Of a DNA stretch of 64,000 bases, positions 1 to 64,000 are shown in pieces (within the stretch, counting starts at the first letter, position 1; each line of letters begins with the position of its first letter). Under the pieces are notes generated by a model. That model had not been told where the DNA came from. It did not search any database and saw only the letters and a program-made list of their open reading frames with translations. The DNA is taken from positions 372,001-436,000 of the forward strand of contig KV748230.1 in NCBI GenBank assembly GCA_001692895.1, read 5' to 3'. Origin of the DNA: Cenococcum geophilum 1.58. Taxonomy: Eukaryota > Ascomycota > Dothideomycetes > Gloniales > Gloniaceae. The position numbers and the translations under genes were made by a program.

Positions 1-3170
<3,170 letters not shown>

Positions 3171-3181
3171 TTTAAGCTTTA

Positions 3182-3250
3182 ACACGCGACAATGAGCTCC
3201 CCGGCCCGTGGGCCGGCTCTAAGGAGCCATTTTAAGACTCCTACGCGTGT
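3182..3250. repeat. Short MITE-like inverted repeat with GC hairpin
   Basis: ACACGCG (3182-3188) and CGCGTGT (3244-3250) form a 7-bp inverted pair around a 69-bp GC-richer block. Inside it CCGGCCC (3201-3207) pairs with GGGCCGG (3210-3216) across a 2-nt loop. The block is less mutated than its right flank. It could be a small non-autonomous element, but no target duplication is clear. Confidence 0.3.
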
Positions 3251-3252
3251 AT

Positions 3253-4176
3253 GGGTCCGATTATACAGCAAAACGGGCCTTTTACAACCTTAAATCGTTA
3301 AAAAGATAAATACAAAGCACGGCGTATTAATATCTCAATTACTAGTTAGTTATATCGTTATATCTAAACGTAACCGCCACTATAAGCACCTAGACGTAAT
3401 TATAAGCTCTTTAAATAAGCTATTCGTTACGTAACATGACTAATTTAATAGGGCTAGTATAGCAGACGCATAACTTATGCACGATTAATTAAATAACTAA
3501 ATCTTAAAGTCTTACGGTATACCCTTAGCCGCGTACTCTAAAGGCATGGCTACCACCACTATATGGCCTATTAACGTCCCTAGGCCTAATATTACATTAA
3601 TTGGACAATTAGCGCGTAGGTAATAGTAATATAATTAGATAAATATAGCTTTATTACTAGTAAGCGAGGAAGGCTAATCTTATAAAAAGGACCGGTAAGA
3701 AGACTTATCCTTAATTATATATAATTAGTATTTTGCTTAGGGAGGACATGTTTTATAGTATAGGGAGCGATTAGTTAGAGGTAGAAGTCTAAGCTTATAT
3801 TCTTAGAAAGACAATATAATAAGAAAGGGATTAATAGTAAAGATTACGTAGAGTAGGTTCTTAAAGTAAGTATCTATTCTCTACTGTTTTAAACCTCTAC
3901 TAACCTAAAAAAAATTAGTAGTTAGCCTATTTCTTAAAGATATAAAACTTAATACTATGTTTATAAAAGATGGCGTATTATAGACCTTATATTACCAGTA
4001 GTACAGCTACTAAGAAGAGATATAAATAAGTTAGTTAAGATAATACGTAAGGCATTAGAACCGATTAAGCTATAGAATTAAAGGTAGCTAAGTTACATAG
4101 CTAGTTACGTTATAAGTTTAAAATATAGAAATGTGGAAATATAGGGACGTAAGGAACGTGCTAATGTATTTAATAC
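3253..4176. other. RIP-degraded DNA, nothing recognised
   Basis: Very rich in TA, TAG and CTA, with few CA or TG pairs. Stretches look like former coding DNA, but neither strand gives a motif I can place. It abuts the outer end of a B-type LTR at 4177, so it is probably an older element. Confidence 0.5.
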
Positions 4177-4512
4177 TGTCACAGAGTAAGTATAAGCGAC
4201 GATAATATATAGCAAGGTAGATATTATTAAGCTATATACATAAACTGTATAAGGAGGTTAAGACGTTATATAAGGAAAGAAGGTAGGAAAACGGGAAGAA
4301 AGGGCATATATTGTTAATTTGGTTACTTAGTTAATACGTACATAGGCAGAATAGGGTTTAGGTTATAGTCCTAGCAGAACTTAGCAGAATTTAGTAGAAC
4401 TTAGCAGAATATAGCAGAATGCCGTAGATTGCCGTTAGATTGCCATTTTGCGGTTAGTCTTTAATTGCTAAGTTGGTAGAAATAGGTGGATGTGTGCAAG
4501 GTATTACGGAGG
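4177..4512 (-). repeat. 3' LTR of gypsy element B, major part
   Basis: This matches the B-type LTR at 53220-53609 along its length: it starts TGTCACAGAGTAAG against TGTTACGGAGTAAG. It is interrupted at 4512 by element A; its last 12 bp reappear at 11764-11775, after A. It carries a short array of roughly 10-bp units (variants of TTAGCAGAACT) at about 4371-4425 whose unit number differs from the other copy, which explains part of the length difference (348 against 390 bp). Confidence 0.8.
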
Positions 4513-4738
4513 TGTTAGGTAAAACCTAAGTAGATAGTTATATAGCCGTAAGGTATGGGCGACCCTAGGGCAACCTAGGGGTGACTCGCCTGTAAGGCAC
4601 GTGCTCTATACATGCCTAGGGAAAACCCTTTCTACCTCGCACACAGACTCCTCCTTTTTCCCTTAAGGATTTGTCTCTATCTATATAATATACCTATTGT
4701 TCTATTATTGGACTCCCTATCTACATTCTTACCTTACA
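4513..4738 (+). repeat. 5' LTR of element A
   Basis: 226 bp, begins TGTTAGGTAAAACC and ends CTTACA. Near-identical to 11533-11758. Unlike the interior it keeps many CA/TG pairs, so it was less heavily RIP-mutated. Confidence 0.92.
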
Positions 4739-4790
4739 TTCGAATCCTTACCAATCCCCTTAGGAGGATAGCCGGTTTAATTTTTCTATA

Positions 4791-6790
4791 ATGCCTCCGA
4801 AAAGAAAACCGACGCCTACACCTAATTGTGAGGTGATAAGCTCCGCACCACTCAGCCACACAAACCTACAAAAGGTAAGCGAGTGACTGGCTTAATGCCA
4901 GACACGGCTGTGCGGAACAATACATATAGGCGAGGTGACTTCGTCACCTAACACTAATAGTAATACGCTAGTAATATAACCGCAGAATACCTTAGGATTT
5001 AGTGCAGACGAAACCGCTAGAAGTACACTAGTAGTATCTAAGCTATTTTCCAAATCTTAAAACGATTAGATATTTATAAACGCTAGAGACTAGTTTAACT
5101 TATACACCTAGGCTTAATAGAAGCTTAGTAAGGTTACTAGCGTCCTACTTAATACCGCTAATATAAAGGAGCTAGATAAGCTAGCTAAGAAAATAGCTAA
5201 CTTATAGAGCATTATTAATTTAGTAAAGCCCTTCCGTTGCCTCTTTAGTAAAGAGTATAAGTTACGTAGCGAATATATACGCCGAATAAATCTTAACGCC
5301 CTAGTTAAGAAGTTACTACCTAATATTAGCAGTACTACTTAACAGTATTTTAACCGATGGATCGCCGTAGTTAAAAACTAATTTGAGGTTAATAACGCTA
5401 ACTATAACTATAAGCAACGCACGCGCTAGGCCATTAAAGGTCTTATAAAAGAGAAGATAATCGCCCAACTAGTTTATTGCCGGTTAGGTATTAAGGATAA
5501 GGGTCCTTTACTATAGGATAAATTTAAGACTATAGTCTAAGACTAGATTAGGAACCCTATAGTAAGACGCTTTAATAACGCTATAATATACTATACGGCT
5601 ATTATAAAGGAGAACTAAAGGTTTAACGTCTTCCTAGCCCGTATATATAGCTTAGAGGACCTCTTTTTATATACCCCTTTTATTAATCCTAAACAATAGG
5701 TAGACTTTTAGTTCTTATATCTCCTAGCCTACCTATAAGTAGAGCTCTTCTGCCAGAACTTCGCCTAACGGGTAAAAACCGCTAAAGACCTCTTTAACGA
5801 AATCCGCTATATAGAGTAATTGCTTAATACTATAAAGCTTATAAAAGATCGCGTAAGTAGTAGCGGCAAATTATTATATACGAAGCGCGGTCGCAGTATA
5901 GGCTTAGGAAATAGAACCTAAAAAGGGCGACGCTTTTCTAAGTAAACTCCTAGGGAGACCACCTAAAAACTAGATGGCTTAGGGGACCCCCTGGACGCTA
6001 GTGCTACGTAGGCGAGTTAAAGGACTGCAGGCGGCCACCGTAAGGAATACTAGAAGTAAACTAATAAAGAGAAGTTAGCTTAGGCTTTGGAAAACCCAAA
6101 GCCCTAATAGCGTATCTCTCTTAACTATAACTAGGGCCTAATATAGAGGGAGAGAAGAAACGTATTGTGGTATATATTGCAATAGATACGCACTAGGGCG
6201 AAGTCCGCCTATATACTTTATATAATAATAGGTGCCAAATTAACCTTATTAATTAAGATATTGTCTATAGGTTTAACCTACCTGTATACTATACGCTACG
6301 TTTACGTAAACCTATTGTATATTTCCTTAATAGCAACCAAATAATAATCTAGAATGCTTATAATCTAATAGTTACCACTAGCGACTTCTAGGGTACCTCT
6401 CGCACTATTAGCCCGCAGACCTTTTAGGGCGGCTTATTTAATAGTTATAATATAGTTTTTAGATAGGATTGGCTCGCGAAAGTAGATCTATTAATTAGCT
6501 TCTATTCTAGATAGTTTATTTAGGGTACTTTAGACCCTAGACGCCTCTAAATAGTTACCCTTAACGCTCTCCTAGCAGACATTAAGGCTGGCGAAATAGT
6601 CTATTTACTATAGCTAGAAGACTCCTTCTTTACGCCGGTTATAAATATAATAGAGAACCTGTCGTTACTAGTAGCGAGTACCCGTGTAAACCCTTTAGAC
6701 GTAAAGACACCGGTTATAAATATAGTAGAGGACCTACCGTTACTGGCAGCGAGTACCTGTAGAGACCCTCTGATGCTAGCGCAGATTACC
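4791..6790 (+). pseudogene. gag region of element A (fossil)
   Basis: An ATG at 4791 opens a basic N-terminus (MPPKRKPTP). The region downstream has the size and place of a gypsy gag and protease segment, before the RT-bearing part. About 4821-4960 is less mutated than its surroundings and holds an AGGTGA/TCACCT hairpin, so a small insertion is possible. It is broken in many places. The gag call rests mainly on position. Confidence 0.5.
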
Positions 6791-6857
6791 TATATATAAG
6801 GGGGAGGTAATTAAAACTCTAAAACTATTAAGTATACTACAGCAGAGCTATATATAC

Positions 6858-7175
6858 TGTAAGCTTTGCAGTGTAAAGAATTGCATAAGCGACTTGATTC
6901 TAAATCTATGGAAATCGAGTAGACTATATACAAGAAATAGGTGGCTAAGGTTATCGGAGATACCGACAATGATTTATAACTGTTACCTAATTGGCCACCA
7001 GGTCGCCATTGCCACTCAGTTAGTAATAGGTAATGAATAGGTAATAGAAATAATTGATAGGTAGATATCAAAGACAGGGGTAATACAGTAATGAGACATA
7101 TAATGGCAAAAGACATATAAGTTAAGAAACAGGTGGTGAGTTACAAGGTAATGCGAACCTCGGTAGTCGGTTATA
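6858..7175. mobile_element. Solo LTR inserted in element A
   Basis: 318 bp, starting TGTAAGCTTTGCAG and ending GGTAGTCGG then TTATA (ancestral TTACA), flanked on both sides by TATAC (6853-6857 and 7176-7180), a perfect 5-bp target duplication. Its ends match the solo LTR at 41150-41332. It keeps CA/TG dinucleotides that element A has lost, so it probably landed late. The 101-codon minus-strand frame across it has no protein-like features. Confidence 0.75.
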
Positions 7176-7199
7176 TATACTCTCTATATAAGCACACCT

Positions 7200-10100
7200 A
7201 CGAAACGCATATTGGCTATACCCTTCTCTTTACTAGCTTCTGGAAGCACACTACTATATAATAGTCGCTTTAACCTTTATGGCCCCTGGCCTGCCAGATA
7301 TATATAAAAAGGAAATTAATATCTTCTTTAATAAGCTAGTAAGTATGCTACCGCAGAACTCTAAGTATAACTATATAATTAACTTAGAAGAAGGCAAGAC
7401 GCTACCGTAAATGCCCCTCTATAACCTCTTATAGAAAGAGTTATAGATCTTATAAGAGTACCTAGACAGTGCTCTTAAGAAGGGCTAGATTAGGCCCAGT
7501 AAGTCGCCTACTAGAGCGCCTATCCTCTTTATACCGAAAGCAGACGGTATAATATGGCTATGCGTTAACTATAGACGCCTAAATAAGATTACGATCAAAA
7601 ATCGGTATCCCCTACTGCTGGTCGGCGAACTCTTTAATAGGCTTAGCTATACGAAGATATTTATAAAGCTAGATCTTTATAATACGTACTATAGAATTTA
7701 TATTAAAAAGGGAGACGAATAGAAGACTGTATTTAAGACACGCTATAGTTACTTTAAGTACCTAGTAATACCCTTTAGTCTTACTAACGCCCCTATAACG
7801 TTCTAGAGCTATATTTATAAAGCTCTAAAAACCCTAGTAGATACTATCTATGTAGTCTACCTAGATAATATTCTTATCTACTTAAATAATAAGGATAAGC
7901 ACGTCGAGCACATTAAGTAGGTACTGCGATAGCTCCGCGCTTGGGGCCTATACGCCAAACTATTAAAATATATCTTTTATACTAAGAACGTTAAGTTCCT
8001 AGGCTTTATTATTACCCCTAGGGGTATTATAATGGACCCTAACCGCGTAAAAGCTATTAAGGAATGGCCTAAGCCTAAGTCCTATAGGGATATCTAGGTC
8101 TTCCTTAGCTTTGCTAACTTCTATAAGCGATTTATCTAGAACTACTCGGATACCGCATACCCCCTACACGTATATCTTATATAGGCACATTATAACCCGA
8201 CGTTAGATAGGGAGAAGAAGAAGAAGCGTAAGTTAAAAGGGCCTACTAAATGGTATTAACCCTAGTCCTAGCCCGACGACGCGTAGTAGGCGTTCCGTAA
8301 GCTACGCGCTACGTTTATATAGGCTCCTCTACTTCGCCACTTCGACCCTAATTTACCCCTAATGGTAATTACTAACGCTTTTAATTATACCTATAGCGGT
8401 ATACTTCTGCAGCCTTTAGGGTAAGGAGATTAACTCCACTAGCACCTAATCGCTTATTACAGTTAGAAGCTTACTAGCCTAGAAGTATAGTATAATATAT
8501 ATAATTAAAGAACTACTCGCTATAGTGCAATGCTTTAAGACGTGGCGCCATTACCTTAAATACGCCGCGTATGTGACGTACGTGCTCTGCGATTATAACA
8601 ATCTTAGGTACTTTATAACCACTAAAAGCTTATCTACTTACTAGGCCCGGTACGCCAAGGAATTAGCTAAGTTTAATTTTAAGATTAAATATAAGCTAGG
8701 TAAGATAAATCCTACTAATATACTATTTTAGTGCCTGGATTATGCCAAAGGCTTTAAAAATAATAGTAAGAAGATAATCCTTAATGCTATACTGCCTATA
8801 TTGTAGCAAAAGTTGCGGGTTATAGGCCTTATAGGCGGCCCTAGTACTACTATACTAAACTAGTAAGTAGCATACGTATAGTATATAAGCGACCCTTGTG
8901 AACTTAGCGCTGGCGGACCAAAGCGTCCTACTATTTTCTTTAAGATTACTCCAACTAACCTAATAGCGTTTAACCTTAGGGAAGACCCCTTAGCCTAGGC
9001 TATGGTCCCCTATAATAACCTAGCGAGTTACCTACGTATTATATATTACTTTACTAGTACTAACTTTACGCAGAGTCTCGTGCTATAGTAAGAAGTAGTA
9101 GTAGCTGCTTTAGCCAAAACGGCGTTTATGGAATAACCCCCTAAGTCACTAGTTAATTTTATTTATAGAGTATAAAAAAAGGACGCCTTTATACGCTTTA
9201 TATATAATCAGTTAACCTAGGAAGAAGTTCCTGCTAGTAATAATAACTACACCCTTAATAATTAAGAACTCCTAAGGCAAAATAATAAGGTCTGGGTGCT
9301 GAATTATATATTACTATAATAGGAGATCCTTAAGCGGAATTATAACAATCCTATAGGCGGCCACTATGGTTTTAACTATACCTTTAAGGTAATTGCGCGA
9401 AAGTATACTTAGAACGGCCTTACCTAGGACCTCCGTAAATACCTAGATAATTATAATGCCTACTAACGCTCTAAATCGCGCCGCTATAAACCCTATAGNN
9501 AGCTNCAGCCTCTNTAGGNCCCNACNNAAGCCTAGCNGNATTATTTACTTAANTTTATTATAGATCTCCTAGAGTCTAAGACTCCTAATAGCGTAGAGTA
9601 TAACTCCGTCCTTATCCTTATAGACCGTTTTATAAAGCTAGTGCGCTACTATTTAGTGCGTAAGATAATTAATACTACGTAACTCGCAGAACTCTTATTT
9701 AGAGTCTTTGTATAAATAGGGCCTCTAGATAATATTATCTCTAATAGGGGTAGTATATTTATAAGTAAGTACTAGAGCACTATATGCTACCATCTCCGCG
9801 TTTAACGTAAACTTAGTACTACATTCCACCCGTAGATAGATAGTTAGATAGAGTATTAGAACTAGGAGCTTAAGGTATACCTACGTATATTTACAAACTA
9901 GGAACAGTCTAATTAGGCCTCCCTACTTAAAGAAGTAGCCTTTGCCTATAACTCTAAGGTCCATACTATAACAAAGCGTTCCCCTATTAAGCTTGCCTAT
10001 AGCTAGCTGCCAAACGTCCTAAATAGAGTCCTAGATGGCATCTAAGACGCCTAATAAGGTGGGGAGGGGCCTAAGTTAACAAATGTTAAACTTATAGAGA

Positions 10101-10720
10101 CGCATCTATAACGCCTACGCCTTATATATAAGGCAGCGACGGCGTCGATAATGCACGCCTAATAGCTTTAGATAAAATACTATAATCGTCACTATCTAGC
10201 TAAGCATTTCGCCGTTGGTAAACGAGTCCTGCTTTCCTCTAAGAATATCTACACAAAACGTCCCTATAAAAAGCTTAACTATAAGTTTATGGGACCGTTT
10301 TAGATCCTAGAGTGTGTAGGGCAGTAAGTATATAAGCTAGAGCTTCTACCTACTATAGCATAGCTTTACCTAGTCTTCTATATTTCCTTACTAGAGCCTT
10401 ATAGGTTACGCCCTAGGTTTTAACCCCTAGCAGTAAAAGAGCTTAAGAAAGGCAGCTAGGAAGTAAAAGTAATTATTGCCTACTAGGATCGTACTAGATA
10501 ACTATAGTACCTTATTAAATAGCTAGGATGGCTAAATAAGTATAATAAATGGAAATATAAGATAGAACTTAAGAATTATTAATAACTGCTAGATAAGTAC
10601 CGTAAGCGGGACACCTTAGCCTTATAGCCAAAGCGCAGGCGAAAAGTAAGCGCCGCTATTAAAATATAACCTATATTAAAGCGGAGTAGAGGACGTCCCA
10701 AGGGATTAAAGAATAAGTAA
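7200..10720 (+). pseudogene. pol region of element A: RT, RNase H, integrase, chromodomain (fossil)
   Basis: The RT fingers-palm order typical of Ty3/gypsy is legible from about 7560, with the catalytic-loop region near 7855-7880. A tether and RNase H follow, then the integrase zinc-finger end near 9470, the start of the catalytic core near 9560, and the C-terminal GPF.ILE-type segment near 10290. The C-terminus carries a chromodomain, which marks the chromovirus branch and is known in that family to steer integration to heterochromatin. Heavily broken. A patch of ambiguous bases interrupts the integrase part. Confidence 0.85.
9499..9553. other. Patch of scattered ambiguous bases
   Basis: About a dozen single or double n calls are spread over 55 bp within otherwise readable integrase sequence. 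Scattered n calls, rather than one gap run, suggest conflicting reads from similar repeat copies. Confidence 0.9.
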
Positions 10721-11344
10721 CGATTACTATAAGAACTGCGGCGTATATACGGGGTGAAGTTTTAATTCATTAATATCCTATATAAGCCACACTCTAACGC
10801 AACCTGGCGATGCTGGCGACTTATAGGCGAGGCTACGGCGTATACCGGCAACGAAGCTTAATTTAGAAAACACCCTTCCTAGACCTAGTCCGTTACTCTA
10901 TGCTAGCTAAGCAGATTACTTATATATTAGAGAATAGGCCTGTTTATAACTAGGGTTTATTTAACCGGGGTCTATAACCTACTGGTAACCCGCTAGTAGT
11001 AACCTATACTAACAACTTATACTATTCCATATATATACTATATAGATAACGCGTAAGGCTAAAGCATAAGTTAGCGGCGGATTTAATAGGTATATAGCCT
11101 TACTATCCTAAACCTGGCCGTATATAAGTAACCTATAACCTACCTGCGAGGTACTAGCGACCTACCTACGTAAGTAAGCTTTTAAAATATTTCTAGTCTA
11201 CCAAATTTAGGTAATAGTATTAAGCTCCACTGGCTCTACCTATTAAATGGACCAATTAGGATTTTCTATACTAGGCATATAAAATTGCTACTAGCTCGGT
11301 TAAATGCGAAGGAGTCTTAGTAAGGCAAATCTAACTAATTAGAT

Positions 11345-11367
11345 AACTTTAACCGCCGGTTAAAGTT
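11345..11367 (+). repeat. Palindromic module, copy 1 (3' UTR of element A)
   Basis: 10-bp arms AACTTTAACC and GGTTAAAGTT around GCC, with flanks CTAACTAATTAGAT on the left and CTTAATATCT on the right. The 23-bp core is identical at 21009, 27585 and (reverse) 52202. It lies between the end of pol and the polypurine tract of A, in the opposite orientation to the other three relative to pol. Confidence 0.9.
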
Positions 11368-11532
11368 CCTTAATATCTTTGCGCCGCGCACGTGTACTAC
11401 CCGTCTCTCTATACGCAAAATTAAGACGCTCTTTCCCCTCTAAATTTTTTCCTTACTAAGGTTTTTTATGGGGTTTTATTAAGGCTTAAGTATATAAAGG
11501 ATTGGGGACGACCCTTTTAAAGGGGGGGGCAT

Positions 11533-11758
11533 TGTTAGGTAAAACCTAAGTAGATAGTTATATAGCCGTAAGGTACGGGCGACCCTAGGGCAACCTAGGG
11601 GTGACTCACCCGTGAGGCACGTGCTCTGTACATACCTAGGGAAAACCCTTCCTACCTCGCACACAGACTCCTCCTTTTTCCCTTAAGGATTTGTCTCTGT
11701 CTATACAATATACCTATTGTTCTATTATTAGACTTCCTATCTACATCCTTACCTTATA
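11533..11758 (+). repeat. 3' LTR of element A
   Basis: 226 bp, begins TGTTAGGTAAAACC. It is preceded by a purine tract of eight G residues (about 11522-11529) that would prime plus-strand synthesis. It differs from the 5' LTR only by transitions. Confidence 0.92.
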
Positions 11759-11763
11759 GGGGG

Positions 11764-11775
11764 TGTCCCGTAACA
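11764..11775 (-). repeat. Terminal piece of the split B-type LTR
   Basis: TGTCCCGTAACA completes the LTR broken at 4512 by element A, matching the end of the LTR at 53220-53609. A minus-strand polypurine tract follows directly (plus-strand GTACCCCCCC), which makes this the 3' LTR of the minus-strand element B. Confidence 0.8.
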
Positions 11776-14700
11776 GTACCCCCCCTTTAAACTTAAGCTT
11801 CTGCGAGATAGGGCTGTAGTAGTTCTAGGTGGAGTTTGTAAAAGTCTTTTATAGCTTATATAAGTCCTATAGAGTTAACGGGTTCCTATAAGGACTTAGT
11901 AAAGCCTCTCCATTTTATAAGATATATATATTAGCGTTTCCGTTTATTATACTTAATATTATTAATTCTTTTAATAAAGTACTTGTTCTTACCATCTACT
12001 TTAACTAGTAGGGGAGGGTCTTATATCTATTTAGGCAGGGCGTTTAATATAGGGGTAGTAGGGTAAAGGACTAACGTATGGAATACGGGGTAGATTTTAA
12101 CTATATTAGGGAGTTTTAGTTAGTAGGCATAAGGAGAGATAACCTTTTCAACCTTATAAGGGCCGGCGTTCTTTTAATTAAGTTTTTTAGTAGGTTATTT
12201 TATGTTTAGATTTCTTATATCTAGCCAGATAAAATTATTAATTTAGTAAGCTGGTGCTAGGGTTTATTTCTTATTCGCTGCGGCTTTATAGACAGATTAA
12301 GCCTATATTATCTTATTAGTAAGGAACTGTTATAGTTCCTCTATCTTCTCTATAAATTTATTTGCTTTTATAACTTATAAGGCGTAATAAGCGGGGTAAG
12401 GAATATTACTAAAGGGTTTAAAACCTATTTGTAGGTACTAGCCGTAATTGGCTAGGAATAAGAAGACTTTTGTAGTTTCCAAGACGGAATTATTTGCAGT
12501 AAACTTGGCGAATATGAGCTAGTTAATCTAGTTATCCTATAAATATAACATATATATCCGAATATACTATTCTATTATAGCATTTATATATTCCATTTAG
12601 CTATCCGTTTTTAAGTAATAAGTAGTAGATAATAGTGCTTTAATGCGAAGTTAAGTAGTTAGTTCTTTTTAGAATACTAAGATAAACTAGCTGCCTTTAT
12701 TAGAGATAATTGTTTTAGGGAGTCTATAGAGTTTCTATATGTAATCTAGGAATAGTCGGGCAATAGTAGGCGTTAATATATTAGGGCAGGCGATTAAGTA
12801 TCTTATCTTAGATAGTTAGTCTATAACTACTATAATATTCGTACAGCCTCTACTTTTAGGAAGGTTAATAATAAAGTTAATTAAGATATCCTTCTATCTT
12901 CGGTCCGGAATAGGTAGTGGCTTTAAAAGACCGTTATACGTCTTATGCGAGGCTTTAGCTCGTCGGTAGGTGTGGTAGCTAGAGACGTACCTTTATATTA
13001 TATTATACATATTTAGCTAATAATACTCCCGTTGGAGTAGTTCTAGGGTCTTTTCTTAGCCTAGGTGGCCGGCGATAGGTAGATTATATACGTATTTAAG
13101 GAGTTTAAGCTTAAGCTTATCGCGATTAGGGATAACTAGACGGTTCTGGTAATATAAGCGGTTTCTATAAGCTTTGCATTTACTTAAAGAAATCTTTTTA
13201 GAGCGTCTAATGCTATCTTATATTAGCTTAAGCGTCTCTTAAATAAACTTGTTATTTGGGTATTTATTAACTATAATCTGTTTAATTAATTAATTAGTTA
13301 TTTCAAGGACGTATACCATAAGATCTTTAGTAGGAGGGTTAAATAGTTTAGGGCAAAGTAGGGTCTGATTTTAGTAAGAGCGCGCTTCTTTTAGGGCTGG
13401 CGCGTCTTGTAAGCGTTAGGTTAGGGTATTAGGCTTTTAGCCTTAGACGCCTAAGCGGTATATAATTAAGAATTAGAAATAAGATAGATATTTTAACTAG
13501 CGGGCCTAATAATGACTTAGCTGTTTCGTAGTTGTAAAGTATTATAGGTTCTTATGGTTGCTAAGGACCTTAATTAAAAATTTAGCGCCTTCTAGTTTGG
13601 GTTGCTATTATTTAAAATATCTAATAATAGCTAATAATTCTTTATTGTAGATCTTATAGTTATATTCGGCTAGGCTTAGTCGTTTTAAGAAGTATACTAT
13701 AGGGTGTAATACTCTATCCTTATTATATTAAGATAGGATGCCTCTAGTAATATAGTTAGATGAGTCGGCTTCTATAACACTTACTTAGTTTAGGTTAAAG
13801 TATTAGAGTATAGGCACAGTAGTAAACATAACCTTTAGATAGGTAAAGGCCTTCTTACATTCCTTATTAAAGATAAAGACTTTATCCTTTTAGGTTAGAG
13901 CTATAAGGGGTAAAACTAGGGCGGAGAAGTTATTAATAAACTGTTAGTAGAAATTAGCAAATCCTATAAAGGCTCTTATATCCTTAACATTCTCGGGTTC
14001 TTGCTAGTTTACAATTGCTTTAACTTTCTTTAGGTCTATTTATATAGTATTTATAGAAATAAGGAGTCTAAGGTATAGGACTTCCGTTTTATAGAACTCG
14101 CATTTATCTATATCTAATTATAGACTAGCTTCGTGCAGGGCTTATAAGATAAGGTTAATATGTTTCTAATATTTAATTAGGTTATTACTATATATTAGGA
14201 TATCGTTAATATAAGTAGTATAGAAGATATCTAGGTAGGGGCGTAGGGTGTTATTTATATAATGTTGAAACGAGCTTAGAGTATTTATAAGGCTAAAGGG
14301 CGTTACTAAGTACTTAAATAGTCCATATCGGGTACGAAATATAGTAAGCTATTTATCCCCTTTTATAATGCGGAGACGGTTAAATATAAAGATAATATTA
14401 AGCTTTATATAGTAACGAGCCTTACTTAGTTAGTTTAGCGTCTCTTATATTAACGGGATCGGATATTAGTTCTTAACGGTAACAGCGTTAAGAGCTTAGT
14501 AGTCTATATAGAAGTATAGACTGCTGCTAGGTTTCTTAATAAAGATTACTAGTACGGCTATAGGCAACGAGCTTGCTCTAATAAATCCTTTACTTAGGTT
14601 CTTGTCTAAATACTTTTATAGTACTTAAAGTTTATTTTAGAATATCCCGTATAAGGGTCTAAATCCGGGCTGCTTTCCTTCTTTAAGTATAATCTTATAG

Positions 14701-16082
14701 TTATATAGTTGGTGTTTTAGTAGCTTATCGGCTTCCTTTTATAAGAATGCATTTAGGCGATAATAATACTCTATTGATACCTTTATGGCAGGGTTAGTGT
14801 GCTTCTTTAGTGCTAAGGCCTTTTTAATATCGGCTATTGTAATAGTAAAGATTGTATGCTTGGGTTTCTTAGCAAGTTACGCTAGTAGGGTAGCTCTAAT
14901 TATGTAGATATTTAGGGTGCCGAGCTCGCTTAGATTGTCTATAGTTTCTTATTTAGGTTTAGTATTAGGTATAGAGTTAGTATTAGATTTGGGTTCGGGT
15001 TCTTTAAGAATCCTTTTTATGGTAGAATACTAGTTCTTTTAGTATTTTTGTATATGGAGCTTAAGCTTTTGCTTGGCTTGGGACGGTGTAGTACTTAGTA
15101 ATGACTTATGGAATTCAGTAGAGTTTTCAGATTGTTAGTGGAATTTAGTAGAGTTCCTAGGTTGGTGGAATTTAGTGGATTCCTTAGGTACGGGGTAGAT
15201 AGTCGTGGAAATTTTAGACTGGTGGATTATAGTAGATTTTTTAGATTTTAGTTCTAGGTCTAAGCAGCGAGTTATAAGGCACTTCTGCTTATAACGGGAG
15301 GTAGTAAATAGAAGCTTAAGGTTGTTTTAATTAATAGTTACCTTATATAGCTTTATTTAGTGTTGTTTAAGGATTACTAAGTGACCTAGGGTGGTAATAA
15401 AAAGTTTAATTAATTCTTTATGGTTTAGGTATTGGAGTCTTAGGAATACTACATAAGTAATACGGCCTAAGATGGTGCGTTTACTATTAAATCCAAATAC
15501 GTTAATATGCTGGTTAAGGGGGGTTAGGGTAAAACTATTATCTTACGTAAAGATCTTGTTAATAAATCCTATACCGCTAGCTCCTGTATTAATTAGGATT
15601 CGAGCGTTAGCCTATTAATTATTCTGCTAAAGACGGTAGTTAATGGTTATACTACGGTCCTAAGAGTTAGAGTTTCTGACGTTAAATGCGTTTAATAAGA
15701 TCCTATAGTAGAGCTGTCCTGGAGAGCGACTTAGCTCCAAAACCTTCCTTTTGGAGGTAATTAGGGTAGGTCCTAGGTAGATATTAATCTAGTATAATTA
15801 TAGGGTATCCTATACGTTCCTAGCTAATATATTCTTTAAGAAACGTGCGGCTTAAAAGGAGGTTAAGAAGTTAATAACTTAGAGTACTAGCTTACTACTA
15901 AAATATATAATGTTAATAATAATATAGAAGTTAAAGTTATAATTATCTTTAAGGGTAAACTTAAATTGGCTAGGGGACTTCTGGTTTATTTAGTAGTAAT
16001 AATAGTACTTTATAAGATGCTTAATTGCATTAACCTTAACTTTATAGCCTACTCGCTAAAGAACCCTAAGTAATTAATAAAC
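11776..16082 (-). mobile_element. Ty3/gypsy chromovirus B, body (5' part lost), broken
   Basis: Minus-strand fossil read from high to low coordinate: protease/gag side about 15250-16080, RT about 13900-14600 (catalytic-loop region near 14190-14230), RNase H about 13500-13900, integrase about 12450-13400, chromodomain about 11800-11960, polypurine tract at 11776-11785 and then the split 3' LTR. There is no palindromic module in its 3' region, unlike A, C, D and E. Its 5' LTR is not present in continuity; the element stops at the ambiguous patch at 16083. A second copy of its 15280-15760 segment lies at 52550-53030. Dozens of breaks. Confidence 0.82.
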
Positions 16083-16133
16083 NNATAGGTNGCNAAAANN
16101 ATNGTNTAGTTNNNNTAANTCNAACTTAGTTAN
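16083..16133. other. Patch of ambiguous bases at the B/G boundary
   Basis: About 14 n calls are scattered over 51 bp exactly where gypsy B gives way to the Copia-type element G. The join may be a collapsed or mis-joined repeat rather than a real junction. Confidence 0.9.
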
Positions 16134-18881
16134 GTAGCTTTAAGTAATACTCTTTTCTAGTTAATAAAAGAGCAACTAATAGTAACCCTACTTGCGTATA
16201 ATAGGTACCCAACTATCTCCTTATATAAGTATATTCTTAAAGTTATTAAGCTTAATGCCTAATTTATTTATATTTTTAATGCAAAATAGAAATAGAGTAT
16301 CTATAGGAATAATATAGAAAGTAATATACCCTAAGGGGGTTTAGACCCTAATTATGCTAAGAGAGATTATAGTACCCTTACTAAAACGAATTATATATTA
16401 GCCTGCTGTTAAATAGTTAATCTAAACAGAGTTATTAAACTGCTAAAGGGCTTAAACTTAAGGTTCTCCTACTATAGATACTTCTACGGCTCTAGTATCT
16501 AGTATAATACCATAGAAGACATTTACTAAGTATCTGTTATTAAAGGAGAACGCGGAGCTCTCCTTTAGCTTATTAAAGATATTTAACTTTATAATAGAAT
16601 AGAGCGTAGATTATTTATTAAGAATAGTAACGGATTATATACTATCTACCTCACTATACTTAGTAAAGTATTGGTTAGGTAAGTAGTCCTTAATTTCTAT
16701 ATCTATAAGGAGCTGTTCGGCCTTATTAACTTTACCTTTAAGATTTTTTACGCCTTTATATTAAACCAGAAAGCTTTAAAAGTAGGCTATAATAGCCTTA
16801 TAATTTCTAACATTTCTTATACTCTAGTAAAACTTATTATATACCTCCTTTCGTTTATTAAGAGAATGCCTAGTTAACTAGTAATTTAGTGTTTTATAAA
16901 CGTAACACTTCTTTTGGCGATTACTTTAAAATAAACCTCTATAAGGACCTTTACCTTTACTATATAGTTATTAATTATACCCTCTACTGTATTACCTACT
17001 ACGGCTACTATATATTTAATTAGTTTAGTTATAATTATATTAGTTAGGCGGGTTAATTAAAGTAGGTTAGAGTTAGGCGTTAAATTACTATACTTCTTAA
17101 AAGCGTAGAGCGGTGCTAATAGAAGATCTTAATTAAGTATATATACCTTTATAAGTATTTATAGGATTAAAGAAAGTAAGGTTGTATTCTTTAACACCTT
17201 AGCATATGCTAATAACTTAATTACGTAGGCTAAAATCCTCTTAATATGATTTGGATAAACCACGCTAAATTATCTAAAGTTAATTAAAGAGCTTTTAAAG
17301 ATAATCAAGCCGAGGGACACCTAGGTTTATAGCAATAATCCTTAAAAAGGTAATCTCTTTCTATTCTAATATATACTACTATTTATTCTCTTCTATTTTA
17401 AAGTGGTATCTTAACTTATATATTATACGGTTAAAATTATATCCTTTTCCTACTAAATAATTATAATAGAAGGTACTAGCTCGGCCCTTAAGCATAACAG
17501 AATAGGCGTTGTGGTATTAATTAGACTCTATTTCTACTTTTTAGCAATAGTTATAGAAGATACGTAGTTTCAAATTAAGAACATTATATAATTCCCCGCT
17601 AAACTTCTTCTTTTAATCTAAATAAAGCATTGCAAGCTCTATAAGCAATTTTAAACTACCTCTAATTTAAGATTAAGATAGAGGACGTAGGAGTTATATT
17701 ATAGGCTATAGTAGGGACGTAGGTCTAATTAGTAGAGTCTAAAGGTTAGTAAATTATAAAGCAATAGGATCTTATGCCTACTTTTATTAGGGTATAGTAT
17801 CTAAAGTTAAAGTTACGAGTTAAATTGGATATAGAGGAGTTAAAGGCGGAGGTAGATTCGTCTCTTAAGGTATATTACTTAGATTCCATCGTAAGTTAAG
17901 CTTCTTTATAGTATATAGTTAGTGCTTAATCTCTTATAGAGTCCATTTATGCTTCTTTTACATTAATAACCTACTCCTAAATGTTATCCCTAATAGTAAC
18001 CCCGTCTATAGGTATAAACACTCTATACTCCTATAAGAAGTTATAAAAGTTTTATATAATGTCCTTCTTTATAGAAGTTTATATTCCCTTTATCTATCTA
18101 ATAAAATTCTCCCTTACACAGTACTATAGTATAGTATTATTATATTCGCTATCTTTATAGTATACCATATAGTGTAATAAGAATCCATTTAAATCTTGCT
18201 GATTAACATCTTTAAGGTTAGTTATGTCGGTGTTCTATATCTCTGGGTTAATATTATCCTTATACTTCTTTGGGTAGGTTAACGCTATAATAGCTATTAT
18301 TAAAGGTTGTTTAACGTGTAATTAGGTAGTAATCGTAATCCCATAGTCTGCGAAGGTACACCAAAGGTATTAAGATGGTTGTTTTAACGCGTTTTTATTA
18401 ACAAAAAAAATAAGGAAATAAAGGTTGTTCAATATGTTTTGGTTATTAACTTGGGACCTTAGGTTTAGTAATACTTTTAACCTAAAGTACTCAACCAAAT
18501 CTTTATAAACGCGGTTATTCTGCGTAATAAACGCAACTTAGTATCTCCTAGTACTTAGTAACACTTCTATTACTAGTTTTCCGCAAGTTTAAGGTAGCAC
18601 AGTATCGCTAGAATCCATTCTATATAAGCGCATATAGCACCCCTATATAAGACTATCTCTTCTATTTAAAAACCTAGCTGCTCTGTAGTTGACTATATAT
18701 TTAACCACTAATTAGTATTAGTTACATAGGGTGACTTACCAATAACGACTACTTGAGTAGGTTATAGTAATGTTAGTTAATAAAGCTTATTAATTGAAAT
18801 GAGGGAGGGCGAGGAGCTTAAGACTCCTCGCTACGCTAGTGCTGCGGCGTTACATAATGACCACTTACCTCATTCCCGACA
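16134..18881 (-). mobile_element. Copia-type LTR element G, 5' half (LTR, gag, protease), broken
   Basis: Minus-strand fossil. The outer end at 18881 reads TGTCGGGAATGAGG on the minus strand, a common style of Copia LTR start, and interrupts element F there. A gag frame opens with ATG at 18618 (MDSSDTVLP). A retropepsin region with an LDT-type active-site context follows near 16470-16520, then a segment resembling the protease-integrase linker (KNINKLGIKLNN) at about 16220-16280. Integrase, RT, RNase H and 3' LTR are absent; the copy ends at the ambiguous patch. The Copia assignment rests on the protease style and is moderately sure. Many breaks. Confidence 0.6.
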
Positions 18882-20650
18882 CCTATAAACTTTTAATTAA
18901 GTTTCTTTAAGGGTCGTTAAGTCTTTAGGTTTTATATATTTAGGTAAACTATATTACCTTCCTTAAAGTCCTATACAGGAGCTCGTCCTTTGTTTATATG
19001 CTATTCCTATACTATTTAAGCGTATACTAATTTACTTTCTAATAGTTCTATTAACTGCTTTATTTAATTAGCGAAGTTATACGCATTAATTAGTTAAATC
19101 CTCTTAATTATAGGTCCTGTTATATTAATTTTGGGTTATAGTTTAAATCTAAGTTAAGGGTTTTATCTGTAGGTTGTGTAGAACAGCGTTACGCCTATTA
19201 ATTTATTTCTCGTATTATTTGCAGTAAACTTAGCTAAAGGTAGCCACTTTTCCCAGTTATCTTATAGGTAGAAGCAGTATATTTATAGGTATTATTCTAT
19301 AATTGCGTTTATAATTTTAGTTTAACTATCTATCTCTGAATAAAATATAGTTAAGAGTCGTATTTATATACTTAATTATTTATATAGGGCTTACCAGAAG
19401 TCTAAAATAAACTAGCTTCCACAGTTAGATATTATTAAATTAGGAAGTCCGTATAGCTTAAATATATACTTAATAAAACATTTAGCTACTAATATTGTAT
19501 TAATTAAGTCTATAGGAATTATATATTGCATTTTTATAAGATGGTTAATAACTACTATAATACTTATAAACCTATTACTATTAGGCAGGTTAACTATAAA
19601 GTTAATTAAGATATCTCGCCATCTTTATATTAGAATTGGCAACGGTTAAAGTACTCCTTGCTTCTTTATATAAGAGGTCTTCCCACACATGCACATTCTA
19701 TATACTCGAACGCATTTTCTTATATAGTCGTGCATTATAGGCTAGTAGAATTCGTAATTAATTTACAATCCGTTCGTTAGAGGCGTTAGTAGGTAAGTTC
19801 TATAATTGTTATATTAATAAGTTAGGCTTCTAATTAAGTTTACTAGGTTAGTACGTAATCTTAAAGTCAAATTATAAGAGGTATTCAGCCCAACAAATTT
19901 GGCGTTGCGGTAATTGCTTTATAGTTATTAAGTACTATAGGTTTTTATAGTCCGTTAATACGCGTATTAGGAATAGCGATCCTTTAAATTCTAGACGCCA
20001 TTATTTAAAATATCTAATAATTGCAAGCAGTTCCTTATTATAAATCTTATAGTTTAATTTAGCAGGGGTAAGTTTCTGGGAGAGAAAGGCTGCTAGGCGT
20101 AGCTCGCCGTTCTTATTATATTGCAATAATACTCCTCCTAGTACATAATTAGACGAGTCTATTTTAACAATATATTTAAGGTCCGGATTAAAGTAGATAA
20201 GAATTAAAGCAGTTATAAAATAATATTTTAGGTTGTTAAAAGCTTGTTTATATTTAGTAGTTTATTTAAATCTTATATTCTTCCTTATTAAGTTTACTAA
20301 TAGCTAAATAATTTTTAAGAAGTAATTAATAAATTAATAATAGAAATTTACAAATCCTAGAAATCCTTAGATGTTTTATATACTACTAGGACTTTCCTAG
20401 TTTATAATTATAGCAATTTTCTTAAAGTCTATTTTAATTCTATTATAGGATATAATTAGGCCTAAGTACGTAACTTCGGACGTGTGGAACTTGTATTTCT
20501 TAATATCGCATTATAAGCCCGCGTCTTATAGGCGTTTAAGGACTATTTAGACGTGCTTCTAATACTTAAAACGCGAAGACAAATAGATTAAAATATTATT
20601 AATATACGTGGTAATAAATATATTAAGGAATTTGCGAAGCGTATTGTTAA
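18882..20650 (-). mobile_element. Ty3/gypsy element F, left part (integrase to RT), broken
   Basis: Minus-strand fossil. The integrase C-terminus starts at 18882, cut there by the Copia LTR, with the integrase core about 19450-19800, RNase H about 19850-20300 and RT to 20650. The RT reading breaks at GTTAA (20646-20650) and resumes after the same GTTAA at 40958-40962, which frames element D. The RT alignment with element B is smooth across the join. Dozens of breaks. Confidence 0.82.
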
Positions 20651-20844
20651 TATTATAGAATAGAGGCAGTGGCTACAGAGCGTATGTATTCAAGAAGTCT
20701 ATAAGACGTTACGTGATTAATTGTAAGGGTCGAGGGCATAAGGAGGTAATATACCTACGCGTAGCTGATATAAGCTATACGCGAGGTATATATAAGAGCA
20801 TAGGGCTCTCCTATAGAGGCCCCTAAGGTAGAGTTTTATAACAC
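20651..20844 (-). repeat. 3' LTR of element D
   Basis: 194 bp, matching 40775-40957 along its length. Followed at 20845 by CTACCCCCCC, the complement of a polypurine tract, which fixes the minus orientation. A third, cut copy lies at 46470-46555. Confidence 0.85.
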
Positions 20845-21008
20845 TACCCCCCCTTTTATAAAGGCGGAGCTCCGGTAACGCTATAGTTACTATATATATA
20901 TAAAAGGGACACTTAAGGTATAGAAAAGAAGAAAAGGGGGGTATTGCTAAAGGTTTAAAGCAATGTTATATAATAAGGCTTGGCAACTAAGAATCCAACT
21001 AATTAGAT

Positions 21009-21031
21009 AACTTTAACCGCCGGTTAAAGTT
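21009..21031 (-). repeat. Palindromic module, copy 2 (3' UTR of element D)
   Basis: Same 23-bp core as at 11345. Flanks AACTAATTAGAT on the left and CTTAGATATCTTAAC on the right. It lies between the chromodomain end and the polypurine tract of D. Confidence 0.9.
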
Positions 21032-21039
21032 CTTAGATA

Positions 21040-24000
21040 TCTTAACAATATTCCGGTTACGTAATTATACTTTACCGCAATCTAACGCAATTTAACGGTG
21101 ATTTGCCCTTACGTAGTAATATATAATGGTTTAAGTCTATAAGGGCTCCTATAGAGGATTAGGTATAAAATCTCTGCTTAGGCCTAGTTTCTATAAGTTC
21201 GCGTAGTAAAAGTCGCTAATTAGATCCTTTATATTTTTAAAGTCTTCCTATAGTTACTATTCTGGCTAATCTATATTAAATCCTATATATATAGCTCTGT
21301 AGTAAAGCCGTTGTCCTTTACCTTTGCTAAAGTATTTAGAGTTAATAATTTGTTTAATAGTCTACTCCTTATAGTTCTTATCTTTATTCTTATCTTAGAT
21401 TAGTACTAGTAGGGGTTTAGGCTATATCTGCCCTAGTAAGGGGTTAGGCTAATAAAGGTGTAGTAGCTATAGGTAAAATACGGGCTATATCCCACGGGTA
21501 GTTAGGGTAAGTAGGAGTTTTAGCTTATATATAGCTTCCCTATTAATAACTTATTTAATTAAATAGGGGCCGAGGTTTTTATAATTAAGTAACTTTATAG
21601 GCCTCTATATAGAGATATTATATATATTTAGCTATACCTAGTCACTAACACGTATCTCCGGTAGTGGCGTTTTATAATAGTTAGTAAAGTAGACTTACTT
21701 TACTTAAGCCCAGGCCATTTCCCCCTTATAGTAATTAAGTAGGTTTTTTATTTAGTCTGTATATTGGTTAGTAAGTAGTATCTTAAGGCGTTTTTTATAT
21801 AGCAGTTTCTTATTAATTGGTTCTAGTGGCTCTATACTAAATTAAGGGTAATAACCCTTATTTACAAAGAACAGGGTAAGTCCTATAGTGGTTAAGACGT
21901 AGTTATTAGCTGCGAATTTACCTAGTAGGAGGTAATTTACTTAGTTATCTTAACTATAGGCGACTACCTATTATAGGTACGCTTTTATACTGGTATTAGC
22001 ATTTTTTAGTTACTTAGTAGTTTTATAATAGAAGGATATAAATATCTTAACGGAGATGCTAAGGCGTTAGTAGATTCGTCTCTATATATTAGAGTTAAAT
22101 TATATACCTTAGTCGGACGTAATTAAGTTAGGTAACCCATATAGTTAGTAAACTTCGCAAAAAAAGGCGTTAGTAACGTCGCTAATAGCTACGCCTTTAG
22201 TTAGGACGTAGTAGCGCTCTTTTATAAGTCGGCATATTATTTTAAGGATATTCTTATAGGTACGGCCGTGTTATTTATAGTGCGGTAGGTTAATAACGAA
22301 ATCTATAGCAATATCTACCTATGATTATATAGGTACTAGTAGAGGGTGCAGTAGTCCTTAGTACTTTATATTAAAGGCCTTAGCGCGCTTATAACTGTAG
22401 TAGGCGCCTATAAAGCGTTTAACTAAGTCTATTATTTTTAGCTAGAAGTAGTATTAGCTAAGAAGCTTATAGGTTTCTCTTTTACCTAAATAGCCGCTTA
22501 ATTAGAGGTTACAGGCCATTTAAATTAGTTGCCGTTATAGATTTTTTTAAGTTAGGGATAAATAGGCGGCCTCTATAATAGAGCCTATTCTCTTTTACTT
22601 CTAAGGCTGCTATATTAATCTAGCCTAAGCTTTAGAGGTTAGTAGGTAGTATATAGGCGCTAGCAGTCTTTACGGCAATAAGTTAATATAGTAATAAGTT
22701 AACAGAAGTATTATATGCTCTAGTAATAAGCTCGTTAATTTTAGGAGTAACTTTAGTTTTATAGTATAAAGCTAAGGTATAGTTAGCTCTATTATAGGTA
22801 ATATGCCTAGGGCTAAATTTTATACTTTTAGGATTGTTTATTGTTAGAACTAATTATAAGGGTGATCTTTAGACTAAGGAAGGTCTTATAAGTAGCATAT
22901 TAGGCCATTAGATTTAGTACCTTATACTCCTAGTCTATATATAATTTTAAAGTTAAAACTAAAGAGGAACTTGTTCTAATATGCTTAGTATTAGTTTAAC
23001 TACTTTATAGTTATAAAGTACTTAAGGTTGCAATAGTTTATAAGGACTTTAGTTAGCTAGTTAAACTCTACTAAGGAGAGTTCTAATTAGAATTCTTTAA
23101 ACGCTTATACAATTATCCCTTAGCACGTCAGGGTCCAACGAGTAAGTGATCCGTGCGGGAACACCGTTTTTAAAAACGCATAAATACCTACCGCAATGCC
23201 TTCTAATCGTGCTAGGTTTTCTGCAGAAAGGATAAGTGCTAGTAATCTTATATTGAGTGACTCAACTTTAAAGAATAAGCTTATATATTAAAATACTATA
23301 GAGTTTGGCCTCTATTAAAAGCTTCGTATTCCTAAGTACGGGCGTTAAATGCAGGTCAATTGATTGGCTGGATCCTATCGATAACAATTAGACCCGAATT
23401 GACGTGCTAAGGGATAAGGAGTTCTTTATTATAGATCTTATTGTTAAAGTCTTATAGTATAAGCTTAGACAAGTAGAATATAACTAGGTAAAGGAGACCG
23501 TTATTACCTATTTAGGAAAGGACGCCTGCGTTAACATAGTCTAAGGAGTCGGTTTTAAAATAGAGTTATTATCTTGGTGTAAAGTATGCTAGGATAGGTG
23601 CTTTAGTAAAGGCATTTTTAAGGTCTTAAAACGCCTTCTTATATTTAGGCGTCTAGGTAAAGCGTAGGTAAGTTTTTCTTCCTTTTATAAAAAGGCCCTT
23701 TATTTGCATTATTGCTATAAGTAGTGCTACTACGCCTAAGAAGTTATATATAAATTTCTAATAAAAGTTAGCAAAACTAAGGAAGGCTTATACGTCCTTA
23801 ATATAGTTAGGGGCTTGCTATTTAGTAACTATATATACCTTCTTAGGGTCTATATAGACACCTTTAGTAGTAATAATTAGTTTAAGGTATTTTACTTTTA
23901 TAACTAAGAATTCGCACTTCTTTAAATTAATATAAAGTCTTACGTCCCTAAGGCGCTATAGGACCTTTTAAATGTGCTCGATATACTTAAAAGGGTTACT

Positions 24001-25019
24001 ACTATAAATAAGTATATTATCTAGGTACATAGAGCAGAAGTTATTAAGGTAATCCTATAAGGCGTTATTAATATAGCCTTAGAAGGTGCCTAGGCCATTA
24101 TATATGCTAAAGGGTATAATAATATATTTAAATTAGCTAAAGCGTAATACGAATATAGTTTTCTATTTATTACCTTCCCGTATTTAAAGATAGTTAAAGG
24201 CGGCGATAATATTAAGCTTAGTATAGATTTTGGCTTAACTAAGCCGCTTAAGGGTCTTACGTATAAGCGGTACTAGGTATTAGTTTTTAATTATAATAGC
24301 GTTAAGTCCTCTATAGTTAACGTAAAATTAAATATCTTCTTTTAGATTTTTAGCGAGAAGGATAGGGGTAGCTACTAGTAATATGCTAGGACGAATAAAT
24401 CCTTTATTAAGGTGCTCGTTAATATACTTTTTTATAACTAGAAGTTCGTCCTTTAATATTAAGTAGGATCTCTTATAAGGTAGCATTTTCCTTATTTAAT
24501 ATTAATAGTATAGTTATTAGGTTATTATAGGGGAGTATATCTACGCCCTTTTATAAGTATATATTAATAAAGTTATAGTACCTCTTAGGGAGGAGCTTAT
24601 GGAGTTCTTTATTGGTAAGTCCTTTTTTAAGCTTTATAAACTTCTTAAAGTCTAAAGCTAAAAGTCTATAGAGTTCTATAGGGGCGTCGTTATCTAAAAG
24701 GTTAATTATATCTATTCTATTACTATAGAGGACATAGTCCTATTCTTTATTAAGCTTATATAGTTATAATTAAAAAGCTATAGTAACGGTTTAGCGTTTC
24801 TTATATACTATATAGTAGAAGGCCGCGGCACTTATATAGTGGTAATTAGTTATAGGTAGGGTAATAAGGGGTTTCTTAGGTTTATATCCTAGTAAGTAAA
24901 TAGAGGTAGCTAGGCTATGTCCTAGGCAAGTCTTTCTACAGTATTTAAAGTTAAAGGTTACTTCTTTTTTTCCCTAGTTAATAGCGGGGTTATATTATTT
25001 AAGCTAGCTTATTCTAAGA
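21040..25019 (-). pseudogene. pol region of element D (fossil)
   Basis: A chromodomain-like segment near 21190-21330, integrase, RNase H and RT are legible in gypsy order on the minus strand. The protease side ends at the LINE insertion. It is interrupted by a 299-bp MITE at 23116. Heavily broken. Confidence 0.75.
23116..23414. mobile_element. 299-bp MITE with TA target duplication
   Basis: Terminal inverted repeats TCCCTTAGCACGTCA and TGACGTGCTAAGGGA, the pairing continuing imperfectly inward to GGGTC/GACCC, with TA on each side (23114-23115, 23415-23416). Removing it and one TA restores continuous RNase H-region sequence of element D. TA targets are typical of the Tc1/mariner/pogo superfamily. 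It keeps normal CA/TG content, so it inserted after most RIP of its host. No coding capacity. It shares its outer bases with the MITE at 46300. Confidence 0.85.
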
Positions 25020-25034
25020 ATAATAGGGTAGTTA

Positions 25035-25400
25035 CAACCTTAAAGTGCATTTATATAAGGAATCCCCACAACACAATGTAATCGCCCGCCAAAGAAACCT
25101 GCGAAACAAGCCTAACAGAGCTCCCACGAGCTCCAGAGGACTACAGAAACCCTTCCTATCAAAACCACACACCCTAATTCGGCGTTAGTGGAAACTATAT
25201 GTGGTGTTTTCCAATATACAGCCCCTAAAACCGGATCATAACAAACAAACAAACCCCTAACCTTAACCCCAACCACCCTAACCACCCTAATTGAATAGCG
25301 CGCCTTTTAAGAACGCGTTCTATAGACTATATAAACCGCAGAATAAACCCAGCAGGCACTACAGAAACGATCTCTTAATGTAGACGAGGAGCGCTCCACC
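25035..25400 (+). other. LINE 5' untranslated region with telomere-like runs
   Basis: From about 25065 it is GC-richer and less mutated than the rest of the LINE. Between about 25253 and 25292 there are several CCCTAA-like hexamers with irregular spacing. LINE 5' UTRs usually hold an internal promoter, but no specific motif is recognised. Confidence 0.5.
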
Positions 25401-26640
25401 ATGCTCTCCTTCCTTACCACCGCGATCACAACCCTCTAGATAGCCTTCGCCATGTTAGCGGAGCTTATCTGGACCTAAGGAACCTAGGAGTAATATGCCT
25501 AGGATATAAAGGTAATCCGGACAGATATTGGCGCCCTTAGGAAGGCTGTAACGATAGCTATAAAGAGCGGACCGACGTTTATAGGCCCGCTGTTGTACAT
25601 ACACGTCGCTGCCACTATACCTATAATGCCCTAAGCTATAAGATAAGTTGCCTATAAACCTATAGAAGTATATAAGATTATAATCCGCATAGGCGACGCC
25701 ACTAACTGTAATGAAACCTTAAAGTAGAATAGCTAAGCCCTAGTACATAAACTCTAGGCCGTAGGACCCCTAGATACCCACAGGATATAGGCCGTAAAGA
25801 AGTTATAAAGCGGTAACGTTAGGGCGTATATCACGGATAAAGACGTAAAAGATAGGCTGCTATAAGAAACAGAGTAGATGAAGGTCCTTGGATGCTCTGC
25901 TATACTAGCTGTTCCGCTAGTACTAGTAAAGGTTTACGCGGTACCTACGAGCCTCGCTATCTAAGGCTTAGAGGCTAAGCAGACAATAGAAGATATAATA
26001 AAGTAGAACTGTACTATAGCGGGGCTTATAGTAGAAAGGCTGGCGTAGAAAAGGCCAGGAAGAATCCGAACGGGATAAAAGGTTAAATTGTTACTTATTA
26101 TGGGCATATAGTTAGAAGAGTTAGTAAATGCGCTATTTAATCGGGGCCTTTTCCTAGGAGGAGACCACTACCTAGTTATAAGGCATAAGACAACGTTTCT
26201 AGTAACGTAGTGCTTTAAATACTAAGGCTTTAACTATATAGCCAAGAGTTATAGGAGAGAAGCTAGATGCGGACGCTGCGCTAGGTAATATAATACTAGC
26301 AAATGTATAGGAGACCTACCTAAAAAGTGTATTAACTATAAAGCAGACTATAAGGTATAGAACGGGGCGTATAGTGTTAAGTAGACATAGTAGGAGAAGG
26401 CTGCAGCAATTAGGGCCTATACGCCAACACACTACGTAGGCACCCATAAGGCACCTACGAGCGGACAGCAATCATAATTACAGTACGAGATCACTACTAA
26501 GGAGGTCTTACAATAAGCCAAGAAAAGGAAGCTAAAGGAGATAGTTATATAAGAGAGCTCTATATAGGCAGAGGAAGCCCCCCAAAAGGTTAGCCGGCCG
26601 TAGACTTTTAATTATTTTAGAAAGGAAATAGGCTAGAGGA
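25401..26640 (+). pseudogene. LINE ORF1, nucleic-acid-binding protein with CCHC knuckles
   Basis: ATG at 25401 (MLSFLTTAITTL) opens a frame that stays readable, apart from in-frame stops, to about 26640. At 26268 the same frame reads RCGRCA, followed by remnants of further C-x2-C-x4-H-x4-C knuckles to about 26400 (KCIGDLPKKC and similar). ORF1 proteins of this kind bind the LINE RNA. Several Cys and His codons have become Tyr, the expected result of G-to-A change. The stops are mainly TAG and TAA at former Gln or Trp codons. Dead. Confidence 0.7.
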
Positions 26641-26649
26641 CCCTCTAAT

Positions 26650-27141
26650 TAACACTCTAAACAGCACTATATAGTAGTATATACGCCCTAATTTAAATCC
26701 TAGCAACCTAGGAGCCTTTACTAAATATAGAGTTTAATATAGAGGTGGAAGCAGAAGTCTAGATCTAAAGAGAGGTATTTAGAGGCTCTAAAACTGCGTT
26801 ATAAGGAAGTAAATGGATGCTAAAGGGCACCAACTTAGCTAACTTAGAGGCTAGTATAGACCTCTTATATTAGGACACCGGAAAACACTTATAATTATAT
26901 AATATAATACCAATAATAGTAGGAACGGCGTACTGCTCTATTTCCTATAAGAGGTGGAGTAGGTGGACCCCTAGCTAGATATATTAGCCATCTAAGAGCT
27001 ATAGTAGAGGGACCAAGGAAATATAATATATACTATAAAATCCTACTACTTAGTATACGCGGAAGTAGGCAATATAAGGGTCTGCTTTTATATAAATAAG
27101 GCTATTAACATAAATAAGTAGGCGCCTATACACTACTTAGC
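26650..27141 (+). pseudogene. LINE ORF2, start of the AP-endonuclease domain
   Basis: The frame reading YYLVYAEVGNIRVCFYINK near 27050-27110 is the middle of an apurinic-endonuclease-type LINE nuclease domain. It continues after gypsy E at 34062 in the same sense (ADVYIIKLEGYKRT). The exact ORF2 start is not clear. Confidence 0.6.
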
Positions 27142-27328
27142 TGTTATAGTGCTATAATAAAGTAGATTAAATAACTACGTTGTGGTATAAAGAGGGGAAG
27201 AAGGTGGAAAGGGGGTATTATATATAAATAGTAGGGCCGGCCGCTAAGTCGCTAGTGGTGGGCTAGCTAATAGTAGGGAATAGTACAAGATAGTATAAAA
27301 TAGTATGCGTTAGGTCAGTGCCGTAATA
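27142..27328 (-). repeat. 3' LTR of element E
   Basis: 187 bp, the partner of 33870-34056. On the minus strand it starts TATTACGGCACTGACC, adjacent to the purine tract. Confidence 0.9.
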
Positions 27329-27584
27329 GTACTCCTCTCCCCTAGATGGTTTAGTCCCTAAACTAAATAGATAACTTAAAAATAGGCAGTATATGGGGTT
27401 GCCTATTTTCTACCGCAAAGATATTAGTTCCGCTTACCGCCCTTAACTAAGCTAATAGCGATTTTCTATGCCGGGCATAGAAAATCCTAATTGGTTAGTT
27501 TAGTAAGTAAGGTCGGCAAAACTCTATACCGCCACCTAAATCGGTCCGTATAGCGTTTCTTAGTAAGAATTTAGCTAATTAAAT

Positions 27585-27607
27585 AACTTTAACCGCCGGT
27601 TAAAGTT
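27585..27607 (-). repeat. Palindromic module, copy 3 (3' UTR of element E)
   Basis: Same 23-bp core. Flanks GCTAATTAAAT on the left and CTATAATATCTTAACC on the right. It again sits between the chromodomain end and the polypurine tract. Confidence 0.9.
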
Positions 27608-27699
27608 CTATAATATCTTAACCACCATAAATTTTAATGCGGTGGTTGGCTGTGACCTTAGTATGACTTTTTCTTATCTTATACCTAGTCTGGGGGTTT

Positions 27700-30600
27700 T
27701 AGCTTCTTAGGGTATTGCTTATAAAAGCGCTATATAGCTTATTTATAACCCTTTAGGTCTTCCTTTAGCTGCTAGGTTGTATCCTTATAATATTTCCATT
27801 TAATCTTATAAGTTAGGCCCTAGGGGTCTTTATCGTGTATATTAAGGATTTTCTTAAACTCCTATTTGTCTTCTATATTACCGTTATTATCTCTCTCTAC
27901 TACTCGTCTTTATATATTACGGCGCTCTATAATATTAATATTTACTTAGCTAGGGATCTCTTTAGCAGCCTAGAGGCGGACCTTAGATATATAAAAGAAT
28001 TTATTTACTTAGATGTGGTCCGGGAGGTTTACTATAACTACCCCTTAGTATACTGCGAGTACGGGGTACAAGCCGTCCTATTTGTCGTCCTATTTCTTCT
28101 TAGGTTTATTTATCTTTATATTTTCTAAGCTAACTATAACTATATTACCTTTATAGAATAACGCGCTCTTATCCCTATGGGTATTAGTATTGTTTTTATA
28201 GCGTTGCTATAAAATCTAGGCTAGGGCCTTAAGCTGTATTAATATCTGCTTAAAGCGGTTAGCCACAGAGTTTACGCAAAAGAACTCCTTCTTTGCTTAT
28301 ACTAATAGTGTTAATAGGTAGGGGCCAGCAGGCTTAATTCTGAGGCGAGGGTTAAAGCCATAGTTTATAAAAAACGGGGAGATGCCTATGCTTTTGTTAA
28401 CTTAGTTATTTATAGCAAACTTAGTAAGCAGTAGGTAGTTAACCTAGTTATCCTATATAAAGCTAATAAAAGTATAAAGGTATTTATTTATGGCGGCGTT
28501 AATAATTTTGGTTTAGCCGTCTGTTTTTAGGTGTTAGGCTAAGCTTAGTTATAAGGTTGTTTTAAGGCGTTTACTTAGTTGTTGCTAGAAGTTGCTAATA
28601 AATTATATACCGCGATTAGAGATAATTATGCTTAGTATACCGTGGAGCTTATATACGTTATTAATAAAGCTATTAACTAACTCCTTTATTAAGAGTCCTG
28701 TTACTAAAATAAGGTGTTACATTTTAGTTAGGCGGTCCATAATAATAAGGATATATTCGTATACCTTGCCGTAGCGTTAGTATACTAGTAGCGTTATAAT
28801 ATAGTTAATTGAGATATTAGTCTATAGGCGGGCGGGTAATTCTAGTAGCTTTAGGAAACTAGGCGGGGCAGAATAGGGGGTCTTAGTGCGAAAGTATAGG
28901 GCACAGTCTTTAACAAAGGTAGCCGTAAACTGGGAGATTTCTAGCCACTAGTATATTCGGTTTAAAAGGTTAAGAGTTTTAACCCAGCTAGGGTAATTAG
29001 CGGGGCCGCTACTATAAGAGTGATAGGTAACTTCTAGGTAAAGGTCTAGGGCATTAGGGACAAAGAGATATTAGTGGAAGTAGATCTGTCCGTTAATAAT
29101 ACTATATTCTAACTTATTGCAACAGAGTAATTTCCTAATTTTCTTTAGCTAACGGCGAGCTTTTTAATTACGCAGGGCTACCACTATATCTCTTATAAGT
29201 TCGTTCTCCTAGTATCCTAGCTAGATTAACTTATCTAGTGACTTTTTAGCTATTTTAGGGTCTAAAGCGGCTATAAACTCTGCGTTGTTAGAGTTATGGG
29301 ACTTATATAGTAATTCTTCTAAGATTGTAGGGTTAACTTTCTAGGGCGGTATAACGACTTAGGCTTAGTGGCGGAGGCGTTTATTATTAGCGTCCTTAGG
29401 CCTTATTTTTAGTAGCCGGCTTAGGGCGTTAGGGAGCGTAGCTTTGCTGTTAGGTCTATATATAATTATAAAGTTAAACTATAAAAGGAACTCTGCCTAC
29501 CAGACTTAGCGCTAGTTTAGCTGCTTAGTAGTTATAAACATCTATAGGTTTTTATAGTCGGTAATAATTTTAAACGGCTCCTTAGTCCCTTATAGCTCAG
29601 AACACCATTCCTCTAAAGCCTTAACAATAGCTAGGAGTTTTTTATCGTAGATCTTATAGTTATATTCCGGCGCGGAGTGCTTTATAGAGAAGAATGCGAC
29701 CGGTTTTAATTTTCCGTTATTATTATACTGGAAAAGGACTCCGCCGGAAGCCTAATTTGATACATCTGTCTCTATCACTGTTTTCTTTATATAGTTATAG
29801 TATACTAGTACTGGTGCTAAAGTAAAGGCTCCCTTAAGGGCCTTAAACGATTTAGCTTGTTTTGGTCCCTATAGCTATCTAATATCCTTCTTTAGAAGTT
29901 TTGTCATAGGTATAGTAATAGCAAAATAGCCTTAGATAAATCATCAGTAGAAGTTCGCGAAGCCGAGAAATTGTTATAGTTCTTTAATTAATATTGGGTC
30001 CTTNTATTCCTATAAGGCCTGTATCTTCTTAGGGTCTATAGTTATGCTATTAGTTAAAATAATTAAGCCAAGGTATTTTGTTTTAGTAGAGTAGAACTTA
30101 GACTTATTAATATTAATCTAAAGTCTAGCATTGCCGAGTTTTTGGATGACTTTATTTACATACTTAGTATACTTGGCGCGTGTTTTAGAAAAGATAAGGA
30201 CGTTGTTAAGGTAGGCAGTACAGTAGTTGTTAAGGGCGTTATATAGAATATGGTTAATATAGTTTTAGAATATAATAGGTGCGTTATAGAGGCCGAATAG
30301 TGTAACTAGTATCTTATAGAGTCTAAACTGGGTAATAAATGCTATAAGCTATTTATAGCCCTCCGTAATCCGGATCCGGTTAAACGCAGCAATTATATTA
30401 AGTTTAATAAAGTACTTAGCGCTATAAAGTGCATTAAGTGTCTCGCGGATTAGTAGCAGTAGGTATTAATTCTTAATAGTAACTGTATTTAGGCCTTAGT
30501 AGTTATAGTAGATTTATATACCGCCGCCAGGCTTAGTAGCGAGGAGGAGTAGTGCGGTAGCTAGTAAGGTTAATTCGCGGATAAAACCCTTATCTAGTAT

Positions 30601-31740
30601 CTTATTAATCCACTTCTTTATATACCTAAGTTTAGTAAGTAAGAGTGGTTTATTTTTATAGTACGGGGCCTAGTTTCCGGGGGTAATCTTAATTTTATGG
30701 TCCTATGGTCGGTAAAAGGGCAGCTTATCTACGTTTTTAGGGAGGAAGTGCTTAATATATTTACTAAACTTCTTTAGTAAACGTTAGAGAATATTTTCGC
30801 GGGTTAATTCTGGTTTACCTTTTAGGAATTTTTTAATATTAGTATCGACTATCTTCCGACATAAAAGCTCGGGTTTAGTTTTTAGATTTATCTTAAGGAA
30901 GTTATAAAAATAGGGGGGGAGCGCTTTACGGGCTTCCTTTATTATATAGTTACCTTCCACTAGCCGGCGGAAAGACCTTTTTAATAGGTTTAGTACTTCT
31001 ATTAGGCCTATAGGCAGCTCTTTAAGCAGCTATCGGTGCTTATTTTATTTAACTAGTTCTATTAGCTCCGCTATATAGATCCTTATTACCTTTACATCTT
31101 TTTATTTATAGAACTGGGTAAAATTAATAGTATAGGTGCATTTAATATCGTCTAGGTTAGGGCGTGTCTAGTTTTCTAGTGCTATGGCTAGGCTAGTATA
31201 GCTTGGTCGGCCCAGGGGGGCAGAAATAAGGCGGCGGCCTTATATAGTACGCGTGGGAGACGGGTGTGAGGTTAGGCGTTGCAGTGGCGCGGTTTCTATT
31301 ATTCGGGTCTTAGTAGTTCTATAGCCAGTCCTTACTATAACGCGAGCTATAGTGTGCGTATATAGTATATAGCTTAGTTCTAGGTGTCGGGCTAAGCGGC
31401 TAGGGTTTAAATGGTGCCTAGGTTAAGGTTAGTTTCTTAGTAGTAGCGGCGCGAAGCGGACCTTTTTCCTTAGTCTCGGCAGGGCTGGCTAGCCTGTTGT
31501 TTTAGTCTTAAGTACTAGGTTAGTCTAGTCTTCCACTATCTCGTTTCTTTATAGCTATACGGGCTCCCCTTTATTAGGAACGTCTTCTACTATTAGGGCT
31601 TTATATATAGTCCTAGGCACTAGGCTTAATAGTGCTAAGTATTTATATAGGGCATCCCTACTAACGTCAGCTATCCCCCATAAGAGGTAGTGCCTAAAGT
31701 AGTAGTCTAAGTTAAAGCGGATCTTAAGTTTCTTAAAGCT
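27700..31740 (-). pseudogene. pol region of element E (fossil)
   Basis: RT catalytic-loop region near 30180-30240, RNase H and integrase in gypsy order, and a chromodomain at the C-terminus near 27700-27830. The 97- and 60-codon plus-strand frames inside it (27835-28128, 28592-28774) are antisense accidents. Heavily broken. Confidence 0.8.
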
Positions 31741-31764
31741 AGGACGGGGCTTATACTTCTAAAG

Positions 31765-31983
31765 CTAGGGTATACCTAGGATAATTAGGGTAGTGGGCGA
31801 GAGTTTAGTAATAAAAAAGAGTATGGCTTCAGTATGGAGGCTAATTAACATTTGGGCGGTAAAGTAGTCCGTAATAAGCGAAGTTAAAATGCTGTCTGCG
31901 AGGCGCAGTGGCCTAGGTGCTAGCAGCTTCTTAGTTATAACGTTATACTTTCTTACAATAGACTTTACGTTGGTAAATGCCAT
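31765..31983 (-). pseudogene. Retropepsin-like segment of element E (fossil)
   Basis: A short open stretch whose residues PRPLRLADSILTSLI and FFITKLSPTTLIILGIP match the pattern of gypsy aspartic-protease regions upstream of RT. It is only a piece of a dead polyprotein and not a gene of its own. Confidence 0.6.
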
Positions 31984-31999
31984 TATAGTACTATTAGAG

Positions 32000-33780
32000 T
32001 CTACTAGGCTTACTATATTGATATAAACTTAGGGGTATAGGTTATGTAATAAGGAGAGTTGGGTTTAAATAAGGATTAATTTCTTATCACTGTTTACTAA
32101 TCTAAGATTAAGTAGCAGTTTACTAATAGAAAGGACTAATTAATCTAGTAATAGGGACCTAATCTTCTCGTCTTTCTCCTTATATAGTTTAGACCCTTAG
32201 GCGCGACTTAGTCTAAGGGTTTACCTTTTAATAACTAGGGTACGGGGCTATCTTAGTGGGGCGATCCAGTGTTTATCTGGCTGGCGGTGTTTATCTCTAT
32301 TTCGGTCGGGGTATAGGAAGATAATACCTTACTGATGACATGGCCGTGTTTATATTCGCTAGCGCGAAGTCGCTAATACTAGGCGTTGTTAACGGGTTAG
32401 GCTCCTATATAGGGTATGGTTTGGAGTAACTAAGCCATAGGGTTAAAGGGGGGGGGTTGTCCGCCGCGGCCATAATAGGCTCTATAATTGCCGCGTCCAT
32501 AATAGACTCCACGGTTGCCGCGTCCGCGGTTATTTGTTCGCGTTATTTAATAGGGTGGTATTAGGACTAGATTTACTATTTTAGTGGGGTTATAGGCATC
32601 CTTTTAGTGGCCGGGTAGGCCATAGGTAAGGCACAGTCTATTATTAACGCGGCGCTTACGCTCCGTGTCTAAGATTCTATTAAGGTTTATAGGTTCTCTA
32701 GTTACTACTAGGGTCGGGGTTAATATAGGGGTAGGGGCTTAGGTAGGTAGGCGGTAGTTAGCGTTCTTCTTAAGGTTGGCTCGGTATATATAGTTCGCGA
32801 GATTCTTAGCAAATATATCCATCTGCTTACTCCAACCTATATAGTCACTATTATTAATTTTATGGGCTAGTCTAAGTACCAGCTCTTCTATCTTTAGAGA
32901 AATAAACTTTTAGAGTAGGTCTACCTTCTATTCGTCTATCTTCTTAGCGCGGACTATTAGCTTATTAAGCTCTCCCTTTTAGGACTAGTAATTACGCTCG
33001 CCTTAGGGGAAATAGTTAAGCTTATTCTTTGCGACCTGGGTTATGTTGAGGACCTTATAGTAGGTAGTAAGGTCTTTAAGTATATCTTCCTTAGTAGGCC
33101 ATTTCCACGCAGATATATTATTTGGGTTCTTGTATATAAGCTCTAGGCCCTGCTTAATAAACTTATAGGCCTTATCCTTTAGTATATCTAAGATATAAAG
33201 GATCTGGGACTAAACTATATTAAAGTAGTCCTAGTCCTAGTTAAAGACTCCCTTAATCTTAATATGCCAGGTCTCGAAATTAGCTTATTATTCTAGTAGG
33301 GTGCCTTTTCCGCTAAATATTAGCGGGTCTTTAGATCTCCGTTTTTTCTACTAGGTTACTACCATTATTATAGGGGTTAATTGTTTTAGAATAGTAATAG
33401 TTTCTACCTAGGAGTTAATAGTTCCTATCTAGGAAGTAATAAGGGCACTAAGGTTTTTATTAGCTTTCTTATTGGCGGTGTTTGTGTTATATATATACTA
33501 TAGTCCTACTTTAATATTGTTAAGGAACTCATTAGTATAGTTAATAAGGGTAAGGTAAACTTTACTAGGCTTAAAGGTCTTAGGGTACGGTAGGGAGCGG
33601 CGGATTGTCTATGCGATATTGGGGTATATCTCTATAAATAGGTCTACAAAAACGTCATAGGGGTTCTAAGTTTTAGCCATTTTAGCGTCATTAGTATCGC
33701 CTATCTAGGCGCTAGATAAAAACTAAGGATTATTCTAGGACTGTGCTAGGGACGTGTCGGTTTCAGCAGAGGCGCGCGTA
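32000..33780 (-). pseudogene. gag region of element E (fossil)
   Basis: Lies between the protease-like segment and the 5' LTR on the minus strand, the usual gag place. The composition is coding-like, but no zinc knuckle could be read with certainty. Broken in many places. Confidence 0.5.
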
Positions 33781-33869
33781 GGTCGCAATTGCTTTAGGGT
33801 AGAGGTTAATTGGCTAGGGTATAGGGAATTAGTGATTGCGATGGGGCGCAAATTAAAGATACCACAAAC

Positions 33870-34056
33870 TGTTACAGTGCTGCAATGAAGTAGACTGAAT
33901 AACTATGTTATGGTATGAAGAGGGGAAGAAGGTGGAAAGGGGGTATTGTATATAAATAGTAGGGCCAGCCGCCAAGTCGCTAGTGGTGGGCCAGCTAATA
34001 GTAGGGAATAGTACGAGATAGTATAAAACAGTATGCGTTAGGTTAGTGCCGTGACA
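33870..34056 (-). repeat. 5' LTR of element E
   Basis: 187 bp. On the minus strand it starts TGTCACGGCACTAACC and ends TGTAACA. It keeps more CG/CA pairs than its partner. Confidence 0.9.
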
Positions 34057-34061
34057 TTAGC

Positions 34062-36909
34062 GGACGTATATATAATTAAGCTGGAGGGCTATAAGAGGAC
34101 TATCTAGATTTATAATATTTATAACCCCTAATAAATAAATAGTAGTGTTTGGGTGCTACTAGAGCTACTAAGGGCTGAAGGAGAATATATACTGTTAGGG
34201 GATTTTAATCTACACCACCCCTTTTAGGGGGGTGTAATAGTAATATGCGCGGATAACGCGGTAGACGACCTTATCCGCGCTATAGAGGCAGCTGGCCTAA
34301 GCCTAGCCACTAAGGCAGGCATGGAGATATAGGTAAAGGGTATATTAAGGAGCACGCTAGACCTGGTGTTTACCTCCCCCTAGATTACTAATAGGCTGCT
34401 ATAAAGTTAAAGATAAGACCGCTGGCATATAGGGTCTAACTACTTTTCTATTATTACGGAGGTGGACATAGAGACGCTGAAGGGGCCCCCCTTACTTAAG
34501 AGACCGCTATAGAAGAAGGCGAATTAAAAGGTAGTGTAGAGTGAGTTAAAGGGCCGACTCTAGCCCCTATATAGACTTCCGTGCGACATAAGAGATAAAC
34601 TAGACGTACTAGCGGAGGCCATATACTAAGCGATTAAGAATACTATAGTAAAAATAGTACCTAACGCGCGGCCCTCGCCGTAAGCCTCTAAAGTATGGTT
34701 AGAGGAATATATAGAAGTAGTAAAGAAAACCTAACAGGCCTTTTAGGCGTGGAAGGTCTCTTAGTTAATGCCTGACTGGATTAACTATAGAGTCGCATAG
34801 AATAAGAAGAAGAGGGTAATTTAATAAGAGGCTAATAAGCTATGGAGGAGGACTGTTAAAAAGCTAATAAACAACCCTAAAGGGATGTGGAGGATAGTAA
34901 AATGGGCGCGTATAGCGGACGGGAAGCTAAAGGCCCTACTATAGTTCCCTCCTATTAGTAGACTAGGAGAGGAGGCCCTACACTATAATAATAAGGAGAA
35001 GGCCATTATCCTTGTAGAGCAGTTTTTCCCGCTGCCGGTAGAGGCAGACCTTAGTAATATACTAGGGTTTGTATACCCGGAGCCGCGAACAGTAAAGAAA
35101 GTAGTTAAGGAGGAGGACATTATTACGGCCTTAAAGGGGCTTACCCCTAATAAGGCCCTAGGTTTAAAGAAGATTATTAACTAATTCCTTAAGATGTGCG
35201 GAGAGTAGCTAGCCCTAGTGCTAGCTAAACTCTTTAGTAGCTATATAGCAATTAGACATTACCTAAAACCGTTTAAAGACTCTATTATAGTAGTCCTTCG
35301 GAAACTATAGAAGCCATTCTATACTATAGTAAAGGCCTACTGGCTAATCGCGCTGCTTAATACCATTGGGAAGCTACTTAAGAGAATAGTAACTAGCTAA
35401 CTGTCTAAAATTGCGGAGGAGATAGGTATACTACTGGCTAGTTAAATGGGAGTAAGGCTAGGGCACTTAACGTAGACAGCACTAGAGCTACTAACCTAAT
35501 AGGTATATATAGTATGGAGGAGTAACCTAAACCTAGTAGCCTTATTACTTAGCCTTAATATTTCTAGGGCCTTTAACTAAGTCTCCTATAAAAGAATAAT
35601 CTATAATATAAAGGCCTAAGCCGTGCCCTACTAGATAGTATAGTTTATAAAGTCCTTTCTTAAGGATTAAACAATAAGGCTCTTAATTAGAGGATATATA
35701 GTATAAACGATATAAACGAACACCGGTATACCCTAAGGCTTAGCGCTGTCGCTAATCCTATTCCTCTTTTTTGCCTATATACTCCTACTAGAGCTATAAG
35801 GGGGAACTACTACGGTATTTAGATTTATTGACGACTCTAATATACTAACGTATAGTAAGACTATGGAGGAAAACTATAGGACTATAGAAAGGGTGTATAA
35901 GGTATACACGGTATGGGCATGCCGGTATAGGGTAGTGTTTGCCCCTAAAAAGTACTACCTTATCCATTTTATAAGGAGCTATAAGAAGTTTAATATAAAG
36001 GCTATAGCTAATATATATGGCTTTACGGAAGGCCTAGTTAGTAACCTACGTATATTAGGGGTATAAGTTAACTTAAAGCTTAAATGGGGACTATACGTTA
36101 ATATTGTTAAGACAAAGGCAATTACCTAAATGGCCGTACTAACCTGGCTTACGGCCTCTATATAGGGCGCCTCCTTCTAAAAGGCGCGGATAATATACTT
36201 CGCCGTAGTCCGGCCGGTAATCTTATATGGATATAGTATCTAGTACTCGCTACCGGAGTGGACGAAGCCTAAGGAGATAAGTAAAACTAAGCTGCACTAG
36301 CTGGGCGTAGTATAGAACCTATACCTCCGCACTATTGCGGGGGCGTATAAATTAACGCTAATAGTAGTACTGGAGCACGAGATGGGGTTTCTGCCGCTTT
36401 AGATACACCTTAAAGAGCTAGCTATAGCCTACGCGGAGAGGATATAGGAAGGACCGGCAAGAGAGCATATTAAGAGGGAGTGTAATACTATACGGGCCAT
36501 AATAACCCACTAACTCCGGCCTAGAATAAAGCTACTAATGCGGCCCACTAGATGGGATAAGCTTAAGAGGATGGCGGCCACTATCTTAGGGATAGATATA
36601 TAGCTAATAGACTTATCTAAAGCGCAGTATAAGAGAAGTAGAAGGGCTAGGGTATAAGAGGTATTCAAGGAGCAGTGGAAAAGGGGATGGGAAAAGTACT
36701 AGAGTACGCTTACCTACTATACGACGGCCCAGGCCAAGCTATGGAATAAGGAAGTCTTTAAACGCTACGCGAGGCTTATAAAGGTAGAGAGCATAATTAA
36801 TACGCTGCTTAGAACCGAGTATATAGGGCTTAACAGATACCTCTACTACCGAAAAGTACTAGGGTACCCAACCCCGGCCTGCCTATGCGGCTACAGCCAA
36901 TAATCGACG
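34062..36909 (+). pseudogene. LINE ORF2: endonuclease end, reverse transcriptase, C-terminal part
   Basis: GDFNLHHP at 34198-34221 is the metal-binding GDFN motif of the AP-endonuclease domain. The RT follows: NTIGKLLKRIVTS near 35360-35400, the SLNIS.AFN palm motif near 35555-35580, NTGIPQG-like residues near 35720, and FIDD at 35824-35835, the catalytic Asp pair, still intact. Thumb-like sequence then leads to LYRTIAGA-type residues and the C-terminal ACLCGYS cysteine motif near 36880. No RNase H domain is apparent. In-frame stops are many and nearly all RIP-type. The open stretch 35863-36066 is part of the RT, not a separate gene. The reading is cut at 36909 by the palindrome. Confidence 0.85.
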
Positions 36910-37682
36910 ATAAGCTCGGACCCCTAGAACTCGGTTACCCCCCGAACTCGGACGGGTTTCCCATACAAAACGTCAGTTTTCTACCTCTATAAAAACAGTA
37001 TTAGTAATATATTATTAATTATATAAAGTTCTAAACTTAAAGCTTATATAGTCCTAAGTAAATTTATAAAAAAAAAATTTAAAAAAATGTCTTTATGCGC
37101 CTAAAATATTAAATAGTTTATTTTACATAGTAAAATGCCCCCTTAAAAAAACATACTATACTATTTTAATAAATTTTTTTAATAATATTTTTTAAATATA
37201 TATAGCTATGCGACACCAGATTTTAATTTTTATAGCATTTATATATATAGGCTTTTAAAATATAGCCGGTTTAAAAATCCCCTATATAAAAAACCTAAAT
37301 TTTTATATAGGGGATTTTTAAACCGGCTATATTTTAAAAGCCTATATATATAAATGCTATAAAAATTAAAATCTGGTGTCGCATAGCTATATATATTTAA
37401 AAAATATTATTAAAAAAATTTATTAAAATAGTATAGTATGTTTTTTTAAGGGGGCATTTTACTATGTAAAATAAACTATTTAATATTTTAGGCGCATAAA
37501 GACATTTTTTTAAATTTTTTTTTTATAAATTTACTTAGGACTATATAAGCTTTAAGTTTAGAACTTTATATAATTAATAATATATTACTAATACTGTTTT
37601 TATAGAGGTAGAAAACTGACGTTTTGTATGGGAAACCCGTCCGAGTTCGGGGGGTAACCGAGTTCTAGGGGTCCGAGCTTAT
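36910..37682. mobile_element. 773-bp perfect palindrome (fold-back MITE) inside the LINE
   Basis: Left arm 36910-37292 and right arm 37300-37682 are reverse complements over all 383 bp as far as I compared them, with a 7-nt centre ACCTAAA. The ends read ATAAGCTCGGACCCC; a TA at each edge (36911-36912, 37680-37681) fits a TA-duplicating Tc1/pogo insertion. The sequence beyond 37682 resumes the LINE C-terminus (GTGGTGTTCTGCCCC), so the insertion is real in the assembly. The arms keep CA/TG pairs and are not visibly RIP-mutated, so it is young. The end sequence resembles the start of the pogo-like fossil at 44001. No coding capacity. Confidence 0.9.
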
Positions 37683-37930
37683 ATGTAGTGGTGTTCTGCC
37701 CCAGATACACTGCTGGCCAGTCAGAAATGTATTACTATGCTGGAATATCCTTATATAAAGAGCTCCTAACCAAGCTAAAGGCTACTAAGGTAGTTATGGA
37801 CTGGTTTATATAGACAAACCTCTTACTATACCTTTTATTTGCTAGAGAGCTGGCTAGGGTAAAGAGAGGAGGCTAGGAAGTGCTTTAAGAGGCGGAGGAT
37901 AAATACTATAGGGATAGCAGAATATGGCAG
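37683..37930 (+). pseudogene. LINE ORF2, C-terminal end after the palindrome
   Basis: VVLFCPRYTAGQSEMYYYAG and KELLTKLKATKVVMDWF continue the protein broken at 36909. The CP pair completes the CxCG...CP cysteine motif found at the C-terminus of this LINE group. The frame ends inside the first units of the downstream repeat array. Confidence 0.65.
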
Positions 37931-38275
37931 AATTTTACAGATAGTAACCTGGTAGAAGTTGGTAGAACTCTAGCAACCTAGTAGAATTTGGTAGAACTTA
38001 TTAACCTAGTAGAATTTGGCAGAATTTGGCAACCTAATAGAAGTTAGTAGAATTTTAGTAACCTAATAGAATTTGGCAGAGTTTTGGCAACCTAATAGAA
38101 TTTAGCAGAGTCTTAGCAACCTAATAGAATTTAGTAGAATCTTAGTAACCTAGCAGAATCTAATAACCCGATAGAAGTTGGCAGAACTTTAGTAACCTAG
38201 CAGAATTTAATAGAATCTGGTAACCTGGCAGAATTTGGCAGAGGTTAATATCCTAATAGAACTTAATAAAACTTG
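37915..38275 (+). repeat. Tandem array of 26-33-bp units in the LINE 3' region
   Basis: About 11-12 units, each containing AACCTA.(C/T)AGAA and GGCAGAATTT variants. The first units overlap the end of ORF2 and the rest form the 3' UTR. Unit variants differ mostly by transitions. The same CAGAACTT-type motif appears in the LTRs of elements B and C. Confidence 0.85.
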
Positions 38276-38690
38276 GTAAGGCATAGAGCTATATACGTTA
38301 ACGTAGATGCAAATAACGGAACCTTCTACACTACTACTAGCCTTATGGGCCACCGGCCTATGCCCTACCTGGATAACCAGAGCAGCCAGGAATGGAACCT
38401 AGGCCCTAGCTATATACCCCACCGGACAGACCTAGGAGTACGCATTAAGATGGCTTTTTTATAGCGCCTTAAAGAGACGTCTACTCGTGCTTGGTAGTTA
38501 CTAACCAGAAGAGAGGCTATATAGGCCGTATAATAAGCCATATAGGCCGTATAACAAGAGAAGGAGAGGTTTTATCCGGCCCCAGTGGTACGGTTCCCCT
38601 CTTATACATGTATATATATATACCTATATAGACCCGCTGCATGGACCCTAACGGGAGCCGCAATAGCGTAATTGAATATTATAACATAAC
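38276..38690 (+). other. LINE 3' untranslated region
   Basis: Less mutated, no clear gene; the 63-codon frame starting at 38273 has no family features. It contains two near-copies of TATAGGCCGTATAA (about 38520-38565). It ends GAATATTATAACATAAC directly before the 15-bp target duplication. Confidence 0.6.
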
Positions 38691-38705
38691 ATAATAGGGT
38701 AGTTA

Positions 38706-40774
38706 GTAAGTAGTATAATATAGGCCTTAAGCTCTTTTTGGTGCCTATTTATATCTAAGTAGAGTTATACTATATAGGTAATCTTCTATATAGTATAACT
38801 ACTATTAGCAAGTTATAGGGCGCGGGCTTTAGTAAGGGGTAAGGTAGGTAGGTTATAAGTATATATAAATTAGGTATTTATAAATTAGTTAGTAGCTCTA
38901 TAGTTAATTATTAAATGGCTTTTGTATTATTTTTTAGTAGTAGTTCCTATTGTAGGTAAAACTATCTATTTCCGTCCGTTTATCTTTACTAAGTTATTTA
39001 TTAAGTAGGCTAATATATAAATCTCTCTATTATTAGGGCGTCCTAACCTATAACTTAGGGCTAGGACTTAGCGTTTTCCGCTTTTATATCTAATTCTACT
39101 ACTATTACTACGTCTTTATCTTATACGGTAGTGGCGCGTAGTAATATATTTAGTATTTAGGGTATTAGGTTAGGTATTAGGCGGCGGCTACTAAACCTAG
39201 CTATTAGGTAGTTTAGGTTATTATAATAATAGCCTTTTTAATAGCATCTATAGCAGCGTCCTAGTTTTTAGAGTAGCTCGCACTCTCTATCTAGGAGTTT
39301 TTATAAAAAGGTTAGTATAGAGAGGTCAATATTGGCTTTAGTAATACTTAAGGTAGTAGGTGTTGGTGGCTTAGTATATATAGGTTTAGTAGGCCCAGAA
39401 GGCTTCTATAAAGAGGTTTTTAGGTAAAAGTTAGTAGTAGTAATCTAATTTAGTTATCGTTTAATCTTCTATAGGGCTACTACTATATTATAAACATTGT
39501 TATAGTTATAGATAGCGGCTGCGTAACTAAGGCGATAAGTAACTTTTTTAAGGACATCCTTTTAGTCTTTAGTATCGTCTTAAGTAAGAGCTTTGGTATA
39601 TTTTTAGAATTTAATATAGAACTTATTAAATAATTTAATAGGGCTTATCTTTAAGGTATATAGTTTAGCTTAGCTAGTGGCTAATAGGTTATAGTTACGG
39701 TATATTAGGTTAAGATTATTAAGGACTTTTTAGTAGGACTGCTACTTCTAGGGGCTATTAGTCTCTTATTAGGCGAAGGGTCTGTTAAATGGTATACCCT
39801 TTATTCGCCTAATAATATAGCTAATTTTAGTGTCTTCTGTAGGAAAAAGGTAAGCGCTTTAGGTTAGTTTTTTGCGGATTTATATCTTCTAGTAGCTATA
39901 TTCCTTACGGTTTCCCTAAAAGACTAGGGGATTAGGGTAATATATATTAGACCCTATAGTAGCAGCTTAGGTTTAATTATTATAGCTTTTATTATCGCCA
40001 CTCTAGTAGGGGTTCTTATTAAGTAAAGCTGCTCGGCGCTAATCCTCTATTAAGTATTAATAGGTAAGGTTGCCAGGGGCGTAGAGACTTAAGTAGCGTT
40101 ATATATAGTAAAGAGGTGTCTAATATCTTTATAAATATACTCGTTAAGCTAAGATTATAGGTATTTAATTATGCCCTCCTTTTTAGTAACTATAGCAATA
40201 AGTATAATCTTAGCCTTCTTTAACTATTAGATATCGCGTTTAGATACATAGAGGTTATCTTTAGTTTCTTAACGTGTGTTATTAATAAGCGCCTTATAAG
40301 CTTATAGGTCTTAGATAATATCGTAATCTTAAGTAGTACGCATCTTAGCTTTTATAAGCTTTAGGTAGTAGTTCTATAGAAGGCAGTAGTATTTATTAGG
40401 TTCTTATGCTACCATTTATATAAACGTCTAGGCGTCTTATATTTTTATTTTAATAGGTAGTAGCCCTTCCGCTTATTTATCTATTAATAAAAGATAAGAT
40501 ATTATTAGTGTCCACCTCCTTAGGGGTTAAGGCTAGGGCTAATAAATTAAATTCTCCTGGGATTAATTGGCGTCATAGGTTAGGTATAGGTATTAGGTTA
40601 TTCTTTAGGTTTAATATAGTAACTAGTAAGAAATATTATCTTACTATTATAGGTTCCTTAAAAGTATAGAGTAAGGTAACTTATAGCTACGCTGCTTTTG
40701 GCAGCGCCTATAGTATTATAAAGATGTAGAATTAGTTATAGGCTAAGTGTTAGTGGTAAAAAGGCGTAACGTAA
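38706..40774 (-). pseudogene. gag/leader region of element D (fossil)
   Basis: This is the part of D between the LINE insertion and the 5' LTR. On the minus strand it has the place and length of gag plus leader. No motif beyond low-complexity charged stretches could be read. Many breaks. Confidence 0.55.
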
Positions 40775-40957
40775 TGTTATAGGACGGGGGTAGTAGTTAT
40801 AAAGCGTATGTATTTAAGGAGTCTATAAGACGTTACGCGATTAATTGTAAGGGTTAAGGGCGTAATACCTACGCGTAGCTAATATAAGCTATACGTAAGG
40901 TATACGCAAGAGCATAGGGCTCTCCTATAAAGGCCCCTGCGGTAGGGTTCCGTAACA
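40775..40957 (-). repeat. 5' LTR of element D
   Basis: 183 bp. On the minus strand it starts TGTTACGGAACCCTACC and ends TATAACA. GTTAA follows on the plus side, matching the GTTAA before the partner LTR. Confidence 0.88.
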
Positions 40958-40962
40958 GTTAA

Positions 40963-43600
40963 CGTATTACTAAAACGTACTAGAACTGTTCTTTATACTA
41001 AACGGCATTACTAGGTATTTAAAAAGTCCCTATTATATACGGAAAGCTATATACTTTTTATCTCCTTTATAAATACGGATTTAATTAAAGGCAGCGACTA
41101 CATTAAGCTTTATAAAGTATTGTACTTTCGCTAAGTAGTTAAGCGTTTCTGTAAGCTTTGCAGTGTATAGGAATTAAACGAGCGACTTAATTGTAAATCT
41201 ATGGAAATCAAGAGGTATATATACATGAAATGGTAGCTAAAATGGGAACAGTAATCTGCAAGCAATATTGATCTGCGATCAATATATAGGGTAGCGTTGA
41301 GGTTGTCTCAGCAGCACCCGTAGTCGGTTACAGTTTCTTAAAGTAGAGGAATTGGATATTAGTTTTAAATCGTAATTGCATTTAGGGCTTAATAATTAAT
41401 ATAAAACCTTAAGCCTCCTTTAGGTTTCTTAATAAATAATATAAGTAAGGTAAATAGTAATTAACTAGGGCAAACAAATCCTTTCTCCAGGTACTTTTTA
41501 AGGTATTATTATATTATAAGCAGCTCTTCTTATAATATACTGTATAATAGGCTAAACTTTAGCATTATACTAGGTCTAAGTTCTATCTTAAAATTGTGCT
41601 TATTTTAATATAGGGGTAGTTAATCTACAAATTGTTTCTTAAACGTATTAATTAGATTATAATATTCTTTAGGTATAAGAGGTTAGGGGTTAATATATTA
41701 CTTTAGTTCTAATGCCTTCTTAATATCTTTTAGTGTTATAGTAAAGATTTTATAGTTTTATTTCCTTACTAACGAATAAAAGGGTACGGCTTGTATTATA
41801 TAAATTTTAAGGGGTTTTAATATATTATCTTCGCATTCTTTACCGCGATTAGTAGTTATAACTTTATTATATTAGCTTGGGGTTTATAGTAAGGGTAATT
41901 TATATTATATTAAATTTAAATAGTTGTGTATATGTTTATAGGGTAAGTAGTATTTTAAGTAATAACTTTAGCAGTAGGTTATATGGAATTTTAGTATTTC
42001 TTTAACCCAGCTAATTAAAGGATCGTGTTGTTTTAGCTATCTATATCTAAGTATTACCTTATAATACTTTAAGGGTATTATAAATAGGGAGATATATTTA
42101 AGGTATTCGCCTATCCACATTTTTATAAGAGCGTAGTATATTAGTTCGCCGTATATTAAAGGCTTACTATTAAAGCCTTATAGGCCTTAAGGCTTATTAA
42201 GTTTCTTTAAATTTAAGCATTAAGTTTTCGCGTGGTTTATATTAATAAAGCCTATACTAATAGCTCCACTATCTATAAGGATTTATACTTGCTTCCATTT
42301 TCTATAAGGATTTATATTTGCTTCCATTTTCTAAGTATTTAAATTTTATTAAGTATATTAAGGGAGTTATTATATATTAGCGCTAGAAGAGCCTAGATAC
42401 TTATACTCTTCTACTTCTTATCTTAAGGCGCAACTTAGCTTTAGGACGATTCGTTTTCCAAATTAACTAAAGGTAAGATATTTTATAGCGACTAAGTATA
42501 ATTTATAGAATGAGTATAATTTAAGGACTAAGAGGAACTACGTCAGACCTTTTTAAAAAGGTAAGTTTAGCAATTTCTTTAAATATATCCCCTTTTACCA
42601 TACCCGAAGCATTCTCTATTTATAGCTTATATTCTTTATTTATTGGTTTTTAAGGGTATATAAGATTGAGTAGTATTAAGGTCTTAGAGACGGATCGTGT
42701 TTTAGAGTATATACCGGTTTTATAGAGTTTTAAACGTAGGGTGTAGTTAGCTTTAGGGAATAAGTCTGTTTATTATATTAAAGGTCCTTATTAATTTATT
42801 AATATATTATAGTAAATTCGGGTAAGTCCTTTAGCAGTTCTTTGCCTACTAACTATACTTTAATTTTATCTAAAATAGCTTAACGGAGAGCAGTAACTCT
42901 AGCGGCTTTATTCCAATCTAGTTTACTAATAAGGCTTAAAAATTCCGAAAAAAAGCTAGTAAAGTCTTGGTTCCATTATTATAGGTTTTTAAGTTTAGTA
43001 ATAGCTGTATATTTACGGCTGGCGTTATTATACATTCGTTTTAATAGAGAGGTGAAAATTTTAAAATTAATAAAGGTGCCGTTATAGAAGAGTGGGTCTA
43101 TAGTTTATATAGCGTTTTTACTTAAATAAGACATTCTATAGCTAATCTTGCTAGCTTTAGTAGAGTATTAGTTATAGTTTATTAAAAGTTTAAGACGGAG
43201 CTTAGTTATAAAGGGACGTAGGTTATTTTAATTTCTATTAAATATTAGAGAGTTAGGGGGCTTTTTAGATTTTATAGTAGGTACTAGGTTTATTATAGGT
43301 ATAGGTTAAGCTGCCGTTATTAGTTTAGGGTTTATATTTAACGTGTTAGGTTCGCATATAGTTATTTTATTTTTATTTATAGGTATTGCCATTAGGGTCT
43401 TTAATATAAGTGCTTTAAGGTTATAAAGTTCTTTATGGATTACTCCCATTAATTACTAGTGCTAACCTTCTAATATTGCTCGCTGTTAAGCCAAAGCATC
43501 CGTAAAGGACTGTTATATTATAGTTAACTATTCCCTAACTAGGGCTATAATGCTTATAGTTAACGCAAGGGGTTTAAGTTTGTTTACTATTTTAATAGTA
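40963..43600 (-). mobile_element. Ty3/gypsy element F, right part (RT, protease, gag), broken
   Basis: Continues the minus-strand RT cut at 20650, through protease to a gag region ending at about 43400-43600 (a minus ATG at about 43391 opens MAIPINKNK). A 183-bp solo LTR is inserted at 41150. The 5' LTR could not be defined; a possible outer edge is GTTACA at 43921-43926. Dozens of breaks. Confidence 0.72.
41150..41332. mobile_element. Solo LTR inserted in element F
   Basis: 183 bp from TGTAAGCTTTGCAG to CGTAGTCGGTTACA, with perfect 5-bp target duplications GTTTC (41145-41149, 41333-41337). It shares both ends with the solo LTR at 6858-7175 but has a shorter and different middle. It keeps CA/TG pairs, so it is younger than F. 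Confidence 0.8.
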
Positions 43601-43998
43601 ATTGTTTTTAATATAACGTAATATAATGGCGCGAAGCGGCTTTAGGGAAGATTTAAATAAATAATATAAATTCTATCTAAATCTAAGGGTATATAGCTCT
43701 CGCTAAGAATAAGATATTGCGTAAAGAAGAGAAAGGAATAACAAGAGAATTATATAATTAAATAGTTAGGGGCTTAGTGGTCAATGCGTGCGTATATACG
43801 CACGCGGTCTTTAACGGACTTTAGTAGAATTTAATTAATCTGGTAGAATTTGGTAAAAGTGTTAGAATTTATCTATTAAGTGTTTCACTAAGACATTCCT
43901 ACTATAACTGGGCTGGTCCCGTTACACTGTATATAGCCTAAGTTATTACTATAGCAGACTATAAAATATAGTGCTGGTAAAAAAGTAAATCTAAAGAC
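43601..43998. other. RIP-degraded flank of element F
   Basis: Probably the leader and 5' LTR of F, but no matching second LTR was found. It contains a GTGCGTATATACGCAC palindrome at about 43785-43800 and a few TAGTAGAATTT-type repeat units at 43824-43870. Confidence 0.4.
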
Positions 43999-44000
43999 TA

Positions 44001-44570
44001 AGCTCGGGCCTATGGAACTCGGTCGCCCCTTAAACTTAGTTACTATAATTAAATCAGCTCTCTAACTTCCCTACCTATTTTCTATACTACTAATTATTTA
44101 ATCTAGATTAAAAGGAGCAGAGCTTACAAATGGCTATTACTAATTTTAATGCCAGTAAATTTAAATCTAGTACCTAAGCTGTGCGAGTGTACGGTATCCC
44201 TTAGTTAACTTTTTACAATTATATAAGTGGTAAGTAGCTATAACAAATTGCTTACTAGTATAAATAGCGATTAACTCCTATACAAGAAGACTTCATTACT
44301 AATTAGGTGCTTAAACAAGACCTATAAGGATTTGCCCTATCGCATACCCAACTATAAGAAATAGCAGTTTAAATTATTAATTAAAATTATAACACTAAGC
44401 TCCTTAGTAAGCTATAGGTCTCTAGATTTTTATAACACAATCCTCGCATTAAATCTTTGCTTAGTTAACTAAGAGAGGCCGTAAGAACTAGGAGAGTACA
44501 ACCTAAGCAAATTTAAGACTTCTATAGTCTTTTAGAGAAGGTATAAAACGGCTAGGATCTGGGCAGTAAC
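44001..44570 (+). pseudogene. pogo/Fot1-like transposase, N-terminal fragment with left terminal repeat
   Basis: AGCTCGGGCCTATGGAACTC at 44001, after a TA, resembles the end of the palindrome at 36910. An ATG at 44130 opens MAITNFNASKFKSST, then residues matching the helix-turn-helix and CENP-B-type DNA-binding region of pogo-family transposases: VRVYGIP, LTRCL-like, FALSHTQL, SRFL.HNPRIKSL (about 44190-44460). A short IQ/FY.L segment follows. The DDE catalytic domain is not found downstream, so this is a truncated copy. Premature stops are CAG-to-TAG type. The transposase would have cut and pasted the element into TA sites. Confidence 0.65.
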
Positions 44571-45308
44571 ACTTAGCAGTAACTTTACTACCCAAATCTT
44601 TTGCCAAGTTCAATTCTGCCGGTGTAAAATCATTGGCTTTAAGCTTGTTTTTAGTGTTATAGATCTTAATTTTAGAGCTATATATTAATTAATTAACATA
44701 GAGCCACGGCGTCGCAATTTAGCTATGCTTAAGTCGTGATCTACACCTACATCGTAAGCCTTGGCGTAGTGTTATACGTAAAAATATACAATTATAAGGT
44801 TTAGGAAGGGGTTATAATTAAATTAAATTATAGATATTATAATGTAAAGTCCTCGCGGCGTAGTAGTACCGTTAGTTCTGTAATTGCTTTAATTTAATTT
44901 AGAGCTAGCCTAATGTAATTATACTACTTTCTCAAAGTTCTTAAATAGCCTATTAGGCTATAATGTAAATATATAGGTTTAATATAACTTAGGGTATTAA
45001 AAATAAGATAAGAATAACACGATTAATTTAAAGCCTTACTAATACGTAATTTAATAAGAAATACCCTTTTTTAATATTTTTAATACACCATTAATGGGAA
45101 CTAAACTAGTAACATCCTACTGCCCAATTAGGCTAAAGGCCTCGGCAATAACGTAATAAGGCTTATAAGGCTCTGCAGTAATACAATAAGGACTATAAGG
45201 CTTGGCGGCAATAAGACTTAGCGCTAAGCATTAAAAGGAAGTTAAGGCCGCTTAGTTACTGTAGAAGAGCTAGAGTACTCGGGGTAGTATCAAACTTTAG
45301 GAGAGTTG
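44571..45308. other. RIP-degraded DNA, nothing recognised
   Basis: This would be the place of the DDE domain of the pogo-like element, but no such motif could be read on the plus strand. A short direct repeat (variants of AATAAGGCTTATAAGGCT) is visible near 45145-45220. Confidence 0.4.
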
Positions 45309-45370
45309 ATTATTTAAGGTGTTTCTGTTACAGCGGTAGCAACTACGGTAATAGAGACGCCCTAAATAAT
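45309..45370. repeat. Imperfect palindrome, dispersed copy 1
   Basis: Left arm ATTATTTAAGGTGTTTCTG... and right arm ...AATAGAGACGCCCTAAATAAT face each other across a 3-4-nt centre, with arms near 28-30 bp. The same palindrome lies at 54636-54696. Confidence 0.65.
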
Positions 45371-46297
45371 TAAGATCGCGATTATCAAAAATCGTATTAC
45401 TGGAAAGCTTGCCGTAGGGGCGTTATTAATAACCCCCTACTAATATTGTTGGTGTTAGTAATAGGATCTAGCTAAGTTATAGAGGACTTCTTTATATGCA
45501 TATTAAATACAATATAAGGTGGTAACTTTGATAGAGTAAGGTAGTAAGCTATAAATTACTACTGTTAGTTAGGAATAGCCGTATTCGTTAAAGCTATAAA
45601 ACGGCGTTAAATAGCTATATTTCCGGTTAACACTAAGCCAGTATATAATTTCTAAACTACGTTTAGCCTGCCATGCACTTAATTACTTACTTATATAGGT
45701 AGAATAACTATAGCTTATTTTTTAAATTATAACGACCTAAGGTCCTAAGTATTCTACTATATAAGGGAGTTATTAGAGTTATTAGAATCTTTAGAGTCTT
45801 AGCCAGAGGATATTAGTATAGGAGATAGTAAGCCAAATAGACGGACGAATATATTTAATATTATTAACAGTTGCTCTTAAGAGGATTTAGATAAGGTTAA
45901 CTAATATTTCCGCTTATTAATAGTTGCTTATAGTAAGCACTACAATCTTATAGGTGCGGTTAATATAGGTAGTATATTTAATAATATTTTAAGCTCCTTA
46001 TAGATACCTACTGCTAATCTCTACCTCTTCTTCTATTAAGATATCTATTATTTTTCCTGCTTTTTATACTTTATAGTCCTCTTAGCTTGCTTAAAACCGG
46101 TAAAACTACGCTTATTAGCTTTACCCTTCTTAAATTCTACCTTTAAAGTCTAAACTAAATTAAGTAGCTTTACTAGTATAGTATTATCCTTTCTACGCAC
46201 CCCTTTAAATTTAAGAAGAAGCTATTAAGTCTACCGCTAAAATAAGTTAATAAGAACTGCTACTTACTTAATAGGGTATAATTTAATAATTACGTTA
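45371..46297. other. RIP-degraded DNA, possible unknown coding remnant
   Basis: On the plus strand a frame near 45780-46000 reads in a protein-like way (charged N-part, then SKHYNLIGAVNIGSIFNNILSS), but no family is recognised. The rest is AT-rich without motifs. Confidence 0.35.
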
Positions 46298-46299
46298 TA

Positions 46300-46430
46300 T
46301 CCCTTCGCACGTTGGTTTGCGTCCTACGGTATCGATAAGGGCCTGGCCAATAAGAGGCGCCCGTTGGGCGCCCGTGTGTACGATGTTCCTAGGCTTGGCG
46401 CCAAGTGTAGGACTCCAACGTGCGAAGGGA
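46300..46430. mobile_element. 131-bp MITE with TA target duplication
   Basis: Ends TCCCTTCGCACGTTGG and CCAACGTGCGAAGGGA are perfect 16-bp inverted repeats, bounded by TA (46298-46299, 46431-46432). GC-rich, with no sign of RIP in AT-rich surroundings, so a recent arrival. It has an inner GGGCGCCCGTTGGGCGCCC palindrome near 46350-46370. The outer bases match the MITE at 23116 except one. Confidence 0.88.
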
Positions 46431-46469
46431 TACTATAGTCGCCGCACCTAACGCTATATCTACTCTATT

Positions 46470-46555
46470 TATTATAAAATGGGGGCAGTAGCTATAGAGC
46501 GTATATATTTAAGGAGTCTATAAGATATTACGCGATCGATTATAAGGGTTAAGGG
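46470..46555 (-). repeat. Truncated D-type LTR
   Basis: The first 86 bp (plus reading) match the LTRs at 20651 and 40775. It is cut at 46555, exactly where element C begins, and the missing half does not appear after C. Confidence 0.75.
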
Positions 46556-46771
46556 TGTTACGGCACTGGCAGAACTTCGCACCGGCAAGTTGCCACAGAT
46601 TGCCGTATATTGCGGTTACGTGACGCGAAGATCTTATAAAACATTAAATGGCGCTGCTCTTCTTCTCCTTTCCTTTCCCTAGCTTTAGATTCTTGTTTAT
46701 AGACAATCCAATTATATAGGCTTGCGCGTCCCCTTACTATGCCCATGCCTTAATTAATTAAGTCGCTAATA
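46556..46771 (+). repeat. 5' LTR of element C
   Basis: 216 bp, starts TGTTACGGCACTGGCAGAAC. It has one CAGAACTT unit where the 3' LTR has several. The 62-codon minus-strand frame here is an LTR accident. Confidence 0.88.
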
Positions 46772-46979
46772 TTATCTAAAGCTAACTCTACTCTTTCTTC
46801 CTAAGAAGGAACTTAAATATATCTATAAGAATATAGAATAGGACCCTAAGGACATTACTAGGACCATAAAGACAGGACCTAAAAGAAAAGAATAAAACCC
46901 TAGGAAAGGACCTATAAGATATACATAGACTAGAACTCCTAAAGAAATTACCTAAAATTACCTAACACCCCTACTACCA

Positions 46980-48170
46980 TGCCACGAACTATAGTAGTAG
47001 GTAAAGCAGCTACAGGACCCTTAAATACTTTAGACGAAGAAACAATTAACGTTTTAACCCCCTAGGCGGAGCTTACAGCTACTAATACCGAAATTAAATA
47101 ACTATAAGAGCTGCTTAAAGCTAAAGATACCCCTATATCTAATAATAAGTCATTATTAGATAACTAAAGACTTGCTATAGTCCTTTAGGCCCTATCCTAG
47201 CGCCTTAGTAGATCCACTAAGGCCTATATAACACCGAAGCGGTTAGTAAAGGTTATAAACCCCCTGCTACTTATAGACGGAACTAACCCTATATTTAATA
47301 ATTAGAAGCTTTAATTACGGGATAAGCTTAAAGTTAATATAGACTACTTCCGTAACGCCTAAGCCAGAATAGCCTATATCTTTAGCTATACTGGCGGAGA
47401 CACTCAGACGTATCTACGCCCGCAATATACTAAAGACTTAGCAGACCCCTTTATTTCTAAAGAAGAAATAATTAAATACTTATCTTCTATTTATAAAGAC
47501 CCTTTTAAAGTATAAAACACCCGCCTTAGCTATAAAAGCCTAAATATAAAAATAACGGAGACTTTTTTAGCCTTTTAAACCTACTTTTTATACCTAGCCG
47601 GACAGGCCTAGATCCCCTAAGAAGACCTACTACTAAACCTCTTTAATAAGCTTACCCTAGACCTATAGCGGGCCATATTACTAGCTTATACTATAGCATA
47701 GACGTTAAAGGAACTTATGGACTATTACCTAGCTATTAATTAAGGCCTCTGTTAAATTAAGGCACGTGCTAATTAGCTAAAAACTAGAAACCTTATAAAC
47801 TAGGCTATAAATACTATAAGTATGGCCTATAGTGCCCTAGTATAATCGGCAACTCCTATAGTTAACCCAGTAGCTAGCTACGTAGCTACCCCTACTACGG
47901 GCCTAGTGTATACCCGGCCTATATATAGCAACCCCTATATATAGGCCCTTAGCAATTAAGGAGCTTACTTCTTATATAGTTAAATAAGCTACCCTATAAG
48001 GGCCTGCCTAATAAAGGTAAAGATAAACGAGGTCCTATTAATTTAGGAGGATAGTGCGGAGCTAGAAAAAGAGGAACCCTAAAGGAAGACTCCTCTTTAG
48101 GGTTAAAAGGGATTAATATGTTACATATTAATCTAGGTCGGCTAGTTAGTAAAAGAAGCTGCACTATCCC
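46980..48170 (+). pseudogene. gag region of element C (fossil)
   Basis: The frame opens with MPRTIVVGKAATGPLNTLDEE and runs through capsid-like sequence. It fits the chromovirus gag place before protease. Broken many times. Confidence 0.65.
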
Positions 48171-48179
48171 TTATACTTT

Positions 48180-51100
48180 ATTTCGTAATAAATATTAAGT
48201 TTTAACCTCTATTTTAGCTAACTTAGGAGTAAATACCTTTACCTTAATTAATATAAAGTGCGCTGTAAAACTGGCTGACTTTTTAAATACACCCTTTAAA
48301 GAACTGCCTAAACTAATCCCTATTTATAGTTATAACGGATAAATAGGACTACCTATTATAACTATCTTATAGATCTACCTCTACGTTAATAGATAAAGGT
48401 AGTATAACATCCCCTTCCTTATTACGGACTTTAGAAGCTATAATATAATCTTAAGGAGAAAATAGCTAGCCTATTTAGGCTTATAGCTTAATATATAGAA
48501 TAGGCAGCTTATCTAGCCCAAAACTATACCCCTAACGCCTTCCTTTATAAAAGAGATTAGTATTATAATAGAAAACCTTATACAGCTATAGATAGACACC
48601 ATTTACTAGGCCAATGCGACGCGTAGAGACTAGGCTTTTAAGAAGGATATATAGTTTAATCCGCAACGGATCTGTATATTACGTCGCCCTAGACTACCTA
48701 TATTACACCACCCGCACTAAAAACTTAGGAAGTTAGTAGTAGCCTAACTAAGTCCCTAATAGAGAACCTAGGCCCTACGCAGCTATAAAGGAAGGCTAAG
48801 GATATTAGATAATATACTAAACTAATAAACTAAAAGGATAACTTACGGAAAATAGAACGTGAGCTAAGGAAGACTATAAACCCTATACCGTAAAATACGG
48901 CCTAATAAATATCCGTAAAGAAACCCACGGACCTTCTACTAGTTAATATTTACTATATTAGTGCTATAGGATTCTACTAGAACCTGGTTTAGCTTAATAC
49001 CGTTACCTTTATAACTAGCTTATACAAAATTAATTAAATAATTAAAAAGAAAGAAGCCCTAGCTTAAGAGAAAGGCAAGCTTATAGATAAGGAGCTAGTA
49101 AAACGGAAACTACCCCATTAATACTAGAAATTTAAAGACACCTTCTCTAAAGCAGCGTCTAATATACTCTTGCCTTACCGACCGTACAACTATAAGATTA
49201 AAATTAAGCCGGATAAGGTAGTTACCCTTAGCTATAGCCCCCTTTAATAGTAATCTACTACCGAATTATAGGCTATAAAGTAGTATCTTATTAATAACCT
49301 AGATAAGGTCTTTATTAAGCCTAGTTAAGCCCCTTTTAACTTACCTATTCTTTTTACTAAAAAGCTAAATAGAGGACTTTGTTTCTGTATTGACTACTAT
49401 AAGCTTAATAATTTAACCCTTAAAGACCGCTACCCACTACCTTTACTTAATAAAACTTTGGCCTAAATAAGTAGAGCTAAGATCTTTACGAAGCTTAATA
49501 TCTACTAGGCTTTTTACTAAATTAGGATAAACCCTAAATTAGAAAACCTTATTATATTTTGGACCTATTACAGAATATATAAATATAAAGTACTGCCTTT
49601 TAAACCAACTAACGGACCAGCTATATACCAACAATATATAAATAATGTACTATTTAACTACCTTAATAACTTCTATACAGTATACCTAGATAATATTATA
49701 ATCTACTCTAAAAATAAACTAGAATATAAAGAGTATATCTATAAAGTCCTATAACGGCTTTAGGAAGCTAGCCTCTAAGCTAATATTAAGAAGTTAGAAT
49801 TTAGTGTTAAGCGTATAAAGTACTTAGGGTTTATTATTAGTATAAACGGAATTAAGGTAGACCTAGAAAAGACGGCTGTAATTAATTAATAGGTACCCCT
49901 AAGGACCGTAAAGGGGTTATAGTTATTCTTAGGGTTCTGTAACTTCTACTAACGCTTTATTAAGAACTATAGTAGGATTACCCGGCTACTAAGCCTACTT
50001 ACATATAAGGACTAGCCCTTTTACTTTAACACTATATATAGGCAGGCCTTTAATAAGCTTAAGAAATGACTAGTCTCTACTCCCTTACTCGCCTACTTTA
50101 ATCTAAAACGGCCCTTAATACTAGAAACCGATGCCTTAGATAGTATTATAGCTAGCGTTTACTCCTAAAAGTAGACAAATGGAGAATAGCACCCTAGTAC
50201 TTACTATTTAAAGACTATAGTAGATGCTAAGCTAAACTACCCAATTTACGACAAAGAAATACTGGCTATTATCTCTAGCTTTTAGCACTAGTAAGCCCAA
50301 CTAGAAGGCATCCCTAAGTCTATCTAGGTAGTTTCTAATTATAAGGCCTTAGAATATTTTATAATAATAAAGGCCCTTACGGCCTAATAGGCGCGCTAGG
50401 CGAATACCCTATCTTAGTTTAACTTCCTAATTATATATAGGCCAGGCGTCACTAACCGTATAAACGCTCTTATAAGGCGTAAACAGGATATAAATAACTA
50501 GATAGCTATAAAGATCTTATTATAGACCTAAGCGCTACTATAACTAGAGTACCTTAACTCCTAAATACGGGCAGAACTAAATATAGACTCTTTAAATGCC
50601 GAGATATGCCCCGTTAACTCTATAGAACTAAACTTTATTAATAAACTGCTGCAAGTAAACCGTACGGCCCCTTCTTTATAAGAGTACTATAAAAAAGCAA
50701 AGAACGTTTCTAGCCTATAGTTCCTTAAAAGTGGACTGCTTAAGCACTATAAACGGCTAGTAGTAGTAGAGGAACAGAACTTACGGACTTAGCTTATTAC
50801 CAAAGCATATACCTAGGCCCCTACGGCCTACCCTAGAAAAAATAAGACCTATAGGATTATTAGCAACCGCTACTACTAGCCTAGAATAATTATAAATATT
50901 AACCGCTATATACGGAACTGTAATAACTGTTATAGGTTTATAATTCCATAAGATAAGACCCTAGGACTATTAAAACCCTTCCTAATACCCAACCGCCTAT
51001 AGTAATATATCTCTATAGACTTTTATAAGCTACCTTTAGACCGTAACGGATATAATATAGTTATAATCCTAGTTAACCGCTTCGGCAAGCGCCCGTTCTT

Positions 51101-52090
51101 AATTCCCTATTATAAAAATATTAATACTAAAAAGGCGGCCTAACTATATATCTATTACGTCTACCAAATTTACGGACTACTAGATACTATTATATCTAAC
51201 TATAAGCTGCAGTTTATATTAGCCTTTTAGAATAAGTTTACCTAGATCCTAGGTATTAAGCTAAAGCTTTCTATAGCATACTACCCCCAGATAAACGGTT
51301 AAACGGAGATTATAAATTAATACTTAGACTAGAGACTCTGGCCTTTTATTAACTACTTCTAGGATAACTAGGCTAAACTATTACCCTTAATAGACTACGC
51401 CCAAGCGACCCTACACTACAACTCTACCGGATTTGCCCCTATTTAACTAGAAATGGGCTACCTACCCTATATAAGCTTTAACTGGGAAAGACTAGAAGGG
51501 CCCTAGACTGTACGCGAAAAACTATCTTATAAGGAAGCCCAGCAGTACGCTAAGCGCTTAAAAGAAGCTTAGAAAGTAGCCTATATAAACCTAAAAAAGG
51601 CCTAGAAATTAATAGAATAGCAGGCGAATAAGTATAGGCGCGAGCCTAACTTTACTATAGGCAATATAGTCTAGGTTATAATAAAGAACTAAAAGATAGA
51701 ACGGCCTAGCCGTAAGCTAGACTATAAGATGGTAGGACCGTATAAGATTCTTAATAAAGTAGGCAACTTATATAAGGTTAAACTCCCAAACTTAATTAAA
51801 GTTCACCCTATCTTCTTACTAGATAAGCTATAGAAAGCTATAAATAACCTACTACCCGAACAAAAGAATAAACCTCCCCTGCTAATTTAAGTTAATAGCG
51901 ATAATAAATAGGAAATTAAAGAAATACTAGCCTATAAACTTATAAAGGGAACGTTAAAGTATTATATTAGTTGGAAAGGATATAACCTAGACCCTACTTA
52001 GTACCCTATATAGAACTTTATAGGTAGTCCCTATAAGCTTTAAAAGTTTTATAGCTGTTACCCTAATAAACCTAGACCGCTAAAGTACCT
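48180..52090 (+). pseudogene. pol region of element C: protease to chromodomain (fossil)
   Basis: RT, RNase H and integrase are legible in order. The chromodomain near 51935-52050 reads YYISWKGYN with the aromatic positions of the family. Heavily broken. Confidence 0.82.
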
Positions 52091-52201
52091 AGATAAGTGG
52101 ATAGAATGCTAGTATAACAAAGATAATAAGCTACTAGAAGAATATAAGGATAAAAATACCCTAGAAATTTCTTAGTTATATAAGGTGTTAAGATATCTAG
52201 G

Positions 52202-52224
52202 AACTTTAACCGGCGGTTAAAGTT
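52202..52224 (+). repeat. Palindromic module, copy 4 (3' UTR of element C)
   Basis: Reverse complement of the core at 11345, with flanks GATATCTAGG on the left and ATCTAATTAGTTAGATTC on the right. It lies between the chromodomain end and the polypurine tract. Relative to pol it has the same orientation as in D and E. Confidence 0.9.
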
Positions 52225-52301
52225 ATCTAATTAGTTAGATTCTCTTGCCAAGACTTTTAGTAACAAAGCCTAAGGGTAGGCTTTTTTAGAGGGGGGGGTA
52301 A

Positions 52302-52547
52302 TGTTACGGTATTGGCAGAACTTAGCAGAACTTGGCAGAACTTGGCAGAACTTTACACCGGCAAGTTGCCACAGATTGCCGCATATTGCGGTCACGTAAC
52401 GCGAAGATCTATAAAACATCGAACGGCGCTACTCTTCTTCTCCTTCCCTTTTCCTAGCTTTAGATTCTCGTTTATAGACAATCCAATCGTACAGGCTTGC
52501 GCGTCCCTTTTGCCGTGCCCATGCCTCGATTGACTGAGTCGCTAACA
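52302..52547 (+). repeat. 3' LTR of element C
   Basis: 246 bp, starts TGTTACGGTATTGGCAGAAC and ends CGCTAACA. It is longer than the 5' LTR by extra GGCAGAACTT units at 52313-52352. Confidence 0.88.
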
Positions 52548-53219
52548 ACTTCTGCTTATAACAAAAGGTGGTAAATAAAAGCTTAAGGTTGTTTTAATTA
52601 ATAGTTACCTTATATAGCTTTATCTAGGGTTGTTTAAGAATTACTAGATAACTTAGGGTGATAACAAAAAGCCTAATTAGTTCTTTATGGTTTAGGTATT
52701 AGAGTCTTAGGTATACTATATAGGTAATTCAGCCTAAGACCGTGCGTTTGCTATTAAATCTAAATACGTTAATATACCAGTTTAGGGGGGTTAGAGTTAA
52801 ACTATTATCTTATATAAAGATCTTATTAATAAATCCTATGCTACTAGCTCCTATATTAATTAGAACTTAAGTATTAGCCTATTAATTATTCTGCCAAAGA
52901 CAATAGTTAATGGTTATACTATAATCCTAAGAATTAGAGTTCGTAATATCTAAAGCATCTAATAAGATCCTAAGGCAGAGCCGTCCTGGAGAGCGACTTA
53001 ACTCTAAAACATGCCTTTTAGTAGTAAGCGGGAAGGGGTTCCTATAGAACGTTAGTTATAGCTTTACCCTTATAAGTAGTACTTACTAAATACGGGGCTA
53101 GAACTAGGTAAAGATCGGGGACGGTAACCAGAAGGTCGATACGGTAAACGGTTGCTAGTATTAGCCTTTTATAAATCGTGTTTAGGCATAGGAACAGAGT
53201 AGTAGTTAACGCAACGTAG
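52548..53219 (-). mobile_element. Truncated second copy of gypsy B (leader and protease side), broken
   Basis: 52550-53030 matches 15280-15760 of element B closely. The remaining 190 bp to the LTR have no counterpart in B and may be leader. It is cut at 52547 by element C. The piece cannot be the missing end of B itself, because the shared segment is present in both. Confidence 0.75.
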
Positions 53220-53609
53220 TGTTACGGAGTAAGTATAAGCGGCGATAATATATAGTAATGTAGATATTATTAAGCTATATATATAAACTGTATAAGGAGG
53301 TTAAGACGTTACGTAAAGAAAGAAGGTAGGAAAATAGGAAGAAAGGGTATATATTATAGACTTAGTTACTTAGTTAATATATATATAGAGCAGAATAGGA
53401 TTTAGGTAGTAGTCCTAGCAGAACTTAATAGGATTTAGTAAAACTTAGTAGAACTTAGTAGAATATAGTAGAATATAGCAAAATACAGTAGGTTGTCGTT
53501 AGATTGCCGTAGATTGCTATTAAATTGCCATCTTATAATCGGTCTTTAGTTGCTAAGTTAGTAGAAATAGGTAGACGTATATAAGGTATTATAGGGGTGT
53601 CCCATAACA
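53220..53609 (-). repeat. B-type LTR (5' LTR of the truncated second copy)
   Basis: 390 bp, TGTTACGGAGTAAG to CCCATAACA; matches 4177-4512 plus 11764-11775. It has more units of the TAGTAGAACT array (53405-53480) than the other copy. Confidence 0.85.
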
Positions 53610-54635
53610 TATAGACAGTAGCGGCGCTAAAAGAGCTTAATAAAAATTAAAGCTATTAGCTCTAGAGGCGGGAATTAAAAAGGAGGCTAAGACTATTTAT
53701 ATATTACTATAGAATGGAAACTCGCCTATTGGAAAGGCTGTAGTTAACTATATTAATTATTAGTTTAAGATATAGAGAAATAAAGTAATAAGTAGGCTGG
53801 ACTTGCATATATATTAGCGCTAAGGGGATAGTAGAAATGCCTTAATATAACTATATTAGAGACTAGCAGTAAATAGAGAAGGAGGCGTAGCGTTAGGAGA
53901 AAGAGAAGATAGAGGATAAGAGGAAAAGCAGTAAGAGAAATGGCCTTTTATAGTTAAGGTTAAGGGGCAGTCTTAGCTTGGCCGAGGTTAATAAGCGAGG
54001 GCGCCTTGCTTATAAAGGAAGCCTCTATTTCCTAATGCAGTTTCCTATATAATAAAATAACTAGATTAATATTACTGCTATCTATAGCGTTAATTAATTT
54101 TTAGAATTCTTAGAATTTTTTTAAAGAGCAGAAATGTTGCCTATATAATGGATTACGTAACCTCTAAGAATATATAGATAATTATAGTAATTCCTAACTA
54201 AGAACCTTCTTTTTAGCCTTATAGCCTTACTTAGTTACCCCAGCGGCTATATAAGGTGTTTTATATGCATCTAATAAAGCCCTCTATAAGTAGGCTTAGC
54301 TATACCTCTAATATTAATAAGATCGGTAAGGGGTGGTCGATTTCTTTGGTTTTTTCTCCCTAATTAATTTCTAATTCCCCTTCTGCGCAACTATACTAAC
54401 TAATTCTATTACGTAATGCTACTTAGGACCATATATTAGTAGCCATAACTTCTTTATACTATAGTTAAGATTTTATATATACCGTACTTAGAGCTATTTA
54501 TAATACCTATTACCTATAAATCTACTAATTTATAAATTAAAAATTAAACGTAGTTAAAGCTGTTAGTAGGGGTTATTAATCGCGCTCCCTATAATAAAAT
54601 TTTGGATCTTAGTAATCCAAAGTCTAAATTATTAA
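53610..54635. other. RIP-degraded DNA, nothing firmly recognised
   Basis: At 53870-53940 a plus frame is rich in Lys, Arg and Glu (EKEKIEDKRKSSKRN), like the basic C-terminus of a DNA-binding transposase, but no catalytic motif lies upstream. The rest is AT-rich without motifs. Confidence 0.35.
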
Positions 54636-54696
54636 ATATTTAAGGCGTCTCTACCACTATAATAGCTACTATAGTAATAGAGACACCCTATATTTT
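54636..54696. repeat. Imperfect palindrome, dispersed copy 2
   Basis: AAGGCGTCTCTACCACTATA faces AGTAATAGAGACACCCTATA across a short centre. It is the same palindrome as at 45309-45370, with transition differences. Confidence 0.65.
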
Positions 54697-54765
54697 AGTA
54701 AATAATTAAGCCATCTTATATAAGAATCTCGTGCTATTAGTACTTACCAAATTACGTACTTATAG

Positions 54766-55222
54766 GGCCTCCTCCTCTATACCTTCCTCTCTTTTTTCTT
54801 CTTCCTTATAAAAGCTAAAAGTGCTTTAATACTTCTCCCTAGTTCCTACTAAGGGATCTATTAGTTAACGTAGCGATATAGATAGCATTAGACGAGGAAA
54901 CAGGCGAGAGAAAAGATAAAAAGGACGGAGGAGCCTCTAGTAGGTATTAGTTAAGTAATATTAATAGCTATATTATAGCTACCTAATCTCCTATACTTGC
55001 AGGCCTCCTCCTATCTATAAATACTCCCTCTTTTATACCTTTCTCTTTTCTTTTCTTCTTCTTTATAAGAGCTAGAGGTGCTCTAATACTCCTTAGTCTC
55101 TACTAAGGGATTTATTAGTTAACGCGGTAATATAGACAGTACTAGATAAGGAGATAGATAAGAAAGAAAATAGAAAGGACAGAGGAGCCTTTAGTAGGTA
55201 TTAGTCGAGTAACGTTAACGGC
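54766..55222 (+). repeat. Two tandem 0.2-kb direct repeats
   Basis: Unit 1 (54766-54968) and unit 2 (55002-55222) both run from GGCCTCCTCCT through CTACTAAGGGAT and TTAGTTAACG to GTAGGTATTAG. Start-to-start distance is 236 bp. Each unit begins GGCCTCCTC and has GGAGGAGCCT or similar near its end, a weak inverted relation that suggests a small non-autonomous element. Differences are mostly transitions. Confidence 0.7.
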
Positions 55223-56060
55223 TGATTTTCGTTGCCCACAGATTACGTCACGTGACGACATTTAGGAACCTAAATATATACTCCGTCCTATACTTATACC
55301 ACTACTAAGTATTTTAATTTTTATACTTAGAGCTGCTTATAATAGGCATTTCTAAAAGATCTACCGGTTTAAAGCTCTATAATTAAACGTTGTTAACATT
55401 TTATATAGAGGTCGTCGATTAAGCTCCTAGGATATAATTTTTAAAGTTTAATACTATACCAATATTATAACCTTCTTACAGTGGCCGAGCCACCCTAAAT
55501 CTCCTCCCCCTTTTCCCCTCCCTCCCTTCCCCCCCATTACTTAGCGCTAAGCTATTACGTTATCGCCGAGCTATCGCGTCGTTATATATCTGAACTGTAT
55601 TTAGTATATAAAGCTTTAAATTAGAATTACAATTTACTATATTAGATCCTACGTAGAGGGCTCTAGTAGTTAATAAATAAAGCGCTAAAAGGTAAAGCCA
55701 AATAAAGCTCCGGCAGAGCCTCTTACCTATCGCGAAGTTTAGTAAAACTTAGATCAGGAGCCTCTGCCGGGGTAGGCTTCTGCGCAAACCAGAACTAAGA
55801 ATCTATTGCTAGCAGCGTGGTTTTCAATAAGTGAATATTCAGCCAATAAAATATCGGCAAATGCCAATATTTGCAACACTTTTAATAAAATAGCTCTAAT
55901 AGTGATGTATTTATTTTAAAAATAAAAGATTATATTAAGAATTGGCATATATTAGCAAGTTTTCGAATTAAATTACGTGATTAGTTGTTACATGATTGCG
56001 CGCCTTCCTCGTATAGTATTTTAATATTAATTCTAAACGTCACTCTACCTCACCTCACCT
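55223..56060. other. Low-feature DNA before the CAG repeat
   Basis: Contains the 12-bp palindrome CGTCACGTGACG near 55245-55258, a pyrimidine-rich run at 55500-55535 and mixed mutated and unmutated stretches. No gene was recognised. It may include the upstream region of the gene remnant at 56159. Confidence 0.4.
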
Positions 56061-56158
56061 CAGCAGCAGTAGCAGCAGTAGCAGCAGTAGCAGCAGTAGC
56101 AGCAGTAGCAGTAACAGTAATAACAACAACAACAACAATAGTAGCAGCAGCAGCAACA
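56061..56158 (+). repeat. CAG/CAA trinucleotide microsatellite
   Basis: About 98 bp of CAGCAGTAG, CAACAACAA and CAGCAG units, ending directly before an ATG at 56159. CAG units here have survived beside TAG variants that look like RIP or repeat drift. Confidence 0.92.
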
Positions 56159-56830
56159 ATGTGAGTACATTCTCCGGACAGCTCGTACGAAGCTAGCGCC
56201 CTTTATAGCTTTATAGGTTTACTATAGCTTTAGAGCAGCTTATACCCTAGCTTTAGAAGTTCGTATAAAGCTAACTTTAACTTAGAGCTCTCGTTCTCTA
56301 TAACGCCGCTATTACTACCACTAATGCCGCCGGTGCCAATATTAATCCCGTCCTTATAGTAGGACAGCAGCAGCTAGCTCCCTACTACTATAGTTTATAA
56401 ACTTAGGCGTTACTAGCCCTTTTAGGGTAGGATATGGAGTTTATATAAGGCGCAATCTCCCCTTATTAAATAGCAACGCACTAGCCTTTGTACATTAACG
56501 CCATCCTTATATAATCTTAGGGTAGGGTAATAGGTAACCCATACGCTATATGCCTCAGCGCTTACCTAGGCTATCGCCCTTTCCTATTATATTATTAGGT
56601 ACTTAGGCACTTTAGCGGAGCATATAGGAATTATAAGTAGCGTAACTACGTAGCTTACTACTCCATACGAGATAAGGATAGAGGTAGTAATGGCAAACCT
56701 CTATACTTACTATAGGTAGGGGCTAGCAGTACTAGTAGTAATAGCACGGTAGCGGCGCCGTTATTAATTAAGGATAAGGAGGAAGACTAGCTAGGGGGTA
56801 ACCCCTAGAATACTATTATTCTGGCTTAGG
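56159..56830 (+). pseudogene. Cysteine-rich gene remnant, DUF3716-like
   Basis: ATG at 56159 runs straight into GTGAGTA, a good fungal 5' splice site, so a tiny first exon is possible. Downstream a frame keeps the pattern NPYAICLSAYLGYRPF, then VLRHFSGAYRNYK and AYYSIRDKDRG (about 56540-56690). With the Tyr codons taken as RIP-changed Cys, this fits the fungal DUF3716 pattern, in which GPF...C and GACxNCxW...CS cysteines probably bind a metal. Function of that family is unknown. In-frame TAG stops make it dead. It could be a host gene or cargo of an old element. The family call is by memory of the motif. Confidence 0.45.
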
Positions 56831-58752
56831 TATATATAAGCTTTTATTTAATATATTAATAACCTATATATACCTAGCTAGTTAGGGGTATCGCTAGCAC
56901 TTATATATAATCTATAGCTTAACGTGCCGTATAAGCTTAGTAGTCGTCTTATATAACAAAACTAAAATAGATTAATATGTAGATAGATCCTTAAATTTAG
57001 AGCTTTATATAAGGAATAAGTTAAGTTTTCTTAACTAAGAGTTTAGTTCAGTACTACTATTTTATACACTCTACGTATTTAAGAATCTTAACACCTATTT
57101 ACATTCTCTCCTATAAGATTATATAACGTACTCCTAAAAAGGTTTATTTAGGTTCATTGCTTATTACTAGAATTAATAAAATAGTAATTGCTAGTAGCGA
57201 TAGTTGTGGCTATCGTACGCGCTATTGCTTTTAGCACTACTATTAAAGGGCAGAAAGCTTTCTAATATAACTTAGAGGATCACTAATATAGTTATCGTAC
57301 TTATCTTAGCTCTAAGGTTAAATAAACTTATTAAAATCCTTAACAATCCATTTATATAAATTAAGTTCTTATTTAGGCCTAGCTTGCCTATATAGCAACC
57401 TAGATAGCTAAAGAGTAGTAAGACTCTTAGGCCTAAAAGCTTGCGATTGGTAATTCTCCTAGAGTTATTTAACCTTTTTAAGTGTAGCTTTCTACCACTT
57501 CTTTTCCTAATTTGCTTAGATATACTATATATAACGTTTAAAATAAAAGATAATTACTATAGTATATAATGGGGATTTATCTAACTTAAGGTAGTATTTA
57601 TTAAACACGTTCTATCTAATTTAAATCCTAGAATAAAAGAAGCTATTCTTTTTATAACGTTCCTATTATATAATATTAGAAGAGCTTTTAAAAGTAAGAG
57701 AAAAAGATTCCTTATAAGACTCTACTTAAAATGCCTTACAAGAATATCTATTAAAAAGAGAACGTTTAAAATTATTACGTTATAGCCCTAAGTTTCTAAT
57801 ATAACCCTCTTAAATATCTAAAGGCAATTATACGTTATATAAAGCGTAGTCCAATCCTATAAAGTAAGGAAATCTTCGCCTAAGGTCTTAGTATGCTTCT
57901 TTGTATAAAGGTTAATTATTAACTTAAGTTCTAAGGCCACCTAAAGCATTTAGTGCTAGCTATTTTACCTTATATAATTATCTAATAGAATTTATCTTTA
58001 AGCAAGAGTAATAAAGTCTCTTATATAACCTAGTAGGCTCTAGGTGTATATAATAATATTATAAAGTTTGCTAAGTATACTAAGGGTTTAAAATTGGTTT
58101 CTCCTAGAGTCTAGGTTAACTTTAATTCCTTTCTTATCTTTAATATTATATAATAAAAGCTTATCTTCTTAAACTAAGCCTTAGAAGAGGAAGGCCTTAA
58201 CAGTAAAGTAGATAATATAGCCATTGCATTAAATTCGTTAGTATAGAGATTTCCACTCTATATTATAATCTTCCTAAAGATATTTTTAGATCGTACGATA
58301 TAAGACATTATTTATAGATATATTATCGGCGACAATAGTACTAAGTCTTTACACGATACCGTAGTCCTAAAGTATTAAAAGCAGCGTTTAGAACTAGTCC
58401 TCTCTACTATATAATAGTATCGTACGAAGTATAAAAAGGCCTCTTTATAGTCTTTTATTTTAATTAATAAAGTATATACAGACGCTAAGTAGAAGATGTC
58501 TATTTAGGGACGTCTAGATATCTAGTAAAAGTTAAACCTTAGATATTACTAATTAAAGCTTCTTTTATATGACGTCCTTCTGCATTATAAATATATCCTA
58601 GACTATTTTATTAACTATAGAATAAGTCGTTATAATATAACCCTTAACCTCTAGATTAAGGACCTAATAGAACGCGTAGAACTCTGGCCATTTAATAATT
58701 TAAAATAATAGCCTTTATACGGTTATTAATAAAACAAGTACTATAGTAATAG
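56831..58752. other. RIP-degraded DNA with an unrecognised coding remnant
   Basis: On the plus strand about 58190-58735 reads as one long frame with RIP-type stops only (for example DNIAIALNSLV, DNSTKSLHDTVVLKY, SFILINKVYTDAK, IKDLIERVELWPFN). It looks like former protein-coding DNA. I could not match it to any transposase, recombinase or host family. No terminal repeats or target duplications were found around it. Confidence 0.4.
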
Positions 58753-58987
58753 TGTGGTAGGGTAAAATGGGCCACTACTTAGTGCCTTGGCATTTTCCTA
58801 TATATATTGAGCCTTCGGCTTCTCTCCTTCTCTCCATCACGACCGACCGGAATACATTCTTTCCTTTCTTCTTACTGACTGCTTTCCTACTGATTGATTA
58901 CGACTGACGACCGACCGACAGACAGACCGACCGACAGACAGACAGCACTGTGACTTTCCTATCTGAGAGTGGTCGTACCTTCCCACA
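58753..58987 (+). repeat. Probable 5' LTR of element I
   Basis: Starts TGTGGTAGGGT and ends ACCTTCCCACA, imperfect inverted ends in TG...CA form. A TATATATATTGAG box at about 58799-58811 and a pyrimidine-rich stretch downstream fit an LTR promoter. The second LTR is not in the window, so the limits are inferred. Confidence 0.6.
58893..58946 (+). repeat. GACC/GACA tetranucleotide microsatellite in the LTR
   Basis: About 50 bp of GACCGACC and GACAGACA units, an unusual low-complexity tract inside the LTR of element I. Confidence 0.85.
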
Positions 58988-59636
58988 TATTTTATGGCAT
59001 TCCACGTGGGGACGACGGCAAGCTCTTTGGATTAGAAGTCTGGCATTTCACACACAACTATATATATAGGAGACACGCAGGAATATACTACGACTATAGA
59101 AGAACAACCAGCTGTAGAGGAACGGATAGCTGCAGAAGAACGACCAGCTAGATAGACGAGACGAAAGCAGAGAACTAGGTAGTGTCGGACAGTAAGGGGA
59201 ACCAGGTAGTCCCTAAACAGAAAGACAGTGGAAAAGACGGACATTAGACTTGACGCATAGGCCAAAGAGTGGCAACAAGAGTGGCAAAAGAGTGTCTCGG
59301 AAAGTTACGTATAAGGACGTTAAGCGAACCAACGAGCCAATAGGGGGGTTTCGATAAACCGTTAAAAGGTATCTGTTGGAAGGTAATTCAACTTAAACCG
59401 AACGATCTGCTAGCGATCTACACGCACTAGCACTATATAGTTAGTAAGGTCTTCTAACAGAGTTAATTCTTAGCAAACTATAGAAGTTCCGTTAAAAATA
59501 TTTAACGGAACTTTGAGCGTATATAACACTTTATTTACCACATTAATTACCCTTATATTTTCTACAGTTTATTATTACCGCTATACCTTCTAACAGTATC
59601 CGTAAGGTAGGCCGAACAGTTAATTTAGTAGAGCAA

Positions 59637-60704
59637 ATGTGACGTAAAGCTGGTGCCGTTTATACCCCGCCCGACCGAGCAAACCAACCTCTTAATACCG
59701 CCCAATGAGCTCGCGATAAGGTTAAGTAAGCAGAGCGTTATCTAGAAGCTTCTAAATAGCTATCTAAACAGCTATCTAAACAGCCGCACTGTACTAGATA
59801 GGGTCCTAATAAACCAGAGTTAAGTGGTAATAAGGATAGCCATAGGCGGAGGAAGAAGACTTATATAAAATTAGTTAAAAAGAAGGCACTAGTTAAGCTA
59901 ACAGCCAATATCTGCTATACAGACTTAAATTGTTATAAAAAGGACGAGTTTTGGAAGATTTTAATACGTAAGCGACAATTAGCTAGAGGTCCTAATTATA
60001 ATTAGAATATAGTAAAGAGTTTCTTTTATAAAGAGATAAGGGAGCGAAGAACGGAAGTGGTAGAAGACAACACTTCTAGTAAAGAGATCCGGCAAAGCGA
60101 TTACTACTCCCATCTTAATATCCTTATTAAACGTAATAATATTATATCTAAACCTTTTAAAAGGCGTACCTAAACGCTTAAGTAGCTAGCTGCAAAGGAA
60201 CAAATAAGGGCTAATCTTCATTGGCACTTAGGGGAGAAGCGTTATATAGATGAGGTTTTTAACGGCGATAAGGATAAAGATACTGCTAGTCAGTATATAG
60301 ATACCGAAGGGGGTAAGGGTGGTACTAAGGAAGGCTCTACTTCTTCCGCTTAAAGCTAGAAGTACTAGTGAACTAGTTAAATATTGGCTTATAGTATATA
60401 AGATCTAGCTACTGCCAGTAAGCGCTTAGCTAAAACTCTTACGGCCGCCTTTAGGGAGCCTCGTGCGGTAGCTGCTTAACTACCTATAGAATCTATTACC
60501 CGCGATAAACTTAACAAAAAGCTTTACTAGCTAGATAATATAAATTAGCAGCGCTTAGAAGCCATAGAAAGAAGGTAAGAGGAGCGGCAGAGCGAGCTTG
60601 TGCGTATACTTAGTTCTCTGCTTACTAGGGGCGCGAGAAGGGAAGGTAGTAAGCAGTAAGGTAGTAAGGAAGGTGGTAAGGAAGTTAATAAGGGCGAGGT
60701 TTAA
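59637..60704 (+). pseudogene. Harbinger accessory (second) protein of transposon H
   Basis: A single frame of 356 codons from ATG at 59637 to TAA at 60702-60704 with no frameshift. The internal stops are TAG, TGA or TAA, most at positions where Gln or Trp would fit (the second codon is TGA, probably once Trp). N-terminal part polar; middle (about 59850-60120) rich in basic and aromatic residues (KKTYIKLVKKK, CYKKDEFWKILIRKR), a plausible DNA-binding region; C-terminal third reads like a coiled coil (RLEAIERR, SELVRILSSLLTRG), then a Gly/Lys/Glu tail. In Harbinger elements the second gene is usually a Myb/SANT- or MADF-like DNA-binding partner needed for transposition. No such domain can be affirmed here; the assignment rests on the context. 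Confidence 0.6.
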
Positions 60705-60899
60705 ACGTCACGATATATAACGTAGTTATTCTCTACAGCAGATAGAGAATAAGAGGAAAATCTTAGTATATATACTAGTAAAATAGGCCTTATTTGCCTC
60801 TTTATCTCTAGCCTATAATAGAGAATAGAAATAAGCTTAATTTAACCTCTACTCTTTCTGCCCTTTATTACTCCTTATTCTTACTAAATAAATACATAC

Positions 60900-61958
60900 C
60901 TAATAACGGCGGCGATAGACCAAACGCTCTAGATATTTAATTCTGCCCTTATAAATATGTTCGACAGTTATAGAGAAATAAAAGGCTAGTATATAGTAGC
61001 TAATAGGGCATAAACCGACCTCTAGGACTTAAAAATAGGTAAGCAGTTTAAAAAGCGACTTAACTCTACTAAAGCCGTGTTTAATAATAATCCGCTTAGT
61101 TAAAAGCCACTAATTAAGAGCTTGCTAACTTAGTGTAATTATTCCTCCTTTAGGCTTCTTATACGGTCCTAATACTCCCTATTAAGACCTAAAGGCAGCA
61201 TCCCTATATATAAAGCGCTCCTAGCCTTCTAGCAGATATCCTAGTAAATCTTATAACTTTATACTAAGGCCAACTTTAATAGCTAGTATAGTATTACCGC
61301 TAGCAGAAGGAAGACTAGTAAAGACCGCGCCAAATAAACTATTAGGCAGGATAATCGCGAGGTGTTCTAGTAAGTATTGTTTCTTATAGCTACTCCAAAA
61401 TAGAGTTTAATCTTCCTTACTAGGATAATAGACTCGAACCTCTATTCTATTAATAAAGCCGAAGATAGAAGCCTTACTAAGTTAACTTCCGATTGCCTTA
61501 GTATACAAATTAATTTGCTTAGGCGACATTAACTGCCTATCTATTTTAATCCTTTTACCCTACCTCTTTATTATATCATCCAGTACGCCGTTCTATATTC
61601 GTAATAGCCACGGCCAGCTTATTCTAAAGAACATTATAATATATCTAAACGATATAGGGTGGGTAGAGCGCCAGAGAAAGACAAGGAGTAATTCTTTGGG
61701 GGAGCTTATTAATGCGTTTGGCCAACTAGAATGTGGATTAATAGCGAACTTAGTAGGTGGATTAATCTACCGCGCAAGCTCTTTAACCTCTACTTTGGTA
61801 AAGCGGGTAAAGAACTTAAAATACTTATCGTTTAAGCCTCCTTCCTCTTCCGGCGCCTATATATTAAGAAGCTTTTATATAGGACTAAGTCTCTTTAAGG
61901 GCTTCCACAGCCACACTGGTTTAGCTTTGTTAGAGACAGCTATAGCGGCAGTAAGCAT
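60900..61958 (-). pseudogene. PIF/Harbinger DDE transposase of transposon H
   Basis: One 353-codon frame on the minus strand from ATG at 61958 (MLTAAIAVSNKAK) to TAG at 60900-60902, without frameshift but with RIP-type stops. N-terminal part: YFKFFTRFTKVEVKELAR and PKELLLVFLWRSTHPISF, the helical region seen in DDE_4/Harbinger nucleases. Catalytic part: GFINRIEVRVYYPSK stands where the family has a GFIDG first Asp; FIYRDAAF holds the second Asp; IIIKHGFSRVKSLF stands where the third acidic residue (Glu) is expected. So the first Asp reads Asn and the Glu reads Lys, both G-to-A changes. The final TAG may itself be a former CAG. It would have excised and inserted H at 3-bp targets. Confidence 0.78.
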
Positions 61959-62238
61959 GTTAACGTTGTTTATCTACAGCAGCTAAGCTGCAGCAGCAAA
62001 GAATATGCGACGTTTAAGCCCATCTATAGCACTACTAAGGGTATCAATATGGTGTTGAGGCGGCGGTAGGTAAGGGCTCTTCGGCAAAATCAACGGTTTA
62101 ATTCACTTCTTATCGAAACCCCTTTTAAACGAAGCGTTGATTGACTACGCTAGGCGTAAGGGTAAGCGCTAATGCACACTAAATTTTAGTTATATCTTCC
62201 AACAGATACCTTTCAACAGTTATCGAAACCCCCCTAAT

Positions 62239-64000
62239 CAGACGACGTTGACTGGCAGTCGGAGTTACCCGATATCTTACCACCCGCGCGCGCACGAGCA
62301 TGGCCAGAGCTTTATTGAAGATGCAGAGACGACAGGTAGCCAAGGGCCAACAAGATCTAAGGCATCTGGCGGCGAAGGAAGTTAGCGCTGCCCTTTAGGA
62401 ACAGAAGAGAGAACACTAAGAAAGGTCGCAAGTATATGAGATCGGATCTGTCCTTGAAAGCTTCCTATTCTGGCTCAGCTTTATCTTCTTTCGAGTTATC
62501 CGGATCGTATTAGTGGCGGCTGTAGAGGCGTTCCATGAAGACGTAGATATAAGTAGAAGCCCGAGGCCTAGCAGTACCCTACCGCGCGGAGTAACGGCAG
62601 GCTAAAGCAGATGGACGTATCGAGACCCGGCAGTGGTAGAAGATGAGGATTCCGTGCTCTCTTAGGGAGACCCCTCCTTAGGCGTCAAGAAGTAGGTGCC
62701 TTCCGTTAGGGACGCAGATGTATAAGAGGACCAGCCGCAGTATGCACGTACCAAAGTACCACTAGGACAGTTATCTGGGACGCCCTCTGTCAAGACTACG
62801 GCTATGCAAGCAGACCTACCGTAGCGTTCACTCGTGATACCTAGGGCCGATAACCCTTAGCAGACGAAGGATAGGAGCCGTAAGGACCACCTGCAAGCTC
62901 CCAAGGAAGCTCTAGATGTGTCACCCTATGACCGGCAGTCGACAGCTTGAGACAAGGTCTATGTTATGGTCCAGCCTATGCCAGCCCCAGGAACTGTTGG
63001 ATCTCTATACTTTATAGGACAAGACGTGTTACAGTTTATCGAGCAGTACGAAAGACTATGCGTCCGACATCACGTTACGAGTAAGGAGAAGTACTAGGGT
63101 CTTCCGGAATACTGCGATTACTGGATAGGGATGTGGATCCGAAGTCTGCCTGAATTTATAGCCGGCAATTAGACGGAGCTCGTAAGGAAGCTAAGGGCAG
63201 AATACCGAGGAAGTGACCGCTTTCGTGAAATGGAGACGGTAGAATTCTTGGAGGCCTATGTACTATAGTGTAGGAGCAGCCCACCTAGCGTGCGCGAGTA
63301 CTGTAGGCAGTTTATACTGATCTCCTAAAGGGTTACGGAGGCAGGTAATCTAGGGAACGCTTAGCGAGGGTACTGGTTTGTAAAAGGACTTCCGCTTAAA
63401 TATTAAAGGCATGTTATGGCCAAAATGGGAGCTGATTTAGATAGACGAGAGTCCTTTGACTTTTATTAGTTACAGAGAGCTATAGAGGACAGGCTTAGTT
63501 TATATGAGGGCGCAGATTGTCTGTTGAAAATGGACCCCGAGGAGCAGAGCCTTCGTTAGCTGGTTGAGCAGTTCTGTAATTAGCAGCCAGTTATAAGCAA
63601 AGATGCTACCCTTCGACCACCTGCGATCTTTCAGCTAAATAAGACAGCCGACGCCTGTCAAGCCAGCCAGAAAACGGACCTAGTTGAACCAGGTGTACAC
63701 GGAGGAGCCCTAATGCAGCAGCAGTTACCCGCTACGGATTAGGCTACAGTTCAAAGCCCAGCATAAGGATACAGCTTAGCACCAGGATACGAAGACTGGC
63801 AGAACAGCACCCGAGCTCCCTTTGTACCGCAAGACTCTCGACCTCCGCAGGATTGTCGATATCCGCAGGACTCCCGATATCCGCAAGATTCTACTGCCTT
63901 TGGACGACCGCAGTAGGACGTACGGGGTCAGCAAGGCACGCGAGGACAAGGCCGATGGACCTGTTTTGGATGCGGAGGAAGTCACCGTTTCACCAAGTAC
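62239..64000 (+). pseudogene. gag of element I, main part (fossil)
   Basis: The plus-strand reading has a basic N-part (MQRRQVAKGQQDL), a hydrophobic stretch near 62460-62520, a capsid-like core and a CCHC zinc knuckle at the window end. The 69-codon minus-strand frame 63776-63985 is its antisense shadow. It is broken, but with fewer breaks per kb than the other elements. Confidence 0.65.

Follow-up and report, generated by a model that had tools for sequence, protein, structure and literature searches.

Near the 3' ends of four gypsy elements (A, C, D, and E) in the window, by which we mean the whole 64,000-nt stretch of DNA analysed here and whose positions serve as coordinates, we found a palindromic module that forms a sharp-edged block of about 45-60 bp and is able to fold on itself (Table 1). 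Given its position, its sharp edges, and its freedom from transversions between diverged carriers, a conserved cis element in the interval between pol and the polypurine tract (PPT) is well supported. As far as sequence can tell, this suggests a signal common to otherwise very different gypsy elements, one either conserved or passed between them.

Table 1. Gypsy elements (A-E), module copies, and second palindromes (P2), in window positions.
Feature	Position	Strand	Details
Element A	4513-11758	+	LTRs 4513-4738 and 11533-11758; PPT from 11519
Element B, 3' part	11771-14640	-	Chromodomain-like frame 11796-11930 (by eye); PPT 11788
Element C, 3' part	20645-24500	-	3' LTR 20645-20843; PPT 20847-20857; RT about 23714-24500
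C chromodomain-like frame	21194-21334	-	By eye
Element D	27142-34056	-	3' LTR 27142-27328; 5' LTR 33870-34056; PPT about 27332-27343
Element E	46556-52547	+	LTRs 46556-46771 and 52302-52547; PPT 52288-52298
E domain pieces		+	RT 49521-49751 (RVT_1); SH3 from 51714; chromodomain 51912-51998
Module in A	11316-11380	+	Core 11345-11367; helix 2 11329-11344; CTTAGTAAG 11316-11324
Module in C	20979-21047	+	Core 21009-21031; helix 2 20993-21008; C pol on minus strand
Module in D	27559-27622	+	Core 27585-27607; helix 2 27569-27584; D pol on minus strand
Module in E	52187-52252	-	Core 52202-52224; helix 2 52225-52240; E pol on plus strand
Module-like stretch F (tentative)	62234-62283	+	Diverged, imperfect palindrome; purine/pyrimidine scan and nhmmer
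P2 in D	27456-27490	-	Palindrome 27460-27486, arms of 13 bp around one central nt; module on one side, 3' LTR on the other
Decayed P2 copy in A	11256-11290	+	Opposite side of the module from P2 in D

The module comprises a palindromic core together with its similar flanks. In fact, the 23-bp core, AACTTTAACC-GSC-GGTTAAAGTT, is matched exactly at four sites, as the sequence-only reading of this DNA had claimed, against 0.05 expected in the window; no more than two were seen in any shuffle, and four were reached in none of 100. Since the fourth core carries GGC on the plus strand, all four are identical when read in module orientation. Its 10-bp arms enclose 3 nt and adjoin a pair of 6-bp arms around 4 nt (helix 2), and as DNA the core is a palindrome with 11-bp arms that is perfect but for a single central base; the module also contains a short CTTRGYAAG repeat on a spacer of variable length. 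Likewise, the roughly 50 bp of similar flank that had been described around the cores are recovered in six blastn pairs (52-73 bp, 85-92% identity), and the flank sequences quoted at the time fit E and, save one C for T, C. They do not hold fully for D, which has GCTAATTAAAT and ATAATATCTTAAC, or for A, whose right flank is TTAATATCTTTGC. The tentative fifth stretch, F, has an nhmmer E-value of 0.022, and joining the flanks of the element inserted there brought no gain (0.06).

Among the carriers, D and E are Ty3/gypsy elements by their gypsy-type RNase H (RT_RNaseH_2, 1.7e-13) and RVT_1-type RT (1.7e-8), respectively, these being the two of 11 pieces from A, C, D, and E to pass the Pfam cut-off. 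One further piece, the RT of A, gave a weak RVT_1 match below the cut-off (0.022), and eight had no match; another two pieces from A, and two from C, lack Pfam matches, and the pieces of A and C are related to those of E and D by blastp. At the pol end of E we identified SH3_Tf2-1 (2.5e-7) and a Chromo match that is weak and below the Pfam cut-off (8.5e-4), while the chromodomain-like piece of C has no Pfam match, the C and D frames being recognised by eye. A is flanked by GGAGG and GGGGG, a probable 5-bp duplication, and D by GCTAA at both sides, a target duplication, its 3' LTR starting with TA; no matching target duplication flanks E, and the 5' LTR of C was not located. As had been proposed, the LTRs are unlike among the carriers, with no blastn match between those of different elements. 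Even so, the D and E LTRs begin with a dozen similar-looking bases. A truncated gypsy element is seen at about 19.2-20.7 kb.

With regard to placement, a PPT followed by an LTR start is seen in A, C, D, and E, and the claim that the module lies between the end of pol and the PPT holds for C, D, and E, where it follows the chromodomain-like frame; A could only be placed by distance from its 3' LTR, as its pol end was not found, nor an integrase SH3 or chromodomain there. The core is separated from the 3' LTR by 165 nt in A and C, 256 nt in D, and 77 nt in E. All four cores fall inside pol-PPT intervals making up 2.0% of the sequence block, intervals that were drawn with the cores already seen and, for A, without a known pol end. 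Altogether, four of the five recognisable gypsy 3' ends in the window carry the module; the exception is B, a negative case in which the chromodomain-like frame almost reaches the PPT and LTR start, leaving neither a 3' UTR nor a module. Moreover, the modules of C, D, and E agree in orientation relative to pol and that of A is reversed, just as first described. P2 precedes the module in A and follows it in D, with the same orientation to pol in both.

Because RIP yields transitions only, we counted transversions. The RT regions of the carriers differ by 21-28% transversions at 52-56% identity (20-28% over the ten pairs of A-E), and even the best 40 RT columns hold 1-5 transversions across the ten pairs. 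The modules, by comparison, are transversion-free over 43-59 bp in all six pairs, every purine/pyrimidine position agreeing. Within single elements, the two LTRs of A differ by 13 transitions and no transversions in 226 bp, and those of D by 19 transitions and no transversions in the 190 bp compared, so the pattern is older than the insertions and not a product of RIP. On the left, ungapped flanks are near-random beyond about 20 bp from the core, and on the right beyond 40 bp from its start (saturation on both sides), which goes against the four elements being one family with a 3' UTR conserved throughout, an option raised by the sequence-only reading and tested here. That reading had also cautioned that RIP might account for some of the conservation, and it was half right: the core now lacks CA and TG, but RIP may also have made diverged palindromic cores converge at transition sites, which is why transversions are the fair test. 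In light of these counts and of the transition-only differences within the LTR pairs of A and D, RIP survival and a single shared 3' UTR are poor explanations; with four cores against the expected 0.05 and blocks matching throughout at purine/pyrimidine level, survival bias or chance similarity can be discounted almost entirely.

In the predicted folds, the core hairpin (-8.8 kcal/mol) is fully paired in every one of the four copies and helix 2 forms in the pol-sense RNAs of A, C, and E; in that of D, an A-C mismatch interrupts helix 2, which is absent from the fold, the G-U counterpart existing only on the opposite strand. The z-scores for folding are weak, ranging from -2.26 to -0.34 for 81-96-nt stretches on the eight strands of A, C, D, and E, with D scoring -2.20 on its antisense strand versus -1.31 on the sense strand, and by hairpin energy the 60-nt module of E is the only one of the four to go beyond the 5% point set by random 60-mers. 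Predicted duplexes have energies of -28.6 to -35.8 kcal/mol from core to core and -32.8 to -41.4 for self-duplexes of the 60-nt modules; relative to 600 random 60-mers, all four self-duplexes rank within the strongest 5%, that of D just past the 1% point. The suggested check for compensatory changes lent no support, as 112 of 500 shuffles were as good in pair counting, and we rejected covariation as evidence: both sides change in one pair only, and RIP, which hits a palindrome on both arms, can imitate it through symmetric changes. The proposed RNA hairpin is plausible, albeit with weak z-scores, unsupportive pair counts, and a sequence that is a symmetric DNA palindrome as well. Complementarity between 5' leader and 3' end was likewise dropped, with 11 nt in E against 7-9 in body pieces, and A (10 versus 8-10) and D (8 versus 8-11) unremarkable.

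Our best reading, to which we assign a probability of about 0.42, is that the module is a candidate cis-acting hairpin in gypsy RNA (for packaging, dimerisation, or localisation) that is kept or exchanged across families. Under this model, it would be a 3' UTR element shared by several Ty3-type gypsy families of a single genome, RIPed and presumably fungal, at which the genomic RNA would form a stem-loop or pair with a second RNA copy and thus be marked for one of these fates. Selection would retain the module in the elements, which may hand it between families, probably through template switching among co-packaged RNAs. At 3 and 4 nt, the module's centres have a size that fits RNA hairpins. 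Against this, the inversion in A sits uneasily with an RNA signal that depends on strand, though, as the core is almost its own reverse complement, the inverted copy still makes the same hairpin and can pair with RNA of the other families. Furthermore, B manages without the module, the sample is four copies from one locus, and the Ty3 dimerisation palindromes known from the available text of PMC11381356 sit at the 5' end. Decidedly unlikely is a more specific version, in which the palindrome serves as a cross-family tag by which unrelated gypsy RNAs pair and are co-packaged, so that families can swap the signal. Being inverted, the module makes A RNA antisense to the C, D, and E RNAs over its whole length (predicted duplexes of -69 to -87 kcal/mol), and A might in this way hijack their packaging or trigger RNA silencing against them.

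The module might instead act as double-stranded DNA, binding a dimeric host or element protein in the manner of an enhancer, insulator, or silencer, independently of orientation. We regard this as possible but doubtful: the near-perfect palindrome, the inversion in A, and the conservation of the sequence itself beyond what pairing requires all speak for it, yet sites of this type normally occupy LTRs or 5' UTRs rather than the stretch between pol and the PPT, and the centres of helix 2 and of the CTTRGYAAG repeat are of a size for hairpins. It is unlikely that the block lacks a function and was simply spread by recent exchange between families (template switching or gene conversion), the hairpin being a switching hot spot only. 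Sharp edges and the swapped order of module and P2 would fit such a history, as would other short stretches, such as TTGGCAGAACTT arrays, that recur across several LTRs and repeats; however, the four carriers belong to diverged families and hold it in the same interval, and the other cross-locus blocks, among the 60 of 187 purine/pyrimidine matches listed after filtering of simple patterns, are LTR-related, otherwise duplicated, or simple repeats.

A tiny mobile element inserting at this site, as the sequence-only reading had also entertained, would explain a short repeated unit in both orientations, but is very unlikely: terminal inverted repeats were not seen by eye, no two of the four copies are flanked by direct repeats of at least 5 bp at shared boundaries, and all four occupy the same interval. 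The module copies thus show neither of the hallmarks of miniature inverted-repeat elements (terminal inverted repeats and target duplication), and a Helitron 3' end (hairpin followed by CTRR) was rejected by eye because the conserved block extends past any such end. Finally, the chromodomain frames of D and E enter the module with a similar peptide (LRY..TLTGG), as if it were a coding tail of pol conserved as protein; this is highly improbable, since C reads an LRY..TLTGG-type peptide in a frame other than that of its chromodomain, the copy in A is inverted, and transversions are absent at every codon position.

Rfam gave no match in the window at gathering score. In non-fungal collections, the exact degenerate core had no match in viral and other genome contigs, nor had the P2 pattern in viral contigs; 37 pattern stretches for relatives of the A RT piece (viral contigs), and 21 viral and 93 genome-contig stretches for relatives of the RNase H piece of the 19.2-20.7 kb element, yielded no confirmed case. 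As these collections are non-fungal, such absence says little.

With known systems, the module shares certain features. In simple retroviruses, constitutive transport elements are stem-loops that follow the last gene, ahead of the 3' LTR, and serve RNA export; they occupy the same interval, but are longer and have internal loops. In plants, Macas et al. reportedly found in 2009 that the gypsy 3' UTR is hypervariable and a source of satellite repeats, the same stretch between pol and 3' LTR being variable there and holding a constant block here. The nearest analogue is the 'extended Conserved Hairpin Site' of GalEa Copia elements, described in the accessible sections of PMC5445492 as 33-62 bp long and surprisingly conserved across distant families of the same fungal species, in five species. 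It lies directly 3' of the 5' LTR, replacing the primer binding site, and consists of CHSeq1 and CHSeq2 with an A/A mismatch (PMC5445492). Going by those sections, both are hairpin blocks kept between distant LTR-element families of one genome, whereas the module's carriers have gypsy-type RT (E) or RNase H (D) and bear it 77-256 nt before the 3' LTR. Moreover, where the CHSeq1 given there is CTGATCAGT or CTAATTAGT, three modules read CTAATTAGA and D CTAATTAAA, so that CHSeq1 is lacking; no matching CHSeq2 was seen by eye in the modules. CTAATTAG occurs 11 times in the window.

For yeast Ty3 and Ty1, the available parts of PMC11381356 and PMC4974528 describe cis-acting palindromes in genomic RNA and a need for 3'-end sequences in trans transposition, the minimal Ty3 RNA transposing in trans taking sequences from both ends, and note that Ty3 packaging signals lack precise definition. 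Unlike the module, the dimerisation palindromes covered there are short and 5'-located, and these parts describe no sharing between families. The module was not found by topic in titles and starts of abstracts, which is no proof of its being unpublished; the accessible text of PMC11963269 and PMC3441728 held nothing on it, and for short palindrome strings in literature text the match examined was a primer.

In 3' UTRs that otherwise cannot be aligned, one constant block offers a concrete, testable candidate for a packaging signal. Beside the GalEa site, it would be a second case of a hairpin conserved across families, in another superfamily and at the opposite end of the element. If confirmed, it would also reveal control signals being shared or swapped among competing families of retrotransposons.

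Exact copies of the 23-bp palindromic core are present at four sites, as the sequence-only reading had reported, and none of 100 shuffles reached this number. Moreover, the block around the core (the module) has, as also reported, one orientation relative to pol in the gypsy-type elements C, D, and E, and the opposite one in A. Placement between the pol end and the polypurine tract (PPT) held for C, D, and E, where the module comes after pol-tail or chromodomain-like frames (146 nt after the latter in C, 65 nt in D, and 14 nt past the final piece of the pol tail in E), while A could be placed only against its 3′ LTR, which begins 165 nt downstream. Scanning for an LTR-like start preceded by a polypurine run gave ten sites, five of them the LTR starts of A to E, and a core lies at most 300 bp upstream of four of these five. 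The exception is B, whose chromodomain-like frame reaches almost to the PPT, and which thus has no 3′ UTR to hold the module; the other five sites, unrecognised as LTR starts, lack a core. The pol-PPT intervals amount to 1197 bp (2.0% of the 59-kb block) and hold all four cores, for which the chance of four independent random hits is 1.7e-7, to be read with the intervals drawn post hoc, A having no known pol end, and the copies possibly sharing ancestry.

Gypsy-type elements of the window, with the module core where one is carried
Element	LTRs or 3′ end	Strand	Flanks and remarks	Core
A	LTRs 4513-4738, 11533-11758	plus	GGAGG/GGGGG	11345
B	3′ end ~11.79 kb	minus	interrupted by A	
C	3′ LTR 20645-20843	minus		21009
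D	LTRs 27142-27328, 33870-34056	minus	GCTAA at both flanks	27585
E	LTRs 46556-46771, 52302-52547	plus	two flanks mismatched	52202

From 4 to 62 kb the DNA is RIP-like, with dinucleotide ratios of 1.5-2.0 for TA/AT and 0.27-0.55 for (CA+TG)/(AC+GT), and a G+C content of 0.28-0.40 against 0.53 and 0.50 at the window ends. RIP itself suggests a filamentous ascomycete. Stops break every pol frame of the gypsy elements, and when 11 pieces without stops, taken from A, C, D, and E, were compared with Pfam, two scored above the cut-off (the RT of E, RVT_1, 1.7e-8, and the RNase H of D, 1.7e-13), the RT of A matched weakly (0.022), and eight gave no match. Towards the pol end of E, SH3_Tf2-1 matched at 2.5e-7, whereas Chromo, at 8.5e-4, fell short of the cut-off; from piece-to-piece similarity C and the remaining pol regions would follow as gypsy-type. 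Extra pol fragments lie at ~19.2-20.7 kb and ~41 kb, neither with a recognisable 3′ end. The 5′ flank of E (46470-46558) is a remnant of a C-type LTR and its 3′ flank (52548-53027) matches 15281-15760; since these flanks fit no single insertion site, E may be a recombinant. There are 27 N bases in the window, the first ten in the pol region of A (9499-9539 onward).

RIP mutations are transitions, and the LTR pairs of A (13 transitions in 226 bp) and D (19 in 190 bp) show no transversions. As transitions alone are thus seen after insertion in these two elements, transversions record older history. Between families, RT transversions amount to 20-28% across the ten pairs of A to E (21-28% in the six carrier pairs), and the 40 best columns of the RT alignment still have one to five. 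The modules, against this, keep unbroken purine/pyrimidine identity over 59 bp (C-E), 46 bp (C-D), 45 bp (D-E), 44 bp (A-E and A-C), and 43 bp (A-D), which argues against the survival bias under RIP that the sequence-only reading had raised as a caveat. Counted from the core start, agreement runs from about -20 to about +40 and gives way to near-random disagreement beyond (ungapped 10-bp bins), so that a generally conserved 3′ UTR does not account for it either. By these comparisons, the module is a bounded block, though its 100% core identity is somewhat flattered, as RIP may have made transition sites alike.

In module orientation, a CTTRGYAAG inverted repeat (in C the last base is C, not G) comes first, 1-5 nt of spacer separate it from helix 2, an inverted repeat of 6 bp with CTAA at its centre, and the 10-bp arms around GCC follow directly; the tail behind them is less constant, though it contains ATATCTT in every module. 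As for the proposed RNA hairpin, the core pairs 10/10 in every module, which favours it, but the folds are weak: over both strands of A, C, D, and E (eight folds of 81-96 nt), z was lowest in E sense (-2.26) and highest in C antisense (-0.34), and the antisense strand of D folds better than the sense. Counted in module orientation, helix 2 has 6/6 pairs in A and E, five plus one C-A in C, and five plus one G-U in D; in pol sense, C gains a G-U and folds, and D has an A-C and is unfolded. Compensatory change is confined to one two-sided pair, equalled by 112 of 500 shuffles, and gives the hairpin no support; moreover, as RIP acts symmetrically, it can introduce two-sided changes into any palindrome, so that covariation is not decisive in RIPed copies.

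That the module is a tiny mobile element, as had alternatively been suggested, is disfavoured by the confinement of all four cores to pol-PPT intervals, by the lack of terminal inverted repeats at the module ends (judged by eye), and by the absence of any flanking direct repeat of at least 5 bp at the same boundaries in any two copies (boundaries -45 to -12 and +28 to +59); the flanking repeats seen, all 5-mers, number one each in C and E, three in D, and none in A. A coding tail of pol would agree with the similar peptide read in the chromodomain frame of D and E, but in C this peptide falls in another frame, and in A the module is inverted. Next to the module we noticed a second palindrome (P2), with 13-bp arms in D (27460-27486) and decayed in A (11259-11290). 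Its orientation to pol is constant, but it switches sides (module-P2-LTR in D, P2-module-LTR in A), which makes these 3′ UTRs mosaics. Short arrays of the TTGGCAGAACTT type, related to one another, turn up both in LTRs and in other repeats belonging to different elements (37919-38279, 4365-4430, 52312-52360, and 53409-53465), a further sign of small modules in common.

Against the profile of the four modules, a diverged stretch at 62234-62283 scores E 0.022, with E 0.11 for the match that comes next (47092-47122). At the purine/pyrimidine level its transversions number 7 over 56 bp, a count that 0 of 200 shuffles reached or undercut, and 4 over 38 bp, reached or undercut by 9 of 200, and its two strands fold with z of -1.48 and 0.67; as a fifth copy, this candidate is unproven, and the conclusions make no use of it. 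Adjoining it is a ~2.9-kb element (59343-62234) with TIRs of ~45 bp, 91% alike, and TA at both ends, mariner-like as judged by the TA duplication, whose 166-aa frame gave no Pfam match. Downstream, a lightly mutated plus-strand frame (62900-64000) looks by eye like gypsy gag and has what would be a zinc knuckle close to the end of the window; its pieces had no Pfam match. Elsewhere, the arms of a perfect inverted repeat (383 bp, 7 nt apart; 36910-37682) are unusual within the RIPed block and may reflect either a palindrome of very recent origin or a fold-back made in assembly, and 50 nt at 54641-54690 are their own reverse complement at the purine/pyrimidine level (80% at base level).

We found no account of this module among the open-licence papers listed. 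Its best parallel is the 'extended CHS' known from GalEa Copia elements of fungi, which is 33-62 bp and well conserved across distant families in five species (PMC5445492). Nonetheless, membership is ruled out, as the module occurs in gypsy rather than Copia elements, lies before the 3′ LTR rather than after the 5′ LTR, and lacks the CHSeq1/CHSeq2 pattern; perhaps it works like the CHS, yet is a separate thing.

With regard to function, the core hairpin is predicted at -8.8 kcal/mol and core duplexes at -28.6 to -35.8. When a 60-nt module pairs with a second copy of itself, the energies (-32.8 to -41.4) fall within the strongest 5% of 600 random 60-mers (5% point -32.4, 1% point -40.8, strongest -48.6), D just beyond 1%, and of the module hairpins (-11.9 to -14.4) only that of E passes the 5% point of -14.0. 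Moreover, inverted as it is, the module of A is predicted to form full-length duplexes of -69 to -87 with C, D, and E RNA. For a role in RNA, the unfolded helix 2 of D in pol sense and the duplex energies pull opposite ways, and a DNA-binding site is the main rival. In yeast Ty3, the minimal RNA transposing in trans includes a short stretch from the 3′ end besides the 5′ UTR and some of GAG, and the packaging signals lack precise definition (PMC11381356, PMC4974528). Sequence comparison shows the module to be a conserved, palindromic, position-constrained cis block common to diverged families; taking the above points with the module energies, we favour for it a role in RNA, as a candidate packaging, dimerisation, or localisation signal.
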